From: Bacteroidaceae bacterium
GTDB taxonomy: Bacteria; Bacteroidota; Bacteroidia; Bacteroidales; Bacteroidaceae
Direction of reading: 5' to 3'
Assembly (NCBI GenBank): GCA_017645655.1
Contig: JAGCNZ010000069.1
Location: forward strand, 1 to 45,569
DNA length: 45,569 bases
Both the position numbers and the translations under genes were made by a program. Below the pieces are notes generated by a model. The model saw only the letters and a list, made by a program, of their open reading frames with translations, had not been told where the DNA came from and did not search any database. Each line of letters opens with the position of its first letter. Position 1 is the first letter of the stretch. Positions 1 through 45,569 of the stretch are shown here, piece after piece.

Positions 1-26
1 AAACGTGCTAAGCGGAAGATTTTGAC

Positions 27-34
27 TAATTTTG
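27..34 (+). promoter_or_regulatory. Possible -7 promoter element for the BASS transporter
   Basis: TAATTTTG matches the Bacteroidetes -7 consensus TAnnTTTG and lies upstream of the transporter gene. The bases 19 bp further upstream (CGTG) do not match a -33 element, so this is a weak call based on one half of the promoter. Confidence 0.3.
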
Positions 35-61
35 CATGGAGAAAAGGAATAGGGAAAGGAA

Positions 62-199
62 GTTAAAGAAGTTAGAGGAAGTTAAAGAAGTTAAGGGACG
101 ATAGCTTTCGCATCTCAATATGAGCATCCACAAGTAATGTCATTTAACTTCCAGGCGAGCAAAGCGAGCGATAACTCCCCTAACTTCTTTAACTCCCCC
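62..199. repeat. Long-range inverted repeat in the transporter leader
   Basis: GTTAAAGAAGTTA occurs twice as a direct repeat (62-74 and 81-93). Its exact reverse complement TAACTTCTTTAAC lies at 181-193, just before the start codon at 213. Either upstream copy could pair with the downstream copy in the transcript, giving two alternative long-range stems that close near the ribosome entry region. Whether this has a role is unknown; similar phrase repeats sit at many other boundaries in this window. Confidence 0.6.
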
Positions 200-212
200 A
201 AAACGGGAAACG

Positions 213-1163
213 ATGAATATCAGAAGGTTTCTTAAGGATTGGTCGCTGCCTTTGAGCATGACTATTGGTGCCTCTGCCTACTTTCTCGGCAAGGGCCTGG
301 GGCTCCCGCAGGCGGTCAGAGAGAGCGTCGTGGAGAGCATCGCCTACATCCAACCCACGCTGATCTTCCTGATGTTGACGCTGACGTTTTGCCGCATTCA
401 GTTCCGCGACATGCGACTTCGCGGCTGGCAATGGTGGCTGCTGGCTTTCCAGGCCGGCCTCGCTGCCTTGTTCTGCCTGCTGCATCAGATGGTGGAGGAG
501 CCCTCGAGCCGAGTCTTCATGCAGAGCATGATGCTCTGTTTCCTCTGCCCTACCGCGACGGCTGCGGCTGTGGTGACTGCCAAACTGGGCGGCAACGTGG
601 GTTCGCTGACGGCTTATACCCTGCTGATCAACCTCACCTGCGCAGTCCTCGTCTCGGCCTTCGTGCCCCTCGTAAACCCGACTGGCGGGCTGAGCTTCTG
701 GCTTTCCTTTTGGATGATTGTCCGCCAGGTGTTTCCCCTGCTCATCGGTCCCCTGCTGGTGGCCTTCCTCATCCGTCGCATCTCCCCCACTCTGCTGCGC
801 TGGCTCACCTCGGTTCCCGACCTGCCTTTCTACCTTTGGCTGGTCTCGCTCTCGCTCGCAATAGCGGTCACGACGCGGATTCTCGTGCATGCTGAGGTCT
901 CGATGCTGCTCTGCATGCTGATTCTCGCAGGCTCCCTCGTGGCTTGTATCGTGCAGTTCGCGATGGGCAGACTTGTCGGCAGGCATTTTGGAGAGAGCGT
1001 CACAGCCGGACAAGCCTGCGGACAGAAGAACACGGTCCTCGCCATCTGGGTCGGCTACACGTTCCTCGACCCCCTCACTTCCGTGGCTGGAGGCTTCTAC
1101 ACCATTTGGCACAACATTTTCAACGCGTGGCAACTCTACAAGAAGAACCAGCCTCGCTCGTAA
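213..1163 (+). CDS. Bile acid:sodium symporter (BASS) family membrane transporter
   Basis: This 316-residue protein is almost entirely hydrophobic, with about nine or ten predicted membrane segments, so it sits in the inner membrane. The pattern resembles the BASS superfamily of sodium-coupled transporters: an early TLIFLMLTLTFCRI segment, a C-terminal AGQACGQKNTVLAIWVGYTF stretch typical of the second core repeat, and a final helix ending FNAWQLY. The substrate cannot be read from the sequence; members move bile acids, organic anions, pantothenate or pyruvate. It stands alone, with a repeat-rich leader upstream and a palindrome array downstream. The start at 213 is the first ATG after the leader repeat and opens a basic, then hydrophobic N-terminus (MNIRRFLKDW). 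Confidence 0.75.
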   Translation: MNIRRFLKDWSLPLSMTIGASAYFLGKGLGLPQAVRESVVESIAYIQPTLIFLMLTLTFCRIQFRDMRLRGWQWWLLAFQAGLAALFCLLHQMVEEPSSRVFMQSMMLCFLCPTATAAAVVTAKLGGNVGSLTAYTLLINLTCAVLVSAFVPLVNPTGGLSFWLSFWMIVRQVFPLLIGPLLVAFLIRRISPTLLRWLTSVPDLPFYLWLVSLSLAIAVTTRILVHAEVSMLLCMLILAGSLVACIVQFAMGRLVGRHFGESVTAGQACGQKNTVLAIWVGYTFLDPLTSVAGGFYTIWHNIFNAWQLYKKNQPRS

Positions 1164-1198
1164 ACGACTGCTGCTGAGGCAGATAACTTAACCAGTCG

Positions 1199-1373
1199 CA
1201 TCGCCAGTCCCACCATGGGAGGACTACAGTCACACCATAGGAGGACTCCAGTCCCACCGTGGGAGGACTGGAGTCCTTCCACGGTAAAACTATCAAAGGA
1301 CTACAGTCCTCCGAAAAAATAAACATAGGAGGATTGCAGTCCTCCCATATGAAAATTTTCGGAGGACTGAGTC
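1199..1373. repeat. Array of GGACTnnAGTCC palindromes, copy 1
   Basis: Imperfect 12-bp palindromes of the form GGACTnnAGTCC start at 1221, 1243, 1265, 1298, 1331 and 1364, with a degenerate half-site at 1199-1210. Start-to-start distances are 22, 22, 22, 33, 33 and 33 bp. A second palindrome type (for example TCCCACcGTGGGA at 1252-1264) fills the 22-bp intervals. A homologous array in the opposite orientation is at 19709-19818. There is no gene in 1164-1515 apart from this array and the phe promoter. Confidence 0.85.
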
Positions 1374-1465
1374 TCGTCACCCTTTTCGACAGGCCTCGGA
1401 ACCTGTCATTCCAACAGGCGACGGGCACTTTTTTCTGTCTAAATGAAAAAAACTTCGCATTTTTC

Positions 1466-1496
1466 TTGGCAGAAAGACAGAAATGACTTACCTTTG
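1466..1496 (+). promoter_or_regulatory. Promoter of the aromatic amino acid operon
   Basis: TTGG at 1466-1469 (-33) and TACCTTTG at 1489-1496 (-7) are separated by exactly 19 bp, matching the Bacteroidetes sigma factor consensus TTTG/TAnnTTTG. The transcript would start near 1502, about 14 bases before the leader peptide ATG at 1516. Confidence 0.8.
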
Positions 1497-1515
1497 CATC
1501 GCAATAAGCAAAAAG

Positions 1516-1575
1516 ATGACACACACTGGCAATCGTTACTTCGGCTTTTACTATTACTTTTACTTTAGCAGATAA
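1516..1575 (+). CDS. Phe/Tyr-rich leader peptide of the pheA operon
   Basis: A 19-codon reading frame encodes MTHTGNRYFGFYYYFYFSR. Nine of its residues are Phe or Tyr (four Phe, five Tyr), nearly all in one run at positions 8-17. It lies between a clear promoter and a terminator/antiterminator pair, directly upstream of the Phe/Tyr biosynthesis operon. This is the layout of a transcription attenuator in which the ribosome measures charged tRNA-Phe and tRNA-Tyr. The stop codon at 1573-1575 abuts the antiterminator strand (1576-1586), so a ribosome that finishes the peptide would cover that strand. Confidence 0.88.
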   Translation: MTHTGNRYFGFYYYFYFSR

Positions 1576-1673
1576 AGTGAAGCGGGCCGTCGTATATATA
1601 TAAATAAGGTATAGGAAAAAGACAATATAAACAAGAAAGTCCCGCTCACTAAGTGAAGCGGGACTTTTAATTT
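1576..1673 (+). terminator. Attenuator: antiterminator strand plus intrinsic terminator
   Basis: The terminator stem pairs AAAGTCCCGCT (1636-1646) with AGCGGGACTTT (1657-1667), followed by a T-rich tail. A second copy of AGTGAAGCGGG lies at 1576-1586 and can pair with CCCGCTCACT (1641-1650), which is the 5' arm of the terminator. The two structures exclude each other. Stalling at the leader's Phe/Tyr codons would leave 1576-1586 free, form the antiterminator and let transcription reach pheA; complete translation would favour termination. Confidence 0.88.
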
Positions 1674-1676
1674 AGC

Positions 1677-1757
1677 AGCCCCCTCCCAGCTCCCCCCTTA
1701 GGGGAGTGCTTCGGAGCGACAGGGCACTTCCCCAAAGGGGGAGCGGGAAGGGGGCTT
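1677..1757. repeat. GC-rich inverted-repeat element, copy 1 (both arms)
   Basis: The left arm (1677-1709, beginning AGCCCCCTCCCAGCTCC) and right arm (1722-1757, ending GAAGGGGGCTT) are inverted copies around a spacer of about 12 bp. Each arm also carries its own small CCCCnnnGGGG hairpin. The same element occurs at 28241-28348 inside miaB, and single arms occur at 26606-26641 and 23548-23580. Here it forms the 5' untranslated stretch between the attenuator and pheA. Confidence 0.85.
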
Positions 1758-1767
1758 AATTAAAAAG

Positions 1768-2610
1768 ATGAAACGGATAGCAATACAAGGCATCGAGGGC
1801 AGTTTCCACGATATCGCCGCCCATCGCTTCTTTGAGGGCGAGCAGGTGGAACTGGTCTGCTGCGACACTTTCGAAGAGATGTTCGCCCGACTCAAAGCGG
1901 AGAAAGACCTGCTGGGACTCATGGCGATAGAGAACACGATTGCCGGAAGCCTGCTCCACAACTATGAGTTGCTGCGCGAGAGCGGCATGACGATAGTCGG
2001 CGAGCACAAGCTCCGCATCAAACACAGCATTATGTGTCTGCCGGAAGAGAGTTGGGAAGACATCACCGAGGTGAACTCCCATCCCGTAGCACTCATGCAA
2101 TGCCGCCAGTTCCTCTCGCATCATCCGGAATTTAAGAAGGTCGAGACGGCCGACACGGCAGGTGCCGCAGCCGACATCAGCCGCGAACGCAGGCACGGAC
2201 ACGCTGCCATCTGTCATCGCGACGCTGCCGACATCTACGGTATGAAAGTGCTGCAAGAGGGCATTGAGACTAACAAACACAACTTCACGCGCTTCCTCGT
2301 CCTCGCCCAACCCGAGAAGGCGACGGCCATCAGAAGCACCAGACATATCGACAAGGCCAGCCTCGTCTTCACACTTCCCCACGAGGAAGGCAGCCTGAGC
2401 GCTATCTTGTCGGTCCTCTCGTTCTATAAACTCAACCTGACAAAGATACAAAGTTTGCCGATTATCGGTCAAGAGTGGCAATACATGTTCTATATCGATC
2501 TCTCGTTCAACGATGAGAAACGCTACCGACAGGCTCTCAACGCAATCACCCCGCTGACCCGCGAACTCAAACAACTTGGCATTTACGAAGATGGAAAGCA
2601 AAGCATTTAG
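1768..2610 (+). CDS. pheA: Prephenate dehydratase
   Basis: This 280-residue enzyme converts prephenate to phenylpyruvate, the committed step to phenylalanine. Residues 1-180 form the dehydratase domain, with the family TRF motif at 174-176 (in NFTRFLVL) and an early AIENTIAG segment. An ACT regulatory domain follows at about 190-275 (SLVFTLPHEEGSLSAIL), with KIQSLPI in the place of the usual ESRP motif, so it is probably inhibited by phenylalanine (known for the family). It lacks a chorismate mutase domain; that activity is supplied by the fused enzyme two genes downstream. It is first in the operon, behind the Phe/Tyr attenuator, and overlaps the next gene by 20 bp. Confidence 0.95.
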   Translation: MKRIAIQGIEGSFHDIAAHRFFEGEQVELVCCDTFEEMFARLKAEKDLLGLMAIENTIAGSLLHNYELLRESGMTIVGEHKLRIKHSIMCLPEESWEDITEVNSHPVALMQCRQFLSHHPEFKKVETADTAGAAADISRERRHGHAAICHRDAADIYGMKVLQEGIETNKHNFTRFLVLAQPEKATAIRSTRHIDKASLVFTLPHEEGSLSAILSVLSFYKLNLTKIQSLPIIGQEWQYMFYIDLSFNDEKRYRQALNAITPLTRELKQLGIYEDGKQSI

Positions 2611-3769
2611 CATCAAACCGGCTGATAGATTGGCCGACGTAACAGAGTATTACTTCAGCCGCAAACTGAAGGAAGTGGCCGCGATGAACGCCGAAGGAAA
2701 GGACGTCATCAGCCTCGCCATCGGTAGCCCCGATATGCCTCCCTCGCCGGAAACAGTCGAAACACTCTGCGAGGAAGCCCAAAAGCCCACGGCTCACGGG
2801 TATCAGCCCACGATAGGCATCCCCGAGTTGCGCTCCGCAATGAGCCGTTTCTACAAACGTTGGTATGGTGTCGAACTCGACCCGAACAGCGAGATTCAGC
2901 CTCTCATAGGCAGCAAGGAAGGTATCCTGCATGTTACTCTGGCGTTTGTCAACGTTGGCGACGAGGTTCTCGTGCCCAACCCTGGCTATCCCACCTACAC
3001 AAGTCTGTCGAAACTGCTTGGCGCAAAGATTGTCAACTACGACCTTCTGCCCGAAAACGACTGGCAGCCTGACTTCGAACAGCTCGAGAAGATGGACCTC
3101 AGCCGCGTGAAACTCATGTGGACAAACTACCCAAACATGCCGACGGGGGCAAGGGCAAGACGCGAGACCTATGAGAAGCTCGTCAATTTTGCCCTGCGTC
3201 ACAACATCATCGTGGTCAACGACAATCCCTACAGCTTCATCCTGAACGAGGGAGAACGCCTGTCGATTCTGCAAATACCGCGTGCGAAGGAATGTTGCAT
3301 CGAGTTCAATTCGATGTCGAAAAGCCATAATATGCCGGGCTGGCGCGTCGGTATGTTGGCCACCAACGCACAGTTCGTCCAATGGATACTCAAGGTAAAA
3401 AGCAATGTCGACAGCGGAACTTTCCGCGCTCTGCAGCTTGCGGCAGCCAAGGCATACGACAATACCGACCTCTGGCACCAGCAGGCGAATGTCGAGACCT
3501 ATGCCAAACGGCGTCGCTATGCAGAGGAAATCATGCAAATACTCGGCTGCAAGTATGACCCGCAACAGACCGGCATGTTCCTTTGGGGACGTATACCCGA
3601 CAAATATAATAATGTAGAAGAACTCACGGAACGTGTCCTCCATGAAGCAAGAGTGTTCATCACGCCCGGTTTCATCTTTGGAAGTAACGGCAAACGATAC
3701 ATCCGCATCAGCCTTTGTGCCAAGGAAGACAAGTTCGAAGAAGCACTGAAACGCATCAAAAGACTTTAA
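2591..3769 (+). CDS. PLP-dependent class I/II aminotransferase, probably aromatic
   Basis: This 392-residue fold-type I aminotransferase has the PLP lysine at about K244 (SMSKSHNMPGWR), the N-P-Y/T substrate loop (TNYPNMPTGA), the cofactor-stacking region VVNDNPY, and a C-terminal arginine in RYIRISL. Lying between pheA and the aroF fusion suggests it transaminates phenylpyruvate, 4-hydroxyphenylpyruvate or prephenate (inference); sequence alone does not exclude an LL-diaminopimelate or aspartate specificity. I chose the ATG at 2591, which opens MESKAFSIKP and overlaps the end of pheA. An alternative TTG at 2576 would add five residues. Confidence 0.88.
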   Translation: MESKAFSIKPADRLADVTEYYFSRKLKEVAAMNAEGKDVISLAIGSPDMPPSPETVETLCEEAQKPTAHGYQPTIGIPELRSAMSRFYKRWYGVELDPNSEIQPLIGSKEGILHVTLAFVNVGDEVLVPNPGYPTYTSLSKLLGAKIVNYDLLPENDWQPDFEQLEKMDLSRVKLMWTNYPNMPTGARARRETYEKLVNFALRHNIIVVNDNPYSFILNEGERLSILQIPRAKECCIEFNSMSKSHNMPGWRVGMLATNAQFVQWILKVKSNVDSGTFRALQLAAAKAYDNTDLWHQQANVETYAKRRRYAEEIMQILGCKYDPQQTGMFLWGRIPDKYNNVEELTERVLHEARVFITPGFIFGSNGKRYIRISLCAKEDKFEEALKRIKRL

Positions 3770-3825
3770 TTCACATTAAACCCTCCAAGCCTATTAACCC
3801 CATTAGACCCAAAATAAATTACAAT

Positions 3826-4890
3826 ATGGAACTCCAACTACAACCCCTGAACCTGCCAAGCGACCAGGAACGCGCTTTCATCATCGCCGGTCCTTGCAGT
3901 GCTGAGACAGAAGAACAAGTGATGACAACCGCAAAACAACTGGCTGGCAAAGGCTGCCACATATTCCGTGCCGGCGTCTGGAAGCCAAGAACAAAGCCAG
4001 GAGGCTTCGAGGGACACGGCGAGCCGGCACTCCCCTGGATGGAACGCGTCAAGGAGGAAACGGGCATGCTTACTGCTACGGAAGTCGCTACGCCTGAGCA
4101 TGTCGAGCTGGCTCTCAAGCATGGCATCGACATCCTCTGGGTCGGAGCGCGCACCACGGCCAATCCTTTCGCCGTACAAGCCTTGGCAGATGCACTGAAA
4201 GGCACTGATGCGACGGTCCTCATCAAGAACCCCGTCAACCCCGACCTCGAGCTGTGGATAGGCGCGCTGCTGCGCATCAATGGTGCCGGCATACAGAAAC
4301 TTGGTGCCATACACAGAGGTTTCAGCAGTTATGAAAAGAAGTTGTATCGCAACGAGCCGATGTGGCAGATTCCTATTGAGCTGAAGCGCAGGCTGCCGCA
4401 ACTGCCCGTCGTTTGCGACCCGAGCCATATCAGCGGACGTCGCGACTTGATTGCTTCACTCTGCCAAGAGGCGATGGACTTGGGCTTGGACGGTCTCATG
4501 GTCGAAAGCCACTGCGACCCCGACAAGGCTTGGAGCGATGCGTCGCAGCAGGTGACACCCGAAGTGCTCGACTTCATCGTGTCGCGCCTCGTCTTCCGCG
4601 ACACCAAAGCGAATGCCGACAAACTCAAAGACTACAGACACGAAATAGATGTACTCGACGATGAACTCATCGAGTTGCTCGCCAAGCGCATGAAAGTCAG
4701 TCGCAACATCGGCCAATACAAGAAGGAAGTGGGCATGACGGTTGTGCAGACACGACGTTACAGCGAGATTCTCGACAAGCGAGGTGCACAAGGTTCGCTG
4801 CTCGGCATTGGTCGCGAATGCATCAAAAGCATTTTCGAAAACATCCATGAAGAGAGTGTCCGCCAGCAGATGGAGATATTCAACAAGTAA
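3826..4890 (+). CDS. aroF: Bifunctional DAHP synthase / chorismate mutase
   Basis: This 354-residue fusion joins the first enzyme of the shikimate pathway to the branch-point mutase. Residues 1-255 are a type I-beta DAHP synthase with GPCSAE (22-27), KPRTKPGGFEG (53-63), KNPVNPD and CDPSHISGRRD. Residues about 265-354 are an AroQ-type chorismate mutase helix bundle (YRHEIDVLDDELIELLAKR...IGQYKKE). Such C-terminal fusions are known in Bacteroidetes, where the mutase domain mediates feedback by prephenate (established for the family). It supplies prephenate for PheA and TyrA in the same operon. The start at 3826 (MELQLQPLNL) follows a 56-bp spacer of CCCATTA-type phrases; upstream in-frame starts lie inside the preceding gene. 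Confidence 0.95.
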   Translation: MELQLQPLNLPSDQERAFIIAGPCSAETEEQVMTTAKQLAGKGCHIFRAGVWKPRTKPGGFEGHGEPALPWMERVKEETGMLTATEVATPEHVELALKHGIDILWVGARTTANPFAVQALADALKGTDATVLIKNPVNPDLELWIGALLRINGAGIQKLGAIHRGFSSYEKKLYRNEPMWQIPIELKRRLPQLPVVCDPSHISGRRDLIASLCQEAMDLGLDGLMVESHCDPDKAWSDASQQVTPEVLDFIVSRLVFRDTKANADKLKDYRHEIDVLDDELIELLAKRMKVSRNIGQYKKEVGMTVVQTRRYSEILDKRGAQGSLLGIGRECIKSIFENIHEESVRQQMEIFNK

Positions 4891-4909
4891 AAGAATTTAC
4901 GATTTAACC

Positions 4910-4985
4910 ATTTACCATTTACCATTTTACGGCAAGCGAGAGGTAAGCCTACTAATGAAATGTCAGTAGATGGTAAATGGTAAAT
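4910..4985. repeat. 16-bp perfect inverted repeat before tyrA
   Basis: ATTTACCATTTACCAT (4910-4925) is repeated as its exact reverse complement ATGGTAAATGGTAAAT (4970-4985), and a further ATGGTAAAT lies at 4992-5000. The transcript between aroF and tyrA could fold into a long AU-rich hairpin. The downstream arm contains in-frame ATG codons that make a misleading N-terminal extension of TyrA. Confidence 0.8.
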
Positions 4986-5006
4986 AATAAAATGGTAAAT
5001 ATAAAG

Positions 5007-5780
5007 ATGAAGATTCTTATATTAGGAGCAGGCAAGATGGGCAGTTTCTTTACCGACGTCCTGTCCTTCGACCACGAATGCGCCGTCTATGAGATTGACC
5101 CGAGGCGTATGCGTTTCCTCTATAACACGCAGCGCTTCACCACGCTCGACGAGATTCGCGACTTCAAGCCGGAGCTCGTGATTAATGCTGTCACACTCAA
5201 ATACACCATAGACGTCTTTGAGCAAGTCATCCCGTGCCTGCCCAAGGGCTGCATCATCTCTGACATCTCGTCCGTGAAGACCGGCTTGAAGGACTTCTAT
5301 GAACAGACCGGGATGCGCTACGTCTCTACCCATCCGATGTTCGGTCCCACGTTTGCCAACCTCGGGGCACTCTCCTCGGAGAACGCCATCGTCATAAATG
5401 AAGGTGATTACATGGGGCGAATCTTCTTCCTGGACCTCTATAGGAGACTCGGTTTGAACGTCCACGAGTACAGTTTCGACGAGCATGACGAGGCAATGGC
5501 CTACAGCCTGTCGGTGCCCTTCGTGAGCACCTTCGTCTTCTCTGCCGTGATGAAGCATCAAGATGCGCCCGGCACGACGTTCAAGCGGCACTTGAAGATT
5601 GCCCGAGGTGTCTTGGGAGAAGACGACACGCTGCTACGCGAGATACTCTTCAACCCACGAACCAAGTCGCACGTTGAAGGCATTCGCTCGGAACTGAAGG
5701 AGTTGATACAGATTATCGACAATCGCGACGAGGACGCACTCAACGCTTACCTCAGCAAGATTAGGAATAACATCCGATAA
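5007..5780 (+). CDS. tyrA: Prephenate dehydrogenase
   Basis: This 257-residue protein oxidatively decarboxylates prephenate to 4-hydroxyphenylpyruvate with NAD(P), the tyrosine branch. A Rossmann dinucleotide motif GAGKMG is at residues 7-12, followed by the family segments SDISSVKTG and THPMFGP and the catalytic-region helices (SFDEHDEAMAYSLSVPF). It is shorter than fused TyrA proteins and has no mutase or ACT domain. It is the last gene of the operon, so phenylalanine and tyrosine synthesis share the upstream attenuator. I place the start at 5007, which directly opens MKILILGAGKMG; two upstream in-frame ATGs (4977 and 4992) fall in the repeat spacer and would add ten or five low-complexity residues. 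Confidence 0.93.
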   Translation: MKILILGAGKMGSFFTDVLSFDHECAVYEIDPRRMRFLYNTQRFTTLDEIRDFKPELVINAVTLKYTIDVFEQVIPCLPKGCIISDISSVKTGLKDFYEQTGMRYVSTHPMFGPTFANLGALSSENAIVINEGDYMGRIFFLDLYRRLGLNVHEYSFDEHDEAMAYSLSVPFVSTFVFSAVMKHQDAPGTTFKRHLKIARGVLGEDDTLLREILFNPRTKSHVEGIRSELKELIQIIDNRDEDALNAYLSKIRNNIR

Positions 5781-5799
5781 AAGACGATACGGCAGGAGG

Positions 5800-6456
5800 C
5801 TATCGCCACCCCGACATGCCAGTGCCGCTCTGGTGGACAAGTTCTATGCAAATGCGGTAGAGCAACGTGCTGTAGGCAGGGATGGCGTCCGACTCCGTGC
5901 TTCCGTATGCCAATTGCTGCGGGATATAAACCATCCAGTCGTCGCCTTTGACCATATACTGGACAGCCGTCATGAAGCCCTCTACCGTGCTGAGGACGGG
6001 CATGGCGAGTGGTGCGGCAGTTGTCTTATCGAACTCTCCGTAGTAAGTTTGGCTGAAGACAGTCATGTTTTCCTTGCTTGCGGGATAGTTCTCGTCCATA
6101 ATCCAACCCCGATAATACAGGCGTACGCTGTCGCTGTAGCAAGCACTGCGCTCGCCCGTGCCACGTTCGTTTATCTTGCAGACGATGTAATCCGACGTTG
6201 CACCCTGCACGTCTTGGCTTTTCAACAAGGTCTTATAGATGCGCCAATCGCAGTGCTCTTCCCATTCGTTGCCGTTCGGGTATTGCGCCTTGGCTGCCGC
6301 AATGGCTTCCTGTGCCGTGTCGTAGACTTCGGCGAACCATTGTGCGTTGCGTTCCTGCCAGTCGTGATGCGGGTCGTAAGTCTCGTCGCTGTTCTTGCAA
6401 GAGGCAAGGAGAAGCAGCGACAAGACTGGCAGGAGGATTCTCAGCCTGTTGTTCAT
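5800..6456 (-). CDS. FKBP-type peptidyl-prolyl isomerase lipoprotein
   Basis: This 218-residue protein has a lipoprotein signal peptide with lipobox LASC (Cys20), so it is probably anchored to the outer membrane. The C-terminal half resembles an FKBP domain: SVRLYYRGWIMDE near the start, a FMTAVQYMVKGDDWMVYIPQQLAYGS core, and a final YSTLLYRICIELV strand. Members assist folding of periplasmic proteins by proline isomerisation; the usual active-site aromatic residues are only partly recognisable, so activity is uncertain. It lies 4 bp downstream of glyS on the same strand, in a two-gene operon. Its end faces that of tyrA with a 19-bp gap. Confidence 0.8.
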   Translation of the reverse strand: MNNRLRILLPVLSLLLLASCKNSDETYDPHHDWQERNAQWFAEVYDTAQEAIAAAKAQYPNGNEWEEHCDWRIYKTLLKSQDVQGATSDYIVCKINERGTGERSACYSDSVRLYYRGWIMDENYPASKENMTVFSQTYYGEFDKTTAAPLAMPVLSTVEGFMTAVQYMVKGDDWMVYIPQQLAYGSTESDAIPAYSTLLYRICIELVHQSGTGMSGWR

Positions 6457-6460
6457 ATTC

Positions 6461-8014
6461 TTATAGCAGCTTTTTGAGGAGTGAGGTAATGCTTACCTTG
6501 TCCTCGATGATGCTTTGCAGCTCGCTGATGGGCACGCGATGTTGCTCCATGGTGTCGCGGTCGCGAAGCGTCACGGTGTTGTCCTCGAGCGTTTGTTGGT
6601 CGACGGTAACGCAGTAGGGACAGCCGATGGCATCCATCCTACGGTAGCGTTTGCCGATTTGATCTTTCTCTTCGTACTTGCAGTTGAAGTGGAAGCGGAG
6701 GTCGTTTATTATTTCCTGAGCCTTCTCGGGCATGCCGTCTTTCTTTGTCAAGGGGAAGACTGCGAGCTTGACAGGCGCGAGAGCAGCGGGAAGATGGAGC
6801 ACGGTGCGAACCTGTCCGTCAGGCAGTTGTTGCTCTTCATAGCTGTGACACATGATGGAGAGGAACATGCGGTCGACTCCGATGGAAGTCTCTATGACGT
6901 AAGGTGTGTAGCTTTCATTGGTCTCGGGGTCAAAGTATTCGATTTTCTTTCCGCTGTACTTGGCGTGTTGCGAGAGGTCGAAGTTGGTGCGTGAATGTAT
7001 GCCTTCTACTTCTTTGAATCCGAATGGCATGCGGAACTCGATGTCTGTAGCGGCATTGGCATAGTGTGCGAGCTTGTCGTGGTCGTGGAAGCGGTAGTTC
7101 TCTGCGCCGAAGCCGAGGTTCTGGTGCCATTTCATGCGGGTTTCTTTCCACTTTGCGAACCAGTCGAGCTCCGTGCCTGGCTGGATGAAGAACTGCATCT
7201 CCATCTGCTCGAACTCACGCATGCGGAAGATGAACTGGCGGGCAACAATCTCGTTGCGGAATGCCTTGCCTATCTGTGCGATGCCGAAGGGGAGTTTCAT
7301 TCGGCCGGTCTTCTGGACGTTGAGGTAGTTGACGAAGATGCCCTGCGCTGTTTCCGGACGCAGATAGATGGTGCTTGCGCCGTCGGCGGTGCTGCCCATC
7401 TCGGTCTTGAACATGAGGTTGAACTGGCGCACGTCCGTCCAGTTGCGTGTTCCGCTGATGGGGCAGACGATTTCCTCGTCGAGGATTATCTGCTTGAGAC
7501 CATCGAGGTCGATGCCGCCTTCGGCATTCATAACCTCCTGGAAACGGTGGTGCAGGTTGTCGTACTTCTGCTGGTATTCGATGACGCGGGCATTCGTGGA
7601 GCGGAACTGGGCTTCGTCGAAGGCGTCGCCAAACCGCTTCTGAGCCTTTTCCACCTCTTTCTGAATCTTGTCCTCGTACTTTGCCATCTGCTCTTCTATC
7701 AGGACGTCTGCGCGATAGCGCTTCTTTGAGTCACGGTTGTCGATGAGGGGGTCGTTGAAGGCATCCACGTGTCCGCTGGCCTTCCAGGTGGTGGGGTGCA
7801 TGAAGATGGCTGCGTCGATGCCCACGATATTCTCGTGAAGGAGCACCATGCTCTGCCACCAATACTGCTTTATGTTGTTCTTCAGCTCTACGCCATTCTG
7901 CCCGTAGTCATAGACGGCGCCCAGTCCGTCGTATATATCGCTTGAGGGAAAGACGAAGCCATACTCTTTGCAATGAGAAACTATCTTCTTGAAAACATCC
8001 TCTTGTTGTGCCAT
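6461..8014 (-). CDS. glyS: Glycyl-tRNA synthetase, single-chain type
   Basis: This 517-residue class II synthetase charges tRNA-Gly. It is the dimeric type shared with archaea and eukaryotes, not the alpha2beta2 bacterial type. Visible are the N-terminal SSDIYDGLGAVYDYG segment, motif 2 (IGKAFRNEI), motif 3 (VIETSIGVDRMFLSI) and a C-terminal anticodon-binding domain beginning LAPVKLAVFPL. Bacteroidetes normally carry this form at about this length. A -7-like element (TATCTTTG on the minus strand, 8055-8062) lies about 40 bp upstream of the start codon. The FKBP lipoprotein gene follows almost directly. Confidence 0.96.
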   Translation of the reverse strand: MAQQEDVFKKIVSHCKEYGFVFPSSDIYDGLGAVYDYGQNGVELKNNIKQYWWQSMVLLHENIVGIDAAIFMHPTTWKASGHVDAFNDPLIDNRDSKKRYRADVLIEEQMAKYEDKIQKEVEKAQKRFGDAFDEAQFRSTNARVIEYQQKYDNLHHRFQEVMNAEGGIDLDGLKQIILDEEIVCPISGTRNWTDVRQFNLMFKTEMGSTADGASTIYLRPETAQGIFVNYLNVQKTGRMKLPFGIAQIGKAFRNEIVARQFIFRMREFEQMEMQFFIQPGTELDWFAKWKETRMKWHQNLGFGAENYRFHDHDKLAHYANAATDIEFRMPFGFKEVEGIHSRTNFDLSQHAKYSGKKIEYFDPETNESYTPYVIETSIGVDRMFLSIMCHSYEEQQLPDGQVRTVLHLPAALAPVKLAVFPLTKKDGMPEKAQEIINDLRFHFNCKYEEKDQIGKRYRRMDAIGCPYCVTVDQQTLEDNTVTLRDRDTMEQHRVPISELQSIIEDKVSITSLLKKLL

Positions 8015-8054
8015 TTCTTTATTCCTTAGTTATATAAATGAGTAATTTTGGCTG

Positions 8055-8062
8055 CAAAGATA
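8055..8062 (-). promoter_or_regulatory. Candidate -7 element for glyS
   Basis: The minus strand reads TATCTTTG, a good match to TAnnTTTG, 41 bp before the glyS start. No convincing -33 element lies at the 19-bp distance seen elsewhere in this window, so only half of the promoter is supported. Confidence 0.5.
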
Positions 8063-8144
8063 GGTAAAAAAGGCGAAAGAAGATGCATTCGCGGCACATT
8101 TTATTATTAAACGTGGCTTTGTCGCAAAAAAAACGCTGCTTTTC

Positions 8145-8175
8145 TTGGTCGGAAACGAAAGATGTCGTACCTTTG
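8145..8175 (+). promoter_or_regulatory. Promoter of the 8210 lipoprotein gene
   Basis: TTGG (8145-8148) and TACCTTTG (8168-8175) are separated by exactly 19 bp. The -33 context TTTTCTTGG is the same as at the phe operon promoter. The start codon is 35 bp downstream. Confidence 0.8.
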
Positions 8176-8209
8176 CCTGTCGTTGAAGTGTTAACACGAC
8201 AGTACAGAT

Positions 8210-8902
8210 ATGAGAAAGACTCTTTCCGCGATACTTCTGACCTTTCTGGCTTTTCTGGCAGCCGGTTGCGGCTCTTCCGACAAGAAGGGCGGCAAGGCAG
8301 GCGAGCAAGAAGCCGAGCAGACGTTTGTGACCGAAGAAAGCCTGGAATACACTGAACTCAAGAAGGTTCAGCTGCCCTGCGACAAGGATTTGCTCTACAA
8401 CGCGTGGAAGCAAATTGGAGTCGTCGAGCTGCAGAGGAAAAAGGTGCTCGACTACGACAGCCACACCCCCACCCTCTTCCTCTCGACCGACCTGGACAAG
8501 GACGGCAATCCCGAGGTGCTGCTTCGCAGCGAACCGCCCTACGCAGCCATCTACACCTTCGTGAAGGACTCGCTGCAGCTCATCACCTACGTCGACCAGG
8601 CGCAGATGGGCCTCGCCATCACCCCGGACGGCACGATTCTGAGGAACGGCATAGGCGCCGGAGGCTCCACCGTCTCCGAGTTCATCAGACTGGAGGACAG
8701 CCAGCCGGCCGCTACCGGAGCCGTACGCGAGACCTTCAACATCCAGAACGGAGCCATGGTGTCCGGAGGCACACAGTACATGCTCATGACCGACTCGGCA
8801 CTGGCCAAAGTCAGCAAAGAAGAGTTTGAAAAAGTCGCACCCCAGCAGAACGGCACTTATCTCGAAGACATCGACGGCTGGGAAGACTTCAGGAAACCCT
8901 AA
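8210..8902 (+). CDS. Lipoprotein of unknown function
   Basis: This 230-residue protein begins with a lipoprotein signal peptide (lipobox LAAGC, Cys20), followed by a charged GGKAGEQEAEQ linker. The mature part is a soluble domain of about 190 residues with a FLSTDLDKDGNPEVLLRSE stretch, reminiscent of calcium-binding or beta-propeller-like D-x-D-x-D-G loops (FG-GAP or EF-hand-like; only one copy is visible). No catalytic motif is recognised. It has its own promoter and no same-strand partner close by; the T9SS operon starts 359 bp downstream, after a repeat array. A surface or periplasmic location is likely. Confidence 0.7.
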   Translation: MRKTLSAILLTFLAFLAAGCGSSDKKGGKAGEQEAEQTFVTEESLEYTELKKVQLPCDKDLLYNAWKQIGVVELQRKKVLDYDSHTPTLFLSTDLDKDGNPEVLLRSEPPYAAIYTFVKDSLQLITYVDQAQMGLAITPDGTILRNGIGAGGSTVSEFIRLEDSQPAATGAVRETFNIQNGAMVSGGTQYMLMTDSALAKVSKEEFEKVAPQQNGTYLEDIDGWEDFRKP

Positions 8903-9010
8903 ACCTCACCCCCAAAAACCACCCGCCCGGGCAATGCCGCCAACGCACTCGGCGTCAGGCACTTGCCAACACAGCACGCCAGCACGGAAAACACAGCGTG
9001 CCGCGTCGGC

Positions 9011-9110
9011 AAACATCACGTGTAATATTTCAAATATCACGTGGAATATTTCAAATATCACGTGGAATAATTGCAAACATCACGTGTGATAATCGAAAAC
9101 ATCACGCGCC
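9011..9110. repeat. ATCACGTG array A
   Basis: CACGTG cores start at 9017, 9038, 9059 and 9081, with a degenerate CACGCG at 9103, giving steps of 21, 21, 22 and 22 bp. Linkers after ATCACGTG are TAATATTTCAAAT, GAATATTTCAAAT, GAATAATTGCAAAC and TGATAATCGAAAAC. The array lies in the 359-bp gap between the lipoprotein and porP. The rest of that gap (8903-9010 and 9111-9261) shows no gene and no recognisable promoter. Confidence 0.9.
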
Positions 9111-9261
9111 AAGTTTCCCGACATCGCCTGACACGCTATCCGCCACAAAAGCGAAAAACGAGTGCCCACTCAGGGAAAAAGCGACAAAAAATGCGCCTTA
9201 GCACGATTTTTCGACACAACAGGACAATAAATTAACAATATACATCGTTATTAAAGACAGG

Positions 9262-10200
9262 ATGAAAAGACTGCTCTGGATAGGTATGCTCATCGTGTCC
9301 CTCACAGTAAGGGCACAATTCGACGCGGCGTTTACCAACACCTGGGCGTTGCAGTCCTACTACAACCCTGCAGCGGCAGGGCTCGACAGCAAGCTGAATG
9401 TCGTGGGCATGTACAGCCTGCAAATGGTCGGCTACCAGGGAGCACCGAAGACAATGGTCATCAACGCAGACATGCCACTGTTCTTCGTCGGACCGAAACA
9501 CGGCGTCGGAGCGGCATTCCTCAACGACGACATCGGCGCCTTCTCCAACAAGAAGATACAACTCCAGTACGCCTTCCACCAGAAATTCCTCGGAGGCAGA
9601 GCCAGCATCGGCATCCGTCCCGCACTCCTCATGGTGGGATTCGACGGCTCGGACCTCGACCTCATCGACTCCGGCGACCCCGCCTTCGCACAAAACGACA
9701 TCAAAGGCAACGCCTTCGACCTCGACATCGGACTGCGCTACACATACAAAAAACTCTGGTACGCCGGCGTCAGCGCAGTACACCTGCTCGGACCCACCAT
9801 CAAAATGGGTGACGACAAGACACACGAAGTCTCGATAGACCCGATGTTCATGGTGCAAGGAGGATACAACCTCGCCTTCCGGCAGCCACAATACAAGCTG
9901 GCAATGGATGCAATGGTACGCTCCGACCTCACCTTCTGGCGAGGCGACATCAACGCCCGACTCATGTACGAAGGCAACAAGCACAAGCTCTACGGAGGCC
10001 TCATGTACAGCCCCACCATCAGCGTCGGACTGCTGCTCGGCTTCGACTTCCACGGCATCAACATCGGATACTCCTACGAAGTCTACACCGGCGGCGTCGG
10101 AGTCCTCAACGGAACACACGAAATACTCATCGGATACCAACACGACCTCGACGTCTTCAAGAAAGGAAAGAACCTCCACAAGAGCGTCCGACTACTCTAA
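9262..10200 (+). CDS. porP: PorP/SprF family T9SS outer membrane protein
   Basis: This 312-residue protein has a cleavable signal peptide (about 19 residues, ending VRAQ), followed by alternating amphipathic strands typical of a beta-barrel outer membrane protein. The FTNTWALQSYYNPAAAG segment near the N-terminus and the repeated G-Y/G-L barrel strands are characteristic of the PorP/SprF family, which work with the type IX secretion machinery in export or anchoring of substrates. It is first in the order porP-gldK-gldL-gldM-gldN, the classical T9SS core operon of Porphyromonas and relatives. The start at 9262 opens a standard signal peptide (MKRLLWIGML). Confidence 0.92.
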   Translation: MKRLLWIGMLIVSLTVRAQFDAAFTNTWALQSYYNPAAAGLDSKLNVVGMYSLQMVGYQGAPKTMVINADMPLFFVGPKHGVGAAFLNDDIGAFSNKKIQLQYAFHQKFLGGRASIGIRPALLMVGFDGSDLDLIDSGDPAFAQNDIKGNAFDLDIGLRYTYKKLWYAGVSAVHLLGPTIKMGDDKTHEVSIDPMFMVQGGYNLAFRQPQYKLAMDAMVRSDLTFWRGDINARLMYEGNKHKLYGGLMYSPTISVGLLLGFDFHGINIGYSYEVYTGGVGVLNGTHEILIGYQHDLDVFKKGKNLHKSVRLL

Positions 10201-10272
10201 ACGACTCAATCATAAAAACCCCATAAAGTCCATTTAACCCATTAACCCCATAAGACCCATTTAATAAACAAT

Positions 10273-11796
10273 ATGAAGACAAAAAGTCTGCTTTTAGTAG
10301 GTGCGGCCATCGGCTGCATGGTCTTGGCCTCCTGCTTCGGATCAAACTCCTCGGCAAACGCCACAGGAGGCGAGGTGACAGGCGCCAAAGGCTCATCCTT
10401 CTCGGAACCGACACCCTTCGGAATGGTTCCCATACACAAAGGCTCACTCAAAATCGGCCTCGAGAACAACGATACGTTGTGGGGCACAGAGTATCCCCTG
10501 CGCGACATCAGCGTGGACGGATTCTGGATGGACCAGCATGAGATAAGCAACGCAAAGTATCGCCAGTTCGTCAACTGGGTGCGAGACAGCATCATCCGAG
10601 AGCGTCTGGCAGACCCCGCATACGGCGGCGACGAAACCTACAAGATTGAAGAAGACAAGGAAGGCAACCCCATCACGCCTCACCTCGACTGGAGCAAAAG
10701 CATCCCCTGGCGCAAAGCCAACGAAGACGAAGACCGCGCAATACAAAGCGTCTACGTCATTCATCCCATCGACGGCACCAAGATGCTCGACGCCAGCCAG
10801 ATGAACTACCGCTACGAAATATACGACTACGTAGCAGCAGCACAGCGTAAATACCGCCTCGACCCCGCTGAGCGCGACCTCAACACAGACCACGCAGTCA
10901 GCAACGAGCAGGTCATCATCAGCAAAGACACAGCCTGGATCGACGACGACGGCAAAATCATACGCCAAACCATCACACGACCCCTGTCAGGACCATGGGA
11001 CTTCCTCAACACATACATTGTTAATATATATCCCGACACAACGTGCTGGGTCAACGACTTCCGCAATGCCGACAACGAACGCTACATGAAGCTCTACTTC
11101 TCGAACCCCGCCTTTGACGACTATCCAGTGGTGGGCGTCTCCTGGGAACAAGCGAATGCATTCTGCGCATGGCGAACCAACTTCCTCATGAAAGGCCTAG
11201 GCGGCTACGCAAAACAGATACAACGCTACCGACTGCCAAGCGAAGTGGAATGGGAATACGCTGCCCGCGGCAAGGAAGGCAACCCCTTCCCCTGGGAAAG
11301 CAAAGAAGTCAAGAGCGACAAAGGCTGCTTCTACGCCAACTTCAAGCCCGACCGCGGCAACTACACGCAAGACGGCTCGCTCATCACAAGCAAGTGCGGC
11401 ATCTTCTCAGCAAACAGCAACGGCCTCTATGACATGGCAGGCAACGTAGCAGAATGGACAAGCACCGTTTATACAGAAGCAGGCGTAGAAAGTATGGCCG
11501 ACATGAACCCGGAACTCTCCTACAATGCCGCCAAAGAAGACCCCTACCGCCTGAAGAAGAAATCAGTTCGTGGCGGCTCATGGAAAGACCCTGAAAGCAT
11601 GATACGAAGTGCCTGGCGCTCCTATGAATATCAGAACCAGCCACGATGCTTCATCGGATTCCGCTGCGTGCGAACCATGGTGAATGACAAGTCTGGCAGC
11701 AACAAGGCAACCGGCAGCGCATCCAAGGGAAACAGCAAAGGCTCAAAGTCAACCTCCACAGGACAGACGCTCAGCACACGCAAGACACGTCGCTAA
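10273..11796 (+). CDS. gldK: T9SS ring lipoprotein GldK (PorK)
   Basis: This 507-residue outer membrane lipoprotein has lipobox LASC (Cys21). It carries a formylglycine-generating-enzyme/sulfatase-modifying fold with FWMDQHEISNAKYRQFVNW early, VSWEQANAFCAWR and YRLPSEVEWEYAARG in the middle, and GLYDMAGNVAEW and SVRGGSW near the end. In T9SS it forms the periplasmic ring with GldN/PorN. The C-terminus is a Ser/Lys/Thr-rich tail (about the last 35 residues) of unknown role. It follows porP after a 72-bp spacer of CCCATTAA-type phrases. Confidence 0.95.
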   Translation: MKTKSLLLVGAAIGCMVLASCFGSNSSANATGGEVTGAKGSSFSEPTPFGMVPIHKGSLKIGLENNDTLWGTEYPLRDISVDGFWMDQHEISNAKYRQFVNWVRDSIIRERLADPAYGGDETYKIEEDKEGNPITPHLDWSKSIPWRKANEDEDRAIQSVYVIHPIDGTKMLDASQMNYRYEIYDYVAAAQRKYRLDPAERDLNTDHAVSNEQVIISKDTAWIDDDGKIIRQTITRPLSGPWDFLNTYIVNIYPDTTCWVNDFRNADNERYMKLYFSNPAFDDYPVVGVSWEQANAFCAWRTNFLMKGLGGYAKQIQRYRLPSEVEWEYAARGKEGNPFPWESKEVKSDKGCFYANFKPDRGNYTQDGSLITSKCGIFSANSNGLYDMAGNVAEWTSTVYTEAGVESMADMNPELSYNAAKEDPYRLKKKSVRGGSWKDPESMIRSAWRSYEYQNQPRCFIGFRCVRTMVNDKSGSNKATGSASKGNSKGSKSTSTGQTLSTRKTRR

Positions 11797-11841
11797 AACA
11801 AATCCCCAACAGCATAACAACAATCGAAAAGATACAAAGAT

Positions 11842-12711
11842 ATGAATCCCATAGCTAAATTGCAAAAGTGGATGGACTCGCCATCCGGTCAAGTATTCAT
11901 GAACTACGCGTACAGCTGGGGCGCTGCCGTCGTAGTGTTAGGTGCATTGTTCAAACTGACGCACATTCCCGGGGCAAACGAGATATTGTTCATCAGTATG
12001 ATTACTGAGGTGTTGGTATTCTTCATCTCGGGTTTCGAGAAGACCTACGACAAAGTGCCTCGCACTGAAGGCGACACAGCAATCGCAGGCGGACAGGCAA
12101 TCGTCGTTGCCGGCGGCACACCTCTTCCCGAGGGTGCTGAAGTGCCTGAAGGCCCCATCGTCATCGGTGGAGGAGGCCCCGCAGTGATTGGCGGTGGCGC
12201 AGTTGCCGCAGCAAGCGGTCCTATCGACCCCGATGCTCTGGCTGCAGGAACTGGCCTCAGTGCCGCAGCAGCCAACCTGGCAGCGGCAGGGCAGGCAGCA
12301 GCACAGGCTCAGCTCGCACTCGAGCAGATACAGAATGGCGGGCCTGCCGTGGATGCAAACCAAATCAAAGCAACCGATCCTGCGTCCATCGAAGAGGCAA
12401 TCACCAACTATGCTGAGGAACTCGCAGAGCTTACGGAAGTATTCTCTCGCGTCAAGAAGCAGGCAGAGCGCATGTCGACCGACAGCGAGGAGATGGAGAA
12501 CCTCAACCGTTCTATCACGGGTATCGCTACGGTTTACGAGCTTCAGTTGCGCAACATCAGCAAACAAGTCAGCACCATCGAGCAGATTGATGAGCAGACG
12601 CGCCGCATGGCACAACAGATCGAGGAACTCAACAACGTCTATGCCCGCATGATTAAGGCGCTTACCGTCAACATGAAGGCTGTGCCCGGCACAGAGGAAA
12701 GCGAGCAATAA
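11842..12711 (+). CDS. gldL: T9SS inner membrane motor protein GldL (PorL)
   Basis: This 289-residue protein has two transmembrane helices in its first 70 residues (AYSWGAAVVVLGALFKL and ILFISMITEVLVFFISGFE), an Ala/Gly/Pro-rich segment at about 80-165, and a C-terminal coiled-coil region. GldL and GldM form the proton-driven inner membrane motor that powers type IX secretion (established for the family). The FEKTYD motif after the second helix is typical of GldL. It is followed by gldM after 60 bp. Confidence 0.95.
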   Translation: MNPIAKLQKWMDSPSGQVFMNYAYSWGAAVVVLGALFKLTHIPGANEILFISMITEVLVFFISGFEKTYDKVPRTEGDTAIAGGQAIVVAGGTPLPEGAEVPEGPIVIGGGGPAVIGGGAVAAASGPIDPDALAAGTGLSAAAANLAAAGQAAAQAQLALEQIQNGGPAVDANQIKATDPASIEEAITNYAEELAELTEVFSRVKKQAERMSTDSEEMENLNRSITGIATVYELQLRNISKQVSTIEQIDEQTRRMAQQIEELNNVYARMIKALTVNMKAVPGTEESEQ

Positions 12712-12771
12712 AGCACTTCCATTCAATCAGAGTATTCAGAGCAATCCGATTATTCAGAAAGCAACAAAGCA

Positions 12772-14337
12772 ATGCCAATAAAGAAGAAAAGGATATCCCC
12801 ACGTCAGAAGATGATTAACCTGATGTACTTGGTCCTTCTGGCCATGCTGGCACTCAATGTGTCGAGCGACGTACTGAATGGTTTCTCTCTTGTGGCAGAC
12901 GGGCTGAAGAAGAGTACCGCAAACGCTACCAAATCCAACCTGGGCATCTATAGCACTTTCGAGCAACAGATGAAGGACAATCCTACGAAGGTAAAGGAAT
13001 GGTATGAGAAGGCACAATACGTGCGTGGCATGAGCGACTCTCTCTACAATCTGGCAGAAGAGTTGAAGGAGGCTATCGTCCGTAAGAGCGATGGCAAAGA
13101 GGCCGACGTGGACAACATAAAGAACCGCGAGGACTTGGAAGCCAGCACGCAGGTAATGCTTGCTCCGGGCACGGGTCGGGGCAAGGAACTCTTCAACGCC
13201 ATCAACAGTTACCGTGAACGCATCATTAAGATGGTGACGGACAAGGAGAAGAAAGATATCATAGCCAGCAACCTTGCTACCGAAGTGCCTGCAAAGGGAA
13301 AGATTCTCGGCAAGAACTGGCAGGAGTACCATTTCGAGAATACGCCGACGGTGGCAGCTGTGACGTTGCTCACAAAGTTGCAGAGCGATGTGCGTGACGC
13401 TGAGGGCGAGGTGCTTCACAACCTTGTGAGCAACGTAGACGTGAAGGACATTCGCGTGAACCAACTGAATGCATATGTCATCCCGAATGCCGTGACCGTC
13501 GTGCAGGGCGGGCGCTTCAGTGCGCAAATCATCATGGCTGCTGTCGATACGACGCGCCGTCCGACCATCTACATCGGCGGACGCGAGATACAAAGCGACA
13601 AGGGTTACTATGAGACGGTGTGCAGCAAGACGGGTGACTTCACTTTCAACGGATACATCGAGATGCTGAACGGTTCCGGAGAGAAAGTTCGACGTGACTT
13701 CTCGCAGAAGTACACGGTTGTCGCTCCGAGTGCAACCGTCAGTGCAGACATCATGAATGTGCTCTATGCGGGCTACGACAACCCGATGAGCGTCTCTGTT
13801 CCTGGCATCCCGAGCAACAAGCTGCGTGTCAGCATGACGGGCGGCAGCTTCGAGCAGAAGGGCGAGGGCAAGTACAATGCTCGCCCGACGACACCTGGCA
13901 CGGAGGCAGTCATCACGGTAGCCGCCGAGAGCGAGGGCCGGATGCAGGAAATGGGTAAGTTCACGTTCCGCGTGCGCAAGTTGCCCGACCCGACTGCCTA
14001 CATCGCCTATGCTGCCGAGGGTGGAGGTGAGAACCACTTCACCAGCGGCAAGCTCTCAAAGCAGATACTGATGGGCACAGAGGGCATCGGCGCAGCCATC
14101 GACGATGGTTTGCTGAACATTGCCTTCCGCGTGAACAGCTTCGAGATAGTCTTCTTCGATGCCATGGGCAATGCCGTGCCCTACCAGAGCAACGGCGCGA
14201 AGTTCTCCGACCAGCAGAAGGCGCAGATGCGCGGCCTGGCCCGCAACAAGCGATTCTACATCCGAGACATTCACGCCACGGGTCCCGACGGCATAGAGCG
14301 CACGCTCAATGGTGCCATGGAGGTAATTATTAACTAA
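12772..14337 (+). CDS. gldM: T9SS motor protein GldM (PorM)
   Basis: This 521-residue protein has a basic N-terminus (MPIKKKRISPRQKM) and one membrane helix with the hallmark NLMYLVLLAMLALNVSSDVLNGF. The rest is periplasmic, built of helical and Ig-like domains that span the periplasm to contact the PorK/N ring. Length and segment order match GldM. It partners with the GldL encoded just upstream and is followed by gldN after 19 bp. Confidence 0.96.
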   Translation: MPIKKKRISPRQKMINLMYLVLLAMLALNVSSDVLNGFSLVADGLKKSTANATKSNLGIYSTFEQQMKDNPTKVKEWYEKAQYVRGMSDSLYNLAEELKEAIVRKSDGKEADVDNIKNREDLEASTQVMLAPGTGRGKELFNAINSYRERIIKMVTDKEKKDIIASNLATEVPAKGKILGKNWQEYHFENTPTVAAVTLLTKLQSDVRDAEGEVLHNLVSNVDVKDIRVNQLNAYVIPNAVTVVQGGRFSAQIIMAAVDTTRRPTIYIGGREIQSDKGYYETVCSKTGDFTFNGYIEMLNGSGEKVRRDFSQKYTVVAPSATVSADIMNVLYAGYDNPMSVSVPGIPSNKLRVSMTGGSFEQKGEGKYNARPTTPGTEAVITVAAESEGRMQEMGKFTFRVRKLPDPTAYIAYAAEGGGENHFTSGKLSKQILMGTEGIGAAIDDGLLNIAFRVNSFEIVFFDAMGNAVPYQSNGAKFSDQQKAQMRGLARNKRFYIRDIHATGPDGIERTLNGAMEVIIN

Positions 14338-14356
14338 ACAAGAAACACAGAAAGAT

Positions 14357-15430
14357 ATGAAGCGCACACTCATTCTCATAACGGTCACGCTCCTCGTGGC
14401 AAGTGCAGTACAGGCACAACCGACGAAGAGCCGTGTCCCTCAGCAGGAAACGACACAGCAGGCTGGCAAAACCGGCACTGCTACCGACCGTGCATCGCTT
14501 ATGTTCCCCACCACGGCAGCCATGCCAGACGATGTGATATGGAAGCGTGACATCTACCGCCAGCTTGACCTGACGAAGGACAAGAACGCGCCGATGTACT
14601 ATCCCGTGGAGCCGATGGGGAAGCAGGTGAACCTCTTCACCTACCTCTTCCGCCTGATTCTCACGGGCCGCATCAACGCCTACACGTATAAGCTGGACGG
14701 CAACGAGTCGTTCGACGAAAAGGACAAACTCCCCGTGAGGGACATGCTGGAACGCTACGGCATATACTACGAGGAGGCCAACGGCAAGATGACAGTGGCC
14801 GACAGCGACGTGCCGAGCGCCGAAGCGACACGCTACTACCTCAAGGAGAGCATTTACATGGACCAGCGCACAGGCACCTTCTCCACTAAGGTGACTGCCC
14901 TCTGCCCCGTACTGATGCGAGGTGCCGACGAGTTCAGCAGCGACGCGACGCCATACCCACTCTTCTGGGTGAAGTACGACGACGTGGCTCCCTGGCTTGC
15001 CAAACTGCCCATGATGCCCAGCGACCTGAACAACGTCACCAACATGACTGCGGATGATTTCTTTGCGATGAACCGCTACGAAGGCAAGATCTACAAGACC
15101 AACAACATGCAGGGCAAGATGCTCCACAATTATTGCGAGACCGACAGCGACATGGTGGCTGAGCAGAAGCGCATCGAGAAGCAGATTGACGACTTCGAGA
15201 AGAACGTCTGGGGCGACGGCTTCCTTGCCGACACCACCAAGAAGGACAGCCTCGAGGCCAAGACGGAAACGGGCGAGAAGAAGTCCTCGAAGGGTCTGCT
15301 CTTCGGACGTAAAGGCTCAAAAGCCAAGGGCAAGGAAGAGTCGGCAAGCGGCGAGACTGCCAAGAAGGAGAAGAGCGAAGCACCTGCCAGCGCTTCTGCC
15401 CGCGTCAGCGCACGTCGCCAAAGGAGGTAA
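14357..15430 (+). CDS. gldN: T9SS ring protein GldN (PorN)
   Basis: This 357-residue protein has an N-terminal signal peptide ending VQAQ. The family core runs from about residue 55 to 290, beginning near DDVIWKRDIYRQLDLTKDKNAPMYYPVEP, which is diagnostic for GldN. It binds the lipoprotein GldK to form the periplasmic ring. The last 70 or so residues are a low-complexity Lys/Ser/Ala/Glu-rich tail ending in an Arg-rich ARVSARRQRR, longer than the core fold needs. It ends the T9SS operon; an intrinsic terminator follows 46 bp later. Confidence 0.94.
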   Translation: MKRTLILITVTLLVASAVQAQPTKSRVPQQETTQQAGKTGTATDRASLMFPTTAAMPDDVIWKRDIYRQLDLTKDKNAPMYYPVEPMGKQVNLFTYLFRLILTGRINAYTYKLDGNESFDEKDKLPVRDMLERYGIYYEEANGKMTVADSDVPSAEATRYYLKESIYMDQRTGTFSTKVTALCPVLMRGADEFSSDATPYPLFWVKYDDVAPWLAKLPMMPSDLNNVTNMTADDFFAMNRYEGKIYKTNNMQGKMLHNYCETDSDMVAEQKRIEKQIDDFEKNVWGDGFLADTTKKDSLEAKTETGEKKSSKGLLFGRKGSKAKGKEESASGETAKKEKSEAPASASARVSARRQRR

Positions 15431-15476
15431 GACAACAAGGCTGACCTGCCGGAGCGGAAATCCGGCCACACAGATA

Positions 15477-15505
15477 GAGGAGGGACACCGAGTCCCTCCT
15501 CTTTT
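15477..15505 (+). terminator. Terminator of the T9SS operon
   Basis: A perfect 10-bp stem, GAGGAGGGAC (15477-15486) with GTCCCTCCTC (15492-15501), has a 5-base loop (ACCGA) and is followed by TTTT. It lies 46 bp after the gldN stop codon. Confidence 0.88.
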
Positions 15506-15614
15506 CGTATCCCTCCCCCCTTGCCAACCTGCCCGCGAACGGAAAGCCGCACAGAACGCCACCGGAGCGAACGCGGCACAGTCTTCCACACGACTCAGCA
15601 GGCAGTGCCACAAG

Positions 15615-15760
15615 ACACGGCACGTGATGCCTGAAATTGTCACACGTGATGTTTGCAATTATTACACGTAATATTTGAAATATTACACGTGATAATTTCA
15701 TTTTACCCACGTGATGTTTGCAACTTACCCACGTGATGTTTGCAATCATCGCCTGTCGCA
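15615..15760. repeat. ATCACGTG array B, inverted orientation
   Basis: Cores start at 15621, 15643, 15665 (CACGTA), 15686, 15708 and 15730, with steps of 22, 22, 21, 22 and 22 bp. Read on the minus strand, the linkers are GGTAAGTTGCAAAC, GGTAAAATGAAATT, TAATATTTCAAAT, TAATAATTGCAAAC and TGACAATTTCAGGC. The array lies between two convergent transcription units, each with its own terminator. The rest of 15506-15820 holds no recognisable gene. Confidence 0.9.
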
Positions 15761-15820
15761 TTGATGAACATCGCGCCCGATGACTGCCTGCACGACATGC
15801 CTGGGCAGGAGTCAGAGCAC

Positions 15821-15853
15821 AAAAAAAGAGGAACGCACCGCAGCACGTTCCTC
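15821..15853 (-). terminator. Terminator of the 15902-17401 gene
   Basis: On the minus strand GAGGAACG pairs with CGTTCCTC (15846-15853 with 15828-15835) and is followed by seven T residues (the A-run at 15821-15827). It lies about 50 bp after the stop of the upstream minus-strand gene. Confidence 0.85.
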
Positions 15854-15901
15854 ATTATCATTCGCAAGAGCCCGGAAAAGCTCAAGCATTATTCCGCATT
15901 T

Positions 15902-17401
15902 TTACTTGACGGCAACCTTCTTGCCATTGATGATGTAGAGACCCTTGGCAGGCTGGCTTACGCGACGGCCTTGGAGGTCGAAGATAGCGCTCTTGCCGTC
16001 GTTGACCTTCACGCTTGTGATAGCAGTGGTGTTGTCAATGAGACCGAAGCGAACAGTTGCTGCGTCGCCAACCTCTTCAGGATTCAACTGCAGGTATGCA
16101 GACTTGGCAGGAAGCTGCACGCCATCGCCAGTAACGGCTGAGAAGGCATTAGCCTCGTCGGGGTTGAGAACGTAGTTAGCGCTTGTGTTGGTGGGATCGC
16201 TGGGTGCTATAACAGCAGCCTCAAGAACTGCAACAAAGAGATTGCCTTCTACAGCGGGTGTTTCCTCATCTGCGAAGAAAGGAATCATGTAGGGCTCACC
16301 CTGGGCAGGAACCTCAGCCACGAGCATCACGCCAGTACCTGCGGGCACAACCGTAACAGGCTCCAGCATAGCATAGTTGACAGCCTCGATGTAGTCAACA
16401 GCAATGTAAGCCTTCACTGGGCTGTCGGTAAAGTCGAGATCCTTGTCGCTGCTGAACATGGTGTACTGCTCTGTGGGAGCAAAGAACTCAACAGTAGCTT
16501 CCCATTGTGCCACACATTCGGTGTCCTCAGCAGGCATCACTTCAGGAACTGAAGGCTCCCAACCAATAAATACATAACCTTCCTTAGTCGGATTCTCGGG
16601 AGCCTGAACAGGTGTGTTGTAGTCCTGAGTAATGGGATCAACGACTACATCGTCAAAGCCAGTAACGAAGGTGATAGTGTACTGGTTGATAGACCACTGG
16701 GCAACACAGGTCATGTCCTGTTCGGGCATTACCTCGGGAACAGCAGGCTCCCAGCCCATGAACGTGTAACCAGCCTTCTCGGGGTCAGCAGGAGCTGTAA
16801 CTGCCTCACCGGGAACAGCAGAGATAGGCTCAACAATTACGTCGTCGAAACCAGTCTCGAAGGTAATGGTCACAGGCTCAACAACTGCAGCAGGCTCGAC
16901 AGTCCACTCGTACTCCTTAGTGCCGCTATAGTTGTGAATGTCACTAGAAGGACCTTCCAGCGTGATGTTGCTGACAATCAGGTTGTACTGGCCAGCCTCT
17001 ACGGTGCTGGCAATGTTCACTGTAACCACAGCAACAACGCCAGTGTTGCCAGTCAGAGCAATGCCCTGAGCACCGGAGCATGAGAATGTAACCACGTTGC
17101 CTGCATCGTTCACGGTCGTGCTGATTACAGGATTGTAAGCATCGGGATAACGACCTTCCTCGCCAGTAGCGGGCTCAACGCTCACGAAGGTAACACCCTC
17201 GGGAAGCTGCAGCGTGCAATTCCACATTGCAATCTCGGTATAGTTGTACATGTCCAGATACAACTCAGCAGTAGCGCCAGCCTGTCCGGCCTCGCCCCAT
17301 ACCTCGATTCTGTACCTCTCGTTCATCGTGTTCTCTGTTTCAGCTGCCATACCACACAGGCAAAGCATAAACATAGAAATCAGTGTGAAAAATTTTTTCA
17401 T
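15902..17401 (-). CDS. Secreted InlB B-repeat protein with T9SS sorting tail
   Basis: This 499-residue protein has a signal peptide (MKKFFTLISMFMLCLCGMAA). An N-terminal domain at about 28-165 resembles a cohesin-like or dockerin-partner beta fold (AELYLDMYNYTEIAMWNCTLQLPEGVTFVSV). Two tandem InlB-type (Flg_new/Listeria-Bacteroides) repeats follow, each with the signature GYTFMGWEPAVPEVMP or GYVFIGWEPSVPEVMP and a closing CVAQW. The C-terminus, SAIFDLQGRRVSQPAKGLYI and onward to NGKKVAVK, is a type IX sorting tail. It is therefore a predicted surface or secreted substrate of the T9SS encoded next door. Ligand or function is unknown. Confidence 0.8.
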   Translation of the reverse strand: MKKFFTLISMFMLCLCGMAAETENTMNERYRIEVWGEAGQAGATAELYLDMYNYTEIAMWNCTLQLPEGVTFVSVEPATGEEGRYPDAYNPVISTTVNDAGNVVTFSCSGAQGIALTGNTGVVAVVTVNIASTVEAGQYNLIVSNITLEGPSSDIHNYSGTKEYEWTVEPAAVVEPVTITFETGFDDVIVEPISAVPGEAVTAPADPEKAGYTFMGWEPAVPEVMPEQDMTCVAQWSINQYTITFVTGFDDVVVDPITQDYNTPVQAPENPTKEGYVFIGWEPSVPEVMPAEDTECVAQWEATVEFFAPTEQYTMFSSDKDLDFTDSPVKAYIAVDYIEAVNYAMLEPVTVVPAGTGVMLVAEVPAQGEPYMIPFFADEETPAVEGNLFVAVLEAAVIAPSDPTNTSANYVLNPDEANAFSAVTGDGVQLPAKSAYLQLNPEEVGDAATVRFGLIDNTTAITSVKVNDGKSAIFDLQGRRVSQPAKGLYIINGKKVAVK

Positions 17402-17443
17402 AGTGTTTTCGTTTATAGTTAATACAAAATGTTAATTTGGGCA

Positions 17444-17474
17444 CAAAGTTATGAATTATTACACAAACTGCCAA
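17444..17474 (-). promoter_or_regulatory. Promoter of the 15902-17401 gene
   Basis: On the minus strand TTGG (complement of 17471-17474) is followed after exactly 19 bp by TAACTTTG (complement of 17444-17451). The start codon lies 42 bp downstream. Confidence 0.78.
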
Positions 17475-17531
17475 ATGATTTGCCGAGTTTTTTCAAAAAT
17501 GATATTATAATGGCATGCTTTTGAAACGAAA

Positions 17532-17561
17532 AGCTGCCTCGTCAATTCAGACGAAGCAGCT
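17532..17561 (-). terminator. Terminator downstream of groEL
   Basis: AGCTGCCTCGTC (17532-17543) pairs with GACGAAGCAGCT (17550-17561) with one mismatch and a 6-base loop. T-rich sequence follows on both strands, so it may act in either direction. It lies 49 bp after the groEL stop. Confidence 0.75.
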
Positions 17562-17610
17562 CTTTTACCGTCTTTTCCTTCGTGGAAGGATGACGCGGTG
17601 TCTTTCTCTT

Positions 17611-19278
<1,668 letters not shown>

Positions 19279-19304
19279 TTATCACGTTATTACAAGCCTT
19301 TGAT

Positions 19305-19577
19305 TTACGAGAGGATTGCCACCACGTCGCTCTGACGCATGATAAGATACTTTTTGCCCTCTATCTCGAGCTCTGTTCCGGCGTATTTGCCATAGAGGAC
19401 TTCATCGCCTGTCTTGAGAATCATTTCCTCGTCCTTCGTGCCATTACCCACGGCAACTATGGTGCCTTTCAGGGGTTTTTCCTTTGCGGTATCGGGGATG
19501 ATGATGCCGCCTACTGTCTTTGTCTCTGCAGGAGCGGGCTCGATGAGCACGCGGTCTGCCAATGGTTTTACGTTCAT
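19305..19577 (-). CDS. groES: Co-chaperonin GroES
   Basis: This 90-residue protein is the lid of the GroEL chamber. The family signature [19 protein letters not shown] is at the N-terminus, followed by the mobile loop ([15 protein letters not shown]), [14 protein letters not shown] and a conserved end ([13 protein letters not shown]). Length and order fit a normal GroES. It is first in the operon; a 7-bp-arm palindrome lies about 50 bp upstream and may be an operator. Confidence 0.98.
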
Positions 19578-19625
19578 TGTCTTATTTAATTAATTGGTTT
19601 AACATTCCACAAGCTTACATACAAA

Positions 19626-19653
19626 GTGCGTGCCAAACCGAATTGACACGCAC
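19626..19653. promoter_or_regulatory. Palindrome upstream of groES, possible operator
   Basis: GTGCGTG (19626-19632) and CACGCAC (19647-19653) form a perfect inverted repeat with a 14-bp spacer whose inner CAA/TTG also matches. It lies 49 bp upstream of the groES start. It does not resemble the CIRCE element (TTAGCACTC-N9-GAGTGCTAA) bound by HrcA. A TTTG on the minus strand abuts it, but a complete promoter is not clear. Confidence 0.45.
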
Positions 19654-19708
19654 AAATTTCTGCCACGACTGACATAATTACTGACTGCGACAGGTTCTGA
19701 CGGCACTT

Positions 19709-19818
19709 TCGACTCAGTCCTCCGAATTTTTTTTATAGGAGGACTCGAGTCCTACCGTGGTGGGACTGCAGTCCTTCCGTGGGAAAACTCGAGTCCTACC
19801 ATGGTGGGACTGGCGGCG
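19709..19818. repeat. Array of GGACTnnAGTCC palindromes, copy 2 (inverted)
   Basis: Palindromes start at 19709 (ending GACTCAGTCC), 19741 (GGACTCGAGTCC), 19763 (GGACTGCAGTCC), 19785 (AAACTCGAGTCC) and 19807 (half-site), with steps of 32, 22, 22 and 22 bp. Its left end (GACTCAGTCCTCCGAA) is the reverse complement of the right end of the array at 1199-1373, so the two are homologous elements in opposite orientation. It lies between yfhO and groES. Confidence 0.85.
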
Positions 19819-19843
19819 CAACGAGGAATACGACTCGATGCGA

Positions 19844-22417
19844 CTATTTCTGTTGTCTCTTTCTGTAGAGGTTGATGCCAAGCAGGGCGAGGAGCATCAG
19901 GGCAAGTACCGCGAGAGCACCGTAGGCAATGGCTTCGGTGATGTGCACCGTCTGCGGGTCGAAGGTCATGACGACCTCGTGTTCGCCTGCCGGAACCTTG
20001 ATGGCACGAAGCACATAATTGGCTCGGGCAATCTCCGTAGGCTGTCCGTCGACGGTGCATGTCCAGCCGGGATAGTATATTTCGCTGAAGACGACAACGC
20101 CTCCTTGCTGGCTCTTGACCTTGTATGTCAGGCGGTTAGCTTCGTAGCTGGTCAGCTCGACTCTCCATGTCTCGAGGTCCTCTCCCTCGAAAGTAGAGTC
20201 AGCGGGGGCCTTTACCTCGTTTCCAAGAATCGATTCGAACTGCTTGTCCACCACAGCTATCCTTCTGAGGTCGGCATCGTGAAGCGCCGCAATCTCGGCA
20301 TCGGCATCGGGCACGTACTGAACCTGCTCGACGAACCAGCCGTTGCCCTGTGCCCAGGGATTCTGCACGGGCAGTTTGCCTCCGTCCTTCAGCGGCAGGA
20401 TGACATACTTCGTATTGAGCATATTGAGCACCGCGAAGAGGCTGTCGCCGTTGCAAGCCTCGAGATGACCGCCGGTTTCGACTACCGCGTTGTTGATTCT
20501 GCCCATTTCTCCCTGCAAATGCTCCTCGATGAGTTCCTGATAACGACGCAACTTGGCAGGATGATAGCCACCTATGCTCTTGTGATAGAACGAGGTGGTA
20601 TTGTCGTTGAAGGTGCTCACGCTGAGGTTCAGGACACGGTAATAGGTGTCAGTATCCTGGCAGATGAGTTTGTCGGCATCAGTTTGGGGGAACGCCTGCT
20701 CGTTTGTCTGCGGACGAGAGAACATGCCGTCGTTGAGGTAGCGCTTGTTCACGCCCCACATATCGACGAGGCACAGCAGGATGATACCCACAATCATCGG
20801 GGTCGCCTTCAGTTTCTCGAAGCGATACGCAAGCAGCAGCACCGTGCCGATAGCCACGACGATGAAGCTGCGGAGGGCATCTGCGGTGAACATCGCCCTG
20901 CGCATCTCGCTCATGTTTGCCATGATTTGTCCGGCCATCTCCTGCGGGATGTAGCCCGCGCTAACGTATTGCTGCATGTACATCTGGTCGGAGCTGGAGA
21001 TGTAATTCCCAAAGAAAACGTCCGGCATCAGCCAGAAGAGCAGCGCCAGACCGCCGGTGAGGGCAAAACTAATAGTAATATAATGTACGCGCGAGATGTG
21101 GTCCTCTTTGCCGCGCAGGCAGTCAGGATTGGTCACGACCTCTTTCAGGGCGAGCATCGCAAGCAGCGGAATCGTGAATTCAGCAATGACGAGGATGCTG
21201 GCGACGGTGCGGAACTTATCGTACATCGGCACGTAGTCGAGGAAGAAATCGGTAAAGCCCATGAAGTTCTTGCCCCACGATAATAGGATACTTAGCACGG
21301 TTGCAGCGATGAGACACCACTTCATGGGACCCTTCACGACGAAGAATCCGAGCCAGAAGAGCATGAGGACAAAGGCTCCGACATACACCGGACCGCTCGT
21401 CCCGGGCTGTTCGCCCCAGTATTGTGTAAAGGCACGATAGATGGGAGCAAAGTCCTGCTTGGCATGCTTCATTGCCGTCTCGTTGTTCGCCAACAGCTGA
21501 CTTGCGCCACCTTTGGCATTCGGAACGAGCAACGTCCAAGTCTCTCCCTTGCCATACGACCACATTGTAATGTAACTTCGCTCAAGGCCGCTGGTTGTTT
21601 GGTCTGCAGGATCTTTCGTCTTTTGCGTGAGTTCGCTCTTGCCGCGCATGCTCTCCTTGCTGTATAACCAAGTATGATAGAGGTTGCTCAGGTTGATGCA
21701 GACGCCCAGGATGCCGCCGACGGCGAAGCACATGGTTCCCTTCAGCCACTTTGCAAACGTCTTCTGACGGATGGCGTCTATGAGGAAGGCGAGCGACATG
21801 AAACCAATCACGAACAGGAAATAGTAGCTCATCTGGACGTGATTGCTGAGGACCTGCATCGCCGTGAAGAAGCCCGTCACCACGATGCCCAGCATATATC
21901 GACCTCTGTAGCACAGCACCATGCCTCCGATGGTAGGTGGAATGAAGCTGAGCGTCAGGAGTTTCCAGATGTGTCCGGCTTGTATGATGATGAAGTAGTA
22001 ACTGCTAAACGCCCATAGGACTGCGCCGAGTGCCGCCATCCAAGCGCGGAAGTCGAACGCCCTGAGCATAATGTAAAAGCCGAGCAGCATCATAAAGACG
22101 TAGGCGGCATAGGCTGAGAGACCTGGAAGTCCGAGTTGATAGACGCGCTCCAGCGAGCTGAGCGTCTCCGTGCTGCGGTAGCTGGGACTCATCTGATAAG
22201 TAGGCATTCCGCAGAAGAGCGTGTTGGTCCAACGTGTACGCTCGCCGTCGTGAGTCGCTCTGTACTGTTCCATCTCCACACCACTACCGACGCCTCCGGT
22301 GTGGTCGTGTCCCGTCAGGACCAACCCATCACGGATGGGCACAATGAAGTACATGATGCTGATGGCCACGAAGAACGCGATGGCCAGCAAGTCAGGCAAA
22401 AACTTTTTCCAATTCAT
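19844..22417 (-). CDS. YfhO-family multi-pass membrane protein
   Basis: This protein of about 857 residues has roughly a dozen membrane helices and a large extracytoplasmic C-terminal domain, the layout of the YfhO family. Family features include an early extracytoplasmic loop with DHTGGVGSGVEMEQY and TLFCGMPTYQM, a long run of helices to about residue 560, a soluble beta-rich part, and a final helix ending in a basic tail (NLYRKRQQK). These proteins look like GT-C-type glycosyltransferases and are implicated in cell envelope glycosylation; the donor and acceptor here are unknown. I start at 22417 (MNWKKFLPDLL); the ATG seven codons upstream lies in an AATTATGA phrase repeat. Confidence 0.82.
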   Translation of the reverse strand: MNWKKFLPDLLAIAFFVAISIMYFIVPIRDGLVLTGHDHTGGVGSGVEMEQYRATHDGERTRWTNTLFCGMPTYQMSPSYRSTETLSSLERVYQLGLPGLSAYAAYVFMMLLGFYIMLRAFDFRAWMAALGAVLWAFSSYYFIIIQAGHIWKLLTLSFIPPTIGGMVLCYRGRYMLGIVVTGFFTAMQVLSNHVQMSYYFLFVIGFMSLAFLIDAIRQKTFAKWLKGTMCFAVGGILGVCINLSNLYHTWLYSKESMRGKSELTQKTKDPADQTTSGLERSYITMWSYGKGETWTLLVPNAKGGASQLLANNETAMKHAKQDFAPIYRAFTQYWGEQPGTSGPVYVGAFVLMLFWLGFFVVKGPMKWCLIAATVLSILLSWGKNFMGFTDFFLDYVPMYDKFRTVASILVIAEFTIPLLAMLALKEVVTNPDCLRGKEDHISRVHYITISFALTGGLALLFWLMPDVFFGNYISSSDQMYMQQYVSAGYIPQEMAGQIMANMSEMRRAMFTADALRSFIVVAIGTVLLLAYRFEKLKATPMIVGIILLCLVDMWGVNKRYLNDGMFSRPQTNEQAFPQTDADKLICQDTDTYYRVLNLSVSTFNDNTTSFYHKSIGGYHPAKLRRYQELIEEHLQGEMGRINNAVVETGGHLEACNGDSLFAVLNMLNTKYVILPLKDGGKLPVQNPWAQGNGWFVEQVQYVPDADAEIAALHDADLRRIAVVDKQFESILGNEVKAPADSTFEGEDLETWRVELTSYEANRLTYKVKSQQGGVVVFSEIYYPGWTCTVDGQPTEIARANYVLRAIKVPAGEHEVVMTFDPQTVHITEAIAYGALAVLALMLLALLGINLYRKRQQK

Positions 22418-22442
22418 AATTCTTAAATCATAATTCATAATT
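22417..22442. repeat. AATTATGA phrase repeat at the yfhO start
   Basis: On the minus strand, AATTATGA occurs twice and a third related phrase (GAATTATG) overlaps the yfhO start codon. A related phrase cluster lies at 24755-24787 at the end of truB. It makes an upstream in-frame ATG, which I treat as non-native. Confidence 0.6.
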
Positions 22443-22446
22443 AAAG

Positions 22447-22473
22447 AAAAAAGGCTGCACGAATGCAGCCTTT
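22447..22473 (-). terminator. Terminator of rpsO
   Basis: AAAGGCTGCA (22450-22459) pairs with TGCAGCCTTT (22464-22473) around a 4-base loop. On the minus strand a T-run follows. It lies 26 bp after the rpsO stop and separates rpsO from yfhO. Confidence 0.9.
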
Positions 22474-22499
22474 GTTCTTTTCCAGCGGAGCTGCGTAGG

Positions 22500-22769
22500 T
22501 TATTTACGCAGGCCGAGAGCTTTGACGATAGCGCGGTAGCGTGTGATGTCGCGGCTCTTCAGGTAGTTGAGCAGGGCGCGACGCTTACCAACCAGACCAG
22601 TGAGGGCACGCTCGGTGCTGTGGTCCTTACGGTTTTGCTTCATGTGCTCGGTGAGGTGAGCAATGCGGTGAGTGAACAGAGCGATTTGGCTCTCGGCACT
22701 ACCTGTGTCCTGTTTGCCCTGACCGAACTTCTCAAAGATCTCTTCTTTCTTAGCTGAATCTAAGTACAT
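22500..22769 (-). CDS. rpsO: 30S ribosomal protein S15
   Basis: This 89-residue protein is exactly the usual length of S15, which binds the central domain of 16S rRNA early in 30S assembly. The signature segments IALFTHRIAHLTEHMKQNRKD and LVGKRRALLNYLKSRD are present. The open frame extends 35 codons upstream, but the promoter at 22844-22874 falls inside that extension, so the start is the ATG at 22769 (MYLDSAKKEEIF). It is a single-gene unit with its own promoter and terminator. The leader of about 70 bases contains a hairpin that may be an autoregulatory S15 site. Confidence 0.97.
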   Translation of the reverse strand: MYLDSAKKEEIFEKFGQGKQDTGSAESQIALFTHRIAHLTEHMKQNRKDHSTERALTGLVGKRRALLNYLKSRDITRYRAIVKALGLRK

Positions 22770-22843
22770 AATGTTGTGTGTTATGTGTTGAACTTGTTTG
22801 TCGAACAGCACCTCTCGTCGGCACTGTTTCGCAAATGCGGGTG

Positions 22844-22874
22844 CAAAGGTACGGAAAAATGAGAGCATAACCAA
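22844..22874 (-). promoter_or_regulatory. Promoter of rpsO
   Basis: On the minus strand TTGG (complement of 22871-22874) and TACCTTTG (complement of 22844-22851) are separated by exactly 19 bp. The start codon is about 75 bp downstream. A second -7-like TATCTTTG lies at 22931-22938 without a good -33 partner. Confidence 0.8.
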
Positions 22875-23048
22875 ACAAAACGCAGTTTTTTTTTGTTAGG
22901 CCGGATGAAAGTACCTTCGAGACTTGCTCTCAAAGATACGGAAAATAGTGAAAAGTGAAAAGTGAAAGGTGAAAAATTATTCGCTCAGCTGCTTGATTTT
23001 TATCTTTTAGCAGCATTTTCCAACTGATGCGAAACAGGTGGTTCCAAA

Positions 23049-23130
23049 ACACGGCACGTGATAATTGCAATTTACACACGTTAAAATTGAAATATCACGT
23101 GTAATATTTACAATTTACCCACGTGATGTT
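23049..23130. repeat. ATCACGTG array C, inverted and degenerate
   Basis: Cores start at 23055, 23077 (CACGTT), 23096 and 23120, with steps of 22, 19 and 24 bp. The minus-strand end, ATCACGTGCCGTGTTTTG, matches the end of array B (ATCACGTGCCGTGTCTTG), so the arrays share a boundary as well as units. It lies between folK and rpsO, next to GTGAAAA phrase repeats (22950-22976). No gene is seen in 22875-23132. Confidence 0.82.
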
Positions 23131-23132
23131 TT

Positions 23133-23585
23133 TCACCTCTCCGTGGAGGGCAGGATTTCGCGGAGCGGAATCATGACAAAGTCGCGCTCCTGCATTCTGG
23201 GGTGCGGAATGGTGAGTCGGGGTGTGGAAATGGTCTGGTCGCCGTACATAAGCAGGTCGATGTCGATGGGTCGGTCGTGATATTTGCCGTTCTTCGACTT
23301 CTTCTTGCGTCCCAACTCACGTTCAATCTGCTGCGTCGCCTCGAGACATTCGATGGGCGAAAGCGTCGTCAGAACCAAGCAGGCTGCATTCAGGAAAGGA
23401 TGCTCGCTCTCGAAACCCCAAGGCTCAGTCTCGATGAAGGACGAAACACGCTGCACCGCGCCAACACGCTCCTCGATAAGCGCAATGGCACGGCGCAGAT
23501 TTTGAGCTCGGTCACCAAGATTACTTCCTAATGACAGGTAAAGTTTCTCCCTCTCGGGGGAGCAAGAGGGGGGCCGCTTAATCAT
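23133..23585 (-). CDS. folK: 6-hydroxymethyl-7,8-dihydropterin pyrophosphokinase
   Basis: This 150-residue enzyme transfers pyrophosphate from ATP to 6-hydroxymethyl-dihydropterin in folate synthesis. The fold begins at [13 protein letters not shown] (residue 14) and includes the conserved TEPWGF, the FLNAACLV segment, and the motif [13 protein letters not shown]...[16 protein letters not shown]. The first 13 residues ([13 protein letters not shown]) are outside the family core and are encoded by a degenerate arm of the GC-rich repeat. The start overlaps the end of queA by 8 bp. It is the last gene of the miaB operon. Confidence 0.94.
23548..23580. repeat. GC-rich element, degenerate single arm at the queA/folK junction
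   Basis: The stretch from TCCCTCTCGGGGGAGCAAGA through GGGGGGCCGCTTA aligns with the right arm of the element at 1722-1757 and 28312-28348 (TCCCCCAAAGGGGGAGCGGG and onward). It encodes the non-conserved N-terminus of FolK and abuts the queA stop codon. Confidence 0.6.
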
Positions 23586-24660
23586 TCAGTATCAGCATCG
23601 CATCCCCGTAAGGACCGAAACGATAGCGTTTGCTTTCGTCGTTCTCGTTGTAGCGAAGTGCCTCCTTATACGCTTTCATGATGAGGTCGTAACCGCCGAA
23701 GGCAGCAGTCAACATGAGCAGCGTGCTGTAAGGCATGTAGAAGTTCGCAATCATGGCGTCTGCCATGTGGAAGTCGTAGGGCGGGAAGATGAAACGGTTC
23801 GTCCAGCCGTGGAACTCCTTGAGCTGTCCGTCGGTAGATACCGCGGTCTCAAGTACGCGCTGCACCGTCGTGCCGACGGCGACGACTTTGTGTCCGTCGA
23901 GGTGTGCTTTGTTGATGATGTCGCACGCCTGCTGGCCGATGTGCATCTCTTCGCTGTCCATCTTGTGCTTCGTCAAATCCTCGACATCTATCTCGCGGAA
24001 GTTGCTGAGTCCGCAATGCAAGGTCACGAAAGCGAAGTCCACGCCCTTAATCTCCATCATCTTCATCAGCTGAGGAGAGAAATGCAGACCTGCCGTCGGA
24101 GCAGTCACGGCACCCTCCTTGTCCGCGAAAATCGTTTGGAAGTTCTCGACATCCTCAGGCACGACATCGCGCTTGATGATGTGCTTCGGTATGGGCGTCT
24201 CGCCGAGGGCGAAGAGGGCGCGCTTGAACTCGTCGTGCGTACCGTCGAAAAGGAAGCGGAGCGTGCGGCCGCGGCTCGTCGTGTTGTCAATCACCTCAGC
24301 CACCAACGACTCGTCCTCGCCGAAGTAGAGCTTGTTGCCGATGCGAATCTTGCGTGCCGGGTCGACCAGCACGTCCCAGAGACGCATGTCTTTGTTCAGT
24401 TCGCGAAGCAGGAAGACCTCAATCTTGGCACCCGTCTTCTCCTTGTTGCCATAGAGACGCGCCGGGAAAACTTTAGTGTCGTTGAACACGAAAACATCCT
24501 TCTCGTCGAAGTAGTTGAGCACGTCACGAAACGATTCGTGATGCTCGATGACGCCCCTCTTGGCATGAATAACCATGAGGCGGCAGTCGTCGCGAAACGG
24601 CGTGGGTTCCAAGGCAATGCGGTCCTCGGGAAGCCTGTACTTGAATTGTTGTAGTTTCAT
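23578..24660 (-). CDS. queA: S-adenosylmethionine:tRNA ribosyltransferase-isomerase
   Basis: This 360-residue enzyme adds the ribosyl moiety of SAM to preQ1-modified tRNA, making epoxyqueuosine. It starts with the family N-terminus ([14 protein letters not shown]) and has [12 protein letters not shown], the [13 protein letters not shown] motif and a late [31 protein letters not shown] stretch that holds conserved family residues. Length is normal. It lies between truB and folK; the 115-bp gap to truB is filled by GGTCGTTTAGG and AATTATGAATT phrases. Confidence 0.96.
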
Positions 24661-24787
24661 ACTGTATTTGGTCGTTTAGGAAATTAGTCGTTTGGTCGTT
24701 TAGGGAATAGTGTTGGGGCGTTGGGGGAGTATTATTGGGTCGGCAAAGAAACAATTATGAATTGTGAATTATGAATTATGAATTATT
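24661..24787. repeat. GTCGTTTAGG and AATTATGA phrase repeats between truB and queA
   Basis: GGTCGTTTAGG-like words occur three times at 24668-24704. Four overlapping copies of (G)AATTATGA or AATTGTGA then occupy 24755-24787 and run into the truB stop region. No gene or clear terminator is seen in this gap. Confidence 0.55.
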
Positions 24788-25468
24788 TTCCAGCCAGTCG
24801 GGGAAGTCCTCCACCTGCATGCAGTCTTCTACTTTGACGTCACCAACTCGGGTTCGTCGCAGGGCAATGAGGTGTGCGCCACTATTGAGGGCCTGTCCGA
24901 TGTCGCGAGCCAAAGCACGGATGTACGTGCCCTTGCTGCAAACGACGCGTATCGTGGCTTGCATCTTCTCTTGGTCGAAGGCGAGGAGCTCTATCTCGTC
25001 GATGACGAGTACCTTGGGCTTGAGCTCCACTTCCCTACCCTTGCGGGCCAAATCGTACGCGCGCTTACCATCGATCTTACATGCCGAGAAGGCAGGCGGA
25101 ACCTGCTCTATGCGGCCGAGGAACTTGCCGAGAGCCTCGCGCACAAGTGTCTCGTCGATATGCTCGGTGGGATAAGTCTGGTCGATTGGCTTCTCGAGGT
25201 CGAAACAGGGAGTCGTCGCGCCGAGCTGAAGCGTTGCCACATATTCCTTGACATGCGCTTGCAGTTCGTCGATGCGCTTCGTTGCCTTACCCGTGCAGAC
25301 TACCATTACACCCGTCGCCAACGGGTCGAGCGTGCCGGCGTGACCCACCTTGAGTTTCTTCACGCCAAGCCGATGACACAGCTGACTCCGTATCTTAGCG
25401 ACAAGATTGAAGCTCGTCCACCTCAGCGGCTTGTCGAAACACAATATCTCTCCCTCAATGAAATCCAT
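24776..25468 (-). CDS. truB: tRNA pseudouridine-55 synthase
   Basis: This 230-residue enzyme makes pseudouridine 55 in the T-loop of tRNAs. The catalytic aspartate is D48 in GHAGTLDPLATG. Other conserved blocks are FDKPLRWTSF, PAFSACKIDGKRAYDLAR and SKGTYIRALARDIG. It is a compact TruB without the extended C-terminal PUA region of the E. coli type. It overlaps the uppP stop by one base, so the two are translationally linked. Confidence 0.95.
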   Translation of the reverse strand: MDFIEGEILCFDKPLRWTSFNLVAKIRSQLCHRLGVKKLKVGHAGTLDPLATGVMVVCTGKATKRIDELQAHVKEYVATLQLGATTPCFDLEKPIDQTYPTEHIDETLVREALGKFLGRIEQVPPAFSACKIDGKRAYDLARKGREVELKPKVLVIDEIELLAFDQEKMQATIRVVCSKGTYIRALARDIGQALNSGAHLIALRRTRVGDVKVEDCMQVEDFPDWLENNS

Positions 25469-26331
25469 CAGTCAACCATTACAAGTGAATGCCCCGACCA
25501 AAGAAGGGCGAGGATGATGGCGCCCACGATGATGCGATAGACGCCGAATGCCTTGAAACCGTACTTGGTGAGGAATGCGACGAACCACTTCATGGCGAGC
25601 AACGCCACGACGAATGCCACTACGCATCCCAGCGCAAGCATCATCAGATTATCGCGTGTGGCCCAGCTCGCATCTGCCTCGTCGCCGAAGAACAACTGCA
25701 GGAAGTCCAACGCGGTGGCTGCTGCCATGGTAGGTACGGCAAGGAAGAAGGAGAACTCCGCTGCTGCACGACGAGTCAACTTCTGCGCCATGCCACCTAC
25801 GATAGTTGCCATCGAGCGCGACACACCTGGTATCATGGCGATACATTGGAACAGACCAATGCGGAACGCTCTCGCCTCCGTCAGCTCTGTTCGCTCGCTG
25901 CCTTTGTTGAACAGACGGTCGCAGAAGAGCATGAAGATACCGCCAAGCACCAGCATGACTGCAACAACCTCAACGCTTTCGAGGAAGCGATCTATCAATC
26001 CTGACATCTTACCTATGAAGCCAATTACTATGGCGGGAACGAATGCGACGAGAAGTTTCCAGTAGAAGTCCCACTTGTGGAGGAAGGTTTGAAGCGGTGT
26101 GCTGCCGTAAGGGGCAGGTGTGCGGTTCAGGCGGAAGAAGCGATTCCAATAAAGACATACCACCGAGAGGATGGCTCCGAACTGGATGATGATGGTGAAT
26201 GCCTTGACGAAAGGAGTGCTCTCCACGCCCAAGAGGTTCTGCGTAATAATCATGTGTCCTGTGGAAGACACGGGGAGGAACTCCGTCAGGCCTTCCACGA
26301 TGGCAATGATGATAGTCTCAACTACTGTCAT
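25468..26331 (-). CDS. uppP: Undecaprenyl-diphosphate phosphatase
   Basis: This 287-residue inner membrane protein recycles the lipid carrier of peptidoglycan and other envelope polymers by dephosphorylating undecaprenyl diphosphate. The active-site motifs are [14 protein letters not shown] near the N-terminus and [13 protein letters not shown] in the middle; about eight membrane helices are visible. It is also known as BacA. It follows DUF3098 after 11 bp and overlaps truB. Confidence 0.96.
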
Positions 26332-26342
26332 AGACGCGCCTC

Positions 26343-26567
26343 CTACTTCTCTTCCTTACGTGTTTTGGGCTTGTACATGATGGCTATCATGATGAAGACG
26401 AAGCCGAAGAGGCTCACCAGAGGTGCTACTTTGATACGTCGCGCACTGAAAATGTCAGGGTTAAAGAAACCTTCTGCACTTCCGTCGCCTGACATCAACA
26501 CCAGACCGAGGATGACGATTGCCATGCCGATGGCCAGCAGGATGTAGTTCTTTTTACTAAATGCCAT
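26343..26567 (-). CDS. DUF3098 family small membrane protein
   Basis: This 74-residue protein has two transmembrane helices ([18 protein letters not shown] and [19 protein letters not shown]) flanked by basic ends. The intervening [16 protein letters not shown] stretch is typical of DUF3098, a Bacteroidetes family usually found between ftsX and uppP. Its function is unknown; the conserved position suggests a role with FtsX or the lipid carrier cycle (inference). Confidence 0.85.
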
Positions 26568-26568
26568 G

Positions 26569-26641
26569 TTATTTACTATTTAACGATTTACTATTTACTA
26601 TTTATCAGCACGCCCCCAAAGTGGGAGCGGGGAGGGGGCTT
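26569..26641. repeat. ATTTACTATTTA phrases and a single GC-rich arm at the ftsX end
   Basis: TATTTACTATTTAACGATTT-type phrases fill 26569-26604. A single right arm of the GC-rich element (26606-26641, GGAGCGGGGAGGGGGCTTT) then ends exactly at the ftsX stop codon (complement of 26641-26643). There is no left arm. Confidence 0.75.
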
Positions 26642-27531
26642 TAATACAGCTCTGAGCCGCGCATCTTGAGGCAATGCGTCACGGAGAAGTATGTGCAGAT
26701 GGTGGTCAGCAGGAGTCCGATGACGAGCACCGAGACGGCTGTGATAATCATGTTCTGCTGAGTGACATACAGAAGCACGCTGCTGTCGTAGCGCGATGCC
26801 CAGTAGACACCGCCGATGATGGCTGCATCTGCCAACAGCGCCGAGATGACGCCCAGCCAGAAACCTTTCACCAGGAACGGACGGCGTATGAAGCTCCACT
26901 TCGCTCCCACCAATTTCATCGTGTGCAGCACGAAGCGATGGTGGAAGACACTCAGCCGGACGGTGTTGTTGATGAGGCTCAACGAGATGATGACCAGCAG
27001 AAGAGCGATGGCGAGCATGAAGAGGGATGCTCGGTGAAGGTTGAAGTTGAGGCTTTCCACCAAGTCTTTCTGATAGAGCACATCTGCCACGAGCTTCGAC
27101 TCGCGTAGTTCGCCGGCTATCCAATCCAAGCTGTCGTTGCACGAGAATTCTGGCTTGACCTTCATCTCCATTGAGATGGAGAACGGGTTTGCCCCGAGGA
27201 ACTCGGTGGGGTCGATACCCATGCTTTCTATCTGCTCCTGCAGTGCCTGCTCGCGACTGATGTAGTCGATGTTGCTGACGTAGCGCATGGTCTTGAGCGA
27301 ATCCAGCAGATGCACTGCTTGCTGCGTTTTCACATCGTCGTCGAGCACTACGGTGACGGTCAGGTTCTGCTTGACGCTGTCGGCCACGACGCGTGCCGTG
27401 AGTGAGAACAGAATGACGAGTCCCAGCAGGATGAGCAGCAGGGTCGTGCTGATGCCGCTAGTGAGCGCTTGCATCGCCCAACCTATCTTACGCTTCCTTT
27501 TCTTCTTATGAGTTGTGGTTTCGCTTTTCAT
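26641..27531 (-). CDS. ftsX: Cell division protein FtsX
   Basis: This 296-residue inner membrane protein works with the ATPase FtsE to control peptidoglycan hydrolases at the division site. The N-terminus is basic and cytoplasmic (KKKRKRKIGWAMQALTSG), followed by one helix, a periplasmic domain at about 50-180, and three C-terminal helices. The DFxG-like region and the FtsX domain (LMLAIALLLVIISLSLINNTVRLSVFHHR) are clear. ftsE is not in this window. The start codon overlaps the miaB stop by one base. Confidence 0.93.
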   Translation of the reverse strand: MKSETTTHKKKRKRKIGWAMQALTSGISTTLLLILLGLVILFSLTARVVADSVKQNLTVTVVLDDDVKTQQAVHLLDSLKTMRYVSNIDYISREQALQEQIESMGIDPTEFLGANPFSISMEMKVKPEFSCNDSLDWIAGELRESKLVADVLYQKDLVESLNFNLHRASLFMLAIALLLVIISLSLINNTVRLSVFHHRFVLHTMKLVGAKWSFIRRPFLVKGFWLGVISALLADAAIIGGVYWASRYDSSVLLYVTQQNMIITAVSVLVIGLLLTTICTYFSVTHCLKMRGSELY

Positions 27532-28964
27532 TATTTATTTATTCTGTTTTCATTTTTCATTTCCTCGTTCCTCAATACGCCTTTCAGCGTAGCGCTGCTG
27601 CTTTCTGTGATGACGACGCGAACCGTCTGCCCTATTCGCAGGTCGCCTCGCGGCACGATGACCACCTTGTTCTGTCCAGTTCTGCCAAAGAGTTCGTCGC
27701 GGCTGCGCTTGCTGACGCCTTCGATGAGGACATCGTACTGTTTCCCTATGCACTCGCGATTGGCTTGCGCGGAAAGCTCGTTCTGCAAGGCGATGATTTC
27801 GTTCAGGCGACGTATCTTCACCTCTTCGGGCACGTCGTCTGTCAGGTGCTTGCTGGCATAAGTCCCCGGTCGTTCGCTGTACTTGAACATGAAGGCGCTG
27901 TCGTATCCGACCTCGCGCATGAGCGAGAGGCTCTGCTGGTGGTCTTCTTCCGTCTCGCTGCAGTAGCCGACAAAGATGTCTGTCGAGATGGCGCAGTCGG
28001 GAATGATGCGACGGATGGCTGCGACGCGGTCGAGGTACCACTCGCGAGTATATTTACGGTTCATCAGTTTCAGGATGCGGTCGCTCCCGCTTTGCACAGG
28101 CAAGTGGATGTGGTGGCAGATGTTGGGTTCTTCGGAGATGACGCGCAATGTCTCATCGCTCATATCCTTCGGGTGAGACGTCGTGAAACGCACACGCATC
28201 TGAGGTACCTCCCGAGCCACGAGGCGAAGGAGCTGGGGGAAAGCCCCCTCCCCGCTCCCCCTTTGGGGGAGTGCCTCAATCTCGTTGTATTTGGAAGTTT
28301 CGGCTGCAATAGGGCACTCCCCCAAAGGGGGAGCGGGGAGGGGGCTTTTGTACGAGTTTACATTCTGCCCGAGAAGCGTGACTTCCTTGTAGCCGCGCTC
28401 TTGCAGGTCGCGACACTCGCGCAGGATGCTCTCCACGTCTCGGCTGCGTTCGCGTCCTCTGGTGTAAGGCACGATGCAGTAGTGGCAGAAGTTGTTGCAG
28501 CCGCGCATGATGCTGACGAAGCCCGAGATGTGTGGTCCGCAGATGCGCTGCGGCACGATGTCGCGGTAGGTCTCCGTTGTGGAGAGTTCCACGTTGATGG
28601 CTTTCTGTCCGCACTCGGCTTGCGCAATGAGGTCGGGCAGCGTAAGGTAAGCATCCGGTCCTGCCACGAGGTCGGCATGATGCGCCTCGATGAGTTGCTC
28701 CCTGACGCGTTCCGCCATACAGCCGAGCACGCCAACGATGATGCGGCGTCCCTGCTTCTTCTGCAGGCTATGGTAGTAGTCGAGCCTGGAGAGTATCTTC
28801 TGCTCGGCATTGTCGCGCACGGAACATGTATTCAGGAAGACGGCGTCGGCCTCATCCTGACTCTCCGTCACCTCATATCCAGCCATACCCATCACGCTGG
28901 CAACGACTTCGCTGTCGGCCACGTTCATCTGGCATCCGTAAGTCTCAATGAGTAGTTTCTTCAT
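27531..28964 (-). CDS. miaB: tRNA methylthiotransferase MiaB with in-frame repeat insertion
   Basis: This 477-residue radical-SAM enzyme adds a methylthio group to isopentenyl-adenosine 37 of tRNAs. The N-terminal cluster cysteines are C11, C47 and C82; the radical-SAM cysteines are C156, C160 and C163 (CNNFCHYC); a TRAM domain ends the protein. Residues about 206-242 are not part of the family: they are encoded by a complete copy of the GC-rich inverted-repeat element and add some 36 residues between NVNSY and the FPQLLRLV helix. The frame is kept, so the protein may still be functional. It is first in the operon; a -7 element (TATCTTTG, minus strand) lies at 29020-29027. Confidence 0.95.
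   Translation of the reverse strand: MKKLLIETYGCQMNVADSEVVASVMGMAGYEVTESQDEADAVFLNTCSVRDNAEQKILSRLDYYHSLQKKQGRRIIVGVLGCMAERVREQLIEAHHADLVAGPDAYLTLPDLIAQAECGQKAINVELSTTETYRDIVPQRICGPHISGFVSIMRGCNNFCHYCIVPYTRGRERSRDVESILRECRDLQERGYKEVTLLGQNVNSYKSPLPAPPLGECPIAAETSKYNEIEALPQRGSGEGAFPQLLRLVAREVPQMRVRFTTSHPKDMSDETLRVISEEPNICHHIHLPVQSGSDRILKLMNRKYTREWYLDRVAAIRRIIPDCAISTDIFVGYCSETEEDHQQSLSLMREVGYDSAFMFKYSERPGTYASKHLTDDVPEEVKIRRLNEIIALQNELSAQANRECIGKQYDVLIEGVSKRSRDELFGRTGQNKVVIVPRGDLRIGQTVRVVITESSSATLKGVLRNEEMKNENRINK
28241..28348. repeat. GC-rich inverted-repeat element, full copy inside miaB
   Basis: The left arm (28241-28275, AAGCCCCCTCCCCGCTCC...) and right arm (28312-28348, ...GGAGCGGGGAGGGGGCTTTT) are near-perfect inverted copies separated by about 36 bp. 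The whole element is 108 bp, a multiple of three, so translation reads through it. It belongs to the same family as 1677-1757. Confidence 0.9.
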
Positions 28965-29019
28965 CTTCTTTAAGTAAGCTTTAGCTCTGAAAATGGAGCA
29001 TACTACCCCATTTTCGCGG

Positions 29020-29027
29020 CAAAGATA
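29020..29027 (-). promoter_or_regulatory. Candidate -7 element of the miaB operon
   Basis: The minus strand reads TATCTTTG, matching TAnnTTTG, 56 bp before the miaB start. No clear -33 element lies 19 bp away. Confidence 0.5.
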
Positions 29028-29248
29028 CGAAAATTAATTGAGAATTGGAAATTTATAATGGAAAAAGTGATATAAAATGATTGAACATCGAAAGACACGT
29101 TGAATGATTGAACATCTATAAGCACGAAACTATTCATTAGAACATGGATGACTCGGATGGAACGGATTTAATCCCAGCAATCCGTGTTCGCATAATATCA
29201 CACTTTCGGCGCTCCCCCTACCCCATACATTATTATATATTATAATAT
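29028..29248. other. Intergenic stretch between miaB and ddh
   Basis: I see no gene here. TGATTGAACATC occurs twice (about 29080 and 29107) and the right end is a TATATTATAATATA tract. The rest is AT-rich and unremarkable. Confidence 0.5.
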
Positions 29249-29283
29249 AGAAGCGCACCCCTCAAAACGAAGGGCACGCTTCT
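29249..29283 (-). terminator. Probable terminator of ddh
   Basis: AGAAGCG and CCC (from 29249) pair with GGG and CGCTTCT (ending 29283), leaving two mismatches in a 12-bp stem. On the minus strand an AT-rich tail follows. It lies 26 bp after the ddh stop. Confidence 0.6.
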
Positions 29284-29309
29284 CATCTCTCGCTTCTGCC
29301 AAAGAATGC

Positions 29310-30209
29310 CTATACCAAGTGGCCGATTATCTGCTCGCGGTCGCCAGGCAAATAGTCGATGACCGGTATCTCAATCATCGTGTACGCTCCAGGCTGCTGC
29401 TTCATCGTGGCACGAGCCGCGTTCACCAGCACCTGAGCCGTGAGGGCAGGATTGTTAATCTTCATGTTGAACTCGAAGAGCTGGTTGTGCGTCTGACCGC
29501 TCACACCCTTGCGAACGAGGTTCACGCCGTGCCCGACATCGTTCAGGGCATCAACGCTCTCCACCTGGAAGACGTGCGTCTCGTCGTTGGCGAAATAGGG
29601 GTCGGCCTTGATGGCTTTCGTCACCTCCTCGAGGCTCACGCCGTCCTCCAGCTCCACATACACCATACGGCGGTGGATGCCTTCGCCTACGGGAATCGTC
29701 ATCGAGAGAGCATCCTTCACGCCCTTCTTGCTGCGGACGCAGACACTATGTCCCATCGAGCGGCCCGGGCCGAAGTTCGTGTAGGTAAGACCCTTGGGAG
29801 CCAAACTCTCCATCAACGTGCGGACAATGCTGTCGCTACCCGGATCCCATCCTGCAGAAATGATGCTCACAGCACCATGCTGCTTCGCTGCAGCCGACAG
29901 CGAGCGGCGCAGGTCGAGAATAGACGTGTGAATGTCAAAACTGTCCACGGTGTTGATACCCAACGCCAGGCACCTGAGCGCATGCTCCTCGACGGAACGC
30001 GTCGGCGTTGCCAATATCGCAACGTCCACCTTGCCCAACTCCGTGATGTCCTTCACCACTTTATACTCAGCCAGTTCTGCAGGTTTGTCTGCCGAACCGT
30101 TACGGCGAACAATGCCCGCAACCTCCATATCCGGAGCCGCCTGCAACGCCTGCACTGTGTACTTACCAATGTTGCCATACCCGACAACAGCAATCCTTAA
30201 CTTGTTCAT
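29310..30209 (-). CDS. ddh: meso-Diaminopimelate D-dehydrogenase
   Basis: This 299-residue NADPH-dependent enzyme converts tetrahydrodipicolinate and ammonia to meso-diaminopimelate in one step, feeding lysine and peptidoglycan synthesis. The Rossmann motif VVGYGNIGKYT is at the N-terminus; VDSFDIH, ISAGWDPGSDSIVR, FGPGRSMGHS and the C-terminal HNQLFEF...NPALTAQVLV blocks are diagnostic of Ddh. The frame extends 15 codons upstream, but the promoter (30252-30282) overlaps that extension, so the start is the ATG at 30209 (MNKLRIAVVGYG). It is a single-gene unit. Confidence 0.95.
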   Translation of the reverse strand: MNKLRIAVVGYGNIGKYTVQALQAAPDMEVAGIVRRNGSADKPAELAEYKVVKDITELGKVDVAILATPTRSVEEHALRCLALGINTVDSFDIHTSILDLRRSLSAAAKQHGAVSIISAGWDPGSDSIVRTLMESLAPKGLTYTNFGPGRSMGHSVCVRSKKGVKDALSMTIPVGEGIHRRMVYVELEDGVSLEEVTKAIKADPYFANDETHVFQVESVDALNDVGHGVNLVRKGVSGQTHNQLFEFNMKINNPALTAQVLVNAARATMKQQPGAYTMIEIPVIDYLPGDREQIIGHLV

Positions 30210-30251
30210 GATGTATGTACTTTTAGTTAGCTTAATCCCGAAAATCGCCGA

Positions 30252-30282
30252 CAAAGGTAAACCTTTTCGACGAAATAAGCAA
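30252..30282 (-). promoter_or_regulatory. Promoter of ddh
   Basis: On the minus strand TTGC (complement of 30279-30282) and TACCTTTG (complement of 30252-30259) are separated by exactly 19 bp. This places the start codon at 30209 rather than further upstream. Confidence 0.75.
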
Positions 30283-30860
30283 CATAATGTTCACTTTTTA
30301 TTGCAAAAAAGACAAGAATGTATAGCAAGCAGCCTCACACCCTTCCTACATGTCCCCCGACGACTGCAACATCGACTACCGACTGCTGACTTCGTCGAAC
30401 TCACCTTATTTAACTCCATTTGATAAATCCTGGGACCTTACATTCCTGTTTGTTCTTCCGCCGGCAAAGGCACGAATAGAACCCGACATTCCACCTCGTC
30501 AGGTCACCTGTTTTGACATCTCCCGGAGCAGAAGCACGCTTGTTCCTTTGCTCGACTCTGCAGGGTGAGTTGATTGAATCATCATGATAGTTCAATTGAA
30601 CGTTCATGTACGTTCAACAAACTATGCAGGGAATATTTCGTCACACACAAAGAAACGAAGACACGAAAGATGCATGATTAACGAAAACGGATTACACAGA
30701 TAGAACGGATTTTATCTAATGGAACACAAAGCCTGCCAATGCCATGACATGCCACCAAAAGAAAGAAAAACTTCCGAGATATAAACATATAAAATAAGAG
30801 CATTTCATCGTCATTTTGCCCCCTCGACAGCACACCTCGCCTCAACTGAGACAAAAAGGC
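30283..30860. other. Gene-free stretch upstream of the nrdD control region
   Basis: I see no convincing gene. Short open frames here lack family signatures and a promoter. An inverted repeat TTGAACGT-TCATGT-ACGTTCAA lies at 30596-30617, overlapping the palindrome GTTCAATTGAAC (30590-30601). Other parts contain scattered ACGAAGACACGAAA-type phrases. Confidence 0.5.
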
Positions 30861-30861
30861 A

Positions 30862-30988
30862 AAAAGTTTTCCAACAAAAGCAACCATATTACAGGCACAA
30901 ATATACTTTTTGGAAAACTTTTCGTTTTGTCACCAATAGTTATGTCATTATTAATGAAACACTTGACTTTTTGTTTTGGAAAACTTTT
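30862..30988. promoter_or_regulatory. Three copies of a 13-bp element upstream of nrdD
   Basis: TTGGAAAACTTTT occurs exactly at 30910-30922 and 30976-30988, and as its reverse complement AAAAGTTTTCCAA at 30862-30874. The copy nearest the gene ends 30 bp before the -33 element. Three identical copies in front of an anaerobic ribonucleotide reductase suggest binding sites for a regulator. They do not resemble the standard NrdR box known from proteobacteria. Confidence 0.65.
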
Positions 30989-31018
30989 ATTTTTTTTTCA
31001 GATTTTTCTTAGTTTGTT

Positions 31019-31049
31019 TTGGTCAACTCGAAAAAAGTTTCTACCTTTG
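31019..31049 (+). promoter_or_regulatory. Promoter of nrdD
   Basis: TTGG (31019-31022) and TACCTTTG (31042-31049) are separated by exactly 19 bp. The start codon at 31105 lies 56 bp downstream. Confidence 0.82.
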
Positions 31050-31104
31050 TAGTCGTTTTCCGAAAGGTTCTACTTCAGACAAATTTTTAATACGCTATAA
31101 CATC

Positions 31105-33264
31105 ATGATTGTAATCAAAAGAGACGGCTCGAAGGAAGAGTTTAACAGAGCCAAAATCAAGAATGCCCTGATGGGGGCATTACTGTCGGTGAACAAGCTT
31201 GACGAAGAAAAAATCAAAAGCGTGGCCACCGACTTGAGTGAGAGCATCTCCGTACGCGACGGCTTCACCGTGGAGGAGATACAGAACCGAGTGGAGTTGG
31301 CATTGATGCAGAACGGATACTACGACGAAGCCAAAGCCTACATCCTCTATCGCCAGCAGCACGCCGAGGCTCGCTTCATCAAAGAGCGCATCGACTACAT
31401 GAACGAGTACAGCCACAGCGACGACAACGCCGCTACTGCCTCGGAGACCGATGCCAATGCCAACGTCACGATGAAAAACGTGGCAAACCTGGAGGGTGAG
31501 GTCTACAAGACAACAAACCGCGTCATCCAGCGTCAGCGCATGAAGGACAAACTGAACCAGTTGTATCCGGAAGTGTCGAAGCAGTATGAGGCAGACCTGA
31601 ACCACCATATTATTTATACACACGACGAAGCCTCTACTCCCGTGCTGAAGCAGTACTGCATGGCCGTCAGCCTTTATCCCTTGATGACCGACGGCGTGGG
31701 CAACATCGACGGCGTCACGCCCGGCCCGCCAAACGACCTGCAGTCTTTCTCAGGACAGATCACGAACCTTACCTTCCTTCTCTCTTCCCAGTGTAAGGGC
31801 GCCGTTGCCTTCGGCGAATACTTCGTCGTGCTGAACTACTACATCATCTCCGAGTTCGGCCAGAAGTGGTACGACCACCTTGACGACATGGCTACCACCA
31901 CCGACATCTGTCTGCAGGAGCGCACCGTCCGCGATCACATCCTGAAGGCCTTCAAGCAATTCATCTGGGGCATCAATCAGCCTGCAGGCAACCGCTCTTA
32001 TCAGTCACCCTTCACGAACGTCTCTTATTACGACCACACATACTTCGAAAGCCTCTTTGCAGACTTCTGCTACCCCGACGGCACAAAGCCGGAATGGAAA
32101 GCCATCGACACCCTGCAGCGCATGTTCATGAAATGGTTCAACAAGCTTCGCCTGAAGCAGCTGCTCACCTTCCCCGTCGAGACGATGGCAATGGTTTATG
32201 ACCCTGAAACGAAAGACATTATCGACAAGGACTACAAGGACTTCACAGCAGAGATGTATGCCGAGGGACACTCCTTCTTCACCTACATCTCCGACAGCGC
32301 CGACTCGCTTGCCTCGTGCTGCCGACTGAAGAACGAGCTGACGGAAAACACATTTAATCCTACGTCGGGACTCACCGGCGTGATGACTGGCTCGTGCAAC
32401 GTCATTACCCTGAACATCAACCGCATCGTGCAGGACGCCAAGCGTACCGTTGCTGCTGCAGAAGGCAACTTCGACTTCTACGCTTTCCTGCGCCTTTACC
32501 TCACCACCATACTGGAGCGCGTCTATAAGTACCATATTGCTTACAAGACTATGCTCTACGAAATGGAAGACCGCGGCATGTTCGCTGCATCAAACGGCGG
32601 CTACATCTACATCAGCAAGCTCTACTCCACCATTGGCATCAACGGCCTGAACGAAGCAGCACGCTTCCTGGGAATGACCGTGGGCAACAATCCCGAGTAC
32701 ATCCAGTTCCTGCAACTCATCCTGGGCACCATCAAGGAAGAGAACAAGCGCCACAGCATCCACGACAAAAAGAAGCCCTTCCTGTTTAACTCCGAAGTGG
32801 TGCCTGCAGAAGGACTGGGCGGCAAGAACTATCGCTGGGACAAGGAAGACGGCTATTGGGTGCCGGAGGACGAGAACCTCTACAACTCCTACTTCTACGA
32901 CGCACACGACGACACACGCGTACTCGACAAGTTCATCCTGCACGGACGTCAGACCTATCAGTTCACCGACGGCGGCAGCGCGCTGCATTGCAACCTGCAG
33001 GACCACCTCTCGAAGGAGCAGTACCTCAAGCTCATCGACTTCGCCATCGAGAACGGCACCTCGTACTACACGTTCAACATCCCCAACTCGAAGTGCGAGG
33101 ACTGCGGTCACATCATCAAGAAGCCCATCGAGGTTTGCCCGTGCTGCGGCAGCTCGAACATCACGCAGTACACCCGCATCATCGGCTACCTGCGGCCTAT
33201 CCCTGCCTTTGGCAAGGACAGACAGATTGAGGCTGCCAAGCGAACCTACAGCAGTGGCTTGTAA
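31105..33264 (+). CDS. nrdD: Anaerobic ribonucleoside-triphosphate reductase (class III)
   Basis: This 719-residue glycyl-radical enzyme makes deoxyribonucleotides without oxygen. An ATP-cone regulatory domain is at about residues 1-90 (MIVIKRDGSKEEFNRAKI). The C-terminal zinc site has C664, C667, C678 and C681, and the radical glycine is G694 in RIIGYLRP. A frame opening at 30976 exists, but its first 43 codons contain the promoter, so the start is the ATG at 31105. It is paired with nrdG downstream, with a hairpin in between. Confidence 0.96.
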   Translation: MIVIKRDGSKEEFNRAKIKNALMGALLSVNKLDEEKIKSVATDLSESISVRDGFTVEEIQNRVELALMQNGYYDEAKAYILYRQQHAEARFIKERIDYMNEYSHSDDNAATASETDANANVTMKNVANLEGEVYKTTNRVIQRQRMKDKLNQLYPEVSKQYEADLNHHIIYTHDEASTPVLKQYCMAVSLYPLMTDGVGNIDGVTPGPPNDLQSFSGQITNLTFLLSSQCKGAVAFGEYFVVLNYYIISEFGQKWYDHLDDMATTTDICLQERTVRDHILKAFKQFIWGINQPAGNRSYQSPFTNVSYYDHTYFESLFADFCYPDGTKPEWKAIDTLQRMFMKWFNKLRLKQLLTFPVETMAMVYDPETKDIIDKDYKDFTAEMYAEGHSFFTYISDSADSLASCCRLKNELTENTFNPTSGLTGVMTGSCNVITLNINRIVQDAKRTVAAAEGNFDFYAFLRLYLTTILERVYKYHIAYKTMLYEMEDRGMFAASNGGYIYISKLYSTIGINGLNEAARFLGMTVGNNPEYIQFLQLILGTIKEENKRHSIHDKKKPFLFNSEVVPAEGLGGKNYRWDKEDGYWVPEDENLYNSYFYDAHDDTRVLDKFILHGRQTYQFTDGGSALHCNLQDHLSKEQYLKLIDFAIENGTSYYTFNIPNSKCEDCGHIIKKPIEVCPCCGSSNITQYTRIIGYLRPIPAFGKDRQIEAAKRTYSSGL

Positions 33265-33284
33265 TTAAGTATTAACATTCAGGT

Positions 33285-33327
33285 GGGAGTTAAAGTGGCA
33301 GCAAGCCGCTCATTAACTCCCATCTTT
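33285..33327 (+). terminator. Terminator-like hairpin between nrdD and nrdG
   Basis: GGGAGTTAA (33285-33293) pairs with TTAACTCCC (33313-33321). Inside, AGTGGC pairs with GCCGCT (one G-U pair) around a short loop, and a run of T follows (to 33329). The nrdG start codon is only 26 bp further on, and no separate nrdG promoter is visible. Partial termination would lower nrdG relative to nrdD. Confidence 0.78.
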
Positions 33328-33346
33328 TTTGCACCTTTATTCAACT

Positions 33347-33811
33347 ATGAAATACGTCGACGTAAAAGAGGTCTTTGCGGAGATTCCCGACGAGATAACA
33401 CTGGCCATCAACATCAGCGGCTGCCCCATTCACTGCCCGAGTTGTCACAGCCAATACCTTTGGACAGACATCGGGACCCCCTTGACCATCGAATCGCTGG
33501 CAGAGATGCTGCAGAGCCACATCGGAGTGACGTGCATCTGCCTGATGGGCGGCGACCAGGACCCTGCAGAGATTGACCGACTGGCATGCTGGGTGAAGGA
33601 AAACTCGAAAGTGCGCACTGCCTGGTACAGTGGCCGGAGCGAGCTGCCGAAGGAAATAAAGTTGGCACACTTCGACTACCTGAAGACAGGTCCCTACGAC
33701 GAAGCACGCGGTCCGCTGAACGTCAGGACAACCAACCAAAGACTTTACCGCGTAGAGCAAGGGGAAGCTGGATTGCAACTCACGGACATCACGTCCCGTT
33801 TCTGGAAGTGA
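33347..33811 (+). CDS. nrdG: Anaerobic ribonucleotide reductase activating protein
   Basis: This 154-residue radical-SAM enzyme generates the glycyl radical of NrdD using SAM and a 4Fe-4S cluster. The cluster cysteines C26, C30 and C33 lie in the CxxxCxxC motif (GCPIHCPSCHS). LMGGDQDP and TAWYSGRS fit small NrdG-type activases. I start at 33347 (MKYVDVKEVF); the frame can open six codons earlier only with a non-ATG codon. Its end faces the M60 gene with a 16-bp gap. Confidence 0.92.
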   Translation: MKYVDVKEVFAEIPDEITLAINISGCPIHCPSCHSQYLWTDIGTPLTIESLAEMLQSHIGVTCICLMGGDQDPAEIDRLACWVKENSKVRTAWYSGRSELPKEIKLAHFDYLKTGPYDEARGPLNVRTTNQRLYRVEQGEAGLQLTDITSRFWK

Positions 33812-33827
33812 CGCCCGGCCTCACTAC

Positions 33828-36800
33828 TCACTTCACCATTATCTTCTTGCCGCCACGGATGTAGATGCGGCCCGGCTTGGGGTCGGAGACGCGGCGTCCC
33901 AGGAGGTCATATACTTCATTGGTCATTGACCGCTGACCATTGACCATTTCTTCTTCATGGACAGCTTCGATGCCGTCTATCATCTCGTCCGTGAGGTCGC
34001 CCACGATGGTGCCAAAATCAGCCCAGCGTGAGTTCTGATATGCCTCCAAGGCGCTCGGATAGACGTGAATCGTAGGATTACTGTTGAAGATATAGTCCGA
34101 GAGCGTGGGCGGCGTGAGTGCCTTGACATAAGCATCCTTGACGGGAGAGTTGTAGAAGACACCTTGGCTTAAGGTCTTCATGTTGCTGCCGAGGATGACG
34201 GTCGTGAGCATCTCGCATCCGCCAAATGCTTCGAGGCCAATTGAAGTCACTTTGTCGGGGACGTCTGCCATTCGGAGTCCGGAGAAGCGGAATGCGCGGT
34301 TGCCAATCGAGGTGATTGAATACGGCAGAGTCATCGAGACGAGTTTCTTGAAACTGTCGAAGGCGTAGGCTCCCATCACGTTTTTAGAGGTGTAGTTCGA
34401 CTCGTAATAAGCCACGCCTCCGCTGACGACATTGGCTCCCCTGAGGTCAATTGCCTGCAGGTTACCCTCGTTGAGGAGTTTGCGCATGTGCTTAATGTCG
34501 GTTCCGTTGATGCGCCCCGAATACACGGCCTTTATGGCAAACTCGGTAAGATGCCTGGCCGAAGCGCCTGCTATCGTATTGTTCACATACTCGGTGCCGC
34601 CTGCCTGCCTGGAGACTTCGTGCAGCGAGCCGTCAGCGTCGTACGAGTAGAGTTTGATGTCGCTGCCTATGCTGGTCGGCATGCAGAAGTTCTTGGCGTT
34701 GGCGACAAACTCGATATGATTGTCGGCATCGAGTCCGACGAAGCCCAAACCGCCTGCCCCTTCCATCGCATAAAGCGAGTCTGCTTGCAAATAATAATAC
34801 GCCGAGGGTTCACATGCTCCCGGCAGGAAGTCGGTGAACTGGCCTACGTCGCCGCACTGCCCGACCTTTTCCGACTCACGACGCTTCTTGCCAGCCGTGG
34901 TGAGGAAGTCTGTGGTGAGGACATAGTCGGCACGGTCTTCGATGAAGAGTATCTCGAAGTTCTTCGTCGGATACTGTGCTATCTCGGCCAGGGTGGCATC
35001 GATGTCTGCCTGAGTCACCGTCATCGAATGAGCGCCGTAATCATTGACGGTATAGTTCGTGAGCGGTTCGAAGAAGCCCCAGATGCGGAAGAAGTCGGTG
35101 AGGTCTTCGCCTGCGACTTGGCACGCCTTTCGGACAAACTTCAGGCAGCCCGTGTTGGAGTTGTAGAGGGTCAGTGGGTCTTCGCGCAGCGCCTTGAAGA
35201 GTTCGGGGTAGAACGACGTGTTGTGTTGGGCGAGGTGATAGTAGAGATACAGTTGCCAATACATACGCATCTGGCTGTCGAGGGGTCGCGTGAAGAAGGG
35301 CTCACGACGTGCATATTCGTCCATTACCGTGGCGAGCGATGCGCCGTTGGAGGTGACGAGGCCCGTGTGGAAACGGATATAGTTCGAGAAGAGGTTGTTC
35401 GAGACCTCGGTGCCGCCTTCCACGGTGATGGCTCCCTGGTTGTTGTGACCGCATTCATGCGCGGAGCACCAGTCGTCGAAGGTAGCCGTCTGGCTCACAT
35501 CGAAAGAGCTTTCGACGCATCCCGGCGTGTTGTACATCGTCCTGAACGATGCCGAGTTGGCATATCCGCCGTCGCTCTGCTCGCCTTCGATAGCGAAGTT
35601 CGGGTTGTTGTAGTATTGCGGGAAGTACGACTCGCCTCCCGAGATGTAGAATGGAGCCTCGGCGCGCTGGCCGGAAGCCACAGATTCGCTGATGCCCATC
35701 AGCTCCTTTTCCCATACGGTCAGGCTGTCGAACCAGCAGATGCTCTTGTCGATGGTGCTTTTCCAGACAGTTCTGTATGTGCTTGTCTTGAAGTTAAAGA
35801 GTGATTGACCGCCTTTCACGGTGAAGCGCTCATGCGTAGCCGCAGCCAGGAGAGCCTTGTAATCTGTGTCGCTGGCACGTGCCACGTCATAGTACCCATT
35901 CACCTTGCCTCCTTCGATGTGAATCTTCATGTCGGGCCACTCGCTCAGGGTCTTGGCCATCGACTTCGTGTCGGCGGTGTAGATGATGTAGTAGAGGGCG
36001 CCTGTCGTGCCGTCGACCACGTTCAGCCCTTTCTTGAGCATCTTGCCCTGAGTGGCAGAAGTGATGAGGTTGTTGCCCGTGCATCCAGCAATGTAGAGCG
36101 TGGCCCCGGAGGGGATGTCGCTGTCGACGAAGACATACAAGGGCGAGCTGTCGGGCGTGTAGATGCCGGTGGGATTGCCCATGAAGGAGCCGCCGGTGCT
36201 CCTCAGCCTGCTGTTCCAGTAGCCGGCATCGCTGTAGGGTTTGTAGTTGTGGATGCGGAAGTCCTGCTCGTAGGCTGCCCAGTCCTGGTTCTTCAGCTTG
36301 ATGGCGATGCCCACCATGTACTCTGGCATGCCGGCATCGGTCAAGGCCGCGGTCAGTTCATCATCGCTCATCAACCCGTACTCGGCTTTCAACTGCGTGC
36401 ATGCGGTGTCCTCGAAGAAGTTTCCTGCCTGCTCGTTGACGACGTCGCTGGAGTCTGATTCCTCCGGGTAATAGTTTTCCAACCTGCCGACAATGCTGCC
36501 ATACTGGTTCCAACTGGACGCTTTGTAGTCTTCCACGACACTGGTATAGACGCGAATTGTCGGCCTGGCGGTGAACATGTAGGCATCGAGGATAGGCGGT
36601 GTCTTAGGCTTGACGGACACGGTCGTTATGGCAGACGAGTTGTAGAAGACTGCCTGCTCCAGGTGCGAGACCTTCCTGCCGATGACGACCGTCTTGAGAG
36701 AATTGCAGTTGGCAAACGCTGCGCCGCCCAAGTGAGTGACCCCGTCGGGGACTTCCACCTTGGTGATGCCGGAGAGTTGGCAGGCCGACTTGCGGATGTC

Positions 36801-37166
36801 CTTTGTGGAGGACGGCAGGACAAGGGAGGTAAGTTTGCTGAGGCTATAGAACATGGAGTCGCCCACGACATCGTTTGCCGTGGTGTGCGAAGTGAAATAG
36901 GCCTGTCCGCCGCTCACGATGCGTGCATCCTCGAGGTCGAGCCTTGTCAGTTTTCCTGCATTCACTCTGTCGCGGATGGCCTTGATGTCGGTGCCGTTGA
37001 TGCGGCCCGTTATCCTGACCTGCCTGCCAGCCTCCTCGAGGAGCGCAGGCAGAGAGCCTGCCGTCTCGACGTGAATGGTGTCGGCAGACCAGGCGACTGC
37101 CTGAAATAGACAAGCGATGCCGAGCAACATTGCCCTGAGCGCACCCATTAATCCTATGCCTTTCAT
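33828..37166 (-). CDS. Secreted BspA-LRR / M60 peptidase with T9SS tail, paralogue A
   Basis: This protein of about 1,112 residues starts with a signal peptide (MKGIGLMGALRAMLLGIACL, cleaved near AWSA). BspA-type leucine-rich repeats occupy about 95-230. An M60-like region spans about 240-800, with the zinc site HECGH at 570-574 and downstream glutamates at 583 and 587. A second LRR block precedes the C-terminal T9SS tail (YDLLGRRV...GRIYIRGGKKIMVK). M60 enzymes are known to cleave mucin-type glycoproteins. A -7-like TACGTTTG lies at 37212-37219 (minus strand). The frame extends 33 codons further upstream into array D, so I use the ATG at 37166, which opens a proper signal peptide. Confidence 0.88.
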   Translation of the reverse strand: MKGIGLMGALRAMLLGIACLFQAVAWSADTIHVETAGSLPALLEEAGRQVRITGRINGTDIKAIRDRVNAGKLTRLDLEDARIVSGGQAYFTSHTTANDVVGDSMFYSLSKLTSLVLPSSTKDIRKSACQLSGITKVEVPDGVTHLGGAAFANCNSLKTVVIGRKVSHLEQAVFYNSSAITTVSVKPKTPPILDAYMFTARPTIRVYTSVVEDYKASSWNQYGSIVGRLENYYPEESDSSDVVNEQAGNFFEDTACTQLKAEYGLMSDDELTAALTDAGMPEYMVGIAIKLKNQDWAAYEQDFRIHNYKPYSDAGYWNSRLRSTGGSFMGNPTGIYTPDSSPLYVFVDSDIPSGATLYIAGCTGNNLITSATQGKMLKKGLNVVDGTTGALYYIIYTADTKSMAKTLSEWPDMKIHIEGGKVNGYYDVARASDTDYKALLAAATHERFTVKGGQSLFNFKTSTYRTVWKSTIDKSICWFDSLTVWEKELMGISESVASGQRAEAPFYISGGESYFPQYYNNPNFAIEGEQSDGGYANSASFRTMYNTPGCVESSFDVSQTATFDDWCSAHECGHNNQGAITVEGGTEVSNNLFSNYIRFHTGLVTSNGASLATVMDEYARREPFFTRPLDSQMRMYWQLYLYYHLAQHNTSFYPELFKALREDPLTLYNSNTGCLKFVRKACQVAGEDLTDFFRIWGFFEPLTNYTVNDYGAHSMTVTQADIDATLAEIAQYPTKNFEILFIEDRADYVLTTDFLTTAGKKRRESEKVGQCGDVGQFTDFLPGACEPSAYYYLQADSLYAMEGAGGLGFVGLDADNHIEFVANAKNFCMPTSIGSDIKLYSYDADGSLHEVSRQAGGTEYVNNTIAGASARHLTEFAIKAVYSGRINGTDIKHMRKLLNEGNLQAIDLRGANVVSGGVAYYESNYTSKNVMGAYAFDSFKKLVSMTLPYSITSIGNRAFRFSGLRMADVPDKVTSIGLEAFGGCEMLTTVILGSNMKTLSQGVFYNSPVKDAYVKALTPPTLSDYIFNSNPTIHVYPSALEAYQNSRWADFGTIVGDLTDEMIDGIEAVHEEEMVNGQRSMTNEVYDLLGRRVSDPKPGRIYIRGGKKIMVK

Positions 37167-37211
37167 ATCCAATCCTAATGTGTTTCTGATGAATAATCTG
37201 TGTTGCGATTT

Positions 37212-37219
37212 CAAACGTA
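37212..37219 (-). promoter_or_regulatory. Candidate -7 element for M60 paralogue A
   Basis: The minus strand reads TACGTTTG, matching TAnnTTTG, 45 bp before the start codon and at the edge of array D. No good -33 element lies at 19 bp. Confidence 0.4.
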
Positions 37220-37334
37220 GCGTGGGACGATTGAATTTATCACGTGGGTAAAATGAAATTATCACGTGGAATATTTAAAATATCACGTGGGTAAAATGGA
37301 TTTATCACGTGGGTCGTTTGCAATCATCACACGC
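37219..37334. repeat. ATCACGTG array D
   Basis: Cores start at 37241, 37263, 37284 and 37306, with degenerate ends at 37219 (AGCGTG) and 37328 (CACACG); steps are 22, 22, 21, 22 and 22 bp. Linkers are GGTAAAATGAAATT, GAATATTTAAAAT, GGTAAAATGGATTT and GGTCGTTTGCAATC. It separates M60 paralogues A and B. Confidence 0.92.
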
Positions 37335-37356
37335 TGCGTTTTCAGTTGTCGCCTGT

Positions 37357-40300
37357 TTACTTGCTCATCACGAACTTCTTGCCGTTCCTGATGTAAATGT
37401 TGCCCGGCTTCATCTCGGTCACCTTGCGGCCCATCAGGTCGTAGGTGGCGTCGCTGAAGACTGGGGCGACGGTATTGAATTCCTCTGCCTGAACAGCCTC
37501 TATGCCGTCCACTATTTCGTCGGTCAGGTCGCCTACGATGGTGCCGAACTCAGCCCAGCGAGAATTCTCGTAGGCCTCGACAGCACTTGGATAGACGTGG
37601 ATGATAGGATGGCTCGAGAAGAGATAGTTGCTGACGCTCGGCGGAGTGAGCGGCGTGACGTATGCGTGCTTGACGGGAGAGCTGTAGAAGACGCCCTGAT
37701 CCATCGAAGTGACCTTCTGGCCGACATAGACCGTCGAAAGGTTATTGCAGTAGGCGAAGGCATCGCCACCTACCGACTTCACCTGGTCGGGAATTACAAT
37801 CGACGTGATGCCGCAGCTGGAGAAGGCGGTTCCGCCTATCGAAGTGAGGTTGCGCGGCAGAATCATGGAGACAAGCTTCTTGGCATTCTGGAAAAGTCCG
37901 GAAGGTACAGAGCTGGTTCTGGCTCGTTCGAGGTCAATGGCCTGAAGGTTCTCATTGTTGACGAGCTGCTTCATATAGTTGAAGTCCGTAGTGCTGATCG
38001 GACCGCTTACAATAAGCTTGATGACCTGGTCGTTCTTCAACTCTCTCTTGAGCGTTCCGGACGAAGCCAGCTCGACGTACTCTGTGCCACTGCCGGCCCG
38101 CGTCACCTCGCGGTACGTGCCGTCGGCATCGAAGGAATAAATCGTGAAGTTGCCTCCCACACTTGTCGGGATGCAGACATTCTTCGAGTTGGAAGCAAAC
38201 ACGATGGCGTCGTCGGCATCGAGCATGAAGAAGCCCAAGCCGCCTGTCCCTTCCATCGCATAGAGAGAATCAGAGCGGTAATAAACATAGTCCGAAGGCT
38301 CACAACCGCCTTCCAGATACGACGTGAACTGGCCAAGGTCGCCGCACTGGCCTACCTGGTCCGAGCCGTTGCGCTTCTTGCCTGCCGTCTGCAGGAATCC
38401 CGTCGAGAGAACATAGTCAGCGCGGTCTTCCACGAAGATTATCTCACGATTCTTGACGGGATACTTTGCAATCTGGTTCTTGGTGGATTTGATGCCGGCG
38501 TTCGTTACGGCAATAGAATGGTTGCCATAGTCCTCAATGTTGCTTCCCACCTTAATGGGTTCGAAGAATCCCCAGATGGTAAAGAAGTCGGTCAAGTCCT
38601 CCTGCGCCACTTCGCAAACCTTGCGGACGAACTTCAGGCCGCCGTTGTTGTTGTTCGAACTGTTGTATAGCGTCAGCGGGTCATTGCGCAGAGCCTTGAA
38701 GAGGTCAGGGTAGAAGGAGGTGTTCTTCTGCGCCAGGTGATAGTAGAGATAGAGGTCCCAATACATACGCAGACGGCTGTTCACGTCCCTGTAGTAGAAA
38801 GGCTCGCGGCGCGCAAACTCGTTCATGACGTCAGTAAGCGTCGAGCCGCCCGAGGTGTTGAGGCCATCGAGATAGCGGACGAGATTCGAGAAGACGTTGT
38901 TCGACGCCTCCGTGCAGCCCTCCACATTGATGGCACGCTGGTTGTTGTGGCCGCACTCGTGACCGGCGCACCAGTCGTCCATGTTCTTGTTCGTCGCATC
39001 AAGACAGTTCTTTATGCAGTCGAGACCATTATAGGAAGTCCTGTAAGCTGTAGAGTTTGCATAGCCGGCATCCTCCACCTCGCCCTCGATGGCAAAGTTC
39101 GGGTTGTTGTAGTAGATGGGATAGATGGCCTCGCCGCCCGTCAGGTACCAGGGGTAGCCGGCCTTCTTGCCCGTTGCAACCTCCTCGGTCATGCCCATCA
39201 AGTTCTTCTCCCACACGGCCACGCTGTCGAACCACGCGATGCTCTTGTCCATCTTTGTGGCAGTCGAGAAGACTTGCTTGTAAGAGTTAGTCTTGAGATG
39301 GTAGAGTGAGTGTGCGCCTCTTACGGTGAAACGGTTCAGCTTGGCAGCATTAAGAATCTTCTTGTAGTCGGTAGAAGTGTGACGGTTGACATCATAATAG
39401 CCATTCACCGCTCCGCCCTCGATGTGTATCTTCATGTCTGGCCACTGGTCGAGCGTCTTCTGATTATTCTGCGTGCTGGCCGTATAGACAACATAGTAAA
39501 GGGCATTCTTCGTTCCGTCGATGATGTTGAGTCCCTTCACGAGTTTCGTCCCGGTCTTGGCGTTCGTGATGAGCTGGTTCTCCACGCAGCCGGCAAGGTA
39601 CAAAGTAGCGTCGCTCGGCACGTCTTCGCCTACGAAGACATAAATCTCGTCGCCATCGTTTTCGGCATAGATACCGGTCGGGTTGCCCATGTAGGAGCCG
39701 CCGCTTGCCATCATCTTGTCGTTCCAGTAGTTTGCGTCGCTGTATGCCTTGTAGTCGTGAATGCGGAAGTCCTGTTCGTAGGCCGCCCAGGTTCCGTTTT
39801 TCACCTTGAGGGCTATGGTTATCATCAGTTCCGGCATACCCACCTCAGTCATGGCTGCGGTCAGTTCCTCGTCGCTCATCGCCTGATATTCGGGTTTAAG
39901 CTGAGTGCCGGCAACGTCCTCGAAGAAGTTGCCATACATTGTCTTGGCGATGTCGCCGGGTTCGGCTTCCATCGGATAGGTGTTCTCCAAGCCGCCATAG
40001 ATGGTGCCATAGTTCTTCCAGCCCGATGCCTGATAGTCCGACAAAGCCTCCGTATAGACATATATCTTGGGGCTTGACGAAAAGAGGTAGGCTGGCGTGC
40101 TTGCTGGCGTGAGAGGCTTGACATAAGCATTCTTTACGTTCGAGCTGTAGAAGACGCCTTGGTTCAGTTGGTTCACCTTCTTTCCGATGACGACAGTCTC
40201 CAGCGAACTGCAATAGGCAAAGGCATCGCCGCCGAGCTTCGTCACACTGCCCGGGATGTCGATTGCCTTGAGTCCTGACCTCGCGAAGGCATTGGTCAGG

Positions 40301-40665
40301 ATGGCAGTCACGTTAGTCGGCAGAAGCATCTGCTGCAACCTTGAACACTCGTAGAACATCTTCTCACCAATGACGTTGTCCGTCGTCGTATAACTCTCCG
40401 TGTATGCTTCGCCGCCGCTTACGATGCTGACGCCCGACCAGTCGAGGCTCGTCACGGTACCTGCCTGGACGAGTTCGCGAATGTACTTGATGTCGGTGCC
40501 ATTTATCTTGCCCGTCACCTTAAGCTCCGGGTCGGTTTGTGTCAAGAGGGAGGACAGCGTGCCTGCCGTCTCGACGTTTACTTCTGTCACAGCCCAGACG
40601 CTTGCCTGGACAAGACACATCACGATGGCTGCCGAAAGCCTTCGTATTCCTTTCATGCTTTTCAT
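37357..40665 (-). CDS. Secreted BspA-LRR / M60 peptidase with T9SS tail, paralogue B
   Basis: This 1,102-residue protein has the same architecture as its neighbours: signal peptide (MKSMKGIRRLSAAIVMCLV), LRR block (about 95-225), M60 region with HECGH at 569-573 and conserved ExxxE downstream (NVEGCTEASNN), a second LRR block (about 900-1040) and a T9SS tail (YDLMGRKV...GNIYIRNGKKFVMSK). It lies 50 bp downstream of paralogue C on the same strand and is probably cotranscribed with it. The start could also be the ATG three codons later. It is closer to C than to A in the N-terminal LRR. Confidence 0.88.
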   Translation of the reverse strand: MKSMKGIRRLSAAIVMCLVQASVWAVTEVNVETAGTLSSLLTQTDPELKVTGKINGTDIKYIRELVQAGTVTSLDWSGVSIVSGGEAYTESYTTTDNVIGEKMFYECSRLQQMLLPTNVTAILTNAFARSGLKAIDIPGSVTKLGGDAFAYCSSLETVVIGKKVNQLNQGVFYSSNVKNAYVKPLTPASTPAYLFSSSPKIYVYTEALSDYQASGWKNYGTIYGGLENTYPMEAEPGDIAKTMYGNFFEDVAGTQLKPEYQAMSDEELTAAMTEVGMPELMITIALKVKNGTWAAYEQDFRIHDYKAYSDANYWNDKMMASGGSYMGNPTGIYAENDGDEIYVFVGEDVPSDATLYLAGCVENQLITNAKTGTKLVKGLNIIDGTKNALYYVVYTASTQNNQKTLDQWPDMKIHIEGGAVNGYYDVNRHTSTDYKKILNAAKLNRFTVRGAHSLYHLKTNSYKQVFSTATKMDKSIAWFDSVAVWEKNLMGMTEEVATGKKAGYPWYLTGGEAIYPIYYNNPNFAIEGEVEDAGYANSTAYRTSYNGLDCIKNCLDATNKNMDDWCAGHECGHNNQRAINVEGCTEASNNVFSNLVRYLDGLNTSGGSTLTDVMNEFARREPFYYRDVNSRLRMYWDLYLYYHLAQKNTSFYPDLFKALRNDPLTLYNSSNNNNGGLKFVRKVCEVAQEDLTDFFTIWGFFEPIKVGSNIEDYGNHSIAVTNAGIKSTKNQIAKYPVKNREIIFVEDRADYVLSTGFLQTAGKKRNGSDQVGQCGDLGQFTSYLEGGCEPSDYVYYRSDSLYAMEGTGGLGFFMLDADDAIVFASNSKNVCIPTSVGGNFTIYSFDADGTYREVTRAGSGTEYVELASSGTLKRELKNDQVIKLIVSGPISTTDFNYMKQLVNNENLQAIDLERARTSSVPSGLFQNAKKLVSMILPRNLTSIGGTAFSSCGITSIVIPDQVKSVGGDAFAYCNNLSTVYVGQKVTSMDQGVFYSSPVKHAYVTPLTPPSVSNYLFSSHPIIHVYPSAVEAYENSRWAEFGTIVGDLTDEIVDGIEAVQAEEFNTVAPVFSDATYDLMGRKVTEMKPGNIYIRNGKKFVMSK

Positions 40666-40715
40666 TTTGTGTTTCTTTATTTAATAGTTGTAGTTATTTC
40701 TTTTCACGCAGTTTG

Positions 40716-43700
40716 TCATTTCACCATAAACGTCTTTCCGTTCCTGATGTAGATGCATCCTGGCTTCAGGTTCGTGACGCGACGTCCCATTAGGTCATAA
40801 ACCTCATTGGACTTTGAACTATGGACACCAACCTTTTCCACTTCGGGAAGCAGTTCGACGCCATCAACGATGTCGTCCGTCAAGTCGCCCACTATCGTAC
40901 CATACTCGGCCCAAGACGATGCCTGATAGGCTGCGACGACACTCGGATAGACGTGAATCAGGGGATTGCTCGAGAGGAGATAGCTCGAGACGCTGGGCGG
41001 GGTGAGGGGAGCGACATATATATCCTTGACGTTTGAATCATAGAAAGCGCCTTTGGATATCGAGGTGACCTTCTTGCCGACGAGTACAGTCGTCAAGTCG
41101 CTGCAGTATGCAAAGGCATCTTCGCCTATCGAGGTCACCTTGTCGGGAATGGCAATCGACTTGAGCCCCGAGCCAGAGAAGGCGTTTGTGCCTATGGAGG
41201 TGATGTCTTGAGGCAGTCGCATTGCGATGAGCTTCCTGAAGTCCTGGAACGCGTAGGGGCCCATGACGTTCTTCGTAGTCTTGTAGCTTTGGTAGTAGGA
41301 ATATGTGTTGTTGGTAATGATTTGTGCCTCGTCGAGGTCGATGGCCTGGAGGTGATGGTTGGCGATGAGTTCGCGCAAGTACTTGATGTCCTTGCCGTGA
41401 ATCTTTCCTTTGACGATGAGTTTGATGACGTCCTCGTTCTGGAGTGTTGTCTGAAGCCGTCCTGCTGCATCGAGCTCCACGGTTTCCGTGCCGCTGCCTG
41501 CTCTTGCGACCTCGTGCAAGGTGCCGTCGGCGTCGACTGCATAAATGCTGAAGTCACGCCCGATGCTTGTCGGGATGCATACGTCAAAAGCGTTGGAGGC
41601 ATATCTGATGGTGCCGTCTTCGTCGAGCATGAGGAAGCCGACGCCTCCTGTGCCTACCATGGAATAGAGAGAGTCCACGCTATAATAGACATAGTCGGCG
41701 GGAGCGGATGCATTGGGAAGGTAGCTGGTGAACTGCCCCACGTCGCCGCACTGCCCTACTGCTTCGCCCTTGCGGTATTCGCGATTCGTGCCGTTTCTGG
41801 GGATGAAGTTTGTCGGGGGAACATGCTCCACACGGTCCTCGATGAAGATTATCTCGCGGTTCTTCTTTTCGTACTGAGCGATACTTCTCTTCGTGCTGTT
41901 GATTTCAGAGAGTCTGTTCGTGACGTAATGGTCGCCGTAACATTCGAGGTAGCGGTTCGTCGCAGGCTCAAAGAAGCCATAGACCGTGAAGAAGTCGGTG
42001 AGGTCTTCCTGTGCCACCTCGCATACCTTGCGGACGAACTTCAGTCCGGACTTGCTTGTGGAGGTTCCGTAGGGCTGTATTTTGTCGGCTCGCAACGCTT
42101 TGAAGAGTTCGGGGTAGAACGATGTGTTCTTCTGTGCCTGATGGTAATAGAGGTAGAGGGAGTAGTACATACGGATGAATCCCTTGTCGGCGCCACGCCA
42201 GTAGAAAGGCACATTATGTGCGAACTCCTGCATAGTGACGCTGAGGGGGTTGCCCATGGAGGATTTGTGCCCCATAAAGAAGCGGCAATAGTTCGAGAAA
42301 AGATCGTTGCTGCCCTCAGTCGTGCCTTCCAACATGATAGGTGATTGCAGCTGATGTCCCAGCTCGTGCGCGGTTCCGCTCTCGTCGTAACTTGCCACAT
42401 ATGGGTTGAGGAATGACTTGGAGGCATCCAGCGAGATGTGTATGCCGAACTCCGTGGAATGGGCGACAGAGCCGGGAGAGTCGTTGTCGACGTACGTTGG
42501 GTTGTTGAAGTAGCCTGGATAGAAGGCATCGCCACCTGTCAGGTAGTAGGGCGCGCCTGCTTTCTCGCCGTTTGCCACGGCTTCGCTGATGCCGAAGAGG
42601 TCCTTTTCCCAAACGGAAAGACTGTCCAGGCATTCGACTGCCTTAGCGATTTTGGAGGAATAGGTTTCCCTGAGGCGCGAGGTCCTGATGTTCATGACGG
42701 AGTGTTTTCCCTTTGCCACAAAGGTGGTATATGTAGCGGCGTTCAGGAGTTTCTTGTAGTCGGCGTCGGTATGTCTGGCTGCGTCGAAGTAGCCTTCCAG
42801 CTTGCCGCCTTCGATGTGTATCTTGATGTCGGGCCATTCGCTGACGCGTTTGGTCAGGGATTTCGTATCGACGGTATAGAGGATGTAGTAGTACTTGTCG
42901 GCATCCGCGTCGACGATGTTGAGTCCTTTCTTCAGCTTATGTCCTGCTTTGCCGGTGGTGAACATGTCGTCCACGCCGATGCCTGCGATGTAGAGGGTCG
43001 CGTCGGCAGGGACATCGTCGTCCACGAAGACATAGAGTGGTTCCTGATACGACTGGGCATAGATGCCGGTGGGGTTGCCCATGTAGGACGCGCAGCGTGC
43101 CCACAGCTTGTCGTTCCATGACTTGGCATCGCTGTAGGGTTGGTAGCTGTGGATGCGGAACTCCTGTTCGTAGTTTGCCCACGTGCCATTCTTCACCTTG
43201 AGGGCGATGCTCAGCATGTAGTCTGGCATGCCTGCCTCGGCGAAGGCCGCCGCCAGTTCCTCGTCGCTCATCGAGCCGTATTCGGCTTTGAGCTGGGTGC
43301 ATGCGGCGTCCTGGAAGAAGTTGCTGCACAGGTCGCTCACGATGTCGTCCTCGCCCGGCTCTTGCGGATAGAAGTTCTCCAACGTGCCGTAGAGGGTGCC
43401 GTATTCGTTCCAGCCTACGTCTTTGTAGTCCTGCAAGGCGTCCGAATAGACATAAATCTTTGGGGTCGAGGAGAAGAGATAGGAGGGCGGAGCAGGCGGT
43501 GTGATGGGCTTCACGTAGGCTTTTGTGACGGCTGAGCCGTAGAAGGAGCCTTTGCTGAGCTGGTTCACCCTCTGTCCGATGACGACGGTTGACAGGGAGT
43601 TGCAATAGGCGAAGGCATCTTCGCCGATGGTGCGGACGCTGCTCGGGATGTCAATCGTCGAGAGGCGTGTGCGGGCGAAGGCATTCTTCAGGATGGAGGT

Positions 43701-44063
43701 CACAGTGGTGGGCAGGAGCATCTGCTGCAGGTTCGAGCATTCGTAGAACATCTTTTCGCCTACGACGTTGTCCTGCGTGGTGTAACTCTCGAAGTATGCC
43801 TGACCGCCGCTCACTATGCGGACGCCCGACCAGTCGAGCTTTTTCACCGTGCCTGCCGTGACGAGCTGGCGGATGTATTTGATGTCGGAGCCGTTGATGA
43901 CTCCAGTCACCTTCAGTTCCTGGTCGGTGCTGGTCAGCAGGGACTGCAACGTGCCGGCTGTCTCGACGTTGATTTCCGTCAGAGCCCAAGCGCTGCCCTG
44001 CATCAGACAAAACAAGGCTGCGACAATCAGCCTATGCAAAATTGTATGGCAATTCCTATACAT
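40716..44063 (-). CDS. Secreted BspA-LRR / M60 peptidase with T9SS tail, paralogue C
   Basis: This protein of about 1,115 residues has the same plan as A and B: signal peptide (MYRNCHTILHRLIVAALFCL), N-terminal LRR, M60 region, second LRR and T9SS tail (YDLMGRRV...GCIYIRNGKTFMVK). The zinc site is HELGH at 566-570, closer to the classical M60 HExGH form than the HECGH of A and B. The sequence before the site (YADNDSPG-like loops) is the most divergent part, suggesting a changed substrate pocket. The frame extends 50 codons upstream, but the promoter at 44093-44123 lies in that stretch, so I start at 44063. Confidence 0.88.
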   Translation of the reverse strand: MYRNCHTILHRLIVAALFCLMQGSAWALTEINVETAGTLQSLLTSTDQELKVTGVINGSDIKYIRQLVTAGTVKKLDWSGVRIVSGGQAYFESYTTQDNVVGEKMFYECSNLQQMLLPTTVTSILKNAFARTRLSTIDIPSSVRTIGEDAFAYCNSLSTVVIGQRVNQLSKGSFYGSAVTKAYVKPITPPAPPSYLFSSTPKIYVYSDALQDYKDVGWNEYGTLYGTLENFYPQEPGEDDIVSDLCSNFFQDAACTQLKAEYGSMSDEELAAAFAEAGMPDYMLSIALKVKNGTWANYEQEFRIHSYQPYSDAKSWNDKLWARCASYMGNPTGIYAQSYQEPLYVFVDDDVPADATLYIAGIGVDDMFTTGKAGHKLKKGLNIVDADADKYYYILYTVDTKSLTKRVSEWPDIKIHIEGGKLEGYFDAARHTDADYKKLLNAATYTTFVAKGKHSVMNIRTSRLRETYSSKIAKAVECLDSLSVWEKDLFGISEAVANGEKAGAPYYLTGGDAFYPGYFNNPTYVDNDSPGSVAHSTEFGIHISLDASKSFLNPYVASYDESGTAHELGHQLQSPIMLEGTTEGSNDLFSNYCRFFMGHKSSMGNPLSVTMQEFAHNVPFYWRGADKGFIRMYYSLYLYYHQAQKNTSFYPELFKALRADKIQPYGTSTSKSGLKFVRKVCEVAQEDLTDFFTVYGFFEPATNRYLECYGDHYVTNRLSEINSTKRSIAQYEKKNREIIFIEDRVEHVPPTNFIPRNGTNREYRKGEAVGQCGDVGQFTSYLPNASAPADYVYYSVDSLYSMVGTGGVGFLMLDEDGTIRYASNAFDVCIPTSIGRDFSIYAVDADGTLHEVARAGSGTETVELDAAGRLQTTLQNEDVIKLIVKGKIHGKDIKYLRELIANHHLQAIDLDEAQIITNNTYSYYQSYKTTKNVMGPYAFQDFRKLIAMRLPQDITSIGTNAFSGSGLKSIAIPDKVTSIGEDAFAYCSDLTTVLVGKKVTSISKGAFYDSNVKDIYVAPLTPPSVSSYLLSSNPLIHVYPSVVAAYQASSWAEYGTIVGDLTDDIVDGVELLPEVEKVGVHSSKSNEVYDLMGRRVTNLKPGCIYIRNGKTFMVK

Positions 44064-44092
44064 AACGTTGTCAGTTTGTAGTTTATCGCACG

Positions 44093-44123
44093 CAAATTTA
44101 CCTTTTTCTTTCCATTCCTGCAA
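44093..44123 (-). promoter_or_regulatory. Promoter of the M60 C-B genes
   Basis: On the minus strand TTGC (complement of 44120-44123) and TAAATTTG (complement of 44093-44100) are separated by exactly 19 bp, 30 bp before the start codon of paralogue C. Confidence 0.78.
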
Positions 44124-44244
44124 GAGAAACGCGGAAAAAGAGAGCGAAAAGAGGGGAAAAGTCACGCAGCGTGCCGGCTTAGGGGACCAGCGGCGTTGAG
44201 CACCAAACCACAAGGCGTCGGCAAAAAGGCTGTGGGGTATCGGA

Positions 44245-44370
44245 AAACATCACGTGGGTAAAATGAAATTATCACGTGGAATATTTCAAATATCACGTGG
44301 GTAAAATCAATTTATCACGTGGGTAAAATGAAAACATCACGTGGGAAGTCGAAAAAGCTAACACGCCTCG
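44245..44370. repeat. ATCACGTG array E
   Basis: Cores start at 44251, 44273, 44294, 44316 and 44338, with a degenerate CACGCC at 44362; steps are 22, 21, 22, 22 and 24 bp. Linkers are GGTAAAATGAAATT, GAATATTTCAAAT, GGTAAAATCAATTT, GGTAAAATGAAAAC and GGAAGTCGAAAAAG. It lies in the 537-bp divergent gap between paralogue C and the partial gene at 44601; no other gene is visible there. Confidence 0.92.
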
Positions 44371-44525
44371 CTGGCAATTTTATCGAGACAATTCAACGGA
44401 CATGCCCCTGACACACCCTGAAACAGCCGTGTCGAACCGACTGGAAAAATCTGTCAGAAGGAAAAAAAATTAGCAGTAAAACAAAATTATTTATGCCTTG
44501 TCTTTTCACATTTATTATTTTTTTA

Positions 44526-44533
44526 TAATTTTG
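44526..44533 (+). promoter_or_regulatory. Candidate -7 element of the 44601 gene
   Basis: TAATTTTG matches TAnnTTTG, 67 bp before the ATG. The -33 position is AT-rich without a clear TTG, so only the -7 half is supported. Confidence 0.5.
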
Positions 44534-44600
44534 CAACCGAGATTGCGTATAAGCAACATATAAGCAAAAGGTAAATACAAAACTTAAAACTAAAACAACA

Positions 44601-45569
44601 ATGAAGAAACTATTACTTTCTTTTCTTTTCATCACGGCAGGCATGACCTGCTGGGCAGATGAGTATTACATCGTGGGCGACGCTTCGCCTTGCGGCTGGT
44701 CACAAAATGATGCCCGCAAAATGATGCAGATGACTGAGACAACCACTCCCGGCGTCTATGAGTACAAAGGTTTGCTGAAGAATGGCGGCAGCGGAGCAGG
44801 CAACGGCTTCTACATCTGCACCGCGCTGAGCGGCTGGTCAGCCCTCTATCCGTCGGAACAGTATCCTATCTCCGACACGGGCAGCTGCACGTACCAGACC
44901 GATACGGAGTACAAGTGGAACCCGACGAACACCGACTGGCAGTACTACACCATCACGCTGAACACGAACGACCAGACCGTGTCGTGGGCTGCCGGCGACG
45001 CGTTCATCACGCCCGATGCCGACGGTTTCTACAACATCGACAATGCCAAGGACCTGTTCTGGTTCTCCCGCATCGCCATCGGCACGCCGTCAGTCAAGGC
45101 CAAGCTGACTGCCGACATTGACTACACAGCATACCCCAAAGGCTTCATCGGCCTCAATTCCAACAGGTTTGCGGGTACCTTCGACGGTCAGGAGCACACC
45201 GTTACGCTCGGCATCAACAATGACATTCAGGGCAGCGGCCTCTTCGGAGTAGTCAACGGCGCTACCATCAAGAACTTGGTCATCGATGGCAACATCGAGG
45301 CTTCGAAGAAGTGGATTGGCGGCATTGGCGGCCTTGCATACGGCAACTGCATGGTGGAGAACATCGTTGTCAAGACTGCCATTAAGTTCACCGGCTCGGG
45401 CGACGCCACGCTCGGCGGTCTCTTCGGTGACGTGGAAGCTGCTTCCACCATCAAGAACTGCGCCTTCTACGGCTCAGTCGATGCTCCCAACGGCCAGAAT
45501 ATCCGCGGCTTGGCAAGCTGGTGCAGCAACAGCCCTCAGTTCACCAACTGCATCATCGCTCCGACGGAA
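44601..45569 (+). CDS. Secreted GLUG-repeat surface protein, partial at the window edge
   Basis: An open frame runs from the ATG at 44601 to the window end without a stop (at least 323 codons), so the gene is cut off. It starts with a signal peptide (MKKLLLSFLFITAGMTCWA). The first 110 residues resemble a SusE/SusF-like carbohydrate-binding fold (EYYIVGDASPCGWSQNDA). From about residue 185 the sequence has GLUG-type repeats (GTFDGQEHTVTLGI, GLFGVVNGATIKNLVIDG, GGLFGDVEAASTIKNCAFYG), seen in secreted adhesins and peptidases. It is divergent from the M60 genes and probably also a surface protein; a C-terminal sorting tail cannot be checked here. Confidence 0.8.
   Translation, partial: MKKLLLSFLFITAGMTCWADEYYIVGDASPCGWSQNDARKMMQMTETTTPGVYEYKGLLKNGGSGAGNGFYICTALSGWSALYPSEQYPISDTGSCTYQTDTEYKWNPTNTDWQYYTITLNTNDQTVSWAAGDAFITPDADGFYNIDNAKDLFWFSRIAIGTPSVKAKLTADIDYTAYPKGFIGLNSNRFAGTFDGQEHTVTLGINNDIQGSGLFGVVNGATIKNLVIDGNIEASKKWIGGIGGLAYGNCMVENIVVKTAIKFTGSGDATLGGLFGDVEAASTIKNCAFYGSVDAPNGQNIRGLASWCSNSPQFTNCIIAPTE

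Follow-up and report, generated by a model that had tools for sequence, protein, structure and literature searches.

Intergenic arrays with a 22-bp step and dyad-symmetric units of changing sequence in a genus of Bacteroidaceae: candidate operator-like rows for a putative nucleoid-type protein

Introduction

Pneumococcal BOX elements are mosaic modular intergenic repeats in which the number of inner modules varies, and as mosaics of intergenic modules they resemble the arrays described here; we know of no helical step or species turnover in BOX elements. Plasmid iterons are direct repeats about two helical turns apart that are cooperatively bound by an initiator protein, yet they form one array per replicon, whereas the arrays here run to hundreds along the chromosome. 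REPs reportedly carry GTAG/CGTC tags. In one account, REP/BIME elements are species-specific intergenic palindromic units that exceed 100 copies per genome and are arranged in mosaics (PMC2817692). Measured against that account, the present arrays are alike in being high-copy intergenic palindromic units in mosaics, but differ in that the units run head-to-tail at a 22-bp step, are unrelated in sequence while sharing step and symmetry, and show no association with RAYT.

Within the Bacteroidales, BrickBuilt of Porphyromonas gingivalis is presented as an intergenic MITE/minisatellite of tandem 23-nt units without spacers, with 19 copies in one strain and with a leader and a tail that carry IS-like terminal inverted repeats (PMC4596501). 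As described there, it shares with the present arrays the order of the host, the intergenic location and the tandem units; it is, however, one sequence with a 23-nt unit, whereas here a step of 22 bp is found in hundreds of pairs, in many sequences and in dyad units. Identity with BrickBuilt was rejected on the period of 22 and on the different units. In the open-licence literature, no description of this array class was found.

The window, which is the whole stretch analysed here, comprises 45,569 bp from a Bacteroidaceae bacterium (GCA_017645655.1, contig JAGCNZ010000069.1, positions 1 to 45,569).

Results

A first-pass annotation of the window had reported five intergenic arrays of ATCACGTG units in several gene contexts, and all five were confirmed where it had placed them, in tandem (A, C and D), convergent (B) and divergent (E) gaps, although weaker in-phase units continue past the ends that it had given. 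Array A (9011..9110, +) lies between the tandem genes at 8210-8902 and 9262-10200 and carries four ATCACGTG units (at 9015, 9036, 9057 and 9079), with weaker units in phase on both sides. Array B (15615..15760, −) harbours five exact ATCACGTG units on the minus strand, in the convergent gap between 14357-15430 (+) and 15902-17368 (−). Array C (23049..23130), in a tandem gap, is mixed in orientation, with degenerate units besides three exact ones at 23055 (−), 23094 (+) and 23120 (−); both B and C had been read as inverted, which holds for B but not simply for C, where one ATCACGTG is on the plus strand and two are on the minus. Array D (37219..37334, +) has four ATCACGTG units in a tandem gap between two minus-strand genes, and array E (44245..44370, +) has five in a divergent gap, the called genes being 247 and 257 bp away. 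Two further 22-bp dyad arrays, with no strand assigned, belong to a second family: one at 1184..1299, with a unit like AGTCCCACCATGGGAGGACT plus 2 bp, and one at 19724..19823, with three units like CGAGTCCTACCATGGTGGGACT. The earlier statement that the arrays are not promoters of one gene type stands, as a promoter reading of that kind is rejected by these gap contexts and by the placement counts given below.

In the window, ATCACGTG was found 21 times versus 1.74 expected (top shuffle, 5), and CACGTG alone was mildly enriched (25 versus a shuffle mean of 14.9 and maximum of 23). When step lengths were compared with shuffled sequence, as the annotation had proposed, 14 neighbouring CACGTG pairs lay 20-24 bp apart versus a mean of 0.025 and a maximum of 1 in 200 dinucleotide shuffles. 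The signal is the spacing of CACGTG, not its abundance. Beyond the window the units are plentiful, the genome as a whole having 394 ATCACGTG pairs at 20-22 bp (202 + 192) and 0 in the control; a chance origin of the arrays is rejected by the shuffles and by this genome-wide pair control. The phasing survives when many copies are counted, as a step of 22 dominates in 392 kb of own sequence (the window plus 20 stretches picked for known arrays): CACGTG steps below 40 bp were 22 (87), 21 (30), 20 (2), 24 (2) and 31 (1), and 14 of the 22 longer steps below 120 bp were 43-44 bp. Steps of 21 and 22 bp are thus both present, as first reported, but the former are not loose phasing, because they have an AT-rich linker form of their own: in 34 own arrays, the linker was AT-rich in each of the 29 steps of 21 bp (in 27 it had the form (T/G)AATATTTNAAAT), and the remaining 61 direct steps were all 22. 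The alternating unit orientation of REP/BIME was not found here, with ATCACGTG in both orientations in 5 of 48 own CACGTG clusters and in one or none in the rest. For families other than CACGTG, dyad symmetry makes unit orientation hard to read. Unit conservation in own arrays falls outward, the best 10-mer match being 7.2 on one side and 5.8 on the other in the first unit beyond the exact core and 4.06 in the fourth unit outside it (background 3.97), a gradient that proves little because the arrays were selected by their core.

Relatives of this genome, which are uncultured MAGs mostly of ruminant-gut origin, carry 22-bp-step arrays of other sequences, sometimes in the orthologous gap. ATCACGTG (or CACGTG), taken at first as the defining word, proved to be one species' variant of a wider system. 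The reading of ATCACGTG as the mark of one mobile element was rejected, since the relatives carry other sequences. A signature in which AAC-N4-CRYG-N4-GTT is joined by another CRYG at a distance of 22 bp (one place may count on both strands) gave 10-514 matches in 27 of 139 genomes of the genus and none in 84, with at most 3 in the reversed control; among 148 genomes from elsewhere in the order, 10 had one match each and none had more. In 720 kb of genus sequence (40 stretches from 25 species), noncoding regions scored best at lag 22 more often than at any other lag (18 regions; lag 9 came next with 4, and lags 20, 21 and 23 had zero). Among the 37 named close loci, 31 regions had lag 22, versus 1 at 20, 6 at 21 and 2 at 23. 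Genome G127, in which several unit families coexist, has 75 exact 22-bp chains of at least three CRYG in 400 kb versus 0-7 at seven other steps, and 62 of its 65 AACN4CRYGN4GTT sites are in 22-phase; the AAC/GTT flanks are weak in close loci other than G127. Densities in the own, G127, G076 and G018 stretches and part of the G027 stretches are too high, as these were picked for known arrays, and the remaining genus stretches were drawn blind from contig 1 or 2.

Arrays occupy 44 of 84 (own), 55 of 93 (G127) and 48 of 102 (G076) gaps of at least 150 bp, that is, 47-59% in DNA sampled around known arrays. In tandem gaps the median array lies 11.5-52 bp past the upstream stop and 108.5-182 bp before the next start, and no strand preference relative to tandem genes was found (15 same, 13 opposite). 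Both genes flanking array A were located in 18 of the 37 close loci; at a calling threshold of 24 of 44, an array at lag 22/44 was detected in 13 of these 18 orthologous gaps (14 with L194, read by eye), and in none of these arrays were the units of array A found. In G127, a 22-bp array of the ACATGTAT unit lies in the gap after the left gene of array B (L119; right neighbour matched by eye), and the gap orthologous to that of array C (L157, around 12770) likewise harbours a ACATGTAT array. For all six own arrays whose flanking genes are adjacent in the sampled G127 DNA, the same gap in G127 has a 22-bp array, for which the chance is about 4% at the density of arrays seen in the G127 gaps sampled, and none of those six G127 arrays was listed with CACGTG units. 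No clean empty site was seen in the orthologous-gap comparison of close loci. The suspicion, raised by loci L193 and L221, that two close species had switched cores throughout their genomes was unsupported, both variants being present in both genomes.

The unit shared most widely is 22 bp long (8 + 2 + 8 + 4) and consists of a half-site AACNNNNC, an RY centre of 2 bp (AC or GT in many cases), GNNNNGTT as the inverted half-site, and 4 bp of spacer. Amplified inner units are found in phase inside the arrays: CACGTG plus AT-rich linkers (own), ACATGTAT (G127) and ACATGTA plus TGCAATTGCA (G076). Inner cassettes of G127 (32 clusters) and G076 (27 clusters) mostly have three units and mostly inverted ends (GTTCRTTATA...TATAAYGAAC; GTTTGCA...TGCAAAC), those of G127 sitting in phase within other units. 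Dyad pairing around CRYG was 0.55 and 0.46 versus 0.25 in the background and 0.19-0.32 about slid axes; arrays lacking two CRYG in phase (12 of 38 and 17 of 34) were left out of this test. Own CACGTG units have poor symmetry beyond 6 bp, 7 of 30 own arrays passed the dyad test, and the outer positions of G076 are barely symmetric (0.30).

Within a family, the two halves of the unit appear nearly independent. The 55 distinct outer units of G127 (kept from 64 after TTATA starts, CATG centres and duplicates were dropped) gave 101 pairs versus 93 shuffled, with 229 of 2000 shuffles as high, so that their pairing is explained by symmetric column composition. Perfect palindromes were not enriched in G073 (2 versus 2.2; n=14), G065 (0 versus 0.5; n=16), G076 (1 versus 0.3; n=10, P=0.27) or G000 (1 versus 5.1; n=40) but were enriched in G127 (8 versus 2.8; P=0.003), power being low in the three of these five genomes with 10-16 units. 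Single pairs covaried in G127 (pair 3, P=0.0003), G000 (pair 1, P=0.005) and G076 (pair 4, P=0.04), and two of four pairs at the AACN4CRYGN4GTT sites of G127 had P values of about 0.01. With one unit per array and families mixed, pairing at distances 3, 4 and 5 from the axis was 0.68, 0.74 and 0.66 in G127 (shuffled 0.40, 0.31 and 0.30) and 0.60, 0.39 and 0.64 in the other close loci (versus 0.27, 0.26 and 0.29), and exceeded shuffles at several distances in G076; the 168 xACGTGTy units pooled over species gave 105, 137 and 111 pairs versus 61, 120 and 73, above 5000 of 5000 shuffles. This covariation may be explained by mixed families. Judged from these letters, near-independent halves within a family would favour a dimeric protein, while covariation between families, and in part within G127, keeps an RNA or cruciform role alive.

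Discussion

The reading that we tentatively prefer, plausible though short of probable, is that the arrays are operator-like rows bound side by side by a putative nucleoid-type protein, with concerted replacement of units. Each unit would hold a dimer of a DNA-binding protein of the nucleoid type, or of one of a few relatives that differ in specificity; adjacent dimers, two helical turns apart and on one face, would form a short cooperative filament per gap that may mark or mechanically separate neighbouring transcription units, at 3′ ends more often than at starts. In-phase gene conversion between arrays would replace units over time, with selection preserving period and symmetry and not the exact letters. 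That several families coexist in G127 is difficult to reconcile with a single sequence-specific protein. Binding or nucleoid organisation had been suggested in the first-pass annotation, and the near-independent halves and balanced strands are consistent with it, although the protein itself is putative. More doubtful is a satellite-DNA-like system of bacteria that would span the chromosome and be recognised by its architecture (a dyad at a 22-bp step) and not by sequence, in which the unit would be swapped genome-wide between sister species while positions persist, and a rapidly co-evolving putative array-binding protein would organise the chromosome at gene boundaries.

In the sampled DNA, a considerable fraction of the longer intergenic gaps carries one geometric device. 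Retained spacing and symmetry with changing letters amount to a natural experiment on which of the two, geometry or sequence, a DNA-binding array requires. Were a protein to bind the arrays, they would be a chromosome-organising system of Bacteroidales that is both abundant and new; if none does, selfish or mechanical processes would be able to maintain a period of 22 bp in sequences that are unrelated.

Rather unlikely, in our judgement, are selfish, function-free palindromic repeats (REP/BIME- or MITE-like), spread by transposase or ectopic gene conversion and surviving where they harm least, after genes and away from promoters. The species-specific inner cassettes of nearly fixed form and the position of arrays nearer 3′ ends than starts would fit such spread, as would the REP literature, which describes species-specific, RAYT-driven palindromic mosaics (PMC2817692). 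However, RAYT presence does not track the arrays, on which ground RAYT-driven REPs were rejected: in these incomplete MAGs, RAYT (PF01797) had zero matches in the own genome, was absent from 9 of 15 signature-rich relatives (full-length in 3 of the others) and was matched in 4 of 5 signature-free genomes (full-length in 2). Moreover, selfish spread alone leaves unexplained both the 22 bp kept by unrelated units and the retention of an array by one gap while its unit changes.

An RNA or cruciform role is unlikely. Each unit would be a hairpin of about 18 nt plus a 4-nt spacer, selected for pairing and acting in 3′ end protection, processing, as a small RNA or as extruded DNA. All eight strands of arrays A, B, D and E fold better than the shuffle mean (z from −1.31 to −5.64), the weakest being matched by 23 of 200 shuffles; array D, whose flanks are predicted to form one long hairpin, has z of −5.1 and −5.6, and the second-family arrays at 1184..1299 and 19724..19823 have −4.8 and −5.5. 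Pairing also covaries between families, and partly within G127, G000 and G076. The small-RNA alternative of the annotation keeps this much in its favour but is weakened: tandem palindromes fold well regardless of purpose, perfect palindromes are unenriched in four of five genomes, outer-unit pairing in G127 follows from column composition, orientation relative to tandem genes shows no preference, and the window has zero Rfam matches at gathering score. Ordinary terminators also bracket array B, as intrinsic-terminator-like hairpins, each with an 11-bp stem and a T-run, follow the left gene (15476..15502, +) and the right gene (15828..15853, −), both outside the array; in that scan one unit was overlapped by a weak 5-bp stem, and a terminator role was rejected for array B.

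Very unlikely is a purely mechanical origin by replication slippage and template switching, with 22 bp a mechanical preference that entails no binding or benefit, which would fit the head-to-tail units, the longer steps of mostly 43-44 bp, the similarity within arrays and the covariation between families, but template-switch correction should yield perfect palindromes, which are not enriched in four of five genomes, and an AAC/CRYG/GTT signature with variable letters between its parts points to positional constraint.

Spacing of CACGTG units in the window and its genome

The window holds 21 copies of the unit ATCACGTG against 1.74 expected, and 14 neighbouring CACGTG pairs show a spacing of 20–24 bp, whereas dinucleotide shuffles have 0.025 such pairs on average and never more than 1 (200 shuffles). 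Without regard to spacing, CACGTG is mildly enriched (25 versus 14.9 in shuffles, maximum 23); thus it is the spacing that forms the signal. The phasing that the first-pass annotation had read from the five intergenic arrays of the window (A to E) was borne out genome-wide: the genome of origin (2.74 Mb in 130 contigs, 84% complete) contains 394 ATCACGTG pairs at 20–22 bp and none of the reversed control pattern. In 392 kb of this genome, mostly picked for having arrays, the CACGTG steps were 22 bp (87), 21 bp (30), 20 bp (2), 24 bp (2) and 31 bp (1), and 14 of 22 longer steps fell at 43–44 bp. In 34 own arrays with at least three exact units, the 21-bp steps, 29 in number, were all due to AT-rich linkers (27 being (T/G)AATATTTNAAAT), and the remaining direct steps were 22 bp without exception (61 of 61). 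The 21-bp step therefore represents a linker lineage and not loose phasing. Array C had been described as inverted, but its units are of mixed orientation.

In one own array (L045, 3084–3308), a CCCCCTAACCCCCTTTAGGGGG sequence was found within three CACGTG linkers. One common element of the TTGGATGCTTTAGCACCAAGT type, an inverted repeat by eye, occurs in or after three own arrays (L047, 4044–4114 and 14404–14474; L055, 6596–6732), in two of the three cases with TTTTAGTGCGCAGAC.

A 22-bp geometry in relatives

Exact ATCACGTG pairs were present in only two of 60 other genomes, G018 and G027. A search for any periodicity singled out 22 bp irrespective of the units involved, so that the arrays share one geometry, not one sequence. 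In 40 stretches of the genus (25 species, 720 kb), the best lag, that is, the spacing at which local sequence repeats itself, was 22 in 18 regions outside crude ORF masks and 20, 21 or 23 in none; inside the masks, lags 22, 21, 14 and 24 were counted 13, 12, nine and seven times. Outside the masks of 20 order-level stretches (236 kb), lag 21 was found once, 22 once and 23 twice. As read from the region listing, 15 of the 25 species have at least one lag-22 region, some of these being weak and two of the species (G018 and G027) having been sampled for their known arrays. Among 37 close named loci (those with a protein 72% or more identical to that of a window gene; no coding filter), lag 22 accounted for 31 regions, 18 for fifteen, 44 for seven and 21 for six, and 40 more distant loci yielded three lag-22 regions.

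Chains of at least three CRYG, the core tetramer at the dyad axis of the unit, at exactly 22 bp numbered 75 in 400 kb of G127 (the closest relative having the window region; 85% DNA identity), 36 in 373 kb of comparison genome G076 and 100 in own DNA, the last being inflated because CACGTG holds two CRYG, with 0–7 at seven other steps. The 35 other close loci gave 21 such chains versus 0–4 at other steps, and a mostly blind genus set was weaker (25 versus 0–14, the 14 being at step 21).

In G003 (L100, 13665–13885), successive palindromes differ (TCGACTATTCGA, TTGACTAGTCAA and TCGAATAGTCGA) at 22-bp steps; this array has a fold z of −2.9, and its best-scoring window fails the dyad test (48 of 200). 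A lag-22 array of CGTTCTTGCAAGAACCAAGCAA type in an order-level genome outside the genus (L088, 11567–11713) passed the dyad test (6 of 200), a hint that more than one genus may have this geometry. Short-period microsatellites of relatives (L073, 15184–15366; L072, 4823–4897), for example ACCATTTAGCTATTT or 7-bp TGAAGAA, are unrelated to the 22-bp arrays, yet can mimic lag 21 or 22.

Species-specific units and a common signature

G127 carries 89 matches to ACATGTAT pairs at the array spacing (control 1; some places counted on both strands), G076 40 with a different linker (TGCAATTGCA type), G027 three and G000 one. The inner units, those amplified in a species, number three in most clusters of the G127 and G076 samples, with steps of 22 bp (57) and 44 bp (2) in the former and of 22 bp (55 of 55) in the latter. 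In G127, outer units of AAC...GTT type lie in phase on both sides of the inner block (dyad 0.67 on the left, 0.61 on the right), and the outer positions in G076 are near background (0.30). Separate arrays of other families, CCGCACGCGG and AACGTGTTAA, are also found in G127.

The signature AACNNNNCRYGNNNNGTT plus a second CRYG 22 bp on matched 256 times in the own genome and 514 times in G127; in both counts, a unit may be included on each strand. Among 139 genus genomes (nearly all genomes used being MAGs as far as named, many incomplete), 27 have at least 10 matches and 55 any match, with at most three for the reversed control; outside the genus, 10 of 148 other genomes of the order have one match each (control up to 5). 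In G127, 62 of 65 AACN4CRYGN4GTT sites are in 22-bp phase with another core. Excluding the ACATGT class, 226 G127 units give the profile caAACtccgCacGcgGaGTTtg, and AAC and GTT are far less pronounced in 84 units from other close loci; profiles were anchored on CRYG, hence CRYG is fixed by construction. Arrays devoid of the signature also occur, such as L115 in G022, a genome with 0 matches.

A second 22-bp dyad family, AGT-N4/5-CCRYGG-N4/5-ACT, was observed with two or three units per place at 1184–1299 and 19724–19823 of the window, L048 18428, L054 13760 and L055 14242. Own DNA (392 kb) has 14 of its units in five places, and four close relatives (L193, L194, L195 and L221) have 12; the samples of G127, of G076 and of the 40 genus stretches have none.

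Array positions and placement relative to genes

For array A, the boundaries of the gap were identifiable in 18 of 37 close relatives. Of these, 13 have a called 22-bp array, one more (L194) has an array recognized by eye, and four (L200, L203, L207 and L259) have no array. The units in this gap are similar among near sisters (L191/L195/L196, L193/L221 and L199/L202) and beyond these diverge widely (CTCCGTGGAG, CCTCACGAGG and AACTAGGCGTGTCTAGTT). A test of 37 own arrays found six whose neighbouring genes on the two sides are adjacent in sampled G127 DNA, and all six gaps hold a 22-bp array there, with no CACGTG among the units recorded for them; as 55 of 93 G127 gaps of at least 150 bp in these stretches hold an array, six of six has a chance of about 4% and is weaker evidence than it sounds. 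Array B adds a further case, in which the corresponding gap of G127 also holds a 22-bp array, its right neighbour being matched by eye. Comparison of these sequences indicates that array positions persist as units change.

Placement was derived from a simple codon-based gene caller, counting gaps of at least 150 bp. Arrays were found in 44 of 84 gaps in own DNA, 55 of 93 in G127 and 48 of 102 in G076, fractions on the high side because most of the DNA sampled had been selected for having arrays; 7 of 56, 4 of 76 and 2 of 53 array regions, respectively, were not placed in a gap. In the same order, arrays occupy 10 of 11, 11 of 16 and 10 of 19 convergent gaps, 27 of 53, 33 of 54 and 30 of 59 tandem gaps, and 7 of 20, 11 of 23 and 8 of 24 divergent gaps. 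Within tandem gaps, arrays lie closer to the upstream stop (median 26, 11.5 and 52 bp) than to the next start (145, 108.5 and 182 bp). Arrays have no preferred orientation relative to tandem genes (15 same, 13 opposite). At array B, each neighbouring gene has its own terminator outside the array.

Dyad symmetry and half-sites

Complementarity 3–9 bp from the CRYG axis was 0.546 in one set (26 usable arrays out of 38) and 0.462 in another (17 out of 34); the value for all CRYG sites was 0.249, and slid axes gave 0.19–0.32. When columns were permuted, p 0.05 was reached by 17 of the 34 genus arrays and by 7 of the 30 own ones. Such a dyad is predicted by a hairpin and by a protein dimer alike, and the two differ in the covariation of the halves.

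Within families, the halves hardly covary, which favours a dimer; this test covered 10 to 79 units per genome. No enrichment of perfect palindromes was seen in G073 (2 versus 2.2, n=14), G065 (0 versus 0.5, n=16), G076 (1 versus 0.3, n=10) or G000 (1 versus 5.1, n=40). Column composition accounts for the pairing in the 55 distinct G127 outer units (101 versus 93 shuffled; equalled or exceeded in 229 of 2000 shuffles). Covariation favouring the hairpin is strong when one unit per array is taken and families are mixed (G127, G076 and close loci); among xACGTGTy units pooled over species, three pairs exceed all of 5000 shuffles. It is partly seen in G127 overall (8 perfect units versus 2.8, P=0.003; one pair at p=0.0003) and as single pairs in G000 (p=0.005) and G076 (p=0.04). 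Two of four pairs at G127 signature-type sites reach p about 0.01, and own middle units have one covarying pair (13 of 2000). Different dimer specificities per family would yield the same picture. In folding, both strands of each of four CACGTG arrays (eight strands in all) score better than the shuffle mean (z −1.3 to −5.6), as tandem palindromes would. We tentatively prefer, at somewhat below even odds in view of the covariation, a dimeric protein, which would occupy 18-bp sites spaced by two helical turns; a selected hairpin is considered less likely.

Comparison with known repeat systems

RAYT transposases are the hallmark of REP/BIME systems (PMC2817692). The absence of any RAYT match from the own genome and from nine of 15 signature-rich relatives, the three richest among them, speaks against a RAYT-driven REP/BIME; a match is present in four of five signature-free relatives. 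No Rfam family matched in the window, and in the open-licence papers covered by the search the class of 22-bp arrays is not described. To our knowledge, the closest Bacteroidales analogue is BrickBuilt of P. gingivalis. It differs from the 22-bp arrays in its 23-nt period, IS-like ends and single sequence in 19 copies (PMC4596501). Two tandem arrays of TCTCACAAGTTTGTCAGTTTTTA type, observed in a different family of the order (L095, 8200–8332 and 9600–9788), share the 23-bp period length of BrickBuilt.
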